Origin: an uncultured Bacteroidales bacterium
GTDB lineage: Bacteria > Bacteroidota > Bacteroidia > Bacteroidales > UBA932
Length of the DNA stretch: 38,101 bases
Assembly: GCA_947630665.1 (NCBI GenBank)
Contig: CANRID010000024.1
Location: 1 to 38,101, forward strand
Direction of reading: 5' to 3'
The translations under genes were made by a program, and so were the position numbers. Below are positions 1 to 38,101 of this stretch, piece by piece. How positions within the stretch are numbered: position 1 is the stretch's first letter; every line of letters starts with the position of its first letter. The notes beneath the pieces were generated by a model, which was not told the DNA's origin, did no database searches, and saw nothing but the letters and a program-made list of their open reading frames with translations.

Positions 1-33
1 TCATGAAACGTCATCAACGCATCGCACCTCTAT

Positions 34-147
34 TCACTGATGAATTTTGGGGTACGCATTGACGAAGTCAGGAGATTCAAATCTGATTTCGATTAGAGCA
101 TCCACCAAAGGACATTTTTCTAATCGCAAGGGCATTCTTTTGTTCAT
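34..147 (-). pseudogene. 5' stub of a TIGR04255-like gene
   Basis: A 37-residue reading frame starts at the ATG at 147-145 and stops at 34. Its N-terminal part (a leucine/proline start, then PLVDALIEIRF at residues 14-23 region) resembles the opening of TIGR04255 proteins, a sporadically distributed family of unknown function that normally runs to about 250 residues. All three minus-strand frames hit stops within the next 35 bases, so the gene cannot continue intact inside the window. A perfect -7 promoter element lies 29 bases upstream (176-183), which argues that this is the genuine 5' end of a gene that later lost its body, not a random ORF. The family assignment rests on about 20 residues recalled from memory and is tentative; a frameshifted body could continue beyond the window edge. 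Confidence 0.4.
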
Positions 148-902
148 AATTCCATACGTTACTGTATATTACACACAAAGATACAAAAAGGATTCAAATA
201 AATGATGAATTGACCAAGTAATTTATCCGTTAGGCTCGAAAATACATTTTTGCAAGGACAATAAGAATGCTATTTTTATATAAAAACCACTTTCCTTACC
301 GCTAACTCAATTATTTTCTCACTTACCGACAAAGAATCGGACACTCTCCTAAAATTTGCTACTTGGGGAAATAAAAACAATGGGAATTTTATGGTATCAA
401 TTCATAATGTACTCATTATCATATATCTGATTATCAGAGTAATAATATTGCCATTTCGGTCTAAGCGTGAGAGCCGATTTCGTCTATCAAGTAAGAGGCT
501 CTGACAAAGCCCAAGCAAAATAAACGATATAATACCCCACACTTGAACAGATATGGGGACAAAGCGCGTATGCGCTTTTCTGCCATCTGCACAAGAAATG
601 AGTGCTGTCTATCGTCCCTTTGCTTTTTGAAACTGTCAGATTTCTTACTTAGGACTATACGAAAACACTTCCTATGTATCTGCACTGCACATTGCTGTGC
701 GATGCAATTGCAAATGTAGAAAATAATTTCCGCTTGAACAACACTCATTATGGGGCTTATTCAAAAGTTCGACATTCTGCTTCCTTTGTCGCGATAATTA
801 ATTTTTTTCCTGTTTTTTCAAATTATATCTTTCATAGACTATCATTGAAATGGTAAAAAATCGGTAGTTGCTGTTCAGGAGTTATTTTCTATCGTCCAAC
901 AG
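148..902. other. AT-rich gap with no supported gene
   Basis: About 750 bases with visibly lower GC than the rest of the window. Short frames exist (461-748 minus, 95 codons; 674-856 plus, 60 codons) but neither shows a recognisable domain, signal peptide, start context or codon pattern like the neighbours. A 7-bp perfect hairpin (AAAGCGC, 4-nt loop, GCGCTTT, 561-578) is present, without a convincing T-tract. I see no terminal inverted repeats or transposase remains. The stretch looks like degraded accessory DNA between the TIGR04255-like stub and the TIR gene. Confidence 0.5.
176..183 (-). promoter_or_regulatory. -7 promoter element for the TIGR04255-like stub
   Basis: Read on the minus strand the bases are TATCTTTG, an exact match to the Bacteroidetes -7 consensus TAnnTTTG, 28 bases before the stub's start codon. 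No TTTG is found at the expected -33 distance, so the call rests on the -7 element and its position. Confidence 0.4.
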
Positions 903-943
903 CCCAAAATTTTGGGAATATTGAAAACATCTTATTAAGTTTT
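903..943 (+). promoter_or_regulatory. Promoter and palindromic operator candidate of the TIR-Sel1 gene
   Basis: A perfect 14-bp palindrome, CCCAAAATTTTGGG, occupies 903-916. Its right half contains TTTG (911-914), which sits exactly 21 bp before TAAGTTTT (936-943), a one-mismatch version of the Bacteroidetes -7 element TAnnTTTG. The arrangement therefore places a two-fold-symmetric site over the -33 box, the usual place for a repressor to block RNA polymerase. A transcript from here would begin near 950, about 45 bases before the preferred ATG at 994. The palindrome could arise by chance in a 38-kb window; its position is what supports function. Confidence 0.45.
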
Positions 944-993
944 AGGAACATTTGTTTTCAATGATTAAATTTGTGGCGAGAAATGACCGCTTT

Positions 994-2373
994 ATGAAAC
1001 ACGATGTCTTTATAAGTTATTCTTCCAAAAATAAAAATATTGCCGATGCCATGTGCCACGTACTCGAAGAGCATGGCATCAAATGTTGGATTGCCCCGCG
1101 CGATATTCCCGCAGGTGCTAATTATGGAGATATCATCGAAGATGCCATCCAACACTGTCGCATTTTCATCATCATTTTTTCACAACCGGCGTCTTTATCA
1201 CATTGGGTAAGTGGAGAGCTTAATCTGGCTTTCGAGGAACAAAAACACATTATTCCCTACCGCATCGACGAAACACCGCTAAAAGGGAATATGCGATTGA
1301 TTCTAAATCAAATGCACTGGATCGATGCTTTCCCCGATGCCGAGGAGAGATTCAGGGAACTCGTTGAGATTGTTTCTGAAATCTTAGGTATAAATCGGAA
1401 TCCTGTTCCGACTCCGGAACCGAGTCCGATTCCATCAAAACCTATTTGGCAGCGCTATCGTATTTCTTTCCCCAAAAAGCCGGTAATCATCTGTTTGTGC
1501 ATTGTTGTCGTCATCGCACTCACCGTATTGATACGCACGTTTAAACCATCTCCTTCCCCAGTATCCATAGACATTCCCGTCCAAATAAGCATAAGCGCCG
1601 ATTCGTTATACCAAACGGGAATGCGTCATTATGAAGCAAAAAATTATGCCGAGGCGGTAGAATGGTATCGCAAAGCCGCTGAACAAGGTAATGCCAAGGC
1701 TCAATGCAATTTGGGCAGCTGCTATTATAATGGGGAAGGCGTAACGCAAGACTACATGGAAGCGGTGAAATGGTACCGCAAAGCCGCTGAACAAGGTAAT
1801 GCCAAGGCTCAATGCAATTTGGGCATTTGCTATTATTTTGGGCGGGGCGTAACACAAGACCACACGGAAGCGGTAAAATGGTATCGCAAATCGGCAGAGC
1901 AGGGCGATGCCGTTGCTCAAAGCAATTTGGGCTATGGCTATGAAAGTGGGAAAGGCGTACCACAAGACTACACGGAAGCGGTGAAATGGTATCGTAAAGC
2001 GGCAGAGCAGGGCTATGCCATAGCTCAAAGCAATTTGGGACTTTGCTATGATATTGGACGAGGCATACCACAAGACTACACGGAAGCGGTAAAATGGTAT
2101 CGCAAATCGGCAGAGCAGGGCCATGCCGTTGCTCAAAACAATTTGGGTGTCTGCTATGCAAACGGAAAAGGCGTACCACAAGACTACACGGAAGCGGTGA
2201 AATGGTATCGCAAAGCGGCAGGGCAAGGCGATATCTATGCACAATATAATTTAGGCGACTGCTACGAAAACGGGAAAGGCGTACCACAAGACCACACGGA
2301 AGCGATAAAATGGTATCGCAAAGCGGCAGAGCAAGGCCATACCGATGCACAACGAAAGCTGAAAGAACTCTAA
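994..2373 (+). CDS. TIR domain - transmembrane - Sel1 repeat protein
   Basis: 459 residues from the ATG at 994; in-frame TTG 952 and ATG 961 are alternatives, with a weak AGGAA before 952. I prefer 994 because TIR_2 proteins typically open with a K-x-D-V-F-I-S-Y-S motif, here at residues 2-10. Residues 1-130 are the TIR domain, with the W-x3-E-x3-A type motif at W71-E75-A79, where E75 aligns with the catalytic glutamate of NAD-cleaving TIRs such as SARM1. A Pro-rich linker (135-150) and a basic stretch lead into one transmembrane helix (about 163-181). Residues 213-240 are a partial and 241-456 six full 36-residue Sel1-like repeats. Basic residues on the N-side predict TIR in the cytoplasm and repeats in the periplasm. 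NAD cleavage or signalling, and a defence role, are inferences; no partner effector is visible. The gene has none of the CTGTCGGGA motifs seen in the core part. Confidence 0.85.
   Translation: MKHDVFISYSSKNKNIADAMCHVLEEHGIKCWIAPRDIPAGANYGDIIEDAIQHCRIFIIIFSQPASLSHWVSGELNLAFEEQKHIIPYRIDETPLKGNMRLILNQMHWIDAFPDAEERFRELVEIVSEILGINRNPVPTPEPSPIPSKPIWQRYRISFPKKPVIICLCIVVVIALTVLIRTFKPSPSPVSIDIPVQISISADSLYQTGMRHYEAKNYAEAVEWYRKAAEQGNAKAQCNLGSCYYNGEGVTQDYMEAVKWYRKAAEQGNAKAQCNLGICYYFGRGVTQDHTEAVKWYRKSAEQGDAVAQSNLGYGYESGKGVPQDYTEAVKWYRKAAEQGYAIAQSNLGLCYDIGRGIPQDYTEAVKWYRKSAEQGHAVAQNNLGVCYANGKGVPQDYTEAVKWYRKAAGQGDIYAQYNLGDCYENGKGVPQDHTEAIKWYRKAAEQGHTDAQRKLKEL
1714..2361 (+). repeat. Six tandem 108-bp Sel1-coding units
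   Basis: Six in-frame 108-bp units (starting 1714, 1822, 1930, 2038, 2146, 2254) each encode one 36-residue Sel1-like repeat of the form G-x-C-Y-x-x-G-x-G-V-x-Q-D...A-V-K-W-Y-R-K-A-A-E-Q-G. A diverged partial unit precedes them at 1630-1713. The segment coding for the KWYRK helix is nearly identical at the DNA level between units, which points to recent amplification or gene conversion and makes copy-number change between strains likely. The periodicity also creates two long antisense frames (1541-2350 and 1606-2244) that should not be taken for genes. Confidence 0.9.
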
Positions 2374-2464
2374 TCGGACCGGCTTCGTGTTTTCGATGGA
2401 TATGCGGAGACGGACGGTCGGGAAGTATAGTTTTCGAATATGGAACGGGCAGGCAAGACGGAAT

Positions 2465-3319
2465 ATGAAAAATAACAATAGGGAAAAAAGATTCTTTATC
2501 GCGGCGATTTGTTTTTTGTCGGCGTTTGCAGGCGGCATTGTTTCTTCGTGGCCGGCAGTGGGGAAAGAGAGAAGCGAACCGTCGGGAAAATGCAAGGTGG
2601 TGTTAATGCAGGCCGAGTTGGCTTGGGGCGATGTGGAGGAAAATCTCAGACGCTTCGGGGAACGCATCGGAAATTACCGGGGAAAGGATCTGATCATATT
2701 TCCGGAACTGTTTGTATCCGGCTGTGAAATGAAATCGGGCGATAAGGCCGCGGCCCTGTGGAAGAAAAATGAAATAGCCTCCTGTTATCCTGCCGTATTG
2801 GAACACATGAAATCCTGGGCTGCCGCTACGGGAGCTTTGATTATGGGCTCCACTATTTATAAGGAGGATGATAAATTCTACAACCGGCTTCTGGCGGTGT
2901 ATCCCGACGGACGGTATGAAATCTACGATAAACATAATTGCTTTAAAAAAGGCGGTTTTTCTCCCGGCTCCGGAGATTTGGTCGTAGAGTGGAAAGGTTT
3001 TCGTTTCGCCACCTATATCTGCTATGATCTACGTTTTCCGGAATGGAGCCGGAACGAGAATCCGGACGCTCCCGGCGAAAGCAAATACGATGCAGCGATT
3101 TATATCGCCAACTGGCCCGCATCGCGCCGTCGGGACTGGAAGCGGTTGCTTCGGGAGAGAGCCTTGGAGAATCGGGCGTATATTCTCGGAGTCAATTGTG
3201 CCGGTGAAGATCCCGCAGGTCTCCGGTATGCCGGAGACTCCCGCATCATCTCCCCTCGGGGAAAAGTGCTGAAATCCTGCCGTCCATTTAAAGAAGGCCG
3301 GGTGGCAGGCGATCTGTGA
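2465..3319 (+). CDS. Nitrilase-superfamily amidase (omega-amidase-like) with export signal
   Basis: 284 residues. The Glu-Lys-Cys triad of the carbon-nitrogen hydrolase fold is present: E81 in FPELF, K156 in YDKH and C186 in ICYDLRFPEWSRN. The last motif and the later N-W-P and R-A-L-E-N-R stretches are typical of the YafV/NIT2 omega-amidase branch, which hydrolyses 2-oxoglutaramate or 2-oxosuccinamate. Unusually, a basic n-region (K2-R9) and a hydrophobic segment (about 11-27) precede the catalytic domain, suggesting export or membrane anchoring, whereas characterised omega-amidases are cytosolic. The C-terminus stops roughly 20 residues earlier than I expect for the branch. A GTG at 2387 would add 26 residues before the signal; the ATG at 2465 is preferred because it puts the signal at the N-terminus. 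The gene lies 91 bp after the TIR gene and might share its transcript. Confidence 0.8.
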   Translation: MKNNNREKRFFIAAICFLSAFAGGIVSSWPAVGKERSEPSGKCKVVLMQAELAWGDVEENLRRFGERIGNYRGKDLIIFPELFVSGCEMKSGDKAAALWKKNEIASCYPAVLEHMKSWAAATGALIMGSTIYKEDDKFYNRLLAVYPDGRYEIYDKHNCFKKGGFSPGSGDLVVEWKGFRFATYICYDLRFPEWSRNENPDAPGESKYDAAIYIANWPASRRRDWKRLLRERALENRAYILGVNCAGEDPAGLRYAGDSRIISPRGKVLKSCRPFKEGRVAGDL

Positions 3320-3500
3320 TAGCACGTTGCATCAAAAAAAGAAAATGATTCAACTAAAAAAAGTCATTTTTGTTATCTCTTTAGAACAAAGAATTGTTTT
3401 GCCCAGGAGGTAAAATGCCGGAGGCAATCGGATAAGACAGACTGACCCCTCGATAAAAACATTTATTTAAAATTTTATCAATATTTAAAAGTGAAATGTT

Positions 3501-3773
3501 ATGAACTTTCTTTGGTACATTATCATTGGCATCGTAGCCGGATTTCTGGCCGGAAAGATTATGCACGGCGGCGGATTCGGTCTGATTGTGAATCTTATCG
3601 TAGGTATTATCGGCGGTTTGTTGGGAGGTTGGATGTTCGGCCTTTTCGGCATCACTACCGTCGGGATTATAGGGAATCTCATTACTTCGGTAATAGGAGC
3701 CGTATTGCTGCTATGGATCGTGTCATGGTTTTATAAACCTAAAACTACCACCACCACTACCATCCATCGGTAA
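3501..3773 (+). CDS. GlsB/YeaQ/YmgE-family stress-response membrane protein
   Basis: 90 residues, very hydrophobic and Gly-rich, with three predicted membrane helices (about 3-20, 28-50, 56-78) and glycine spacing (GFLAGK, GGGFG, GGLLGGWMFG) typical of the transglycosylase-associated / GlsB protein family, followed by a Thr-rich polar tail. Family members are small inner-membrane proteins often induced by general or acid stress; biochemical function is unknown. The gene stands alone between the nitrilase gene and the convergent mdh. A TTTG at 3369-3372 followed after 21 bp by TTGTTTTG (one mismatch to the -7 consensus) is a possible promoter about 100 bases upstream. Confidence 0.8.
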   Translation: MNFLWYIIIGIVAGFLAGKIMHGGGFGLIVNLIVGIIGGLLGGWMFGLFGITTVGIIGNLITSVIGAVLLLWIVSWFYKPKTTTTTTIHR

Positions 3774-3851
3774 CAGTCAAGATGAAAATAAGGGAAAGGC
3801 TTCAGATCTGTATCCCGACAGTTTTAAGAGGCCTGCCCAAAAGCGATTTTT

Positions 3852-3880
3852 TCGGTTGCAATTTTTCTGATTGCAGCCGA
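3852..3880. terminator. Hairpin between convergent glsB-like gene and mdh
   Basis: An 11-bp stem (TCGGTTGCAAT at 3852-3862 with ATTGCAGCCGA at 3870-3880, one G-U pair) with a 7-nt loop lies between two convergent genes. It is preceded by TTTTTT on the left, and followed by a T-rich run on the right, so it could end transcripts arriving from either side. The T-tract on the plus strand is interrupted, which lowers confidence. Confidence 0.45.
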
Positions 3881-4023
3881 TTCCTTTATTTTGCCCGCCG
3901 GAGCTTTTGACTTTGTCTCCGGTCCTATGCGGCCATAAACGTCCACATCCAAGTCTCCTATGCGGTTGTTAAGACCGGATCCTGAGTGTTTGTAACTAAA
4001 CTGCTAAATCCATTCCGCCGATT

Positions 4024-5025
4024 TCAGCGTATGTGCGGATTCAGCTCGTTCCATCGGTTCACAGGAGGGAGGATCTCCATAGCGATCACCTCGTCCCGCA
4101 GTTTGCATAAATGACTGTAGCTCTCTTCCAGGTCTTTTTGCTCTGCAGGCGTGCCGGCGGGTTCTTTATAGGAAATGCCGTTTTCAGAAATGGATGTCTC
4201 CATGGCCATCATAATATGATTGTATTTTCCTTGAGATACATACACTCCTGCCGGCCAGCGGAAAGGCCGTCCTCCCATGGCAGCCGCTATCATTTCAACG
4301 GATAAATAAGCCGGACTCTGGAAAGAAGAGCGTCCGCGCAGCTCGATAATGTGCTTCCCTCCCTGGATCACTCTTTGTCTGAGGTCGTCCCAATCTTGCC
4401 GGGGCATTTTCTCGGTACCGATCAATTCATTCAGAGGCGTACCGTCTATCGTGGTGGTGGAAGCGAATACGGCCATTTGTTCCCCGTGTCCTCCGTAGGT
4501 GCGGCTATTGAGGATCTTATCTGTCGGGACTTTGAAATATTTGGCCAGTTCGGTCTGCAGGCGGGTGCTGTCGAGCGCGGCCAAAGTAGAAACCTGCGAT
4601 GGCTTCAGACCGGAATAAAGCAGAACGATCAGTCCGGTAATGTCGGCCGGGTTGAAAATGACCGTTACATGTTTTACATCGGGGCAATAGGTACGGATAT
4701 CTTTTCCTAATTGCATGGCGATCTGTGCGTTGCCTTTAAGCAGGTCTTCCCGTGTCATGCCTGCTTTCCTGGCAGCTCCGCCGGAAGATATGATATAGGA
4801 GGCTCCCGACAGGGCTTCTTCGATATCGGAGGTAAAGGTGATATTGGCCCCTTCGAAGCCGCAATGGAACAATTCTTCGGCGACTCCTTCCAATGCCGGA
4901 GCGAATGGGTCGTACAGGCAGATATTGGGAGTCAGTTTCATCATCAGGGCGGTTTGCGCCATATTGGAGCCGATCATGCCGGCGGCTCCTACGATTGTCA
5001 GTTTGTCTTGGGTTGAATATTTCAT
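4024..5025 (-). CDS. mdh: Malate dehydrogenase
   Basis: 333 residues, the full length of the Bacteroidales form. It interconverts malate and oxaloacetate with NAD(H) in the cytoplasm; in these fermenters it normally runs toward malate, feeding fumarate and succinate formation. The dinucleotide-binding loop GAAGMIG is at residues 13-19, substrate-binding arginines are in GGAARKAGMTRED (R86, R92), the D152/R155 pair is in ALDSTR, and the catalytic histidine is H180 in TYGGHGEQM. It is the last gene of a minus-strand series, 107 bp after the EamA gene, so it may also have its own promoter; TATATTCG on the minus strand at 5056-5063 is a one-mismatch -7 candidate. Confidence 0.95.
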   Translation of the reverse strand: MKYSTQDKLTIVGAAGMIGSNMAQTALMMKLTPNICLYDPFAPALEGVAEELFHCGFEGANITFTSDIEEALSGASYIISSGGAARKAGMTREDLLKGNAQIAMQLGKDIRTYCPDVKHVTVIFNPADITGLIVLLYSGLKPSQVSTLAALDSTRLQTELAKYFKVPTDKILNSRTYGGHGEQMAVFASTTTIDGTPLNELIGTEKMPRQDWDDLRQRVIQGGKHIIELRGRSSFQSPAYLSVEMIAAAMGGRPFRWPAGVYVSQGKYNHIMMAMETSISENGISYKEPAGTPAEQKDLEESYSHLCKLRDEVIAMEILPPVNRWNELNPHIR

Positions 5026-5132
5026 ATCAGTTTTGTTTTACAATGATACGGGTACGAATATAAGGATTTTTCCTGAAAGCCCGTTCACCCGGGAAGAATT
5101 ATATTCGATAACGGGAAGTGGTGCCGGCTTCC

Positions 5133-6068
5133 TTATATGCCCTTATCGCCTTTGGAGGGCGGTCTTTCGCTTGTTTTCCGCTGGGCGAGAATCACCAGGA
5201 AAACCGCCACGAATATCAGCGCCATACCCGCGCCCTGAGGCAAATCGAGCCTCTCGCCGAAGAAAATGATGCCCATGATGACGGCGGTAAGGGGTTCCAT
5301 GCAGCCTAATATGGCCGTGGTGGTGGAACCGATCATATGAATGGCATAAATAAGGGTCAAATCGGAAATGAGCGTGGGCAGCAAAGCCAGCGCAAGGGCA
5401 TTCGCCCAGGCCCCTCCGTCGGGAAGCATATCGAAACGGGCTCCCTTTACGAGAATATTGCACAGAAAAATAAATGCCGAATCCACCAGTACGTAAAAGG
5501 TCATTTTCATCCCGTTTATATGATTGATTGCGGGGGTTTTATTGACTCCTACGATATAGGAGGCATAGGTAAAGACCGTCAGGAGTACCATGAGCAATCC
5601 TTTTAAGGGAATCGCTCCGGCAGCGTCCGCAGACGTGCTTCCCGTCCATCCTCCGCACAGGAAATAGACGCCCGCTATGGCCAGTATGATGGCGGATATT
5701 TTTTCCCCGGATACTTTTTCCCGGAAAAAGAGGATCATGAAGACAGCTACCAGTACGGGATATAAAAAGTGGATGGTGGTAGCTATGCCGCTGGGAATAT
5801 ACTGATAGGACCCGGTCAGGAACATGGAGGTGGCCGCATAGAAGACGGTAAGGAAAAACAGGCTCACAAATTCCCTGAAAGTCACTTTAAGACTGATTTT
5901 CTTGATCGTGAGGAAGATGCCCATTATAAGGGCGGAAAAGAAAAACCGGTAGAAACATACCGAATCCAACCCCACTCCGTTCTTCAGAAGAGGAATGGAA
6001 AACAACGGAATGAATCCGAAGGTGGCGGAGGATATGATAGCCAGCAAAAGCCCCTTGAATTTTTTCAT
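5133..6068 (-). CDS. EamA/DMT-family transporter
   Basis: 311 residues from the ATG at 6068; a TTG three codons upstream would extend it slightly. About ten hydrophobic helices in two EamA-type halves (roughly 1-140 and 160-300). Conserved features include a helix-1 GFIPLFS/YRFFFSA region and the second-half motif STTTAILGCMEPLTAVIMGIIFFGE characteristic of drug/metabolite exporters. Substrate is not predictable; family members export amino acids, nucleobases or other metabolites across the inner membrane. It lies 48 bp downstream of the DUF3298 lipoprotein gene and upstream of mdh on the same strand. Confidence 0.88.
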   Translation of the reverse strand: MKKFKGLLLAIISSATFGFIPLFSIPLLKNGVGLDSVCFYRFFFSALIMGIFLTIKKISLKVTFREFVSLFFLTVFYAATSMFLTGSYQYIPSGIATTIHFLYPVLVAVFMILFFREKVSGEKISAIILAIAGVYFLCGGWTGSTSADAAGAIPLKGLLMVLLTVFTYASYIVGVNKTPAINHINGMKMTFYVLVDSAFIFLCNILVKGARFDMLPDGGAWANALALALLPTLISDLTLIYAIHMIGSTTTAILGCMEPLTAVIMGIIFFGERLDLPQGAGMALIFVAVFLVILAQRKTSERPPSKGDKGI

Positions 6069-6116
6069 GGCGTGCAAAAGTACATAAAAAAACGGAAGGG
6101 GCGATAAGCTATTTTT

Positions 6117-6821
6117 TTATATCCCGACAGGAAAATCTTTTATCTCCAGAAAATCTTTCAATTCGGTTGCCGGTACATTTATTTCCACCGGACCGCAGGC
6201 GTATGCGCCCAGAATATACTGGTCATAGGTGAACGTTACGTACTCCGGAGTAATGTTTATGGCCGTAGCGGATTCTACGGTAGGTTTCTCCGTAAAACAC
6301 CCGTCGGGATCCTGGAAATATTCTTCCAGCAGCCGGTCGATTTGTGCGGTGCATTCGGGTTTGAAAAGCGACTTTTTATCTAATTGCTTTTCGGCGGAGA
6401 TGTCGTAGTTGTAACTGTAGAAACAGGTCATCCCGTGCGCTCCACCCGTAAAGGTATATACCATATAGCGCAGGCTCACGAAATTATCGGCGGCCATGAA
6501 AACGGAGTCCTTGATATACAGCTCGTATTTCATTTCGGGAGGCAGATAGGGTTTGGTTTCGAGAGCTTCTTCCCTGAATTTCGCGATGGTATCGTTCAGG
6601 CCTCTTTCGATCTCCTGATTGTACCCCTCTAACAGGGCGTTTATTTTATGGGAGTCCGAGTGTATCAATATATAATCGGCCTCTACGATGGAAGCGCTGT
6701 CGGAAAGCCGGATGGCTTTTTCCGTGGTATATACTTCGGCGCGTCTGGCGCATCCGCAGAGCAGTGTGGCCAGCAGAAGGACAAGAAAGGCAAGTCCGGA
6801 AGAGGATGAATAATGTCTCAT
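6117..6821 (-). CDS. Lipoprotein with DUF4163/DUF3298 (RsiV-like) domains
   Basis: 234 residues from the ATG at 6821. A hydrophobic signal (about 9-22) ends in the lipobox-like LCGC with C24 as the probable lipidated cysteine, so the protein should be anchored in the envelope. The body resembles the PdaC/RsiV-type DUF4163 plus DUF3298 pair: the hallmark TGGAHGMT stretch near residue 115-125 is followed by a long C-terminal half ending with an F-T-Y-D-x-Y pattern and a G-P-V-E segment. Some relatives bind lysozyme or act in peptidoglycan deacetylases, but no catalytic domain is seen here. A TTG start at 6887 would bury the signal and is rejected. It follows the S9D peptidase by 71 bp on the same strand. 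Confidence 0.75.
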   Translation of the reverse strand: MRHYSSSSGLAFLVLLLATLLCGCARRAEVYTTEKAIRLSDSASIVEADYILIHSDSHKINALLEGYNQEIERGLNDTIAKFREEALETKPYLPPEMKYELYIKDSVFMAADNFVSLRYMVYTFTGGAHGMTCFYSYNYDISAEKQLDKKSLFKPECTAQIDRLLEEYFQDPDGCFTEKPTVESATAINITPEYVTFTYDQYILGAYACGPVEINVPATELKDFLEIKDFPVGI

Positions 6822-6892
6822 TTTCAGTAATGTTAGTAAAAACTGTTTATTTTCTGTTTCGATTCGTCTCGATTGTTGTCGTGTCAATTGTT

Positions 6893-9478
6893 CTATTCGC
6901 GGTCCGGTTCGTCGTCTTGGTCCGGTCCGGCTTTTTGGGCGGGCTGTCTGTTCTTGACATATTTATCCAAGTGCTGGTAGGTTTCCCATCCTAACTGGAG
7001 CAGGTTTTCCTTAGTAGAGTAGCCGTGGCTTTCGTATGGCAGCAATACTAACCTGACCGTTCCGCCGTTGCCCTGAATGGCGGCGTACAACCGGATGCTT
7101 TGTATGGTGAAAGTCCCGGGATTGTTATCGTCCAGACCATGAACCAGCAGAATCGGACTCTTTATTTTGTCGGCATAGGCAAACGGGGACATCTCCATAT
7201 AAACGTTTTTGGCCTTCCAAAAGTTCCGGCTTTCATTTTGAAATCCGAATGGGGTCAGTGTACGGTTATAAGCGCCGCTTCTGGCGATTCCCGCAGCGAA
7301 GAGATCCGAGTGGGCCAGCAGGTTGGCCGTCATGAATGCCCCATAGGAATGGCCTCCCACTGCTACGCGCGTAGAATCCCCGATTCCCATGTCCGCTACT
7401 TTCTTGATGGCTGCTTTGGCGTTGTTTACCAGATCTTTGATATAATTGTCGTTTGGCTGCACCTTTTCGCTGCCGATAATCGGGAAAGAGGCGTCGTTCA
7501 ATACCGCATATCCCATAGGAACGATCATCAGTATGGAAGAGCGGCTGATAGTCGTATATTTGTTGGGCGAGTCTTTTCTCTGTTGGGCGAGTTCTTTGTC
7601 GCGATATTCCGCAGGGTAGGCCCAGATAAAAAGCGGCAGCGGTTCTTCACCCTTGTAATCGGCCGGAGTATAAAGCGTCCCCCGGAGCAGTACGGAGTCT
7701 TCGCGATAATATTCGACCGTTTGTTTTTTTATGTTGCGGACGAGAGACTCTATCGGAGATCGGAAGGAAGTGAGCCGGATGTCTTTTTTGCCGAAATCTT
7801 CCAAAAGAAGATAGTTCGGAAATTCTTCCTGGCTTTCCCGCTTGGTAATGAATATGCCTTTTTTCAGATCGAGGAATTCCACAGGCTCTTCATAATAAGG
7901 GTCCCGACAGCTCCACACCGTAGTAAAAAGTTTCTTTTTCAGATTGTAGCGGGTAATATACGGATAGGCTCCGGCGGCTGAATATCCCGGGTTGCTGAAA
8001 TATATGGTGGCATATTTGTCCGGAGAATAGACCGTTTCATTGCCGTATTTGTTGGGCATGGTTACCGGTGTTCCCGCAGATGCGTACAGGTCTCTGGATT
8101 TTACGCTGTATATCAGATCGAGGGAGGATGTCTTTACTAATCCTAAGGTATCGCCCTCGTAGCGAGGCCGCGAGGTATTCGTAAAGTCCTTTACGAAATA
8201 CAGTTCGTCTTTTTTCTCTTTTTCATTGGTAACCGATACGAATATATTCAGGGAGTCGCACCAATGAATCCGGCGGATGTTAAAGTCCGGATAAAAAATG
8301 GCCTGAGCCTGAGTATCGAAAGGAGCGTTCCATTCCATAATCTTTTTATAGGTCTTGGTTTTCGGTTTTTTCCCTTTGGGACTCTTGTCGCCGCTTGTGT
8401 CTTTTGCCGCGGAATCCGCAGCGACTTTATAGCTTTCGTACCAATATAAGGAAGCTGCCTTGTCGGGACGCCAGGCGAAACCGCTTCTTTTTTCCTTATC
8501 ATCTTTGTTACCGTTGCCCACGGAAAGTCCTTTGGTAATGATGGTATCTATTTTTTCCCCGTTTTTATTCCACAGCTCCAGTGAATTGGGAAATTGGTTA
8601 TATCCTACCTGGTAGGAGTACGGCCTGTAGACGTAACGCACGAGCATGTATTTTCCGTCGGGAGAATAGCTGTAATAAGTATAAACGGCGTCTTTCCCTA
8701 TTTTTTTGACGGTGCCATCCGGCGAAACGGTCGCTATGGATGATGTAGCATAATAATCGAACAGATATTCATCGTATTTATCCGTCAGCAGATCCTGATA
8801 GGTGCGTACGCCTCCTTTTTGGCCGGAGCTTTCCTGAATGGTCGGAGTTGCCGGAAATTCTTTGCCCCGGGCTTTGGGAGACAGGGGACGGTCCTCGGGA
8901 ATCAGGGGTACGGTTACCGATTTACTGTCGGGAGTCCATTGGAAAAGATTGGGACCGAAAAATAAATTCAGCTTCCGGTCCGAACACCGGTGTGCAGTGC
9001 CGGAATTTACGTCCGCTATCCATAAATAAACTCCGTCCGCCTCCTCTATGGCTGCTGCCAGATAATTACCGTCGGGAGACCATTTGCAGTGAAGGATTCT
9101 GACATCTTCGCCAAATCCCCGGATAATGCCCTGGAATCCGTTTTGGCCAGGAAGATTTTTAATCTCTATCTGAGTAATGACGGATTTGACCAATGGGCTG
9201 TTAGTGGAGACGAGTACCCGCTGGCCGGCCAGTCTGACATCTTCCCTGGATTGTTCTTGGTTGGTAGGAAGGTCGTTTATACTGAAAACCGCGAATTTGT
9301 TTTTCAAGGGAGAAAAGGAAACTGTGGGGATGGCCGGAGCCAGAATGATGTCCTCCATTTGTTTGGGCGGAATCTTGTAACCTTGTTCCCCAGTGTCCGT
9401 TTGCGCCTGGATAAGGCCGGTTCCCCCGGACAATAAGAGTGTCAGAAATAGGATGCCGATGAGTCTCAGAGTTTTCAT
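6893..9478 (-). CDS. S9 family peptidase, glutamyl-endopeptidase-like (S9D)
   Basis: 861 residues. A Sec signal peptide (about 1-25, ending near IQAQ) is revealed by starting at the ATG at 9478 rather than at an upstream non-ATG codon. Several WD/PD40-like segments with S-P-D-G-x-Y signatures (around residues 134, 251, 271) form the N-terminal propeller of a prolyl-oligopeptidase fold. The C-terminal alpha/beta hydrolase carries Ser711 in GGHSYGAF, Asp784 in HGLDDNNPGT and His818 in YESHGYS. The LFIWAYPAEYRDK segment (about 617-629) with the following SPNKY is the signature I associate with chloroplast glutamyl endopeptidase, placing it in S9D. Role: extracytoplasmic peptide degradation. It is the first gene of a minus-strand series and diverges from perR. 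Confidence 0.88.
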   Translation of the reverse strand: MKTLRLIGILFLTLLLSGGTGLIQAQTDTGEQGYKIPPKQMEDIILAPAIPTVSFSPLKNKFAVFSINDLPTNQEQSREDVRLAGQRVLVSTNSPLVKSVITQIEIKNLPGQNGFQGIIRGFGEDVRILHCKWSPDGNYLAAAIEEADGVYLWIADVNSGTAHRCSDRKLNLFFGPNLFQWTPDSKSVTVPLIPEDRPLSPKARGKEFPATPTIQESSGQKGGVRTYQDLLTDKYDEYLFDYYATSSIATVSPDGTVKKIGKDAVYTYYSYSPDGKYMLVRYVYRPYSYQVGYNQFPNSLELWNKNGEKIDTIITKGLSVGNGNKDDKEKRSGFAWRPDKAASLYWYESYKVAADSAAKDTSGDKSPKGKKPKTKTYKKIMEWNAPFDTQAQAIFYPDFNIRRIHWCDSLNIFVSVTNEKEKKDELYFVKDFTNTSRPRYEGDTLGLVKTSSLDLIYSVKSRDLYASAGTPVTMPNKYGNETVYSPDKYATIYFSNPGYSAAGAYPYITRYNLKKKLFTTVWSCRDPYYEEPVEFLDLKKGIFITKRESQEEFPNYLLLEDFGKKDIRLTSFRSPIESLVRNIKKQTVEYYREDSVLLRGTLYTPADYKGEEPLPLFIWAYPAEYRDKELAQQRKDSPNKYTTISRSSILMIVPMGYAVLNDASFPIIGSEKVQPNDNYIKDLVNNAKAAIKKVADMGIGDSTRVAVGGHSYGAFMTANLLAHSDLFAAGIARSGAYNRTLTPFGFQNESRNFWKAKNVYMEMSPFAYADKIKSPILLVHGLDDNNPGTFTIQSIRLYAAIQGNGGTVRLVLLPYESHGYSTKENLLQLGWETYQHLDKYVKNRQPAQKAGPDQDDEPDRE

Positions 9479-9632
9479 GTTCGGAATATTGACGGTTATT
9501 ATAATGAAATATTCAATAAGTGTGGTATCATGCAGGCTGCATTTGTCCGCAGCCACGGCTGGGCCGGCCGTTACAAATTTACAATAAAATTCCGAATGCA
9601 AAATACTGTCGGGAGTAATTTATTTAAAAATA

Positions 9633-9664
9633 TTTGTAAATAATAATTATTATAAATAACTTTG
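9633..9664 (+). promoter_or_regulatory. perR-rbr promoter (-33/-7)
   Basis: TTTG at 9633-9636 and TAACTTTG at 9657-9664 are separated by exactly 20 bp, an ideal match to the Bacteroidetes promoter consensus TTTG-N19-21-TAnnTTTG. The -7 box ends 18 bases before the perR start codon, giving a short leader. A PerR-box-like palindrome fills the spacer. Confidence 0.85.
9641..9655. promoter_or_regulatory. PerR-box-like operator
   Basis: The 15 bases TAATAATTATTATAA match the Bacillus subtilis PerR box TTATAATnATTATAA at all but one fixed position, and contain a perfect 14-bp palindrome overlapping it (9640-9653 region). The site lies between the -33 and -7 elements of the promoter that drives perR itself, the expected place for an autorepressing metal-dependent regulator. 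The surrounding DNA is AT-rich, which raises the chance of a random match. Confidence 0.6.
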
Positions 9665-9682
9665 CCCTGAAATAACAAGGAT

Positions 9683-10114
9683 ATGCAAAATATAAAGGAA
9701 AAAATCCAGAAAGGCGGGTTGAAAGCTACTCCTCAGCGGATAGCGGTTTATAGTACTCTGTTGAAACTGGGGCATGCTTCGGCCGATATGGTGGGAGAGG
9801 AGGTTAAAGAGGTTTTTCCTTCGCTGACTGTCGCTACCATTTATAATGTATTGGAATCGTTTGTGCGGGCGGGTCTGGTAGTGCGCAGATTCAGTTCGAA
9901 CAATAAAATGTATTTCGATGTCAATACCTACGAACATGCCCATCTGTATGATAAGGACATGAACACATATTTAGACTATGACGACCCCGGACTGATCCGG
10001 TTAGTGACCGAATACTTGAAATCCAAAGAAATACCTGATTTCAATCTGACCGATATAGATATTCAGCTCATAGGCACTTTCAAGGAAAGACAACAACATA
10101 TTCTGAAAAAATAA
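9683..10114 (+). CDS. perR: PerR-type Fur-family peroxide regulator lacking structural-zinc cysteines
   Basis: 143 residues. The N-terminal winged helix (about 8-70) has the T-P-Q-R and V-A-T-I-Y-N recognition-helix motifs of Fur proteins. The regulatory metal site of B. subtilis PerR (H37, D85, H91, H93, D104) aligns at a constant offset of six with H31, D79, H85, H87 and D98 here. D98 instead of Glu favours PerR over Fur. The protein contains no cysteine at all: the four structural-zinc positions are Asp90, Met93, Ile130 and Phe133. The rubrerythrin gene follows after 23 bp, and a PerR-box-like site lies in the shared promoter, so the likely role is peroxide-responsive repression of this pair. 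The target list beyond these genes cannot be read from here. Confidence 0.88.
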   Translation: MQNIKEKIQKGGLKATPQRIAVYSTLLKLGHASADMVGEEVKEVFPSLTVATIYNVLESFVRAGLVVRRFSSNNKMYFDVNTYEHAHLYDKDMNTYLDYDDPGLIRLVTEYLKSKEIPDFNLTDIDIQLIGTFKERQQHILKK

Positions 10115-10137
10115 ACATTTATTAAACATTTACAGTT

Positions 10138-10713
10138 ATGAAAAGTATAAAAGGAACAAAAACAGAAAAAAATCTGTTGAAAGCGTTTGCCGGCGAATCA
10201 CAGGCAAGAACCCGTTATGCCTTTTTTGCCAGCGCAGCCAAAAAAGAGGGTTTTGAACAGATTGCAGGCGTATTTACCGAAACTGCCGATCAGGAAAAGG
10301 AACATGCGAAAGTATTTTTTAAATATTTGGAAGGCGGCATGGTAGAAATTACCGCCGAATATCCTGCCGGTAAAATAAGCAGTACCGAGGAAAATCTGCG
10401 GAATGCCGCTGCGGGAGAAAATGAAGAATGGGACATTTTGTATCCGAACTTCGCCGAAGAAGCCGAAAAGGAAGGATTCATGGAGGTGGCTGCCAGCTTT
10501 AGAAATATCGCCAAGGTGGAAGCGGAACATGAAAAGAGATATCGGACTTTGCTGGAAAGAGTGCAGTCCGGCACCGTATTCAGCAGAGAAAGTGAAATAG
10601 AATGGCAATGCCGTAACTGCGGATTCGTATTCAAAGGAACCGCGGCTCCTGAGATCTGCCCGTCCTGCAAACATCCGCAGGCCTATTTCGAACCGATGAA
10701 ACGCAATTATTGA
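10138..10713 (+). CDS. rbr: Rubrerythrin
   Basis: 191 residues, the standard length. Residues 1-145 are the ferritin-like diiron domain with ligands in the E-S-Q-A-R motif (E20), D-Q-E-K-E-H (near E52-H56) and the second E-A-E-K-E / E-A-E-H-E pair (about 119 and 124-135). The C-terminal rubredoxin-like domain has two Cys pairs, CRNC and CPSC, that bind one iron. The enzyme reduces hydrogen peroxide to water in the cytoplasm using electrons relayed through the rubredoxin centre, a main peroxide defence in anaerobes. It is the second gene of the perR pair and should be induced when PerR is oxidised. Confidence 0.96.
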
Positions 10714-10717
10714 TAAA

Positions 10718-10778
10718 AACGGGGACTTCCCGTTGTACGACAAGCCCCCGGAAAGTGCTGCTCTCCGAGGGTTTTCTT
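10718..10778 (+). terminator. Terminator after rbr
   Basis: Two hairpins in a row follow the rbr stop codon. The first is AACGGG/CCCGTT (10718-10723 with 10729-10734). The second pairs CCCCCGGA (10745-10752) with TCCGAGGG (10764-10771), one mismatch, and is followed directly by TTTTCTT. The second is the likely rho-independent terminator of perR-rbr. Confidence 0.6.
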
Positions 10779-10835
10779 ATTTGTTAAGCCACAAGTTTGT
10801 CAAGTCGTTTTATTCCTGTCTCATTTATAAGTGCC

Positions 10836-11071
10836 TTATTTATAAATAAATGCTCTTTTGCCGTCCTCCGCGTTATAAGAGCTTGTCATGCTTTTGTCTC
10901 CGGGGTAAATCCTGTTTTCCCGATAGGAGACGAGATAATGATCCCCCTCGTTAATCACTTTTTGACCGTAACCATGGCAAGAGACCTGTACCGGTAGGTC
11001 CTTATCGCATGATTGGAGAAACGGGGAAAGCAATTAACAAGGGGGAAAAGGAGCCGTTTTAATTTTTTCAT
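10836..11071 (-). pseudogene. Frameshifted small lipoprotein gene
   Basis: An ATG at 11071 opens a frame beginning MKKLKRLLFPLV, a textbook signal-peptide start. Nearby, in the frame shifted by one base insertion or two base loss, reading runs L-L-S-P-F-L-Q-S-C-D-K-D and then about 53 more residues to the stop at 10836. Joining the two across 11034-11037 gives a signal peptide ending in the lipobox-like LQSC, with a mature domain of about 57 residues rich in Tyr, Gly and charged residues. The second frame alone would need a TTG start and lack the basic n-region. I do not recognise the family. The break may be a real mutation or an assembly error. Confidence 0.35.
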
Positions 11072-11287
11072 CGTTCATGGAATTGAGTTAATTTTATCTA
11101 TTTATTGGGTATTCGTATGATAAACGTCGTATAGGCATGAATACTGCATGCGTCCGGTAAATTTTTTTTGATTTTCCCGGGTAGCCCGGATCGATATTGT
11201 TTGAAAGACGGCGTTTTTCCAAAATAATGTCTTCGGGATGCAGTATTTGCCGGATCGGTGCATTTATAAAATTATAATAGATAAAGG
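11072..11287. other. Gap upstream of the ECF sigma gene
   Basis: Together with 10779-10835 this is the rest of a 574-bp interval between rbr and the sigma gene. Apart from the rbr terminator and the broken lipoprotein I see no gene. No exact TAnnTTTG element with a -33 box lies before the sigma start; the ECF gene may be read from a promoter recognised by its own sigma factor, whose sequence I cannot identify. AAAGG directly before the ATG at 11288 is a modest ribosome site. Confidence 0.4.
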
Positions 11288-11839
11288 ATGGAGGAAAGAG
11301 AACTCTCAGAACGTTGTAAAAAGGGAGACAATGTCGCCAGGAAATTGCTCTATGAGGATTTTTCCGGGCGGCTGTTTTCCATTTGCCTGCGTTATCTGGG
11401 CGACTATCCTGCTGCCGAGGATCTGCTGCATGACGTATTTCTGAAAATATTCCGCTCGTTCGATAAATATACATGGCGGGGAAACGGTTCGCTTCGGGCG
11501 TGGTTAGAGCGGGTAACGGTAAATGCGTCATTGGAATATCTGAGAAAAAACAGGACTTCCATACTCCCGGTTCCTCTGGACGAGGAAGGTTTGCAGGAGT
11601 ATGAGTCTCCCGACGATTCTTTCGTGAGCAGGATCCCCCCGGGGGAACTGATGAAGTTTGTAATGGATCTTCCTTACGGATACCGCACGGTGTTTAATTT
11701 ATACGTGTTCGAAGAAAAATCGCATCGGGAGATCGCGCAGATATTGGGAATCAACGAGAAATCTTCTTCATCCCAATTATTCCGGGCCAAACGGATTCTG
11801 GCCGGGAAAATAAAAGCGTATATCAAGGAGCAGGAGTAA
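11288..11839 (+). CDS. ECF-family RNA polymerase sigma factor
   Basis: 183 residues, typical of sigma-70 ECF proteins. Region 2 spans about residues 10-78, with the -10-melting segment around D-L-L-H-D-V-F-L-K-I-F and the following aromatic/basic stretch. Region 4 spans about 118-178 with the H-R-E-I-A-Q-I-L-G-I helix-turn-helix that reads the -35 box. It redirects RNA polymerase to a small stress or envelope regulon. The next gene starts one base after the stop codon, so the two should be co-translated, and that gene encodes the likely cognate anti-sigma factor. Confidence 0.93.
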   Translation: MEERELSERCKKGDNVARKLLYEDFSGRLFSICLRYLGDYPAAEDLLHDVFLKIFRSFDKYTWRGNGSLRAWLERVTVNASLEYLRKNRTSILPVPLDEEGLQEYESPDDSFVSRIPPGELMKFVMDLPYGYRTVFNLYVFEEKSHREIAQILGINEKSSSSQLFRAKRILAGKIKAYIKEQE

Positions 11840-11840
11840 T

Positions 11841-13193
11841 ATGGATGATATGGAAAACGGGAATGAAAAATGGCTGGAACAGTTGAAAGACTCCCTGAAA
11901 GACTATCGGGAGCCCGTTCCTCCGTCCGTAAAGGAAAAATTGGAAAAAGAATGGCGGGAACCCGGAAAGACGGTCTTTTTTATTTTTCTCCGCAGAGCCG
12001 CATCTGTGGCTGCAGCGTTGTTTGTGCTGGCCTTTTCCGTAAAATGGCTGTTGGGGCCGCAACAGGAGCCCGTCCGGGTAGCGGAACCGGAGAAAGACCG
12101 GCCGGAATGGCTGACCGAAAATAAAAGTACGGAGCCGCTTTCATCCCGACAATACGACTTATTCCGCACTCCGGAGGAAAATCCGGAAAACAGAGAAACA
12201 AGGCCGCAGTCAGACCGGATGCAGGAATTGTCCGGAGCGGAGAAAGAATCCGGAGAAAATGTAGAGAACGGGACGAATGTATCTTCGCAGGAGAAGATCG
12301 TCGAGGAAACAGAGGGAAAATATATTCATGGAACAAAAGATACAACCCGGGAAAACAAGAACGGGCCGGCGGTGGAGCAAGTGGGGGCAGACGTGATGCA
12401 GGCACGGGAAGAAGCGGCGGAGGCGGATGCAGCCTCCCGGAAGGAAAGTAAAGACGGGAAAAAGCGCGGAAGGGTTGCCGGACGATATAAAAAAATACGG
12501 GTGGTGGATGCTTCTCCGGCAGATTCGAAGCGTGGAGAGGGTGGCTCCGGATGGCAAACAGGTTTGGCGGTGGCCAACTCCGGGATTTCTTCCAAAAGTT
12601 CTCCGGGAGGCGGAGGCGGCCTGCCCAACTCTTCCGTTATGAACTCCCCGAATGATTTCACAGCGGTTCCGTCCGATTTGAAAGTGGTATTTTTTAACGG
12701 TTCCCCTTATCTGGACAACGAGAAAACATTTTCCTACAAACATAAACAACCTCTGAGCTTCGGGTTGTATATCGGCCGCAGCGTAACGCCTCGTATCTCC
12801 ATAGAAACGGGGTTGGTTTATACATTGCTTATGTCCGATGTAACTGACGATACCGGCGCCGGGTTCCGGCAGACCCTTCATTTTTTGGGGATTCCGGTCC
12901 GCGCCAACTGGAGTTTTCTGGAGAGGAAGAACTTTTCTTTGTATCTGGGGGCGGGAGGAATGCTGGAAAAATGCGTCTCCGGTACTTTGGGCCGGGAAAA
13001 GGTCTCCATGAAAGAATGGCAGTATTCGGTTTTCGCCGCTCCCGGAATACAATATAATCTGGGAGGCCGGTTCAATATCTATTTCGAACCCGGCGCCGCC
13101 TACTTTTTCGACAATAAATCCGACATACGCACCATCCGGCAGGATTCCCCGTTGAATTTTACCTTGCAACTGGGTTTCCGCCTTGCCTACTAA
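11841..13193 (+). CDS. Dual-membrane-spanning anti-sigma factor candidate (Dma-like)
   Basis: 450 residues with a striking layout. Residues 1-50 are cytoplasmic, helical and contain V-P-P-S-V-K-E-K-L-E-K-E-W, which resembles the sigma-binding N-terminus of Bacteroidetes anti-sigma factors. One transmembrane helix follows (about 53-72, after R51-R52). Residues 73-235 are a charged, low-complexity stretch long enough to cross the periplasm. Residues about 237-450 look like an outer-membrane beta-barrel of the porin/PorT type: alternating strands, G-L-Y-I-G, G-I-P-V-R-A-N-W, F-E-P-G-A-A-Y, and a terminal aromatic Y450. A class of such proteins (Dma) paired with ECF sigma factors has been reported in Bacteroides thetaiotaomicron, affecting vesiculation. 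Assignment here is by architecture and by its one-base spacing from the sigma gene; the signal sensed is unknown. Confidence 0.75.
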   Translation: MDDMENGNEKWLEQLKDSLKDYREPVPPSVKEKLEKEWREPGKTVFFIFLRRAASVAAALFVLAFSVKWLLGPQQEPVRVAEPEKDRPEWLTENKSTEPLSSRQYDLFRTPEENPENRETRPQSDRMQELSGAEKESGENVENGTNVSSQEKIVEETEGKYIHGTKDTTRENKNGPAVEQVGADVMQAREEAAEADAASRKESKDGKKRGRVAGRYKKIRVVDASPADSKRGEGGSGWQTGLAVANSGISSKSSPGGGGGLPNSSVMNSPNDFTAVPSDLKVVFFNGSPYLDNEKTFSYKHKQPLSFGLYIGRSVTPRISIETGLVYTLLMSDVTDDTGAGFRQTLHFLGIPVRANWSFLERKNFSLYLGAGGMLEKCVSGTLGREKVSMKEWQYSVFAAPGIQYNLGGRFNIYFEPGAAYFFDNKSDIRTIRQDSPLNFTLQLGFRLAY

Positions 13194-13214
13194 AGAAAAA
13201 AATCTCTATATTTG
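13182..13214 (+). promoter_or_regulatory. Promoter of the nucleoside-recognition-domain gene
   Basis: TATATTTG at 13207-13214 matches the -7 consensus exactly; CTTG at 13182-13185 is a one-mismatch -33 box at a 21-bp spacing. Only 11 bases separate the -7 box from the ATG at 13226, so the transcript would have almost no leader. Confidence 0.6.
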
Positions 13215-13225
13215 CGCCATCCTAA

Positions 13226-14191
13226 ATGTCAGAGAGAATGACCGTTTATAAGAAAGAATCTGTCGGGATGCGGATAAAGAAAAGCGTGAAACAAGTGCTG
13301 CCCGGTACGTTTAAAACATGCATCTGGCTTATTAAAATAACCGTGGGCGTATCATTTGCCATCCTGTTTCTAAAATATTTCGATATCCTTCCCTGGATTT
13401 CCCGTTTTCTCAGCCCTGTCTTCAATCACCTGGGCTTGCCCGGAGAAGCGGCGCTCCCTTATGTAACAGGTTATTTCGTAAATGTTTATGCGGCTATTTC
13501 CGTAGCGGTGGCGTTCGATTTCGATGTGCGCACCCTCACTATATTGAGCGTAATGATTTTGTGTTCCCATAATATGGTAACAGAAACGGCCGTACAGAAG
13601 AAAACGGGAACTTCCGCCGTACGGATCGTTTTAGTGCGTACTTTGTCGGCATTCATATTGGCGTTCCTGCTGAATCTGATCCTGCCCGGAAGCATTACGC
13701 AGGCGGCTGCCGCGGCGGAGGAAGGAAACCATGATTTTATGGCGATGTTCAGGGAATGGGCGGTTTCCACGGGATGGGTGGTCGTGAAGATGACCGTGCT
13801 GATATTCTCGTTGGCTATTTTGCAGAAATTACTGTCCGAGTTCGGGGTGATCCGTTGGATATCCAAATTCCTGAAGCCGGTGCTGGCTTTTTTCGGATTG
13901 CCGGCCCGCACCTCCTTTCTCTGGATCGTAGCGAACATTCTGGGGCTGGCATACGGAGCGGCCGTAATGCTCGAGGAGACGGAAAGCGGACACGTAAACA
14001 GAAGGGACATCGATTTGTTGAATGTGCATATCGCCATATCCCACAGCAATCTGGAAGATCTTATATTATTGTCCTCTTTAGGAGGTGTATGGTATATTTT
14101 ATTGATAACCAGATGGGTGGGGTCGTTTGTCTTAGTCTGGAGCCTCAGATTCGAATACTTTGTTAAGGATAGACTGAAAAAAAATTATTAA
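13226..14191 (+). CDS. Nucleoside recognition (Gate) domain membrane protein
   Basis: 321 residues with about eight hydrophobic helices arranged as two related halves, each containing a G-L-P-x-x-A/T motif (around residues 70 and 222) and long helices typical of the Gate/nucleoside-recognition fold also found in SpmA, SpmB and FeoB-like proteins. The in-membrane motif S-H-N-M-V-T-E-T near residue 113 and S-H-S-N-L-E-D near 272 correspond between halves. A transport or permease role is likely, but the substrate is unknown. It starts 32 bp after the anti-sigma gene but has its own strong -7 element; trxB follows after 18 bp and is probably co-transcribed. Confidence 0.75.
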   Translation: MSERMTVYKKESVGMRIKKSVKQVLPGTFKTCIWLIKITVGVSFAILFLKYFDILPWISRFLSPVFNHLGLPGEAALPYVTGYFVNVYAAISVAVAFDFDVRTLTILSVMILCSHNMVTETAVQKKTGTSAVRIVLVRTLSAFILAFLLNLILPGSITQAAAAAEEGNHDFMAMFREWAVSTGWVVVKMTVLIFSLAILQKLLSEFGVIRWISKFLKPVLAFFGLPARTSFLWIVANILGLAYGAAVMLEETESGHVNRRDIDLLNVHIAISHSNLEDLILLSSLGGVWYILLITRWVGSFVLVWSLRFEYFVKDRLKKNY

Positions 14192-14209
14192 CTTCGCAAG
14201 AATATTATT

Positions 14210-15142
14210 ATGAGTACTGAAAAAATAAAATGTTTGATTATCGGTAGCGGCCCGGCAGGGTATACGGCCGCCATTTATGCTGCCCGGGCGAATTTGCATC
14301 CGGTGGTGTATGAAGGCATTCAGCCGGGGGGCCAGCTGACCACGACTACCGAAATCGATAATTTTCCCGGATATCCGGAAGGGGTCTCGGGCCTTGTTAT
14401 GATGGATGATCTGAAAAGACAGGCACAACGGTTCGGTACGGATGTACGTTTCGGGATAGTGACCCGCACGGATCTGAGCAGCCGGCCTTTTACTGTCGAG
14501 ATAGATAATGAAAAGGAGATACAGGCTGAGGCCTTGATTATTTGTACCGGCGCTACGGCCAAGTATTTGGGATTGCCTTCCGAGGAAAAATTCAAAGGAC
14601 AGGGCGTTTCCGCCTGCGCTACCTGCGACGGATTCTTTTATAAAAACAAGGATGTGGCGGTAGTGGGAGGGGGCGATACCGCCTGCGAAGAGGCCACTTA
14701 CCTGGCCGGGATCTGCAAAAAAGTGTATCTGATCGTAAGAAGGGATGTCCTGAGGGCTTCCAAGGCTATGCAGGAGAGAGTATTCGATACACCTAACATA
14801 GAAGTGTTGTGGAATCATAATACCAAAGAGATTCTGGGGGATGACTTCGGAGTTACGGGAGCCTTGTTGGTCAATAATAAGACATTGGAAGAGAAGGTGA
14901 TAAACATTCACGGTTTTTTCTTAGCCATAGGGCATCATCCCAATTCGGAAGTATTCAGACCGTGGGTGGAAACCAATGCCGAGGGTTACATAATTACCGA
15001 CGGAAGAACCCAGAGAACGAATGTCCCGGGGGTTTTCGCAGCCGGAGATGTGCAGGACCCGCAATACAGGCAGGCAATCGTGGCGGCGGCCAGCGGATGC
15101 AAGGCTGCTATGGATGTCGAAAGATTCCTTCAGGAGAGCTGA
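14210..15142 (+). CDS. trxB: Thioredoxin reductase
   Basis: 310 residues, the normal length of the low-molecular-weight enzyme. The FAD-binding GSGPAG motif is at residues 12-17, the redox-active CATC at 136-139, the NADPH-binding GGGDTA motif near 153-158, and the C-terminal FAD motif G-V-F-A-A-G-D-V near 280-287. The enzyme passes electrons from NADPH to thioredoxin in the cytoplasm, supporting ribonucleotide reduction, disulfide repair and peroxiredoxins. It follows the Gate-domain gene by 18 bp. Confidence 0.96.
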   Translation: MSTEKIKCLIIGSGPAGYTAAIYAARANLHPVVYEGIQPGGQLTTTTEIDNFPGYPEGVSGLVMMDDLKRQAQRFGTDVRFGIVTRTDLSSRPFTVEIDNEKEIQAEALIICTGATAKYLGLPSEEKFKGQGVSACATCDGFFYKNKDVAVVGGGDTACEEATYLAGICKKVYLIVRRDVLRASKAMQERVFDTPNIEVLWNHNTKEILGDDFGVTGALLVNNKTLEEKVINIHGFFLAIGHHPNSEVFRPWVETNAEGYIITDGRTQRTNVPGVFAAGDVQDPQYRQAIVAAASGCKAAMDVERFLQES

Positions 15143-15214
15143 CAGGCATCTTTCGGCGGTAAAACCGGTTTTGGCTTGTTATTTGCCTATGTCCAAGATT
15201 TAACATAAACATTG

Positions 15215-16288
15215 ATGATGAGAATCCGGAAAATATTGATTATACTGACGGTCGCCGTATCGGCTGCTTCTTGTTCCAATTATTACGAGATCGTGATGAA
15301 AAGCTCCGATGTGGATATGAAATACGAGGCGGCTTTCCATTATTTCAACAGTGGCAAATACAAGAAGGCGGCGGATATATTCGAGAATCTCAGGCTTTTG
15401 TGCCAGGGAACGCCGCAGGAAGATACCGTGCAGTATTATAATGCTCTCAGTAATTATAAATACGGGGATTTTGTCACGGCCGAAAGTAATTTCTCACACT
15501 TTATCGAAGTGTTTCCCCGGAGTCCTTTTACCAAGGAGGCGGAATATCTGAGAATTCAGTGTCTGTATGATGCCACTTACCGGTACGAACTGGATCCGAC
15601 GCCTACCCGCAAAGCGATGGTAGTGATAACGGAATATATGTACGACAATCCTGGAAGCGAGTATTTTGACGAGTGCGAGGCGATTTTGAAGGATCTGCAG
15701 GGACGGCTGGACCGTAAAAACTATGAAAGCGCCAGACTCTATTATACCATGGAGGATTACAAGGCGGCCAGTTATGCACTGAAAAATGTCTTGCGGGAGA
15801 ATGCGGAGAATGTCTACAGGGAATATATCATGTATTATATTGCCATGTCTGCTTATAAATTCGCCCTGAACAGCGTTTCGGAGAGGCAACCGGAAAGATA
15901 TCTGGTCTTCATGGATGAATATTATAACTTTATCAGCGAATATCCGGAATCTCCGTTAAGAAAGGGATTGGATGTCTATTTCGAGAAGGCCCAGAAATTC
16001 TCCCGCAGAAAAGGGATAGACAGCGAGACGGTAGAGGAAGCCGATGAAATGAAAGACACCGATTTGAAAAAACAGGAAAAGAACGTGCGCAAGGCCGAAA
16101 AGGAAGTGGGTGTTTCCGACCAGTCCGGCAGGGTGATCACCAAGAGCGAGCCGAAACTTTCCAAAGAGGAAAAGTTGAAGCGGAAACAGGACCGGAAAGC
16201 GGAGAAAGCGGCAGAAAAAAATGACATAACAACAGGTCCCGACAATAAAAAGCCGGAACCGGAAAAACGAAATAACAGGGAAAAATAA
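15215..16288 (+). CDS. bamD: Outer membrane assembly lipoprotein BamD
   Basis: 357 residues from the ATG at 15215 (TTG 15212 and ATG 15218 are near-equivalent). A signal peptide ends in the lipobox S-A-A-S-C with lipidated C20. Residues about 35-265 form tetratricopeptide-like helices with the Y-x-x-G-x-Y-x-x-A and P-x-S-P-x-x-x-E-A patterns of BamD/YfiO; the opening E-A-A-F-H-Y-F-N-S-G-K-Y-K-K-A is diagnostic. The C-terminal 75 residues are highly charged (Lys/Glu), an addition seen in many Bacteroidetes versions. BamD works with BamA (encoded at 29.6 kb) in inserting beta-barrel proteins. It is followed by rpoZ after 8 bp, a gene order common in this phylum. Confidence 0.93.
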   Translation: MMRIRKILIILTVAVSAASCSNYYEIVMKSSDVDMKYEAAFHYFNSGKYKKAADIFENLRLLCQGTPQEDTVQYYNALSNYKYGDFVTAESNFSHFIEVFPRSPFTKEAEYLRIQCLYDATYRYELDPTPTRKAMVVITEYMYDNPGSEYFDECEAILKDLQGRLDRKNYESARLYYTMEDYKAASYALKNVLRENAENVYREYIMYYIAMSAYKFALNSVSERQPERYLVFMDEYYNFISEYPESPLRKGLDVYFEKAQKFSRRKGIDSETVEEADEMKDTDLKKQEKNVRKAEKEVGVSDQSGRVITKSEPKLSKEEKLKRKQDRKAEKAAEKNDITTGPDNKKPEPEKRNNREK

Positions 16289-16296
16289 TATATAAT

Positions 16297-16614
16297 ATGG
16301 AAAAGACTCAACATAAAGTGGCTACTACTACCATTACCAGGAATTTATCCGAATTGGCGCAGCCTACCGGCAATATTTACGAAACGACCATGATAATTGC
16401 TAAAAGAGCTAATCAGATCGCTGCGGAAATCAAACAGGAACTCAGTGCGAAACTGGAAGAGTTCTCCAATTTTGCGGATACGCTGGAAGAAACTTTCGAA
16501 AATAGGGAACAGATAGAAATTTCCCGCCACTATGAAAAATTGCCAAAGCCTACTTTAGTGGCTATCAAGGAATTCCAGGACGGAGAAATTTATTATCGTA
16601 AAATAGAAAGCTAA
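16297..16614 (+). CDS. rpoZ: RNA polymerase omega subunit, Bacteroidetes type
   Basis: 105 residues with the Rpb6/omega fold: the A-K-R-A-N-Q-I helix (about residues 35-41), the F-E-N-R-E-Q-I-E-I-S-R segment (about 66-76), and K-P-T-L-V-A-I-K-E-F near the end. This is the phylum-specific omega, longer than the proteobacterial form and easily missed by short-protein annotation. Omega assists assembly and stability of the polymerase. It sits 8 bp after bamD, a conserved neighbourhood for this gene. Confidence 0.88.
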   Translation: MEKTQHKVATTTITRNLSELAQPTGNIYETTMIIAKRANQIAAEIKQELSAKLEEFSNFADTLEETFENREQIEISRHYEKLPKPTLVAIKEFQDGEIYYRKIES

Positions 16615-16649
16615 ACGCCCCGTCCGACAGGATTTCTCCCTACGACTCT

Positions 16650-16657
16650 TATATTTG
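16650..16657 (+). promoter_or_regulatory. -7 promoter element of coaBC
   Basis: TATATTTG is an exact -7 match, 49 bases before the coaBC start codon and 35 bases after the rpoZ stop. No TTTG is present at the right -33 distance, so it may be a weak or activated promoter. Confidence 0.5.
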
Positions 16658-16706
16658 CGATATACGGGTCGTGGATATCTTTTAAAGATGGAACAATTCT
16701 TTATTT

Positions 16707-17918
16707 ATGCTTAAGGGGAAGCGTATATTATTGGGGATCACCGGAAGTATCGCCGCTTATAAAGCGGCTGTGCTGGCTCGCGGGTTAGTAAAGGAAGGAG
16801 CCCTGGTAAAAGTCGTCATGACTCCCATGGCCCGTCAGTTCATTACTCCGCTGACGATGGCTACTCTTACCCGGAACCCGATATTGGTGGATTTCTATAA
16901 TCCCGAAAACGGGGATTGGAACAGTCATGTAAGTTTGGGCCTGTGGGCGGATTTGCTGCTGATCGCTCCCGCAACGGCCAATACTTTGGGAAAAATGGCT
17001 GCGGGTATTGCGGACAATTTGTTGCTGACCACCTATTTGTCGGCCAAATGTCCGGTAGCGGTCGCTCCGGCGATGGATCTGGACATGTATGCACATCCTT
17101 CCACCCAGGAGAATTTGAGCCGGCTCCGGCAGCGGGGAGTGCGGATTATAGAGCCGTCTGCAGGAGAGTTGGCCAGCGGATTGGAGGGAAAGGGACGGAT
17201 GGAGGAACCGGAAAAAATCCTTTTACACATACAAAGTATTTTCGCCTCTGCCGGACCGTTGTCGGGAAAAAAGATATTGATAACTGCGGGACCTACGCGG
17301 GAAGCTATAGATCCTGTCCGGTATATTTCCAACTATTCATCCGGCAAAATGGGATATTGTCTGGCGCGGGAAGCGGCGGAAAGGGGAGCGGAGGTACATG
17401 TAATCAGCGGCCCGGTGTCTGCGGACTCCGGATATCCGGGAATCAGAGTCACGCATGTGGAATCCGCCGCCCAGATGTTCGCGCAGGTACGGGAAAATTA
17501 TGAAGATGCGGATATCGTCGTATTATGTGCGGCCGTAGCCGATTTTGCCGTGGCCCATCCTGCCCGGGAGAAGATAAAACGGGGAAAAGAGGGGTGGACC
17601 TTAGAATTGGCCCCTACGGAAGACATAGCCGCATGGGTGGGGGCGCATAAAAAGCCGGGAAGCATTCTGGCGGGATTCGCCCTGGAGACGAATGACGGCA
17701 TGGAGAACGCCCGGAAGAAATTAGAGAAAAAAAATCTGGATATGATCGTATTGAATTCCATGCAGGATCCGGGGGCCGGGTTCGGCGGGGATACCAATAA
17801 AGTTACCTTGATTTTCAAAAACCGGGAAGCCGTCGTGTTCCCTCTTAAGCCGAAAACGGAGGTGGCTGCGGATATTATGGACCATATAGAGATGCTGGCC
17901 GGATGCTCGGAAAACTGA
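16707..17918 (+). CDS. coaBC: Bifunctional phosphopantothenoylcysteine decarboxylase / phosphopantothenate-cysteine ligase
   Basis: 403 residues. Residues 1-175 are the FMN-dependent decarboxylase (CoaC): G-I-T-G-S-I-A-A-Y-K (10-19), the active histidine in N-S-H-V-S-L, A-P-A-T-A-N-T, and the substrate loop P-A-M-D-L-D-M-Y. Residues about 185-400 are the ligase (CoaB), with I-T-A-G-P-T-R-E-A-I-D-P-V-R-Y and S-S-G-K-M-G. Together they make 4'-phosphopantetheine in coenzyme A synthesis. Two sites differ from E. coli: Asp replaces Asn in the P-x-M-N-x-x-M-W motif, and the catalytic Cys of the G-x-L-A-C-G loop is Ser (GELASGLEGKGR). As I recall both changes occur across Bacteroidetes. Its end overlaps recN by 16 bp. 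Confidence 0.95.
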   Translation: MLKGKRILLGITGSIAAYKAAVLARGLVKEGALVKVVMTPMARQFITPLTMATLTRNPILVDFYNPENGDWNSHVSLGLWADLLLIAPATANTLGKMAAGIADNLLLTTYLSAKCPVAVAPAMDLDMYAHPSTQENLSRLRQRGVRIIEPSAGELASGLEGKGRMEEPEKILLHIQSIFASAGPLSGKKILITAGPTREAIDPVRYISNYSSGKMGYCLAREAAERGAEVHVISGPVSADSGYPGIRVTHVESAAQMFAQVRENYEDADIVVLCAAVADFAVAHPAREKIKRGKEGWTLELAPTEDIAAWVGAHKKPGSILAGFALETNDGMENARKKLEKKNLDMIVLNSMQDPGAGFGGDTNKVTLIFKNREAVVFPLKPKTEVAADIMDHIEMLAGCSEN

Positions 17919-19588
17919 CCATACAAAATTACGCATTGATCGAAAATCTGGATGCCGATTTTCCCGATGGCTTGGTGATCATCACCGGTGAAACAGGTGC
18001 CGGAAAATCCATTCTGCTGGGAGCCTTGTCCCTGTTGCTCGGAGCTAAGGCCGATGTGTCCGTATTGAAGGATCCCGCCCGCAATTGCGTGGTGGAAGGG
18101 GAGTTCGATATTACGGACAGCCATATTCCCGCGGAACTGCTTGGGGAAGAGCCGGAAGAGGGTGAGGAGAGGGATTCTTTCTGCGAAAACGGCAGATTGC
18201 TTCTCAGACGGGTCATTTCTCCGGGAGGCCGCTCACGCTCTTTTATAAACGACCGCCCTGTTCCGAACGCTACTTTAGCGGCTTTGGCCGGACGGCTTGT
18301 GGATGTGCACGCCCAGCATCAGCATTTATTGCTGAGCGACGGGGCTTATCAGTTATCCGTTTTAGATTATTTTGCCGGTACTGCCGGATTGCTGGAAGAA
18401 TATAAAAAGACATATAGCGCTCTTCAGGAAGCCCGCAGCGCTTTGGCGAATCTCTGTCGGGAAATGGAGCGGATGGATAGGGAAGTAGATTATAAGCAAT
18501 ATCAGTTCGATAAATTGGAACAGGCCCGTCTTCGTCCGGGAGAACGGGAAGAACTCGAGGCGGAGCAAAAGCAACTGGCGAATGCGGAAGAGATCAAAAA
18601 TTCCCTTTATGGCGCGGCCCAGCTTATGCGGCCTATGGGAACTTCGCTCGTGCAAAATTTAAAGGATGCGGCCCATATATTGAGAAAGTATTCTAACTTT
18701 GTGCCCGCTTTCGGGGAACTGGCCTCCAGATTGGAAACATGCCGGATCGAATGCCGGGATATCGAGGAGGAATTGGAGCGGCGCGCAGAAGAAGTAACCG
18801 TATCTCCGGACCGGCTGGAAAAGGTGGAAAGCCGTATGGGGGAGATAGAGTTGTTGTTGAAAAAGTACGGCTGCACCGATGTGGAATCCCTGATTGCCGT
18901 AAAAGACGGTTTGGAGCGGGAATTGCTTGATGTCGGCGCCAATCAGGAGAATAAGCTGCATTTGGAAGCGCAGGTGGAACAACTCGAAAAGGATCTGGAG
19001 CGGCAGGCCGAAAAGTTGTCGGAAAAAAGAGCTGCGAAAACCCGGGAGCTGGGACACACTTTGGAGGAAAAGATAAAAGATCTGGAGATGCCTTTCGCCC
19101 GATTCGAGGTGGAGCTGACTCCGGCGGATCATTTTACTCCGCAAGGGAAAGACCGGATCCGGTTTATGTTTTCCGCTAACGGAACGGAAAAGACGACCGA
19201 ACTGGCCCGGGTGGCTTCCGGCGGGGAATTATCCCGCATCATGTTATGCCTGAAGTCTTTGATGGCTGCATATACGGGAATGCCGACCTTGATTTTCGAT
19301 GAAATCGACACCGGCGTTTCGGGCCGTATAGCGGATAAGATGGGAAAACTTATAGGGGAATTGGGCGAGAATATGCAAGTGTTCGCCATTACCCATTTGC
19401 CCCAGATCGCATCCAAAGGAGATACCCATTTGCTGGTTTATAAGGAGTTCGATGACCGGAAGAGAGCGCATACCAAAATAAAACGCTTAGAGGGGCAGGA
19501 AAGGGTGATGGAAATAGCCAGGATGCTGAGCGGTTCGGAATTGTCGGAAGCCGCCGTAGAGAATGCAAAATACTTATTAAAAAAATAA
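17903..19588 (+). CDS. recN: DNA repair protein RecN
   Basis: 561 residues, full length. The Walker A motif GETGAGKS is at 29-36, a long central coiled coil (about 150-380) separates the ATPase halves, the ABC signature ASGGELSR is near 432-440, and Walker [13 protein letters not shown] is near 461-472. RecN is an SMC-like cohesin that acts in double-strand break repair. Its start lies inside coaBC (16-bp overlap), implying translational coupling. nagB follows after 2 bp. Confidence 0.96.
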
Positions 19589-19590
19589 CT

Positions 19591-20400
19591 ATGAGATTAA
19601 TTATTCAAGAATCGTATTCACAGCTTTCGCAATGGGCGGCAGCATATATCGTAAAAAGAATTAAAGAATTCGGTCCCTCTGCGGATCGCCCCTTCGTATT
19701 GGGTTTGCCTACCGGTTCCACTCCGTTGGGAACTTACAGGGAATTGATTAAATTGTACAACGAAAAGAAAATCTCTTTCGCCAATGTGGTTACTTTTAAT
19801 ATGGATGAATATATCGGTTTGCCGGTGGATCATCCCGAAAGCTACCATTCATTCATGTGGAATAATTTTTTCAAGTACATAGATATCAAAAAAGAAAATG
19901 CGAATATCCTCAACGGGAACGCTGCGGATCCCGAGGAAGAATGTGTGCGTTACGAGGAGAAAATAAAATCGTACGGCGGCATTCGTCTGTTTATGGGAGG
20001 TGTGGGTCCCGACGGGCATATCGCCTTCAATGAACCCGGTTCCTCCCTTACTTCCCGTACCCGGGTCAAATCGCTGACTACCGATACCATAATCGCCAAT
20101 TCCAGGTTTTTCGATCATGATATTACCAAAGTGCCGAAAACGGCATTGACCGTGGGAGTGGGCACGATCATGGATGCGGAAGAGGTGATGATCTTAGTGA
20201 ACGGCCATAACAAGGCGCATGCCTTATATCAGGCGGTGGAAGGTGCCGTCAACCACATGTGGACGATAAGCATTTTGCAAATGCATCCTAAAGGAATTAT
20301 AGTCTGCGATGACGCTTCTACGGTAGAACTCAAAGTGGGGACGGTCAATTATTATAAGGATATCGAAAAGAACAACCTCAACCCCGAAGCGCTCCTGTAA
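19591..20400 (+). CDS. nagB: Glucosamine-6-phosphate deaminase
   Basis: 269 residues. The catalytic residues known for the E. coli enzyme fall at identical positions: D72 in NMDEYIG, D141 and H143 in GPDGHIAF, and E148. The phosphate loop G-L-P-T-G-S-T-P is at 38-45. It converts glucosamine-6-phosphate to fructose-6-phosphate and ammonia, linking amino-sugar breakdown with glycolysis. The gene begins two bases after recN, so it is carried in the coaBC-recN operon although unrelated in function. Confidence 0.96.
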
Positions 20401-20412
20401 AATCCGTTGTTT

Positions 20413-22209
20413 ATGAACAGAACAGAAGCACTGGATTCTTTGAGGGAGTTCTTGAAGGAGCGGGGAATTTCCGCCATGATTATTCCTACGAACGACCCTC
20501 ATTTTGGGGAATATACGCAAGCCCATTATAAAGTCCGGGAATGGCTGAGCGGCTTTACGGGATCGGCCGGAACGCTGGTGGTCACGGAAACGGATGCGGC
20601 CTTGTGGACGGATTCCCGATATTTCGTCCAGGCGGCGAGGGAGTTGTCAGGCTCCGGAATATGCCTGATGAAAATGAAAATGGAAGGCACTCCTTCCATT
20701 GCCGGATGGATCAGGGAGCAATATCCGTCGGGAGCCCGGGTGGGAATAGACGGAGCGTTGTTTTCCTATGCGGATTATCTGCAATTGAAAAAGGATCTGG
20801 CTCCTTTGACCGTGGAATCGATTCCCGACCCGTTCGACCGGATATGGAAAGAGCGGCCCCCTTTGGCATTCCGGCCCGTAACGGTCCTCCCCCAGGAGTA
20901 TTCCGGGGAGAGCGCCGCTTCTAAATTCGAGCGGGTCAAACAGGCGTTGTGCATGGGCGACAGACGTTTTGTTTATATCGTAACGGCTTGCGATGAGGTC
21001 GCTTGGCTATGTAATATAAGAGGCACCGACATAGAATACAACCCGCTTCCCCAATCCTATGCGGTCATAACCAATCAAGCGGTCCATCTGTTTGCGGATT
21101 TGCAAGCCTTGGATGAAGAAACGCAAAGGTATTTGCGTTCTCAGGGAATCGAAATTCATCCTTACGACAGCTTTACCGAAAGGTTAGGGGAGTTTCCGTC
21201 GGATACCTTGCGGGTATGTTCTGCCGCGCGGATTACGGTTCGGGATTACAATGCGCTGAACATACAGGGCGCCGTCTTTACGGACGATCCTCTTGCAGGC
21301 GGAACGGTGGCCCGGCTGAAAGCGATTAAAAACGAATGCGAAGCGGAAGGTTTCAGAAAAGCGTTTTTGACGGACGGCATCGCATGGTGCAAATTGCTTA
21401 AATATATCGATGATTCGTTGCGCGAAGGACGGGAACTGGACGAATATGCGTTGGGGGAAAAACTGATTGCATTCCGGAAAGAATGTCCGCTCTACCGGGG
21501 GGAAAGTTTCGAGCCGATCGTCGCCTTCGGACCGGCGGCGGCCCTGCCCCATTACAGTGCTACGGAAACGAGTTCGCAAAAGATAGGAACGGATAATTTC
21601 CTGCTGATGGATACGGGAGGACATTATCTGTTCGGAACGACCGACACCACCCGCACGATTCCGGTGGGGAAACTTACGGAGGAACAGAAGATCAATTACA
21701 CGCTTGTGCTCAAAGGGATGATCGCTCTCAGTATGGCGGCGTTCCCTAAGGGTACGCGGGGAGCGAGTTTGGATGTCCTGGCACGGGGACCGCTTTATAC
21801 CCGCGGACTTATGTATTTTCACGGGACCGGACACGGAATCGGCCATTATCTGTGCGTACATGAAGGGCCGCAGAGTATCCGTATGGAAGAAAATCCCGTA
21901 CCGCTGGAGCCGGGAATGGTGCTTTCGAATGAACCGGCCGTTTATATGGAGGGAAAATACGGTATCCGGACGGAAAATGTATTGATGGTGCGGGAATGGA
22001 AAACTACCCCGGTCAATGAGTTTTACCGGTTCGAAACCCTGACTCTCGTGCCTATTGCCACGGAGTGCATTGCGAAAGGAATTCTGGCGGAAGAGGAAAT
22101 CGTATGGCTGAACGGATATAATGCTCAGGTGTATGAAAAGATCTCTCCGTTCCTGGATCCGGAGGAAAAACAATGGCTCGGGAAGGCGTGCCGTCCTTGC
22201 CTTATTTAA
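20413..22209 (+). CDS. Xaa-Pro aminopeptidase (M24B, aminopeptidase P)
   Basis: 598 residues from the ATG at 20413. It has the three-domain layout of the long aminopeptidase P (two creatinase-like N-terminal domains, residues about 1-300, and a C-terminal pita-bread catalytic domain). Metal ligands appear in order: the two Asp of the D-T-G-G-H-Y-L-F-G-T-T-D-T-T-R segment, His in H-G-T-G-H-G-I-G, Glu in N-E-P-A-V-Y, and Glu in Y-R-F-E-T-L-T. No signal peptide, so cytoplasmic. It removes N-terminal residues preceding proline. It starts 12 bp after nagB and ends 6 bp from the convergent LysM gene. Confidence 0.93.
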   Translation: MNRTEALDSLREFLKERGISAMIIPTNDPHFGEYTQAHYKVREWLSGFTGSAGTLVVTETDAALWTDSRYFVQAARELSGSGICLMKMKMEGTPSIAGWIREQYPSGARVGIDGALFSYADYLQLKKDLAPLTVESIPDPFDRIWKERPPLAFRPVTVLPQEYSGESAASKFERVKQALCMGDRRFVYIVTACDEVAWLCNIRGTDIEYNPLPQSYAVITNQAVHLFADLQALDEETQRYLRSQGIEIHPYDSFTERLGEFPSDTLRVCSAARITVRDYNALNIQGAVFTDDPLAGGTVARLKAIKNECEAEGFRKAFLTDGIAWCKLLKYIDDSLREGRELDEYALGEKLIAFRKECPLYRGESFEPIVAFGPAAALPHYSATETSSQKIGTDNFLLMDTGGHYLFGTTDTTRTIPVGKLTEEQKINYTLVLKGMIALSMAAFPKGTRGASLDVLARGPLYTRGLMYFHGTGHGIGHYLCVHEGPQSIRMEENPVPLEPGMVLSNEPAVYMEGKYGIRTENVLMVREWKTTPVNEFYRFETLTLVPIATECIAKGILAEEEIVWLNGYNAQVYEKISPFLDPEEKQWLGKACRPCLI

Positions 22210-22215
22210 TCCTTT

Positions 22216-24117
22216 TTAATTTTCCAGAAGCGTAACGGAATAATCGGGATTATAACGGATATTGCGGGTGGCTATATTTTCGAATCCTTCCCCGGGAGTT
22301 TTCCGGAAAAATACGAAATCGGCCTGCAATAATCTTCCTTCCGGCATTTTTTGCTGGTAGAACAGGCTGCTCCCGTGTTTTAACAGGTTGGACAAGAAAT
22401 AATAGGCGATATCGTATCCCTGAAATGCGTACGGGGTGGGTTCCGTATTGTATAAGGCCCGGTAGCGCAACAGGAATTCTTTTACGGAGCCGCTGGAATA
22501 ATCTACGAAATACGGTACGGAAAGACACAGATTCATGCGGTGGAAAAGCTCCGGATCGATGGTCTCGAAGTTTCTCCATTTAGGCATCCCATATAGACGG
22601 ATCGTCCTGTTTTCTTTGATGGTCAATCCTAAATTCCTGACCACATCGCTTACAAAAGCTTCGCTGTTGGACGGCACTAATACAACGGTATTGAGCGTAT
22701 CGCCGCCCGATTGATCCAGCTGCCTTAAAAGGGTTCCGTATATATTCCTTCCCTCCAGTATGCCGTAGGATAGAGTGGAATACGAAATAAAGTTCTTTGA
22801 GAGAAGGTCTTTGGCAATTCTTACTAACGCAGTATCTTCGCCGCTCTTTTCGTATATTAGCAAGACCTGTTGCGATCTTGTTTTATACAGATCTTTTTTC
22901 ATTAATTCTATCAGATTCTCCATTTGGCGGTAAGGGCTCGGAGGGGCCTGAATAATAGAAGGATTTCCGCTCAGAAGCATTTCAGCGGCCGGATCCATCG
23001 GAGATATGACGGGAATATTTTCCTGTCGGGAAAATCCGGCTATCTGCTTCAGATCGCGGTTGTGTACCGGTCCGATAAGCATCTGGTTATTTTCCAAACG
23101 GCCCTTTTCCATTAACTTTTCCACGGAAGGGTAGTCCGACTGGTCGTATATATTGATTTCCATATCCATCCCTTTCTCTTTCATGGCTTTTACGGCCAGA
23201 AGGGCGCCTGCATAGAAGTCCATGAAATTGGAACTGGACCCGTCCGGGTACCGGCTGTTCAGGGGGAGGATCATACCGATGCGAAAAGGTCCCGGTTGGG
23301 AATAATTCTTTTCCAACGGAGCGAATCCGGAAGAATCGGACGGATATCGGCCGGGGAATAAACGGGGATCAGAGGCCTGTTCTCCCTGGGTTCCCGACAG
23401 CGGCTCCTTTCCATCCTCCGTTCCGGCTGCCGCCCCCGGAACGATGGCTTCCTGCCTGTTTTCGGCAATGGCGTCTTGATTCCCCGCCTCTTTATTTTTC
23501 TGATATTCCGCTACATATTCCCGGTCCGGAATAAAAAGCACCTGCCGTTTCTTTACTTTGGCATCGGTGAGTTTGTTCAATGCCATAATGGCTTCTTCCG
23601 GAACGTTATAGAACCGGGCTATATCGGTCAGGGTTTCATACCACCGGACGGTATGCCGTTTGTATTTCCGGATATTTTCCCCGTCCGCATCGCGGCTCCC
23701 GGAAATATCGTCGTCCGCGTTATCGGATACAGCGGTGTCCCGCCCGGGATTTTGCCTGTTCCTCTCCTGCGTACGGGCAGAGCGGGTTTCTCCGGACAAT
23801 TGCCGGCCGGAATTTTCCTGCGCGGTGCGATTGCCGGAAACCCCGTTATCTTCCGGACCGCCCGCAGGAATGTACAGGAGCATACCGGCTTTCAATCCGG
23901 CCGAAACCTGCGGGTTCTGTTTTTGTATTTCTGCGATTTCGATACCGTACATTTTACCTAAGGAATACAGGGTTTCCCCTTTTTTTACCTTATGGGCATA
24001 CATGATTTTTCCCTTTACGTTCACTTTTTCAGCCGAAGCCGGAATGTTTTGCGCACAGAGAGGCCGCCCCGTAAAAGCAATCAGAGCCGCCAGGATCGAA
24101 ATCAATATTACTTTCAT
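22216..24117 (-). CDS. Exported LysM protein with periplasmic-binding-protein domain
   Basis: 633 residues. A Sec signal peptide (about 1-22, ending LCAQ) is followed by two LysM domains (about 39-84 with [10 protein letters not shown], and about 153-198 with the [10 protein letters not shown] variant) separated by a Ser/Arg/Asn-rich linker. A second disordered linker leads to a type-1 periplasmic binding fold (about 270-633) of the leucine/amide-binding family, with the opening [11 protein letters not shown]. The LysM part should hold it on peptidoglycan. A similar architecture is common in Bacteroidales; function is unproven, possibly a wall-bound sensor like LpoA, not a transport subunit, since no permease is nearby. 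Its start overlaps the purC stop by four bases (ATGA-type). Confidence 0.85.
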
Positions 24118-25064
24118 AAACGGGCCAGCATGTTTTTAACGTTAGTTTCTATTCTTTCGTAGGCATTGTCCGTATATTCGGCCGGCTCGAATTTCGTGCC
24201 GGTGATGTTTTCGTACAATTCTATATAACGGTCGGAAATGCTTTTTACGCGGGCATCATCCATTTCCGGCACTTTCTGCCCTTTTTGGCCGCTGAAATTA
24301 TTTTCCATGAGCCATTCCCGGACGAATTCTTTGGAAAGCTGTTTTTGCTGTTCCCCCTTGTCGAATCTCTCCTGATAACCGTCGGCATAAAAATACCGGC
24401 TGGAATCGGGTGTGTGGATCTCGTCGATGAGGTAAATGTCCCCGTCTTTCAGACCGAACTCGTATTTGGTGTCCACCAGAATGAGCCCCCGTTCCGCTGC
24501 TATTTGCGTGCCTCTTTCGAAAAGGGCCAAGGAATATTCTTCCAGTTTGTTATATACGTCTTCTGGCACTAATTTCCGGCGGATGATTTCTTCGCGGGAA
24601 ATATCCTGATCGTGACCTCCGATTTCCGCTTTGGTGGTCGGGGTAACAATCGGCTTGTCGAATTTCTGGTGCTCCCGCATTCCGTCGGGAATTTTTACTC
24701 CGCATATCTCTCTTGCTCCGGCTTTATAGGCTCTCCAGGAACTTCCTGTCAGATATCCCCTGACGATCATTTCCACCGGAAGCGAATCGCATTTGTACCC
24801 TACGGTTACCATCGGGTCGGGAGAGGCTATTTTCCAGTTTTTTACGATATCGGAGGTGCTGTCCAGAAATTTCGAGGCGATCTGGTTCAATACCTGTCCT
24901 TTATAAGGTATGCCCTTAGGCAATACTACATCGAATGCGGAAATGCGGTCGGTTGCAACCATGACCAGATATTTGTTCGCTATGGTATATACGTCTCTTA
25001 CTTTGCCGACGTATTTGGCGGTTTGATTAGGAAATGCGAATTCCGTACGGGTGATAGATTTCAT
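24114..25064 (-). CDS. purC: Phosphoribosylaminoimidazole-succinocarboxamide synthase
   Basis: 316 residues. The family motifs are clear: G-K-V-R-D-V-Y at about 20-26, D-R-I-S-A-F-D-V near 39-46, the [13 protein letters not shown] segment near 98-110, and the late L-V-D-T-K-Y-E-F-G plus [13 protein letters not shown] pair. It condenses CAIR with aspartate using ATP to give SAICAR in purine synthesis. Length and sequence fit the longer, yeast-like Ade1 form used by Bacteroidetes. It overlaps the LysM gene by four bases and follows the glycosyltransferase gene by 113 bp; I see no riboswitch or exact promoter in that gap. Confidence 0.96.
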
Positions 25065-25177
25065 AATATATTCTCTATTATATCGTTCTTGTTTTCAGTT
25101 TGTTGTAACTTCATTTGTTTTGCGCCCGGCTTGCAGTCTATATAATGGCGTCCGGTCCGCGAAGGTTTCCGGAATCG

Positions 25178-26329
25178 TTATAAAGTCCGGTAAAATTCCA
25201 TTAGCTTATTGCAAAAATTGCTCCACGAAAGCCTGTCTTTTTCCCGGATGATATTTTTTATCATTTCATTCCTCGCCGTTTCTCCGCCCGATCTGCCCTC
25301 CGGAGCCGGAGCATCCCCAAAGTAAATGCGGATAGCCGATGCGACCGCATCCGGGTCGGGCCGATCCACGATCATGCCGGTGCCTCTGTCTCCGATGGTC
25401 TCTTTAAGGCCTCCTGCAGCGGTGGTAATCATCGGGACTTCAAAATGATAGGCCACCGAGCTGACGCCGCTTTGGGTGGCTGAGCGGTAAGGCAATACGC
25501 ACACGTGGGCGGCGGAAAAATAAATCCCTACCCGGCTGTCGGGAATATAATGGGTCGTCAGGTAAATATTCTCCTTCAACGGCGATTCGTCGATCAGCTT
25601 CCTGTACTTCTCGAAACTCCCGTAAGGTTCTCCTGCTATGATCAGTTGGTAGGAGGAATCGAGCTGGGAGAACGCTTCTATGAGGATATCCAATCCTTTA
25701 TATTCCCGGATAAGTCCGAAGAACAGAATGTTTTTCTTGTTTTTTTGTATCCCGATGGTTTTTTCGGCCTCTTCTCTTTCGAGCTTCCGCCCGAAATGGG
25801 AATAGAGCGGATGAGGAATATTCAGATAACGCGCCCGGGGCATAAAACTGAGCAAATCGTTTTTGACCGCATCGCACAATACGATGTATCCGTCATGGGG
25901 CTTTAGAAAATAGCGGGTGAACGGCCGGTCGAAAAAGCGGGGCTCGTGCGGAATGACATTATCTAAGATGGAGATGATTTTGCAGTTTTCATTCATGTGC
26001 CGGGCCACGTATCCCAAGGACGGGGCGAAATAGCTCATCCAGTAACGCATCACCAACAGATCCGGTCCCCAGTTTCGGATAGCCTTAGCCGTGGATACAT
26101 ACGAAAAAGGATTTGCCGTATCCAGCAGGGCTTCGGCCTGCACGGGTACGGCATTGTCTTCCGGAGTCACATATTGTGTTTTTCCCGGGAACAGCAGATT
26201 GGGATATTGGCGCTTGAAATTGAACGCCTTGACGGTATGCCGCTTGCCGAGTTCCTCCAGCAGGCAGGCATTGAACTGCGAAATTCCCCCTCTGTACGGG
26301 TAAAAACACGATAATATTGCGATCTTCAA
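25178..26329 (-). CDS. GT4-family glycosyltransferase
   Basis: 383 residues with a GT-B fold. The N-terminal half opens with K-I-A-I-L-S-C-F-Y-P-Y-R-G-G-I-S-Q, the usual glycine-rich acceptor-side loop. The C-terminal half has F-F-G-L-I-R-E-Y-K-G-L-D (about 206-217) and P-Y-R-S-A-T-Q-S-G-V-x(n)-E (about 285-300), the GT4 donor-binding region with the first Glu of the E-x7-E motif replaced. No signal or membrane helix, so it likely works at the cytoplasmic face. Donor and acceptor cannot be told. It is isolated from any polysaccharide cluster, 9 bp after the Skp-like lipoprotein gene, which suggests a house-keeping envelope role. Confidence 0.85.
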   Translation of the reverse strand: MKIAILSCFYPYRGGISQFNACLLEELGKRHTVKAFNFKRQYPNLLFPGKTQYVTPEDNAVPVQAEALLDTANPFSYVSTAKAIRNWGPDLLVMRYWMSYFAPSLGYVARHMNENCKIISILDNVIPHEPRFFDRPFTRYFLKPHDGYIVLCDAVKNDLLSFMPRARYLNIPHPLYSHFGRKLEREEAEKTIGIQKNKKNILFFGLIREYKGLDILIEAFSQLDSSYQLIIAGEPYGSFEKYRKLIDESPLKENIYLTTHYIPDSRVGIYFSAAHVCVLPYRSATQSGVSSVAYHFEVPMITTAAGGLKETIGDRGTGMIVDRPDPDAVASAIRIYFGDAPAPEGRSGGETARNEMIKNIIREKDRLSWSNFCNKLMEFYRTL

Positions 26330-26338
26330 GCGCCGGGA

Positions 26339-26938
26339 CTATTTTTTGGATTTGACGTATTCTTCGTTCAGTCCGGTCAGTATATCCGCGGTAATGTCCA
26401 ACGACGGAGAGCCCGTCAGCACGGTGGAACCTGCGGTAGTGGTGAGGATCAAGGAGTAATTATGTTCATTATTATATTTTTCCACGTACGTCTGGATGGC
26501 ATCCATGACTTTCCGGTATAATACGGCGTTTTCGTCCTCGATTTCCATCTGTTTCTGTTGTCCCAGATTCTGCAGCTCCTGCTGACGTTCCTGGAGCTGG
26601 TTCTGTTGTTCTTCCATCTGGGTGCGGGTCAACAGCCCTTTCTGTACTTTTGTCTGGAAATCCTTTACGGCATTGTCGAATGTCCTTCCTTTTTTCGCCA
26701 GATCGTCCTGGATGGCCTGTACTTTGGATTCCAGTTCTGATTTCAGGTCGTTGAACATGTCGTACTGGCTGACAAGGGTGTCCATCTGAACATATACGAT
26801 ACTTCCCGCTGCCACGGTTTCTTTGGCCTGGACGCCGGATTCGGCCGTTTGGGCTGCCGGAGCGGAACCGGCGTTGGAATTACAGGAACACAGGAGAGCG
26901 ATGGCCGCAATCGGCAGAATGATTTTTAATGATTTCAT
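26339..26938 (-). CDS. Skp/OmpH-like lipoprotein
   Basis: 199 residues from the ATG at 26938; the upstream in-frame extension (16 residues) is rejected because it would precede the signal peptide. The signal ends in the lipobox L-C-S-C with C19 lipidated, followed by an Ala/Ser/Gln-rich tether. Residues about 50-190 match the OmpH/Skp pattern: an initial beta strand (I-V-Y-V-Q-M-D-T-L), a long Gln/Glu/Lys-rich coiled coil (about 70-150), and a closing Y-S-L-I-L strand. Skp proteins are periplasmic holdases for outer-membrane proteins; lipidation would tether this one to a membrane. It lies 44 bp after pdxJ and 9 bp before the glycosyltransferase gene. Confidence 0.85.
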   Translation of the reverse strand: MKSLKIILPIAAIALLCSCNSNAGSAPAAQTAESGVQAKETVAAGSIVYVQMDTLVSQYDMFNDLKSELESKVQAIQDDLAKKGRTFDNAVKDFQTKVQKGLLTRTQMEEQQNQLQERQQELQNLGQQKQMEIEDENAVLYRKVMDAIQTYVEKYNNEHNYSLILTTTAGSTVLTGSPSLDITADILTGLNEEYVKSKK

Positions 26939-26982
26939 ATCAGGATTATTGTTTATTAATTTTACAATTATATTAATTATAT

Positions 26983-27735
26983 TCATTGAATTTCATTTGA
27001 AACGGACAAATATAGAAAAAAATCGGATAACTCCCTGCGGTAAGCCTGAATTGTATTCTCCAGACCCAGATATAAGGCGTCGCATATAAGGGCATGTCCG
27101 ATGGAAACTTCCGATAGCCCGGGGATATTGCGGTTGAAATATCTCAGGTTGTCCAGGTTCAGGTCATGACCGGCATTCAATCCCAATCCGCACCGGACGG
27201 CTTCTTCGGCGGCTTTTACATAAGGCTCGATAGCCGCTTCCCGGTTGCAGGCGTATTTTTTCGCATAACTTTCCGTATAAAGTTCCACCCGGTCGCAGCC
27301 GGTGTCCGCCGCGTTCTTTATCATTTCGGGAACGGGATCGATAAAGATGGAAACCCGTATTCCGTTTTCCTTGAAAGTCTTGCAGATATTTTTAAGGAAA
27401 GTCTTGTTTTTAACGGTATCCCATCCTGCATTGGAAGTGAGGGCATCGGCCGCATCGGGCACTAAAGTTACCTGGGCCGGTCTGACTTTCAGCACCAGTT
27501 CCGTAAAGGCGGGAACGGGATTCCCTTCTATATTGAACTCGGTGGTAAGCACGGGTTTGAGTTCCAGTACGTCCCGATAGCGGATATGCCGCTGGTCCGG
27601 GCGGGGATGCACCGTTATCCCCTGGGCTCCGAATCTTTCGCAATCCAGCGCCGCTTTTATTACATCGGGCAGATTGCCTCCCCGGGCGTTGCGCAGGGTC
27701 GCTATTTTATTGATGTTAACGCTTAAAGTGGTCAT
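26983..27735 (-). CDS. pdxJ: Pyridoxine 5'-phosphate synthase
   Basis: 250 residues from the ATG at 27735. The TIM-barrel enzyme closes the pyridoxine ring from 1-deoxyxylulose-5-phosphate and aminoacetone phosphate. Catalytic H43 ([10 protein letters not shown]), E66/E70 (T-T-E-F-N-I-E-G) and a late His in L-N-A-G-H-D-L-N match the E. coli H45, E72, H193 set. The gene diverges from nadK; an exact -7 element lies upstream at 27801-27808. It appears to head a minus-strand series with the Skp-like lipoprotein, glycosyltransferase, purC and LysM genes. Confidence 0.96.
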
Positions 27736-27800
27736 AATAGAGGCCGATAAAAACCGTAATGAATGTTGTTTCTGTCGGGAAGACGGCTTCCTTCTTATGA

Positions 27801-27808
27801 CAAAAGTA
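27801..27808 (-). promoter_or_regulatory. -7 promoter element of pdxJ
   Basis: On the minus strand the bases read TACTTTTG, an exact TAnnTTTG match, 65 bases before the pdxJ start. No TTTG stands at the proper -33 spacing. Confidence 0.4.
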
Positions 27809-27857
27809 TACATATTTTATTAAAATTGTATATCTTGCGTCAAATTTAAAAGTAAAA

Positions 27858-28772
27858 ATGAAAATTGCCTTTTACGGGAGAAAAATAGATGCGTCTGATT
27901 TTGAAAAACTTTCCCTTCTGATTTCTAAATTGCACACAAGCGGAAAAGTACGGTTTTACTGGTACAGGCCGTTCTATGATTCTTTAAACGGCGGTGTAGG
28001 AGATATTCCCGCGGAGGGATTTTTTACCTCCCATGCGGACCTGCCTCGGGATACGGAACTGTTTTTGGCGTTGGGCGGAGACGGGACTTTTTTGGAATCC
28101 CTGACGTTAGTAAGGGACCGGAAGATTCCGGTTGCCGGAATCAATTTCGGACGGTTGGGCTTTCTGACTACCGCCTATGTGGAGGAAGGGGATGCCTGTC
28201 GGGAAAAATGCAATCTTTGGATCGACCGGCTGCTGAGGGGCGATTATGAAATAGAAAAACGCTCTCTGCTTCATCTGGAATGCCGGTCGGGAATCTTGCC
28301 GGAGGATTTTTACCCGTATGCGTTGAACGAAATCGCTATCCAACGGATCAGTCCCGTAATGATGGAAATAGAAATTGCCGTAGACGGGGATGTCCTTCCG
28401 CGTTATTGGGCGGATGGGATACTTATCGGAAGCGCGACCGGTTCCACGGCCTATTCGTTAAGCATCGGAGGTCCGATCGTGACCCCGGACTCCCGGGTGC
28501 TTATCATTGCTCCTGTCGCGCCCCATAATCTCAATATCAGACCTTTGATCGTTCCCGACAGCTCCCGTATAGAGATATCGTTCCGCAGCCGCCAGAGAAC
28601 CGGACTGCTCACGGCCGATAACCGGTCGTTCGATTTGCCGCAGGGGGAGCGGATAACGATTTCAAAGGCGTCTTTTGATCTGGATTGCGTTTCCGTCAAT
28701 AATAATTTCATCGAAGCTCTTCACCAGAAGCTTTTGTGGGGAGAAGACAGAAGGAATACGCCCAGAAGTTGA
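27858..28772 (+). CDS. nadK: NAD kinase
   Basis: 304 residues. The kinase signature GGDGTFLE is at 73-80, the N-E-I-A-I region near 158-162, and the glycine-rich G-S-A-T-G-S-T-A-Y-S-L-S-x-G-G-P segment near 193-210. It phosphorylates NAD to NADP, feeding the NADPH used by TrxB and GdhA encoded in the same window. It begins a plus-strand run (nadK, uppS, bamA, skp, skp) that is a familiar Bacteroidales order next to divergent pdxJ. Confidence 0.95.
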   Translation: MKIAFYGRKIDASDFEKLSLLISKLHTSGKVRFYWYRPFYDSLNGGVGDIPAEGFFTSHADLPRDTELFLALGGDGTFLESLTLVRDRKIPVAGINFGRLGFLTTAYVEEGDACREKCNLWIDRLLRGDYEIEKRSLLHLECRSGILPEDFYPYALNEIAIQRISPVMMEIEIAVDGDVLPRYWADGILIGSATGSTAYSLSIGGPIVTPDSRVLIIAPVAPHNLNIRPLIVPDSSRIEISFRSRQRTGLLTADNRSFDLPQGERITISKASFDLDCVSVNNNFIEALHQKLLWGEDRRNTPRS

Positions 28773-28805
28773 GAAACCGGCTGTATAATTTTAAGGGAAA
28801 ATAAT

Positions 28806-28813
28806 TATATTTG
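28806..28813 (+). promoter_or_regulatory. -7 promoter element of uppS-bamA
   Basis: TATATTTG, an exact -7 match, lies 32 bases before the uppS ATG and 33 bases after the nadK stop. The -33 position (around 28782) has no TTTG. It may add transcription of uppS-bamA-skp to read-through from nadK. Confidence 0.5.
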
Positions 28814-28845
28814 CGTTTTCTTATGAGAATCTGCGATTGGAAGAT

Positions 28846-29586
28846 ATGGCAATAGACAACAGGATCCCGCGGCACGTTGCCATTATAATGGATGGGAACG
28901 GAAGATGGGCCGAAAAGAGAGGCCGGGAGCGCGTTTACGGACATAAGGAGGGCGCAGAGAGCGTGCGGGCCTGTGTGAAATACGCGATAGAGAAGGGAAT
29001 AAGGTATTTAAGCCTGTTTGCGTTTTCGGAGGAAAACTGGAACCGCCCGCAGGAAGAAGTGGAAGCCTTGATGAGCTTGATGTTGAAATCCATTTCGGAC
29101 GAGACTCCTTTATTTCTGCAGAACGGTATCCGGTTCCGGGTGATTGGGGATTTCAGTCGCCTGTCCGAGAAACTCCGCAGGGAAATAGACGATTGCATGA
29201 AACTGACGGAACCCAATACGACGCTGGATCTGATTATTTTCCTTAGTTATAGCGGCAAATGGGATATCCTGCAGGCTGTAAACCGGTATGTGGCGGATCT
29301 GTATGGGAAGGACGGGGGCGGAAGTTTCTCCCGTAGCGGCGGTTCTGTTCCGCAATTGGATGCCCGGACCCTTTCTTCATATCTGAGTACTGCCGGCATT
29401 CCCGACCCCGATCTGCTTATCCGCACCAGCGGTGAACAGCGGATCAGTAATTTTATGTTATGGCAAACGGCTTATACCGAGTACTATTTTACTGAGATTC
29501 TTTGGCCCGATTTTCGCACAACGGAGTTTCAACTAGCTTTGGATGCGTTCTCTCAAAGGGATAGAAGGTATGGAAAAGTAAAATAA
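28846..29586 (+). CDS. uppS: Undecaprenyl diphosphate synthase (isoprenyl transferase)
   Basis: 246 residues from the ATG at 28846, with GGAAG six bases upstream. Catalytic D16 lies in the I-M-D-G-N-G-R-W motif, followed by G-H-x-x-G and S-E-E-N-W-N-R-P (about 63-70); the late motifs R-T-S-G-E-Q-R-I-S-N-F and E-I-L-W-P-D-F are present. The enzyme adds eight isopentenyl units to farnesyl diphosphate, producing the lipid carrier for peptidoglycan and surface glycans. bamA follows after 33 bp. Confidence 0.96.
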   Translation: MAIDNRIPRHVAIIMDGNGRWAEKRGRERVYGHKEGAESVRACVKYAIEKGIRYLSLFAFSEENWNRPQEEVEALMSLMLKSISDETPLFLQNGIRFRVIGDFSRLSEKLRREIDDCMKLTEPNTTLDLIIFLSYSGKWDILQAVNRYVADLYGKDGGGSFSRSGGSVPQLDARTLSSYLSTAGIPDPDLLIRTSGEQRISNFMLWQTAYTEYYFTEILWPDFRTTEFQLALDAFSQRDRRYGKVK

Positions 29587-29619
29587 AGAATTTGTTTTAT
29601 TTGCAGTTACAGAAATTAA

Positions 29620-32142
29620 ATGAGGTTATTTAGAATACTTATTATTTTGGCATTGCTGGCGCCAGTACACCTTTTAGCCCAAAATGAGGATGGGCGTAAT
29701 AACGTTACCGTAGATTATACCAGTCCTAAAAAATATATCATCGGGGGTTTTGCCGTCAGCGGTATCAAATATCTGAGCGAAGACCAGATTCTTTCCATTA
29801 CCGGTCTCCAGAAAGGGGACGAGATTACCGTTCCGAGCGAGGAATTATCCCAAATGCTCAAACGTATATGGGCGCAGCGTTATTTTTCAGATGCCGGATT
29901 CTATATCGATTCCATAAATAATACGAAAGATACTATTATCTTGGGCCTTAGACTGATGGAGCGTCCGCGCGTTTCCAGATGGCAATTCAAGGGAATTAAG
30001 AAATCCGAGCAAACCGATTTGCAGGAAAGGCTCAAGTTCCGCCGGGGTATGGGATTGTCCGATTACATGGTTAAAAACTATATTGATCTCATTAAAAAAT
30101 ATTATGATGAAAAAGGGTTTCTCAAGACGGACGTGAATGTGCTGCAGGAGAATGATACGGTTATTAAAAATGCCGTGAGGGTGACTTTCAATGTCGAGAG
30201 GGGACCCAAGGTGAAGATCAAGAAGATTACCTTTCAGGGAAATGATAATGTAAAGAATTCCAAACTGGCCAAAGCCATGAAGAAAACCAAGGATATGCGG
30301 TTCGCGAATATCCTTAAAAGCAAGAAATTCAATAAAAAGGAATACGATAATGATAAGCAGAGCCTGATCCAGGCGTTTAACGAGGCAGGTTATCGGGACG
30401 CTGTGATTCTGAAAGATTCGATGTATTATATCGAACCCGACAGGCTGAGGCTGGATTTCGTATTCGATCAGGGGAAAAAATATTATTTCAGGGATATAAC
30501 CTGGACGGGAAATTCCATTTATGCCTCCGAACAGCTGAACGATGTCCTCCGGATCAAGAAGGGGGATGTATATGATGTGGTAACGATGCAGAAACGGTTG
30601 TTCGGAGATCCCAAGCAGCAGGATATGGATGTGAGACGGCTTTATACCGACAAGGGATATTTGTTTTTTGACCTGACTCCGGTAGAGCTGAATATCGAAG
30701 GGGATTCCGTGGATGTGGAAATGCGCATCCGGGAAGGCAAGCCCGCTACATTCAATAATGTGATAATAAACGGGAATACCATTACCAACGAGAAAGTGGC
30801 GCGGCGGGCTCTTTTCACCAGGCCCGGTTATCTTTACAGCCAGAGCGATTTTGAAAGATCCATGAGGGAACTGGCTTCCATCGGACATTTCGATCCCGAA
30901 AAAATCATGTCCGAGAGCGGATACAATCTTTTGCCTAATCCTATTAACAATACGGTGGATGTCGCCTATAACGTAGAGGAGAAGCCCAACAGCCAGCTCG
31001 AACTGTCGGGAGGATGGGGCGGAAATACTTTTGTGGGTACTGTCGGGTTGAGTTTCAATAACTTTTCCATTAAAAGAGTTTTCCAGAAGCATGCCTGGAG
31101 ACCCGTGCCGCTGGGGGACGGACAGTCGCTTTCCCTCCGGTTCCAGACCAACGGAACCTATTATACGGCTTTATCGGCAAGTTTCGTAGAGCCGTGGCTG
31201 TTCGGCAAGAAGCCCACTTCCCTGAGTTTGTCTCTCTATTATACGCGCCAGACTAATTCCTATTATTTCTATCAGAACTCCGACGAGTATATGGAAGTGT
31301 TCGGGGCGGCCGTCGGTATCGGTACGCGTTTGAAATGGCCCGATAACTATTTTGTGTTGTATAACGAAATAAGCTGGCAGACCTATAAATTGAAAAACTG
31401 GAATTATAATTTCCTGTTTAATACGGGACTGTCCAATAATTTCAGTTATAAGATTTCCTTGAACCGTAATTCCACGGACCAGCCGATCTATCCCCGTGGA
31501 GGTTCCGATATTATGCTGAGTGTGCAGCTGACTCCTCCGTATTCGCTTTTCCGGAAAAAGGATACGGATTACAAGAATATGCCGGACGAAAAGAAATATA
31601 AATGGATCGAATACCATAAGTGGACTTTCAAGAGCGCGGTATATACGAAGCTGATCGGGGATCTGGTGTTGAAGACGGCGGCCGATTTCGGCTATTTAGG
31701 ATATTACGACCGGAATCTGGGTTATTCTCCTTTCGAGGGTTTCCTGGTCGGCGGTGACGGAATGAGCGGTTATAATACATACGGATCGGAGATCATCGGT
31801 TTGCGCGGGTATCATAATAATACGCTTACGCCGATTATCGACAACGCGTATGCCGGTAACGTTTATGATAAGTTTACTGTGGAGCTGAGGTATCCGGTGG
31901 TATTGCAACCGCAGTCCACCATTTATGCGTTGCTGTTTTTGGAAGGTGGTAACTGTTGGTCGGATATCAAGAAGTTCAATCCGTTCTCTATCAAAAGATC
32001 GGCTGGCATAGGACTGCGCGTGATGCTTCCGATTGTCGGGATGCTGGGGATAGACTGGGGATATGGATTCGATCATGAAAATTCGGACGGATTCCTCAAG
32101 GGAGGCAGTAATTTCCACTTCGTAATAGGGCAGCAATTCTAA
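29620..32142 (+). CDS. bamA: Outer membrane protein assembly factor BamA
   Basis: 840 residues. A signal peptide (about 1-20, cut after LLA) is followed by POTRA domains over about residues 35-450; repeated patterns such as F-K-G-I-K, F-Q-G-N-D-N-V-K and W-T-G-N-S mark their strands. The 16-strand barrel occupies about 460-840, starting near G-G-W-G-G and ending in Q-Q-F with a terminal Phe. The loop-6 signature appears as G-L-R-G-Y. BamA is the essential insertase for beta-barrel proteins. With uppS before it and two Skp genes after it, the cluster couples outer-membrane protein delivery and insertion. Confidence 0.96.
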   Translation: MRLFRILIILALLAPVHLLAQNEDGRNNVTVDYTSPKKYIIGGFAVSGIKYLSEDQILSITGLQKGDEITVPSEELSQMLKRIWAQRYFSDAGFYIDSINNTKDTIILGLRLMERPRVSRWQFKGIKKSEQTDLQERLKFRRGMGLSDYMVKNYIDLIKKYYDEKGFLKTDVNVLQENDTVIKNAVRVTFNVERGPKVKIKKITFQGNDNVKNSKLAKAMKKTKDMRFANILKSKKFNKKEYDNDKQSLIQAFNEAGYRDAVILKDSMYYIEPDRLRLDFVFDQGKKYYFRDITWTGNSIYASEQLNDVLRIKKGDVYDVVTMQKRLFGDPKQQDMDVRRLYTDKGYLFFDLTPVELNIEGDSVDVEMRIREGKPATFNNVIINGNTITNEKVARRALFTRPGYLYSQSDFERSMRELASIGHFDPEKIMSESGYNLLPNPINNTVDVAYNVEEKPNSQLELSGGWGGNTFVGTVGLSFNNFSIKRVFQKHAWRPVPLGDGQSLSLRFQTNGTYYTALSASFVEPWLFGKKPTSLSLSLYYTRQTNSYYFYQNSDEYMEVFGAAVGIGTRLKWPDNYFVLYNEISWQTYKLKNWNYNFLFNTGLSNNFSYKISLNRNSTDQPIYPRGGSDIMLSVQLTPPYSLFRKKDTDYKNMPDEKKYKWIEYHKWTFKSAVYTKLIGDLVLKTAADFGYLGYYDRNLGYSPFEGFLVGGDGMSGYNTYGSEIIGLRGYHNNTLTPIIDNAYAGNVYDKFTVELRYPVVLQPQSTIYALLFLEGGNCWSDIKKFNPFSIKRSAGIGLRVMLPIVGMLGIDWGYGFDHENSDGFLKGGSNFHFVIGQQF

Positions 32143-32285
32143 ACGGAGGGGTCCGTGGAAGAGGTCATAAATCGTGTGCGTATATTGTTTCGGCGGGGGA
32201 GAGTCAACCGTTTTAACGGAAAAGATGTTGTATTGTTACCGGAATGTAAAAATTAAAAAGAAAGTTGGTTAAATATCAAAAGATT

Positions 32286-32795
32286 ATGAAAAGGTTTGTT
32301 TTATTGGTGCTGGCGGCCGTATTTTGTTCGCTGACACTGAGAGCCCAGAAAATCGGGTACATGAATACCGAGACCATATTATCTAAAATTCCTGAATATG
32401 CTGCGGCTCAAGAACAACTTGAAAAACTTAACGATCAATATAAATCGAGGATTGAAAACGATTATAAGGACATCGAGCGGCTCTATCAGAGCTATCAATC
32501 TTCCAAAGCTTCGCTCTCCGAGTATCAGAGGAGCCAGCGGGAATCCGAAATTATCAGCAAGGAGCGGGCGGTAAAGGAATTGCAGAAGACTTATTTCGGT
32601 CCCGACGGTTATATGCAGAAAAAAACGGAAGAGCTTTTGACTCCTATCCGGAATAAAGTGCAGGGTGCAATCGATAAAATTGCAAAAGAAGAGGGATTTA
32701 TGCTTATCTTTGATCTCGCAGCCCTCCAGGGAGTGGTGTATGATAACCCTCAGTACGACTTAAGTGCCAGAGTTTTAACAATATTGAACTATTAA
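32286..32795 (+). CDS. Skp/OmpH-family periplasmic chaperone (first copy)
   Basis: 169 residues from the ATG at 32286; an upstream start would add seven residues before the signal peptide. Signal residues 1-20 (ends L-R-A-Q). The mature protein has the Skp layout: strand K-I-G-Y-M-N-T-E, coiled coil about 40-115, closing strand F-M-L-I-F-D. It should form trimers that hold unfolded outer-membrane proteins in the periplasm before delivery to BamA. The 143-bp gap after bamA has no clear terminator. Confidence 0.92.
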   Translation: MKRFVLLVLAAVFCSLTLRAQKIGYMNTETILSKIPEYAAAQEQLEKLNDQYKSRIENDYKDIERLYQSYQSSKASLSEYQRSQRESEIISKERAVKELQKTYFGPDGYMQKKTEELLTPIRNKVQGAIDKIAKEEGFMLIFDLAALQGVVYDNPQYDLSARVLTILNY

Positions 32796-32823
32796 ATAAA
32801 AATCAATAAATTAAAATTTGAAT

Positions 32824-33381
32824 ATGAAAAACATTACAAGGGTTTTAGGAGTAGCTCTGATGCTGGTTTCCGCCCAATCATTCGCTCAAAATTTTAAATT
32901 CGGCCATGTGAATCTTCAGGAGCTGGTGGCATTGATGCCGGAAATGGATTCAGCCAATGTGAAACTGGAGAAATATGCCAAGGAACTGGATGAAACGATG
33001 GGAGGCATGCAATCCGAACTCCAGACTAAATTCGCCGATTATCAGCAGAAAAGCAGTACATGGACAGCCGCCATACTGGAGGCGAAGCAACGCGAATTGA
33101 ACGAGATGCAGCAACGTCTGTCGCAGTTCCAGGAAAACGCGAATCAGGAATATATGACTATGCGTAATTCTTTATATGCGCCTATCGTAAAGAAAGCAAG
33201 CGATGCTTTGGAGAAAATCGGAAAAGACAACGGTTTTACTTATATTTTCGATTTGTCTTCCGCCAGTATCCCGTATGTAAACGAGAGCGTAAGCGTGGAT
33301 GTAATGCCGATGGCCAAAAAGGCCCTTGATATTCCGGCGGATAAAAAATTACCGGTACCGCAGCAGGCTCAGGCCAATTAG
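32824..33381 (+). CDS. Skp/OmpH-family periplasmic chaperone (second copy)
   Basis: 185 residues from the ATG at 32824. Signal peptide about 1-21 (ends S-F-A-Q). Mature part: strand F-K-F-G-H-V-N-L-Q-E-L, a coiled coil about 45-120 rich in Gln, and closing strand F-T-Y-I-F-D-L, followed by a Pro/Gln-rich tail. The two adjacent copies have diverged clearly, so they are an old duplication and may serve different clients. A strong terminator ends the run 58 bp downstream; murI, which I recall following this cluster in many Bacteroidales, is not here. Confidence 0.92.
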   Translation: MKNITRVLGVALMLVSAQSFAQNFKFGHVNLQELVALMPEMDSANVKLEKYAKELDETMGGMQSELQTKFADYQQKSSTWTAAILEAKQRELNEMQQRLSQFQENANQEYMTMRNSLYAPIVKKASDALEKIGKDNGFTYIFDLSSASIPYVNESVSVDVMPMAKKALDIPADKKLPVPQQAQAN

Positions 33382-33439
33382 AGTTCCGCGGGCTGTCGGG
33401 AAAACAGCAACAGTGCCAGGTAAAAAAGAGTTAAAAGAG

Positions 33440-33477
33440 CGATTCTAAAGCCGGTCCGGTTTTGGAATCGTTTTTTT
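33440..33477 (+). terminator. Rho-independent terminator after the bamA-skp cluster
   Basis: CGATTCTAAA (33440-33449) pairs with TTTGGAATCG (33461-33470), one G-U pair, over an 11-nt loop that can itself pair (CCGG/CCGG), followed by seven T residues. Strong and correctly placed. Confidence 0.9.
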
Positions 33478-33566
33478 GTTCGGGCATATAAATTGCAATC
33501 CGAATATAAAAACGCAGGTTTGAATATAATTTTATTAATATTTACCTCGGAATAAAGAAATATGAT

Positions 33567-33574
33567 TACATTTG
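33567..33574 (+). promoter_or_regulatory. -7 promoter element of korAB
   Basis: TACATTTG is an exact -7 match 65 bases before korA. The nearest -33 candidate, TTTA at 33541-33544, has one mismatch and a slightly long 22-bp spacer. The interval 33478-33639 is AT-rich and otherwise empty. Confidence 0.5.
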
Positions 33575-33639
33575 TATAAGATTTGAGCAAATATAACAGA
33601 TTTGCCATAACCATAAAGTAACTTTAGAGAACATTCAAT

Positions 33640-35469
33640 ATGCAACACAAAATTATTGATGCACAGGAAGTTGTAATTCGATTTACCGGTGATTCCGGAG
33701 ATGGGATGCAACTAACGGGAACTTTATTTGCAGATGCATCTGCTTTATACGGGAATGAAATATCCACTTTCCCGGATTACCCTGCCGAGATCAGAGCGCC
33801 TCAGGGAACGGTAGCCGGAGTATCGGGTTTTCAGGTCCATATCGGACAGACGGAAGTAAAAACTCCGGGAGACTATTGCGATGTGCTGGTGGCGATGAAT
33901 CCGGCTGCGCTTAAAGCGAATGCCAAATGGGCGAAACCGGGCGCCAGTATTATTCTGGATCTGGATTCTTTTGATGAAAAGGGATTGGAAAAGGCCGGTT
34001 TCAAAACTCTGGACCCTATCGCGGAACTTAAACTGGAAGATTATCATGTTATATGGGCTCCCATCACCTCTTTGACCAAAGAGAGTCTCAAGGACAGCGG
34101 TCTGGACAACAAGGCCATTATAAGGAGCAAAAACATGTTCACTTTGGGAATGTGTTATTTTATGTTCAACCGTCCGCTTCATTTTACCGAAGCTTATCTG
34201 GAGAAGAAATTCGCTAAAAAGCCGCAATTGATAGAACCTAACAAAAAGGTCCTCAGAGACGGTTATAATTATGCCCATAATATACACGCCATTCCCAATA
34301 CCTATCGCATAGAACCTGCTAAGCAGGAACTGGGCATATACCGGAGTATCAACGGAAATCAGGCTACGGCTTGGGGACTGTTGGCCGCTTCGGAAAAATC
34401 CGGACGTCCGTTGTTCTGCGGTTCGTATCCTATTACCCCTGCCACGGTCATTCTGGAAGAGCTGGCCATTCATAAGGGGTTGGGCGCAAAAACCCTGCAA
34501 TGCGAGGATGAGATCGCCGGCATCTGTACGGCCATCGGAGCTGCGTATGCCGGAGATTTTGCGGTAACTACTACCTCCGGACCGGGATTGTCCCTCAAAT
34601 CCGAGGCGCTGGGGTTAGCGATGATTACGGAGTTGCCGTTAGTAATTGTGGACGTGCAGAGGAGCGGTCCTTCTACCGGGATTCCTACCAAAACGGAGCA
34701 GACGGACCTGAATCAGGCCTTGTACGGCCGCAACGGGGAATGTCCGATCATGGTAATGGCCGCCCGTTCTCCAGCGCATTGTTTCGATACCGCTTTTTAT
34801 GCGGGCAAATATGCTATGGAACACATGATGCCGGTGCTGATGCTCTCTGAAGGGTTTATAGGCAACGGTTCCGAACCGTGGAAAATTCCGAATATGGCGG
34901 ATTATCCTCCGATCAATCCTCCGATCATCGATTCCTGCGAAGGAAAGTTCTGTCCTTTCGAGCGGGATCCGGAAAGATTCGCCCGAAAATGGGCTTTCCC
35001 GGGAAAAGCCGGACTGGAACATCGGGTAGGCGGCCTGGAAAAGAACGAGGCGGGAGCTGTCTCTTCCGATCCGCTTACGCATGAAAAGATGGTTGCCGCA
35101 AGGGCCGAGAAAGTGGCCCGGGTCGCCAATTATATTCCTGAACTGGAAGTGATGGGAGAACAGCAGGGAGAGATTCTCATTATAGGATGGGGCGGAACCT
35201 ACGGCCATCTGTACACTGCAACCAAAGAACTTTTGTCCGAAGGCCGCAGTGTGGGATATGCGCATTTCGATTATATCAATCCGCTGCCTAAAAATACGGA
35301 AGATGTGTTGAAGAGATTTAAAAAGATCATCGTCTGCGAGCTTAACAGCGGACATTTCGCCAATTATCTCAGAGCGAAATGCCCTCAGTTCAAGTATGAA
35401 CAACTCAATAAGATACAAGGACAGCCGTTCATCGTAAAAGAAATTATAGACGCGGTCAAATCCCTTTAA
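33640..35469 (+). CDS. korA: 2-oxoglutarate:ferredoxin oxidoreductase, fused gamma-alpha subunit
   Basis: 609 residues. Residues about 8-190 are the gamma domain (G-D-S-G-D-G-M-Q-L-T-G and later I-R-S-K-N-M-F-T-L-G); residues about 225-609 are the alpha domain with G-N-Q-A-T-A-W-G-L-L-A-A, S-Y-P-I-T-P-A-T and T-S-G-P-G-L-S-L-K. The order gamma-alpha in one chain is usual for this subclass. With KorB it interconverts 2-oxoglutarate and succinyl-CoA using ferredoxin and CoA. In a Bacteroidales host lacking a full oxidative cycle it can run either way and supply 2-oxoglutarate. korB follows after 38 bp. Related 2-oxoacid oxidoreductases exist, so the substrate is inferred from overall similarity. 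Confidence 0.92.
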   Translation: MQHKIIDAQEVVIRFTGDSGDGMQLTGTLFADASALYGNEISTFPDYPAEIRAPQGTVAGVSGFQVHIGQTEVKTPGDYCDVLVAMNPAALKANAKWAKPGASIILDLDSFDEKGLEKAGFKTLDPIAELKLEDYHVIWAPITSLTKESLKDSGLDNKAIIRSKNMFTLGMCYFMFNRPLHFTEAYLEKKFAKKPQLIEPNKKVLRDGYNYAHNIHAIPNTYRIEPAKQELGIYRSINGNQATAWGLLAASEKSGRPLFCGSYPITPATVILEELAIHKGLGAKTLQCEDEIAGICTAIGAAYAGDFAVTTTSGPGLSLKSEALGLAMITELPLVIVDVQRSGPSTGIPTKTEQTDLNQALYGRNGECPIMVMAARSPAHCFDTAFYAGKYAMEHMMPVLMLSEGFIGNGSEPWKIPNMADYPPINPPIIDSCEGKFCPFERDPERFARKWAFPGKAGLEHRVGGLEKNEAGAVSSDPLTHEKMVAARAEKVARVANYIPELEVMGEQQGEILIIGWGGTYGHLYTATKELLSEGRSVGYAHFDYINPLPKNTEDVLKRFKKIIVCELNSGHFANYLRAKCPQFKYEQLNKIQGQPFIVKEIIDAVKSL

Positions 35470-35507
35470 TGAAATTCAGTTATTAATCAATTCAGAGAAT
35501 ATTTGTC

Positions 35508-36524
35508 ATGAAATATACACCACAAGATTTTAAAAGCGACCAGGAAGTTAAATGGTGTCCGGGTTGCGGAGACCATGCGGTATTGGCATCCGTGGTAAGG
35601 GCTATGCCGGAAGTTTGCGAAGAACTGAATTATACAAAAGAACGTTTCGTCTTCGTATCGGGTATAGGATGTTCTTCCCGGTTCCCGTATTATATGAATA
35701 CATTCGGATTCCATGGAATACACGGCCGTGCGACCGCTTTGTCCACCGGTATAAAAGTGGCCAACCCTACTTTGACGGTATGGCAGATTACCGGTGACGG
35801 AGATGCGTTGGCTATCGGAGGAAACCATTTTATCCATGCGATACGCAGGAACATAGATATAAACATTATTCTGTTTAACAACCGCATCTACGGGCTTACG
35901 AAAGGGCAATATTCGCCTACTTCAAAACTGGGTCTGGTTACCAAAACCTCCCCTTACGGAACGGTGGAGCATCCTTTCAATCCGGGTGCGCTGGTTCTGG
36001 GAGCCCGGGGTACGTTCTTCGCCCGCAGTTTGGACTCCGAACTGAAACTGAATCAGGAAATCATGGTGCAGGCCGCAAAACACGACGGGACTTCGGTAAT
36101 AGAAATGCTGGTGAACTGCGTTATTTTCAATGACGGTACGCACCTGGAATTTTCCGACAGGGCGGTACGGGAAGACCGGACGATTGTCCTGCGCCATGGA
36201 CAGCCTATGATTTTCGGAAAGAATAAGGATAAGGGTCTGATTCTGGACGGTCTGCGGCTCAAAGTCGTGAATATCGGCGAAAACGGAATTACGGAAAAAG
36301 ATATTCTGGTACACGATGCCCATTCCGACAATATCGGCATCCATAGTATGCTGGCGGATATGAAGTATCCTGACTATCCTGTTGCCTTAGGCGTTATCCG
36401 CGATGTAGCGGACAAAACCTATGACGATAACGTCCGCGATCAGGTAATAGAGGTACGGGAAAAAGCGAAGATCAAAACCGTGGACCAACTTTTGCACAGC
36501 GGAGCTACGTGGGAAGTAAAATAA
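35508..36524 (+). CDS. korB: 2-oxoglutarate:ferredoxin oxidoreductase, beta subunit
   Basis: 338 residues. The thiamine-diphosphate site is seen as I-T-G-D-G-D-A-L-A-I-G-G-N-H (about 88-101) with the closing N-N-R-I-Y-G-L-T-K-G-Q motif; the cysteine pair W-C-P-G-C-G-D-H is at 16-23, and a third Cys lies in G-I-G-C-S-S-R. These Cys bind the proximal 4Fe-4S cluster. It forms the active complex with KorA. gdhA, whose product turns 2-oxoglutarate into glutamate, follows after 67 bp on the same strand and may share transcription. Confidence 0.94.
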   Translation: MKYTPQDFKSDQEVKWCPGCGDHAVLASVVRAMPEVCEELNYTKERFVFVSGIGCSSRFPYYMNTFGFHGIHGRATALSTGIKVANPTLTVWQITGDGDALAIGGNHFIHAIRRNIDINIILFNNRIYGLTKGQYSPTSKLGLVTKTSPYGTVEHPFNPGALVLGARGTFFARSLDSELKLNQEIMVQAAKHDGTSVIEMLVNCVIFNDGTHLEFSDRAVREDRTIVLRHGQPMIFGKNKDKGLILDGLRLKVVNIGENGITEKDILVHDAHSDNIGIHSMLADMKYPDYPVALGVIRDVADKTYDDNVRDQVIEVREKAKIKTVDQLLHSGATWEVK

Positions 36525-36591
36525 TTTTTAATAAAAAAGATTAACAATAAATAGAATCCTTTTTAATCAAACAAAAAAAACAAAATAAATT

Positions 36592-37932
36592 ATGAAAGTA
36601 ACTGAAATAATGGCCAATCTGGAAAAGAAATACGGCCATGAAAAAGAGTACTTACAGGCAGTACGCGAAGTTTTGGAGTCTATCGAGGAAGTTTACAACC
36701 AACATCCCGAATTCGAAAAAGCTAAAATCGTAGAGAGACTGGTCGAACCCGACAGAATCTTTACTTTCAGGGTTACCTGGGTGGATGATAAAGGCGAAGT
36801 TCAGACCAATCTGGGCTACCGTGTACAATTTAACTGCGCCATAGGCCCTTACAAGGGAGGTTTGCGTTTCCATCCGGCCGTTACTCCTTCCATGCTTAAG
36901 TTCTTAGGCTTCGAGCAGACTTTCAAAAACGCTCTGACCACTCTTCCTATGGGCGGCGGCAAGGGCGGTTCCGATTTCGATCCTAAAGGAAAATCGGATG
37001 CCGAGATCATGCGTTTCTGCCAGGCCTTCATGCTGGAATTGTGGAGAAATATCGGCCCGGATACCGATGTTCCTGCCGGAGACGTAGGAGTAGGCGGCCG
37101 CGAAATCGGTTTCCTGCACGGCATGTACACAAAACTGGCGCATCAATACAGCACCGGCGTTCTGACCGGTAAAGGCGCTACTTGGGGAGGTTCCATCCTT
37201 CGTCCGGAAGCTACCGGTTTCGGCGCTCTGTATTTTACTCAGCATGTCCTGCATAAAGCCGGCAAAGACATCAAAGGCAAAACCGTGGCTCTTTCAGGTT
37301 TCGGTAATGTCGCTTGGGGCGCTGCCACTAAAGCTACCGAATTAGGCGCACAGGTTGTCGCTATTTCCGGTCCCGACGGAGTGGTTACCATCCCGAACGG
37401 AATGGATAAAGCCAAGATCGACTATATGCTGGATCTGCGTGCTTCCAACCAGAACATCGTGGCTCCTTTCGCTACCAAATTCCCTGAATGCACCTTTATC
37501 CCGGGTAAGAAAGCATGGAGCGTTAAATGCGACATCGCTCTCCCTTGCGCATTCCAGAATGAATTGAACGGCGACGATGCTAAAGAATTGTTGGCTAACG
37601 GTACATGGTGTGTTTGCGAAGTTTCCAACATGGGTTGTACTCCTGAGGCTATCAAAGCTTTCCAGGATGCGAAGATCCTGTTTGCTCCGGGTAAGGCCGT
37701 TAACGCCGGCGGTGTGGCAACTTCAGGTCTGGAAATGACCCAGAATGCCATGCATATCGGCTGGTCTGCCGCCGAAGTGGATTCCAAACTGCATTTCATT
37801 ATGCAAAGCATTCACGAGGCATGCGTTAAATACGGTACCCAACCGGACGGAAGCGTCGATTATGTAAAAGGCGCCAATATCGCCGGCTTTATGAAAGTTG
37901 CCCAGGCTATGCTGGAACAGGGTATTATCTAA
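36592..37932 (+). CDS. gdhA: NADP-dependent glutamate dehydrogenase
   Basis: 446 residues, the hexameric class-I length. The catalytic lysine K124 lies in L-P-M-G-G-G-K-G-G-S-D-F-D-P; K88 (Y-K-G-G) and K112 bind substrate; the Rossmann loop is S-G-F-G-N-V-A-W-G-A (about 237-246). It makes glutamate from 2-oxoglutarate and ammonia, the main ammonia-assimilating route when ammonia is plentiful. Codon choice (many GCT, GAA, GGT, AAA) looks more strongly biased than in the neighbours, as for a highly expressed gene. A strong terminator follows 34 bp after the stop. Confidence 0.96.
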   Translation: MKVTEIMANLEKKYGHEKEYLQAVREVLESIEEVYNQHPEFEKAKIVERLVEPDRIFTFRVTWVDDKGEVQTNLGYRVQFNCAIGPYKGGLRFHPAVTPSMLKFLGFEQTFKNALTTLPMGGGKGGSDFDPKGKSDAEIMRFCQAFMLELWRNIGPDTDVPAGDVGVGGREIGFLHGMYTKLAHQYSTGVLTGKGATWGGSILRPEATGFGALYFTQHVLHKAGKDIKGKTVALSGFGNVAWGAATKATELGAQVVAISGPDGVVTIPNGMDKAKIDYMLDLRASNQNIVAPFATKFPECTFIPGKKAWSVKCDIALPCAFQNELNGDDAKELLANGTWCVCEVSNMGCTPEAIKAFQDAKILFAPGKAVNAGGVATSGLEMTQNAMHIGWSAAEVDSKLHFIMQSIHEACVKYGTQPDGSVDYVKGANIAGFMKVAQAMLEQGII

Positions 37933-37965
37933 GCCGCCAATAAAATACACGGAATAGTTTTAATG

Positions 37966-38003
37966 ATGCAATAGGCTTGAATTTGGCCTATTGCATTTTT
38001 TTA
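37966..38003 (+). terminator. Rho-independent terminator of gdhA
   Basis: A perfect 11-bp stem (ATGCAATAGGC at 37966-37976 with its complement at 37986-37996) and a 9-nt loop are followed by a run of seven T. Textbook terminator for the korAB-gdhA unit. Confidence 0.95.
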
Positions 38004-38014
38004 TTGTAAATTTG
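37982..38014 (+). promoter_or_regulatory. Promoter reading out of the window
   Basis: TTTG at 37982-37985 and TAAATTTG at 38007-38014 are separated by 21 bp, an exact two-box Bacteroidetes promoter. Its -33 box lies within the loop and 3' arm edge of the gdhA terminator. The gene it drives lies beyond 38101. The last 87 bases (38015-38101) contain a CTTAAC/GTTAAG inverted repeat but no gene start that I trust. Confidence 0.7.
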
Positions 38015-38101
38015 CATTCGTTTCTTCCTGTTTTCGTCATTTTTTAAAGGTTAAAAAACTTAACTACTGATTATCAACGGTTAAGACCTTTGGGGTTTGG
38101 T

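Follow-up and report, generated by a model that had tools for sequence, protein, structure and literature searches.

We analyzed a 38,101-nucleotide stretch of DNA from an uncultured Bacteroidales bacterium (the window) together with related genomes and found that a nine-base word, CTGTCGGGA, probably represents the local dialect of a dispersed self-recognition motif resembling DNA uptake sequences, which would be served by non-pilus machinery. We observed the motif genome-wide and in dialects, nearly neutral to strand, enriched in non-coding DNA, turning over in position, and accompanied by ComEC, DprA, and HHH genes. The preliminary description had proposed a Chi, uptake, or segregation signal; among these options, an uptake signal is the best fit, segregation is at odds with the little strand bias, and Chi is disfavored.

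The word occurs 17 times in the window (11 copies on the plus and 6 on the minus strand), whereas dinucleotide shuffles predict 0.18 and an order-2 Markov model 0.35; the preliminary description had recognized the over-representation but counted 16 copies (11 and 5). With the longest non-overlapping ORFs taken as genes, 14 copies are coding and cover all six phase/orientation combinations, as had been claimed, and three are non-coding: 3813..3821 (–), 9606..9614 (+, flanked by divergent ORFs), and 33393..33401 (+). Four non-coding gaps had been counted earlier, but the copy at 6122..6130 (–) overlaps the final codons of ORF 6117-6887, just ahead of its stop. Copies in sense orientation lie in the malate/lactate dehydrogenase-like gene at 4024-5025 (4804..4812, –, encoding Leu-Ser-Gly), the S9 peptidase gene (7902..7910, –), ORF 13226-14191 (13260..13268, +), recN (18454..18462, +), ORF 22216-24117 (23392..23400, –), the NAD kinase gene (28196..28204, +), and bamA (31003..31011, +). 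Antisense copies lie in the same dehydrogenase-like gene (4521..4529, +), the S9 peptidase gene (8925..8933, +), ORF 22216-24117 (23023..23031, +), a glycosyltransferase gene (25536..25544, +), pdxJ (27772..27780, +), and the NAD kinase gene (28553..28561, –). No viral relatives were confirmed for the one window protein considered.

CTGTCGGGA is one member of a family, YYRTCGGGA, that occurs 43 times in the window against 3.75 expected. Its variants are CCGTCGGGA at 2579..2587 (+), 2902..2910 (–), 3127..3135 (+), 3658..3666 (+), 5416..5424 (+), 6301..6309 (+), 8655..8663 (+), 9069..9077 (+), 20007..20015 (–), 20725..20733 (+), 24682..24690 (+), 32600..32608 (–), and 37371..37379 (–); TTGTCGGGA at 8460..8468 (+), 12144..12152 (–), 16237..16245 (–), 17259..17267 (+), and 32033..32041 (+); CTATCGGGA at 10918..10926 (–), 11903..11911 (+), and 27572..27580 (–); TCGTCGGGA at 11608..11616 (–); CCATCGGGA at 17962..17970 (–) and 25750..25758 (–); TCATCGGGA at 25429..25437 (+); and TTATCGGGA at 30390..30398 (+). 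The commonness of CGTCGGGA had been attributed to a preference for certain Pro-Asp codons; it is better explained as another variant of the motif, CCGTCGGGA being observed 93 times against 8.2 expected in a 438-kb sample of the window's own assembly (G000).

The whole-genome count proposed in the preliminary description gave 586 copies of CTGTCGGGA in the 2.24-Mb assembly versus 21 of the reversed word. We applied two codon-preserving shuffles to samples of approximately 440 kb from each of two genomes, G000 (438 kb) and G003, a relative with a one-contig chromosome. The exact word was found 102 times in the coding DNA of the G000 sample, where the codon-null means were 5.0 and 5.7, and 105 times in that of G003 (means of 2.6 and 1.6). 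Non-coding DNA contained 19 copies against 0.26 expected in G000 and 39 against 0.10 in G003, an excess of approximately 70- and 390-fold, and the density of the exact word was 0.51 per kb in non-coding versus 0.25 in coding DNA of G000 (2.0-fold) and 0.80 versus 0.27 in G003 (3.0-fold). Non-coding enrichment of the relaxed motif was just 1.3-fold in G000 (1.17 versus 0.92 per kb) and 3.2-fold in G003, and that of a second dialect, described below, was 1.8-fold on seven non-coding sites.

An artefact of codon usage, dipeptides, or composition would agree with the lean of the coding exact copies to the sense strand (64:38 in G000 and 63:42 in G003) and with the relaxed motif in G000, for which the codon null explains a mean of 72 of the 371 coding copies. 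The two codon-preserving shuffles account for 1.5–6% of the exact coding copies, however, ruling out a codon or dipeptide origin for the exact word, and together with the non-coding excess they make an artefactual origin of the motif extremely improbable. The earlier view that the word is selected (or driven) as DNA is thus supported: as the excess survived both nulls and was larger in non-coding DNA, neither a fall to background after codon correction nor a lack of intergenic excess, the two outcomes named as refuting it, was seen in the samples examined.

The preliminary description had suggested looking for strand bias, and we found little. On the replication strands of G003, the relaxed motif was distributed 175:158 (52.6%, p=0.38) and the exact word 85:59 (59%, p=0.037), leaning to the G-rich strand; the strand ratio of the relaxed motif in G000 was 215:197. 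Chi sites have a strong leading-strand orientation, and FtsK KOPS are strongly oriented from ori to ter. Like KOPS, CTGTCGGGA is a dispersed non-palindromic word, but the strong orientation is a KOPS feature not found for it, and for lack of strong strand bias we rejected a KOPS-like segregation signal as unsupported. The HIP1 word of cyanobacteria is likewise short and highly iterated but is a palindrome, which CTGTCGGGA is not.

In G003, the motif takes the form CTRTCG[GCT]GA and is flanked by A-tracts at –5..–2 and +11..+15, coding sites included (A at –2 in 0.62 and at +14 in 0.65 of 251 coding sites); the flanks are weak in G000, and the second dialect has some downstream A enrichment. 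Apart from the core and A-rich flanks, the copies have nothing in common, and a longer repeat unit is absent. Even spacing was absent in G000 and weak in G003, where gaps <300 bp gave p=0.008 and the CV was not significant. Intragenic copies of the Pasteurellaceae uptake signal sequence (USS) are biased to gene ends; the intragenic copies studied here show no such bias (quintiles flat). The G003 sample contained 10 overlapping dyads of the CYRTCGCGAYRG type, paired at offset 3. Pairing as inverted-repeat terminators was rejected, close pairs being few (10 in G000 and 20 in G003, half of the latter being the overlapping dyad).

Conservation of sites in relatives had also been raised, and the positions were found to turn over. 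Within DNA aligned between G000 and G003 (68% identity), 2 of 51 TCGGGA sites of G000 were kept, no better than control words (0.04 versus 0.08), and between two other, more similar genomes (G164 and G163, 78% identity) 8 of 21 were retained. Sites were scarce in two variable islands, a capsule-type cluster with 3 and a NACHT/KAP defence-like island with 6 compared with a mean of 15 per 20-kb piece, counts confounded by low GC. Eleven site gaps exceeded 6 kb, and 4 of them were annotated; another, outside the annotated set, apparently lies in a core region resembling that of the window.

The dialects share a core of RTCG followed one or two bases on by GA. Across 39 genomes of the genus, CYRTCGSGA reached at least 5 times its control in 10 genomes and RTCGCYGAG in 12 (9 to 19 times in those 12), with both doing so in a single genome. 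Neither was in excess in G045, G119, or G149, and G045 had no convincing motif. Small samples gave candidates for a third dialect, CYATCGC in G027 and CYATCGGGA in G162. How the dialects relate to phylogeny was gauged through RecN identity to the window alone. An order-wide motif was rejected, as among 295 genomes of the order, drawn from a larger group, those outside the genus showed no comparable excess (highest counts 100 versus 17 and 98 versus 16); two groups of the same family, g19 and g20, had moderate excess in small samples (e.g., 140 versus 16, 150 versus 33, and 62 versus 9).

The preliminary description had pointed to AddAB/RecBCD or competence genes, and both kinds gave profile matches: ComEC and DprA in 38 of the 39 genus genomes each, HHH_3 (ComEA-like) in all 39, and a PDDEXK_1 protein, mostly ~930–1120 aa long and by its type and size probably AddB, in 38, some genomes having a second, weaker PDDEXK_1 match a few kb off. 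Because the ComEC, DprA, and HHH families also match in controls such as Bacteroides ihuae, their presence is weak, non-diagnostic evidence. Two ComEC proteins that we scanned carried the Competence domain alone, a profile present in known competent strains (PMC6299819). The pilus/secretion ATPase PF00437 exceeded the cut-off in none of the 39 genomes, with weak partial matches in 31; judged on this profile, the known route of Neisseriaceae DNA uptake sequences (DUS) and USS is thus not in sight, and a ComP-type pilin receptor is not expected. DUF5689, the family of a Riemerella uptake gene, was rejected as receptor, being absent from G000 and G003.

A Chi-like hotspot, at which AddAB would read a single-stranded motif in double-strand-break repair, halt degradation, and load RecA, would suit a short, abundant word, the AddB-type protein, the site scarcity in the two islands, and the lean of exact G003 copies to one strand. 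We nevertheless consider it unlikely, because there is little strand bias, exact copies are two to three times as dense in non-coding as in coding DNA, the A-tracts to either side of the motif in G003 point to recognition of double-stranded DNA, and dialects change within one genus; the AddB-type protein is also found in the motif-poor G045, G119, and G149. Hundreds of sites per chromosome, an extended motif with A-tracts, and overlapping dyads could instead mark a chromosome-wide site of a nucleoid, condensation, or segregation protein with fast-evolving specificity. The positions are hardly kept, however, the orientation that KOPS would require is not strong, and the absence from the same three genomes has no evident reason, making such a site improbable as well. 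Turnover and dialects would follow from any biased process, even one that has nothing to do with uptake, such as biased gene conversion or mobile activity targeted to the motif, and the receptor of the uptake reading is putative. As the copies lack a longer repeat unit around the core, they are unlike element remnants, and we give such other drive a small chance. Little strand bias, turnover, and dialects are more typical of DNA uptake sequences than of Chi or KOPS.

In the publications consulted, Neisseriaceae and Pasteurellaceae are the families with established uptake sequences. Neisserial DUS occur as dialects with a conserved three-nucleotide core, and one of them differs through a single inserted base; the dialects are described as congruent with the core-genome tree, with overlapping dyads in one species (PMC3630211). 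DUS are reported to lack a general orientation bias (PMC2346458) and to be rare in acquired DNA (PMC2397512). The motif resembles them in its many short copies, tiny conserved core, dialects, dyads, and lack of general orientation bias, and differs in sequence, Bacteroidales host, and the lack of a pilus ATPase over the cut-off. USS have a 9-bp core, AT-rich flanks, and ~1-kb spacing and are scarcer in newly gained segments and in coding DNA than elsewhere (PMC7811141); the 9-bp core, AT-rich flanks, approximately one site per kb, and scarcity in coding DNA recur here, with a different sequence and phylum and again no such ATPase. Among Bacteroidota, one account describes self-preference for DNA in one species, Riemerella columbina, with a convincing motif lacking, and lists A/T-rich k-mers in Riemerella and Flavobacterium, leaving their function open (PMC7965970). 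In a limited literature search, judged largely by title, we found no description of a CTGTCGGGA-type motif in this group, in agreement with the preliminary description, whose author knew of none. The letters CTGTCGGGA themselves appear in 154 papers, and the 15 of these considered seem by title to be unrelated.

Under the uptake reading, a putative envelope receptor would bind motif copies in free duplex DNA and favor uptake of kin DNA, and the HHH (ComEA-like) protein, ComEC, and DprA would carry the strand to RecA. Recurrent recombination of motif-bearing fragments would then raise motif density wherever the sequence tolerates it; a change of receptor would let the motif drift to a new dialect, and loss of uptake would let it decay. 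We infer the receptor, the biased uptake, and the drive from the sequence patterns, and see about an even chance that uncultured gut Bacteroidales take up self-DNA sequence-specifically through such a receptor and without type IV pili, with two or more dialects that mostly exclude each other in one genus (YYRTCGGGA/CTRTCGNGA and RTCGCYGAG) and an origin independent of Neisseriaceae and Pasteurellaceae. If true, this would be a third case of uptake sequences, in another phylum and apparently pilus-free, and thus one of convergent evolution. It would point to a new DNA receptor, for which the dialects would allow a search by co-variation, and in uncultured gut bacteria the motif would serve as a sequence marker for recombination.

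The word CTGTCGGGA occurs in the window in 17 exact copies (11 on the plus and 6 on the minus strand), against 0.18 expected from dinucleotide shuffles and 0.35 from an order-2 Markov model. The 14 coding copies represent all six phase and orientation classes, one of them lying within the final codons of an ORF, and the other 3 of the 17 are noncoding. A local explanation of the motif is absent, as the scanned window genes are ordinary (recN, bamA, pdxJ, NAD kinase, SAICAR synthetase, glutamate dehydrogenase, and others). Across the window's assembly (2.24 Mb in 60 contigs, 93% complete), we counted 300 + 286 copies versus 15 + 6 for the reversed word. In a 438-kb sample of this genome (the window plus 400 kb), the clearly over-represented one-mismatch neighbors were transitions at positions 1 to 3 (CCGTCGGGA, 93 observed versus 8.2 expected; TTGTCGGGA, 66 versus 6.0; CTATCGGGA, 44 versus 5.9), and positions 4 to 9, TCGGGA, were nearly strict, the top neighbor there being T at position 9 (8 versus 2.2). 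The motif of this genome is written as YYRTCGGGA, which is found 43 times in the window versus 3.75 expected; RTCGCYGAG, the second dialect of the genus, has no copies there.

Our main comparison genome, a congener assembled as a single contig of 2.229 Mb (G003), contains 717 exact copies. In 440 kb sampled from it, the motif reads CTRTCG[GCT]GA, and exact copies, coding ones included, are flanked by A-tracts at +11 to +15 (0.50–0.71), with A at –2 (0.69); the window's genome shows only a weak version of such flanks. Overlapping plus/minus pairs at an offset of 3 make up 10 of the 20 close pairs in G003, and dyads such as CTGTCGCGACAG were seen at seven places in its sample (14 counts over both strands). 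G003 had fewer gaps below 300 bp than expected by chance (p = 0.008), but the overall evenness of its spacing was not significant; the window's genome showed neither a shortage of such gaps nor even spacing. The distribution along genes was flat, with no intragenic bias.

Codon use is not the source of the exact-word excess. With genes taken as predicted longest nonoverlapping ORFs rather than curated annotation, the 102 coding exact copies in the sample of the window's genome compare with means of 5.0 under synonymous shuffling within genes and 5.7 under junction-preserving swaps, and the 105 in the G003 sample with 2.6 and 1.6. Noncoding copies numbered 19 versus 0.26 expected and 39 versus 0.10, respectively, and the densities per kb were 0.51 noncoding versus 0.25 coding in the window's genome and 0.80 versus 0.27 in G003. 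The relaxed motifs gave a weaker picture: the codon-swap null stood at 72 for 371 observed coding copies in the window's genome, 16 for 251 in G003, and 10 for 69 for the second dialect in three genomes, with noncoding and coding densities of 1.17 and 0.92, 2.08 and 0.64, and 0.55 and 0.31 per kb, respectively. Orientation is expected of Chi and of KOPS, and this motif has at most a weak one: with the G003 replichores split by GC skew, the G-rich and C-rich strands held 175 and 158 relaxed copies (p = 0.38) and 85 and 59 exact copies (p = 0.037), and the ratio by local skew in the window's genome was 215:197.

The density of sites is thus maintained while their positions move. Among TCGGGA sites of the window's genome in DNA aligned to G003 (68% identity), 2 of 51 were also sites there, with control words kept at 0.08; between the related genomes G074 and G130 (75% identity), 2 of 31 were kept (controls 0.17). 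For G164 and G163 (78% identity), 8 of 21 were kept, and 8 of 13 in the reverse direction, with controls at 0.29 (letter permutations) and 0.22 (CpG-bearing permutations), hinting at extra site conservation in this closest pair only.

In even samples of 149 family and 295 order genomes, each taken from a larger set, only the window's own genus had the large excess, with a moderate excess in the family genera g19 and g20. The first dialect, scored as CYRTCGSGA, reached at least 5 times its control in 10 of 39 genus genomes; the second, found de novo in G157, did so in 12 (9.5 to 18.7 times; 964 versus 53 in G108, 858 versus 46 in G157, and 895 versus 65 in G097), and G175 alone had both. At 2.5 times, 17 genomes were of the first dialect, 11 of the second, 2 of both, and 9 of neither; both thresholds were set after the counts had been seen. 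Common to the dialects is RTCG, followed one or two bases on by GA. Kinship was gauged by pairwise RecN identities without a tree, leaving out G155, which has no usable RecN, and many identities are the larger of two matched pieces. The 15 genomes at least 55% identical to the window, its own included, comprise 11 of the first dialect and 4 of neither (G130, G045, G119, and G149); second-dialect genomes lie at 42–49%, but so, at 46–51%, do five first-dialect genomes. RecN matches of 56–58% occur in the Bacteroidales MAGs SIG158, SIG149, BRZ_KN bin87, and RGIG4631, which may belong to the genus.

Other repeated words were also seen. G038, from g19, had 140 copies of CTGTCGGGA versus 16 reversed, and its pieces L105–L108 held 10 copies of GGGATGCA and 6 of TAGGGATGC in 20.6 kb, possibly a local repeat; GTGCGCTAC (9 copies in L189, from G025) and AGCTACAC (15 copies in L180, from G013) are perhaps local repeats as well. 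In L056 (MAG RUG12971) and L057 (MAG Reindeer_2_mag_152), CATCGGCC occurred 14 and 16 times in 17.6 kb, with about 1.5 expected, covering all three phases on both strands. It may be a further RTCG-type word, dispersed in another Bacteroidia lineage, or an effect of codon use where genomes are GC-rich.

The poorest 20-kb piece of G003 (L080; 3 relaxed sites, mean 15) carries a capsule or exopolysaccharide-type cluster, and the next poorest (L088; 6 sites) NACHT- and KAP-type NTPases. In the window's genome, the two poorest pieces were L009, which lies outside the annotation, and L027 (10 sites), which encodes an N6 methylase bearing a type I specificity domain. This scarcity in variable islands is suggestive only, because GC is low in all three pieces and, of the 11 site gaps above 6 kb, seven lie outside the annotation; judged from its ORF sizes and an alignment to the window, one of these seven (L079) seems to be in core genes. 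Within L088, an 11-kb stretch (6384–17530; GC 0.306) without the relaxed motif encodes a NACHT-like protein of 1,447 aa and a KAP NTPase and is a possible defense island.

Across the 39 genus genomes, we found the ComEC Competence domain in 38, DprA in 38, HHH_3 in 39, and DUF5689 in 21, the last not being found in the window's genome or G003; many encode an HHH protein of ~300–450 aa with two HHH matches. In Riemerella anatipestifer, also of the Bacteroidota, natural transformation requires ComEC, DprA, ComF, RecA, an HHH protein, a DUF1343 protein, and two further predicted cell-envelope proteins, according to excerpts of PMC8459023; for R. columbina, a preference for its own DNA is described in excerpts of PMC7965970. 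The two ComEC proteins scanned (G169 and G163) were Competence-only, as in some known transformable strains (excerpts of PMC6299819). A pilus/secretion ATPase above the cut-off was found in none of the 39, with weak partial matches in 31. A PDDEXK_1 protein of AddB size is present in 38. Many genomes have a complete Pfam match to it, but in most second-dialect genomes (G171 and G175 excepted), as well as in G003 and G169, the match is confined to about its first 150 positions, in some cases with a further piece; the AddB-type protein therefore differs between species groups.

With traits near those of DUS and USS and an orientation weaker than Chi or KOPS would lead one to expect, we lean toward regarding the motif as uptake-sequence-like. 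It combines a massive, nearly strand-neutral excess in all frames, noncoding enrichment, positions that move, dialects sharing a core, scarcity in two variable islands, and, in one species, A-rich flanks; this combination is close to the descriptions of DUS and USS in excerpts of four papers (PMC3630211, PMC7811141, PMC2397512, and PMC2346458). We keep the motif apart from the known DUS and USS systems, because a search for their pilus ATPase found none above the cut-off. Should the uptake-sequence-like reading hold, the receptor would be new.

What the first reader, a model, noticed from the sequence alone, without database searches (positions are those of the whole stretch)
3813..33401. Strongly over-represented 9-mer CTGTCGGGA, a possible Chi, uptake or segregation signal
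Sixteen exact copies were found by eye in about 30 kb (11 on plus, 5 on minus), roughly fifty times the random expectation. They use all six coding phases (for example Leu-Ser-Gly, Cys-Arg-Glu, Pro-Asp-Ser, Ser-Arg-Gln) and also lie in four non-coding gaps, so they look selected as DNA, not as protein. Density, about one per 2 kb, is like that of the DNA uptake sequences of Pasteurellaceae and Neisseria or of Chi sites. I know of no such motif described for this group. Part of the signal may come from a preference for CCCGAC at Pro-Asp codons, since CGTCGGGA is also common.
Basis: partly seen in the sequence, partly recalled or inferred. Interest (0 to 1): 0.8.

Follow-up and report, generated by a model that had tools for sequence, protein, structure and literature searches.

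The report
Genome-wide DNA signpost word in Bacteroidales
A nine-letter DNA word recurs hundreds of times across this uncultured bacterium's genome, far beyond chance and with other versions in related species, and may be a signpost that tells the cell's DNA-repair machine which DNA is its own.

Summary
The window has 17 exact CTGTCGGGA (shuffle mean 0.18); the 2.24-Mb genome has 586, against 21 for the reversed word. In 438 kb, coding DNA has 103 against 5.3 after synonymous-codon shuffling and intergenic DNA 17 against 0.3. It is selected as DNA.

The fuller consensus is YYRTCGGGA with an A-rich 3' side, about one per kb. Relatives use words with the same start: YRTCGGGA followed by A at +3, YATCGCNGA, and YATCGGCC in another clade (up to 3127 copies).

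Both strands carry equal numbers, without leading-strand bias. Sites of the same orientation avoid each other within 1 kb, opposite ones do not (725 against 936 pairs, eight genomes); control words in four genomes show the reverse. The word seems to be read one strand at a time.

An AddAB-type helicase-nuclease is encoded (AddB fold supported; its nuclease family is in 27 of 27 genomes searched). A type IV pilus motor passed cut-off in 0 of 27, and sites are not concentrated between genes or at gene ends. Chi-like is most likely (0.5), uptake possible (0.2), segregation not supported. My literature searches found no such motif in Bacteroidota. No function was tested.

The parts
2579..2587 (+). 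variant CCGTCGGGA
2902..2910 (-). variant CCGTCGGGA
3127..3135 (+). variant CCGTCGGGA
3658..3666 (+). variant CCGTCGGGA
3813..3821 (-). exact CTGTCGGGA, intergenic
4521..4529 (+). exact CTGTCGGGA
4804..4812 (-). exact CTGTCGGGA
5416..5424 (+). variant CCGTCGGGA
6122..6130 (-). exact CTGTCGGGA, at the 3' end of its ORF
6301..6309 (+). variant CCGTCGGGA
7902..7910 (-). exact CTGTCGGGA
8460..8468 (+). variant TTGTCGGGA
8655..8663 (+). variant CCGTCGGGA
8925..8933 (+). exact CTGTCGGGA
9069..9077 (+). variant CCGTCGGGA
9606..9614 (+). exact CTGTCGGGA, intergenic
10918..10926 (-). variant CTATCGGGA, intergenic
11608..11616 (-). variant TCGTCGGGA
11903..11911 (+). variant CTATCGGGA
12144..12152 (-). 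variant TTGTCGGGA
13260..13268 (+). exact CTGTCGGGA
16237..16245 (-). variant TTGTCGGGA
17259..17267 (+). variant TTGTCGGGA
17962..17970 (-). variant CCATCGGGA
18454..18462 (+). exact CTGTCGGGA
20007..20015 (-). variant CCGTCGGGA
20725..20733 (+). variant CCGTCGGGA
23023..23031 (+). exact CTGTCGGGA
23392..23400 (-). exact CTGTCGGGA
24682..24690 (+). variant CCGTCGGGA
25429..25437 (+). variant TCATCGGGA
25536..25544 (+). exact CTGTCGGGA
25750..25758 (-). variant CCATCGGGA
27572..27580 (-). variant CTATCGGGA
27772..27780 (+). exact CTGTCGGGA
28196..28204 (+). exact CTGTCGGGA
28553..28561 (-). exact CTGTCGGGA
30390..30398 (+). variant TTATCGGGA
31003..31011 (+). exact CTGTCGGGA
32033..32041 (+). 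variant TTGTCGGGA
32600..32608 (-). variant CCGTCGGGA
33393..33401 (+). exact CTGTCGGGA, intergenic
37371..37379 (-). variant CCGTCGGGA

Best explanation
YYRTCGGGA is a genome-wide, strand-specific DNA landmark kept by selection, most likely the Chi-equivalent of this lineage's AddAB helicase-nuclease. Inferred mechanism: AddAB enters at a broken end and degrades DNA; when the strand passing through AddB carries the word in the right orientation, AddB holds it, degradation of that strand stops and RecA is loaded for repair by recombination. DNA without the species' word is destroyed. Sites on each strand serve ends coming from one side only, so each strand must be covered separately. Shown here: the over-representation at DNA level, the consensus, the dialects, equal numbers on both strands, avoidance of same-orientation neighbours in the larger samples, and presence of AddA- and AddB-like proteins. 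Inferred: that AddB reads the word.
For: DNA-level selection in all phases, both gene orientations and intergenic DNA. Strand-specific spacing: same-orientation pairs within 1 kb 725 against 936 opposite over eight genomes; the share of same-orientation pairs is 0.44, 0.40, 0.46 and 0.39 in four genomes against a mean of 0.55-0.58 for 150 control words each, reached by 1, 0, 2 and 1 of them; in G009 opposite pairs are at expectation (140 against 139) while same pairs are 92, with same-strand gap CV 0.76 against 0.99 (0 of 1000 simulations). Convergent and divergent pairs are about equally frequent, which speaks against a paired site. A reader is present: L174 (contig C45) encodes an AddB-like protein (four cysteines at its nuclease domain invariant in 54 aligned homologues; best Foldseek hits the B chains of B. 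subtilis AddAB, then RecBCD chains) next to an AddA/RecB-like helicase; the nuclease family PF12705 is over cut-off in 27 of 27 genomes searched. Dialects keep the 5' part (YRTCG) and change the 3' part, as E. coli and Pseudomonas Chi do (first five bases kept; PMC5959072, passages). Coding and intergenic densities are similar and sites are not drawn to gene ends.
Against: No leading-strand skew, though passages of PMC5959072 say skew is not seen in P. syringae and is insignificant in B. subtilis, S. aureus and H. influenzae. Alternation is not seen in three small samples (G011 15 of 34, G003 19 of 48, G016 24 of 49), is not significant in G007 (33 of 54) and G004 (102 of 194), and the pair count in G080 alone has P 0.07; evenness of gaps by CV is clear in G009 only, of four tested. 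PF12705 occurs also in genomes without a strong excess of any of the three words (G008, G014). Six other Bacteroidales clades sampled show no comparable word. The motif with its 3' A-rich side is longer than the known 5- to 8-base Chi sites. Nothing direct links AddB and the word.
Confidence: 0.5

Rival explanations
1. It is a DNA uptake sequence: a surface or periplasmic receptor for natural transformation prefers DNA carrying the species' word, and transformation itself drives the word up in number; dialects act as barriers between species.
For: Density about one per kb (up to 3127 in 2.4 Mb); no orientation bias, as for DUES (PMC1939737, passages); dialects with a shared core, as in Neisseriaceae (PMC3630211, abstract); AT-rich 3' flank (z 7.9, 6.0, 4.7, 2.4 in four genomes; largest |z| of 40 control words 2.6, 3.3, 2.8, 2.2), reminiscent of the USS AT tracts (PMC7811141, passages); patchy distribution; exact CTGTCGGGA slightly denser between genes (0.36 against 0.26 per kb). 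ComEC in G000 and HHH_3, the ComEA-type DNA-binding domain, in 27 of 27 genomes searched. A Bacteroidota species transforms with ComEC, DprA, ComF, RecA and proteins unlike known machinery (PMC8459023, abstract and two sections).
Against: No type IV pilus motor over cut-off in 27 of 27 genomes searched. No enrichment at gene ends and little or none between genes for the full consensus; hardly any inverted pairs (one pair of TGTCGGGA under 60 bp in 438 kb). Same-orientation-only avoidance is not expected if one site of either orientation suffices for a fragment.
Confidence: 0.2
2. It is a polar segregation signal (KOPS/FRS-like) that points from origin to terminus.
For: Non-palindromic, short, repeated genome-wide.
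Against: Leading/lagging 58/62 in G000 and 96/99 on 220 kb of G009 despite clear replication skew over the first 120 kb.
Confidence: 0.02
3. It is a by-product of codon or dinucleotide preference or of repeats.
For: CCGTCGGGA copies concentrate in the Pro-Asp phase.
Against: 19-fold above synonymous shuffles in coding DNA, 17 against 0.3 in intergenic DNA; flanks are not shared, so it is no dispersed repeat; six other Bacteroidales clades give no such word with the same method.
Confidence: 0.03

Closest known systems
Chi sites of RecBCD/AddAB (E. coli GCTGGTGG, P. syringae GCTGGCGC)
   Same: Short, asymmetric, genome-wide over-represented, apparently strand-specific, cognate type of helicase-nuclease present; 5' part kept and 3' part changed between lineages; equal strand numbers as reported for Pseudomonas (PMC5959072 passages)
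   Different: No leading-strand skew as in E. coli; longer motif with an A-rich 3' side; activity untested; several dialects inside one genus of the tool's taxonomy
DNA uptake sequences (DUS of Neisseriaceae, USS of Pasteurellaceae)
   Same: Density, no orientation bias, AT-rich 3' flank, dialects with a shared core
   Different: No type IV pilus motor found, no bias to gene ends and little to intergenic DNA, hardly any inverted pairs, avoidance limited to sites of the same orientation
KOPS / FtsK-orienting sequences (recalled)
   Same: Short, non-palindromic, genome-wide
   Different: Not polar
HIP1 of cyanobacteria (name recalled; GGCGATCGCC in a passage of PMC1939737)
   Same: Very over-represented oligonucleotide of debated role
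   Different: HIP1 is palindromic; this word is not

Membership tests
Chi site | genome-wide over-representation beyond codon and composition effects | tested here: met
Chi site | cognate RecBCD/AddAB-type enzyme encoded | tested here: met
Chi site | acts in one orientation only | tested here: inconclusive
   indirect: same-orientation avoidance; clear in the larger samples, absent in three small ones
Chi site | leading-strand skew (E. coli; reported absent or insignificant in other species, so not defining) | tested here: not met
   PMC5959072 passages
Chi site | attenuates the nuclease and stimulates recombination | not testable with these tools
   needs purified enzyme or a genetic system
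DNA uptake sequence | hundreds to thousands of copies, no orientation bias | tested here: met
DNA uptake sequence | recognised through a type IV pilus minor pilin (ComP; ComN predicted for USS, PMC12616744, search listing only) | tested here: not met
   PF00437 over cut-off in 0 of 27 genomes (weak sub-threshold stretches in 24), 13 of 14 control genomes over it; the genomes are incomplete MAGs and pilins themselves were not searched
DNA uptake sequence | bias to intergenic DNA or gene termini, inverted pairs | tested here: not met
   comparison
DNA uptake sequence | preferential uptake of DNA with the word | not testable with these tools
   no culture
KOPS-like segregation signal | polarity along each replichore | tested here: not met

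The most novel reading that the evidence does not exclude
A new kind of strand-specific genome landmark in Bacteroidota, neither Chi nor a pilus-based uptake sequence: each strand is marked separately about every 2 kb with a lineage-specific dialect word (YRTCG core plus a changing 3' part), read by an undescribed directional machine, for instance a pilus-independent uptake or self-recognition system.
Probability: 0.25. Interest if true: 0.92.

Novelty: new variant of a known kind. Interest (0 to 1): 0.72.

Why it matters
If it is Chi, it would give a candidate Chi sequence for Bacteroidota (the listings showed none; those papers were not all read) and natural variants showing how Chi specificity changes along with a fast-diverging AddB (30-45% identity in 30 of 36 pairs among nine proteins, some partial). 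If it is an uptake sequence, it would imply sequence-specific natural transformation without a known pilus motor in uncultured Bacteroidales. Either way the dialects predict barriers to gene exchange between relatives, and the orientation-avoidance statistic is a simple test for strand-specific motifs in any genome.

Tried and rejected
Inverted pairs or terminators: one pair of TGTCGGGA under 60 bp in 438 kb. Dispersed repeat: flanks not shared. Paired-site (looping, head-to-head) requirement: convergent pairs are about half of the opposite pairs within 1 kb (G000 177 of 374, G009 73 of 140, G080 152 of 297). Fixed sites: 12 of 125 G000 sites are conserved in G009 orthologues (6.5 expected; G007 5 of 30 against 1.5, G011 4 of 30 against 1.7), so conservation is about two- to threefold chance but most positions turn over. 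Depletion in foreign DNA: the longest word-free stretch (11 kb, 0.025 such gaps expected) holds a restriction-modification island, but the next two hold a ribosomal protein and an ATP-grasp gene, and a SusD/glycosidase locus (eight proteins scanned); suggestive only. Mismatch gradient (relative excess 39.6, 3.1, 0.48 for 0, 1, 2 mismatches): for 0 and 1 mismatch it lies between the published gradients for an uptake sequence and E. coli Chi; it does not decide. AddB by sequence against the PDB: no match at E up to 1; by fold: AddB. PADLOC hits to the AddA/AddB-like proteins are generic UvrD and Cas4 domains. The YATCGCNGA dialect is less clean: the pattern is also raised in genomes outside the group (G047 386 against 80, G052 378 against 97, G060 480 against 49), and YATCGGCC is raised 2.9-fold in G060 (L069), which lies outside the YATCGGCC clade. 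Gene-half bias: of ten tests one reached P 0.04 (G080 antisense, first half). Positive-control genomes (Haemophilus, Neisseria, Pseudomonas) for the orientation statistic could not be reached with the caps left.
Full report
The observation. CTGTCGGGA occurs 17 times in the window, 11 on + and 6 on -, against a shuffle mean of 0.18. The copies use all six coding phases and three lie between genes. The window belongs to a 2.24-Mb, 93%-complete genome in 60 contigs (G000). That genome holds 586 copies (300 forward, 286 reverse) against 21 of the word read backwards. The nearest named relatives found by UppS are Bacteroidales MAGs RGIG1816, SIG158 and RGIG8530 (L049-L051); their whole-genome counts equal those of the same-genus genomes G011, G017 and G015.

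Not codons, not repeats. I read 400 kb of the genome plus the window. With my own ORF-based gene calls, coding DNA has 103 copies against 5.3 in shuffles that keep the protein and codon choice given the next base; intergenic DNA has 17 against 0.3; it is the first 9-mer in both rankings. Sense copies are 62 (60 shuffles: mean 3.4, maximum 8), antisense 41 (mean 1.3, maximum 4). Flanks are not shared apart from a weak A-rich 3' side. In the table of single substitutions, transitions at the first three positions keep a large excess (T 9.1-fold, C 11.4-fold, A 7.0-fold, against 25.6-fold for the consensus); elsewhere the highest are A at position 7 (5.2-fold, 4 copies) and T at position 5 (2.9-fold, 11 copies). 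The motif is thus YYRTCGGGA: 417 copies in 438 kb, 684 in 738 kb and 43 in the window.

Dialects. In 24 other same-genus genomes the count of CTGTCGGGA runs from 7 to 485, while 16 genomes of other families of the order have 2 to 39. Sampling relatives showed other words. TTGTCGGGA leads among 9-mers in G005 and G007, CTGTCGGGA in G001, G009 and G011. In G009 and G007 the motif continues with A three bases after the core (77 and 78%). G003, G004 and G016 have YATCGCNGA with G next and a raised A (50-67%) at the same place. G080 and kin have YATCGGCC. Whole-genome counts over 40 genomes, word against reversed word: YRTCGGGA 2224/159 in G000, 1646/327 in G009, 1627/302 in G007; YATCGCNGA 1115/96 in G010, 932/80 in G016, 854/111 in G004; YATCGGCC 3127/303 in G080, 2235/291 in G061, 1829/215 in G071. 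G008 and G014 have at most a 2.2-fold excess of any of the three. YATCGCNGA is also raised in some genomes outside the group (G047, G052, G060), so it is the least clean. In a UppS tree of 81 rows, 17 of them labelled by word density in their locus, the six YATCGGCC loci form one clade (99/97) away from the window's clade; G060 (L069), with a 2.9-fold excess, lies outside it. Six other Bacteroidales clades sampled with 50-194 kb each show no comparable word (best z 5.3 to 8.1 each, against 15.6 and 17.4 in the two positive clades). The dialects share YRTCG at the 5' end.

Strand behaviour. Forward and reverse counts are nearly equal (YRTCGGGA in G000 1118/1106 and G001 371/376; YATCGGCC in G048 593/596). 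Position-3 skew marks the + strand as leading in each of the five G000 contigs sampled, taken whole (the last 40 kb of C2 go the other way), yet exact copies are 58 on + and 62 on -. On 220 kb of G009 the counts are 96 and 99, close in each 20-kb bin (largest difference 9 against 13), although skew is clear over the first 120 kb. A polar signal is therefore not supported. A further property is unusual. Within 1 kb, pairs of the same orientation are fewer than opposite pairs: G000 295/374, G009 92/140, G080 254/297, G004 41/63, G007 11/23, G011 8/9, G003 11/13, G016 13/17; in all 725/936 (pairs are not independent, so the binomial P of 2.5e-7 is only a guide; G080 alone has P 0.07). Ordinary words of like frequency show the reverse (mean share of same-orientation pairs 0.55-0.58); of 150 control words per genome, 1, 0, 2 and 1 reach the values of G000, G009, G080 and G004. 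Alternation of neighbours exceeds all 150 controls in G000, G009 and G080; in G004 12 controls reach it. In G009 opposite pairs are at expectation (140 against 139), and same-strand gaps are markedly even (CV 0.76 against 0.99, 0 of 1000 simulations); in G000, G080 and G004 the CV is not reduced. Three small samples (34-49 neighbour pairs) show no alternation. Convergent and divergent pairs are about equal. The simplest reading is that the word is read in one orientation at a time, each strand needing its own coverage.

Placement. Densities of the full consensus in coding and intergenic DNA are alike (G000 0.95 and 0.77 per kb, G009 0.80 and 1.04, G080 1.41 and 0.96, G004 0.41 and 0.33, G007 0.71 and 0.70) and sites are not drawn to gene ends; exact CTGTCGGGA is 0.26 and 0.36 per kb. 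Uptake sequences are reported to be biased to gene termini in Pasteurellaceae (PMC2346458, abstract) and to have 35% (H. influenzae) or 65% (N. gonorrhoeae) of copies outside reading frames (from a passage of PMC1939737). In aligned orthologues 12 of 125 G000 sites persist in G009 (6.5 expected): density is kept while most positions turn over.

Weighing. Chi fits the strand-specific spacing, the placement and the enzyme. The lack of skew does not count against it: passages of PMC5959072 report equal strand numbers for Pseudomonas Chi (1119 and 1122) and insignificant skew in three other species, and note that Pseudomonas and E. coli Chi share the first five bases and differ at the 3' end, as the dialects here do. 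Uptake fits density, dialects, patchiness and the AT-rich 3' flank, but not placement, same-orientation avoidance or the missing pilus motor. I put Chi-like at 0.5, uptake at 0.2, a different directional reader at about 0.25, and the remainder on polarity or artefact. No function was tested.

Literature. Searches for the word itself (154 papers hold the letters, 15 listings seen, none about bacterial repeats by title), for uptake sequences in Bacteroidetes (0 and 3 papers), for Chi/AddAB in Bacteroidetes (2 papers; 60 papers, 12 listed) and for over-represented oligonucleotides in Bacteroidales (299 papers, 10 listed) showed no description of it; most of these were seen as listings only, and only open-licence papers are held.

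Limits. The genomes are incomplete assemblies; gene calls are mine; the genus name was not given; dialects were found from samples of about 15-740 kb; known USS or Chi genomes could not be run through the orientation statistic.

Noticed in passing
window 952-2373 +: TIR domain joined to Sel1 repeats (473 aa), with weak matches to TIR proteins of anti-phage systems.
   Followed up: no
L012 15536 to L013 6554 (G000 C1 75.5-86.6 kb): Longest word-free stretch (11 kb, G+C 0.43) holds an N4/N6 DNA methylase, an MjaI-type restriction enzyme and a T5orf172 protein: probably a recently gained restriction-modification island.
   Followed up: partly
L034-L038 (G003 samples): A repeat array of about 16 units that looks like CRISPR inflates k-mer counts; repeats were masked but not.
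   Followed up: no
G000 intergenic DNA (L009-L028 and window): TACCTTTG and TACATTTG are over-represented between genes (12 against 1.3, 13 against 2.2), probably the Bacteroidota promoter element TAnnTTTG (recalled).
   Followed up: no
L044-L048 (G016 samples): Intergenic words AAGAAGGC and GCAAAGAA, 16 copies each against about 1 expected, unexplained.
   Followed up: no
L174 9902-12850; L241-L244: AddB diverges strongly between species of one genus: 32-42% identity between G000, G001, G004 and G009.
   Followed up: partly
G012, G013, G021 (whole genomes): G012 and G013 have both YRTCGGGA (606/115, 608/136) and YATCGCNGA (184/21, 475/25) raised, while exact CTGTCGGGA is rare (8 and 10 copies): possible intermediate dialects. 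G021 has CTGTCGGGA raised (125/20) but not YRTCGGGA (446/394).
   Followed up: no
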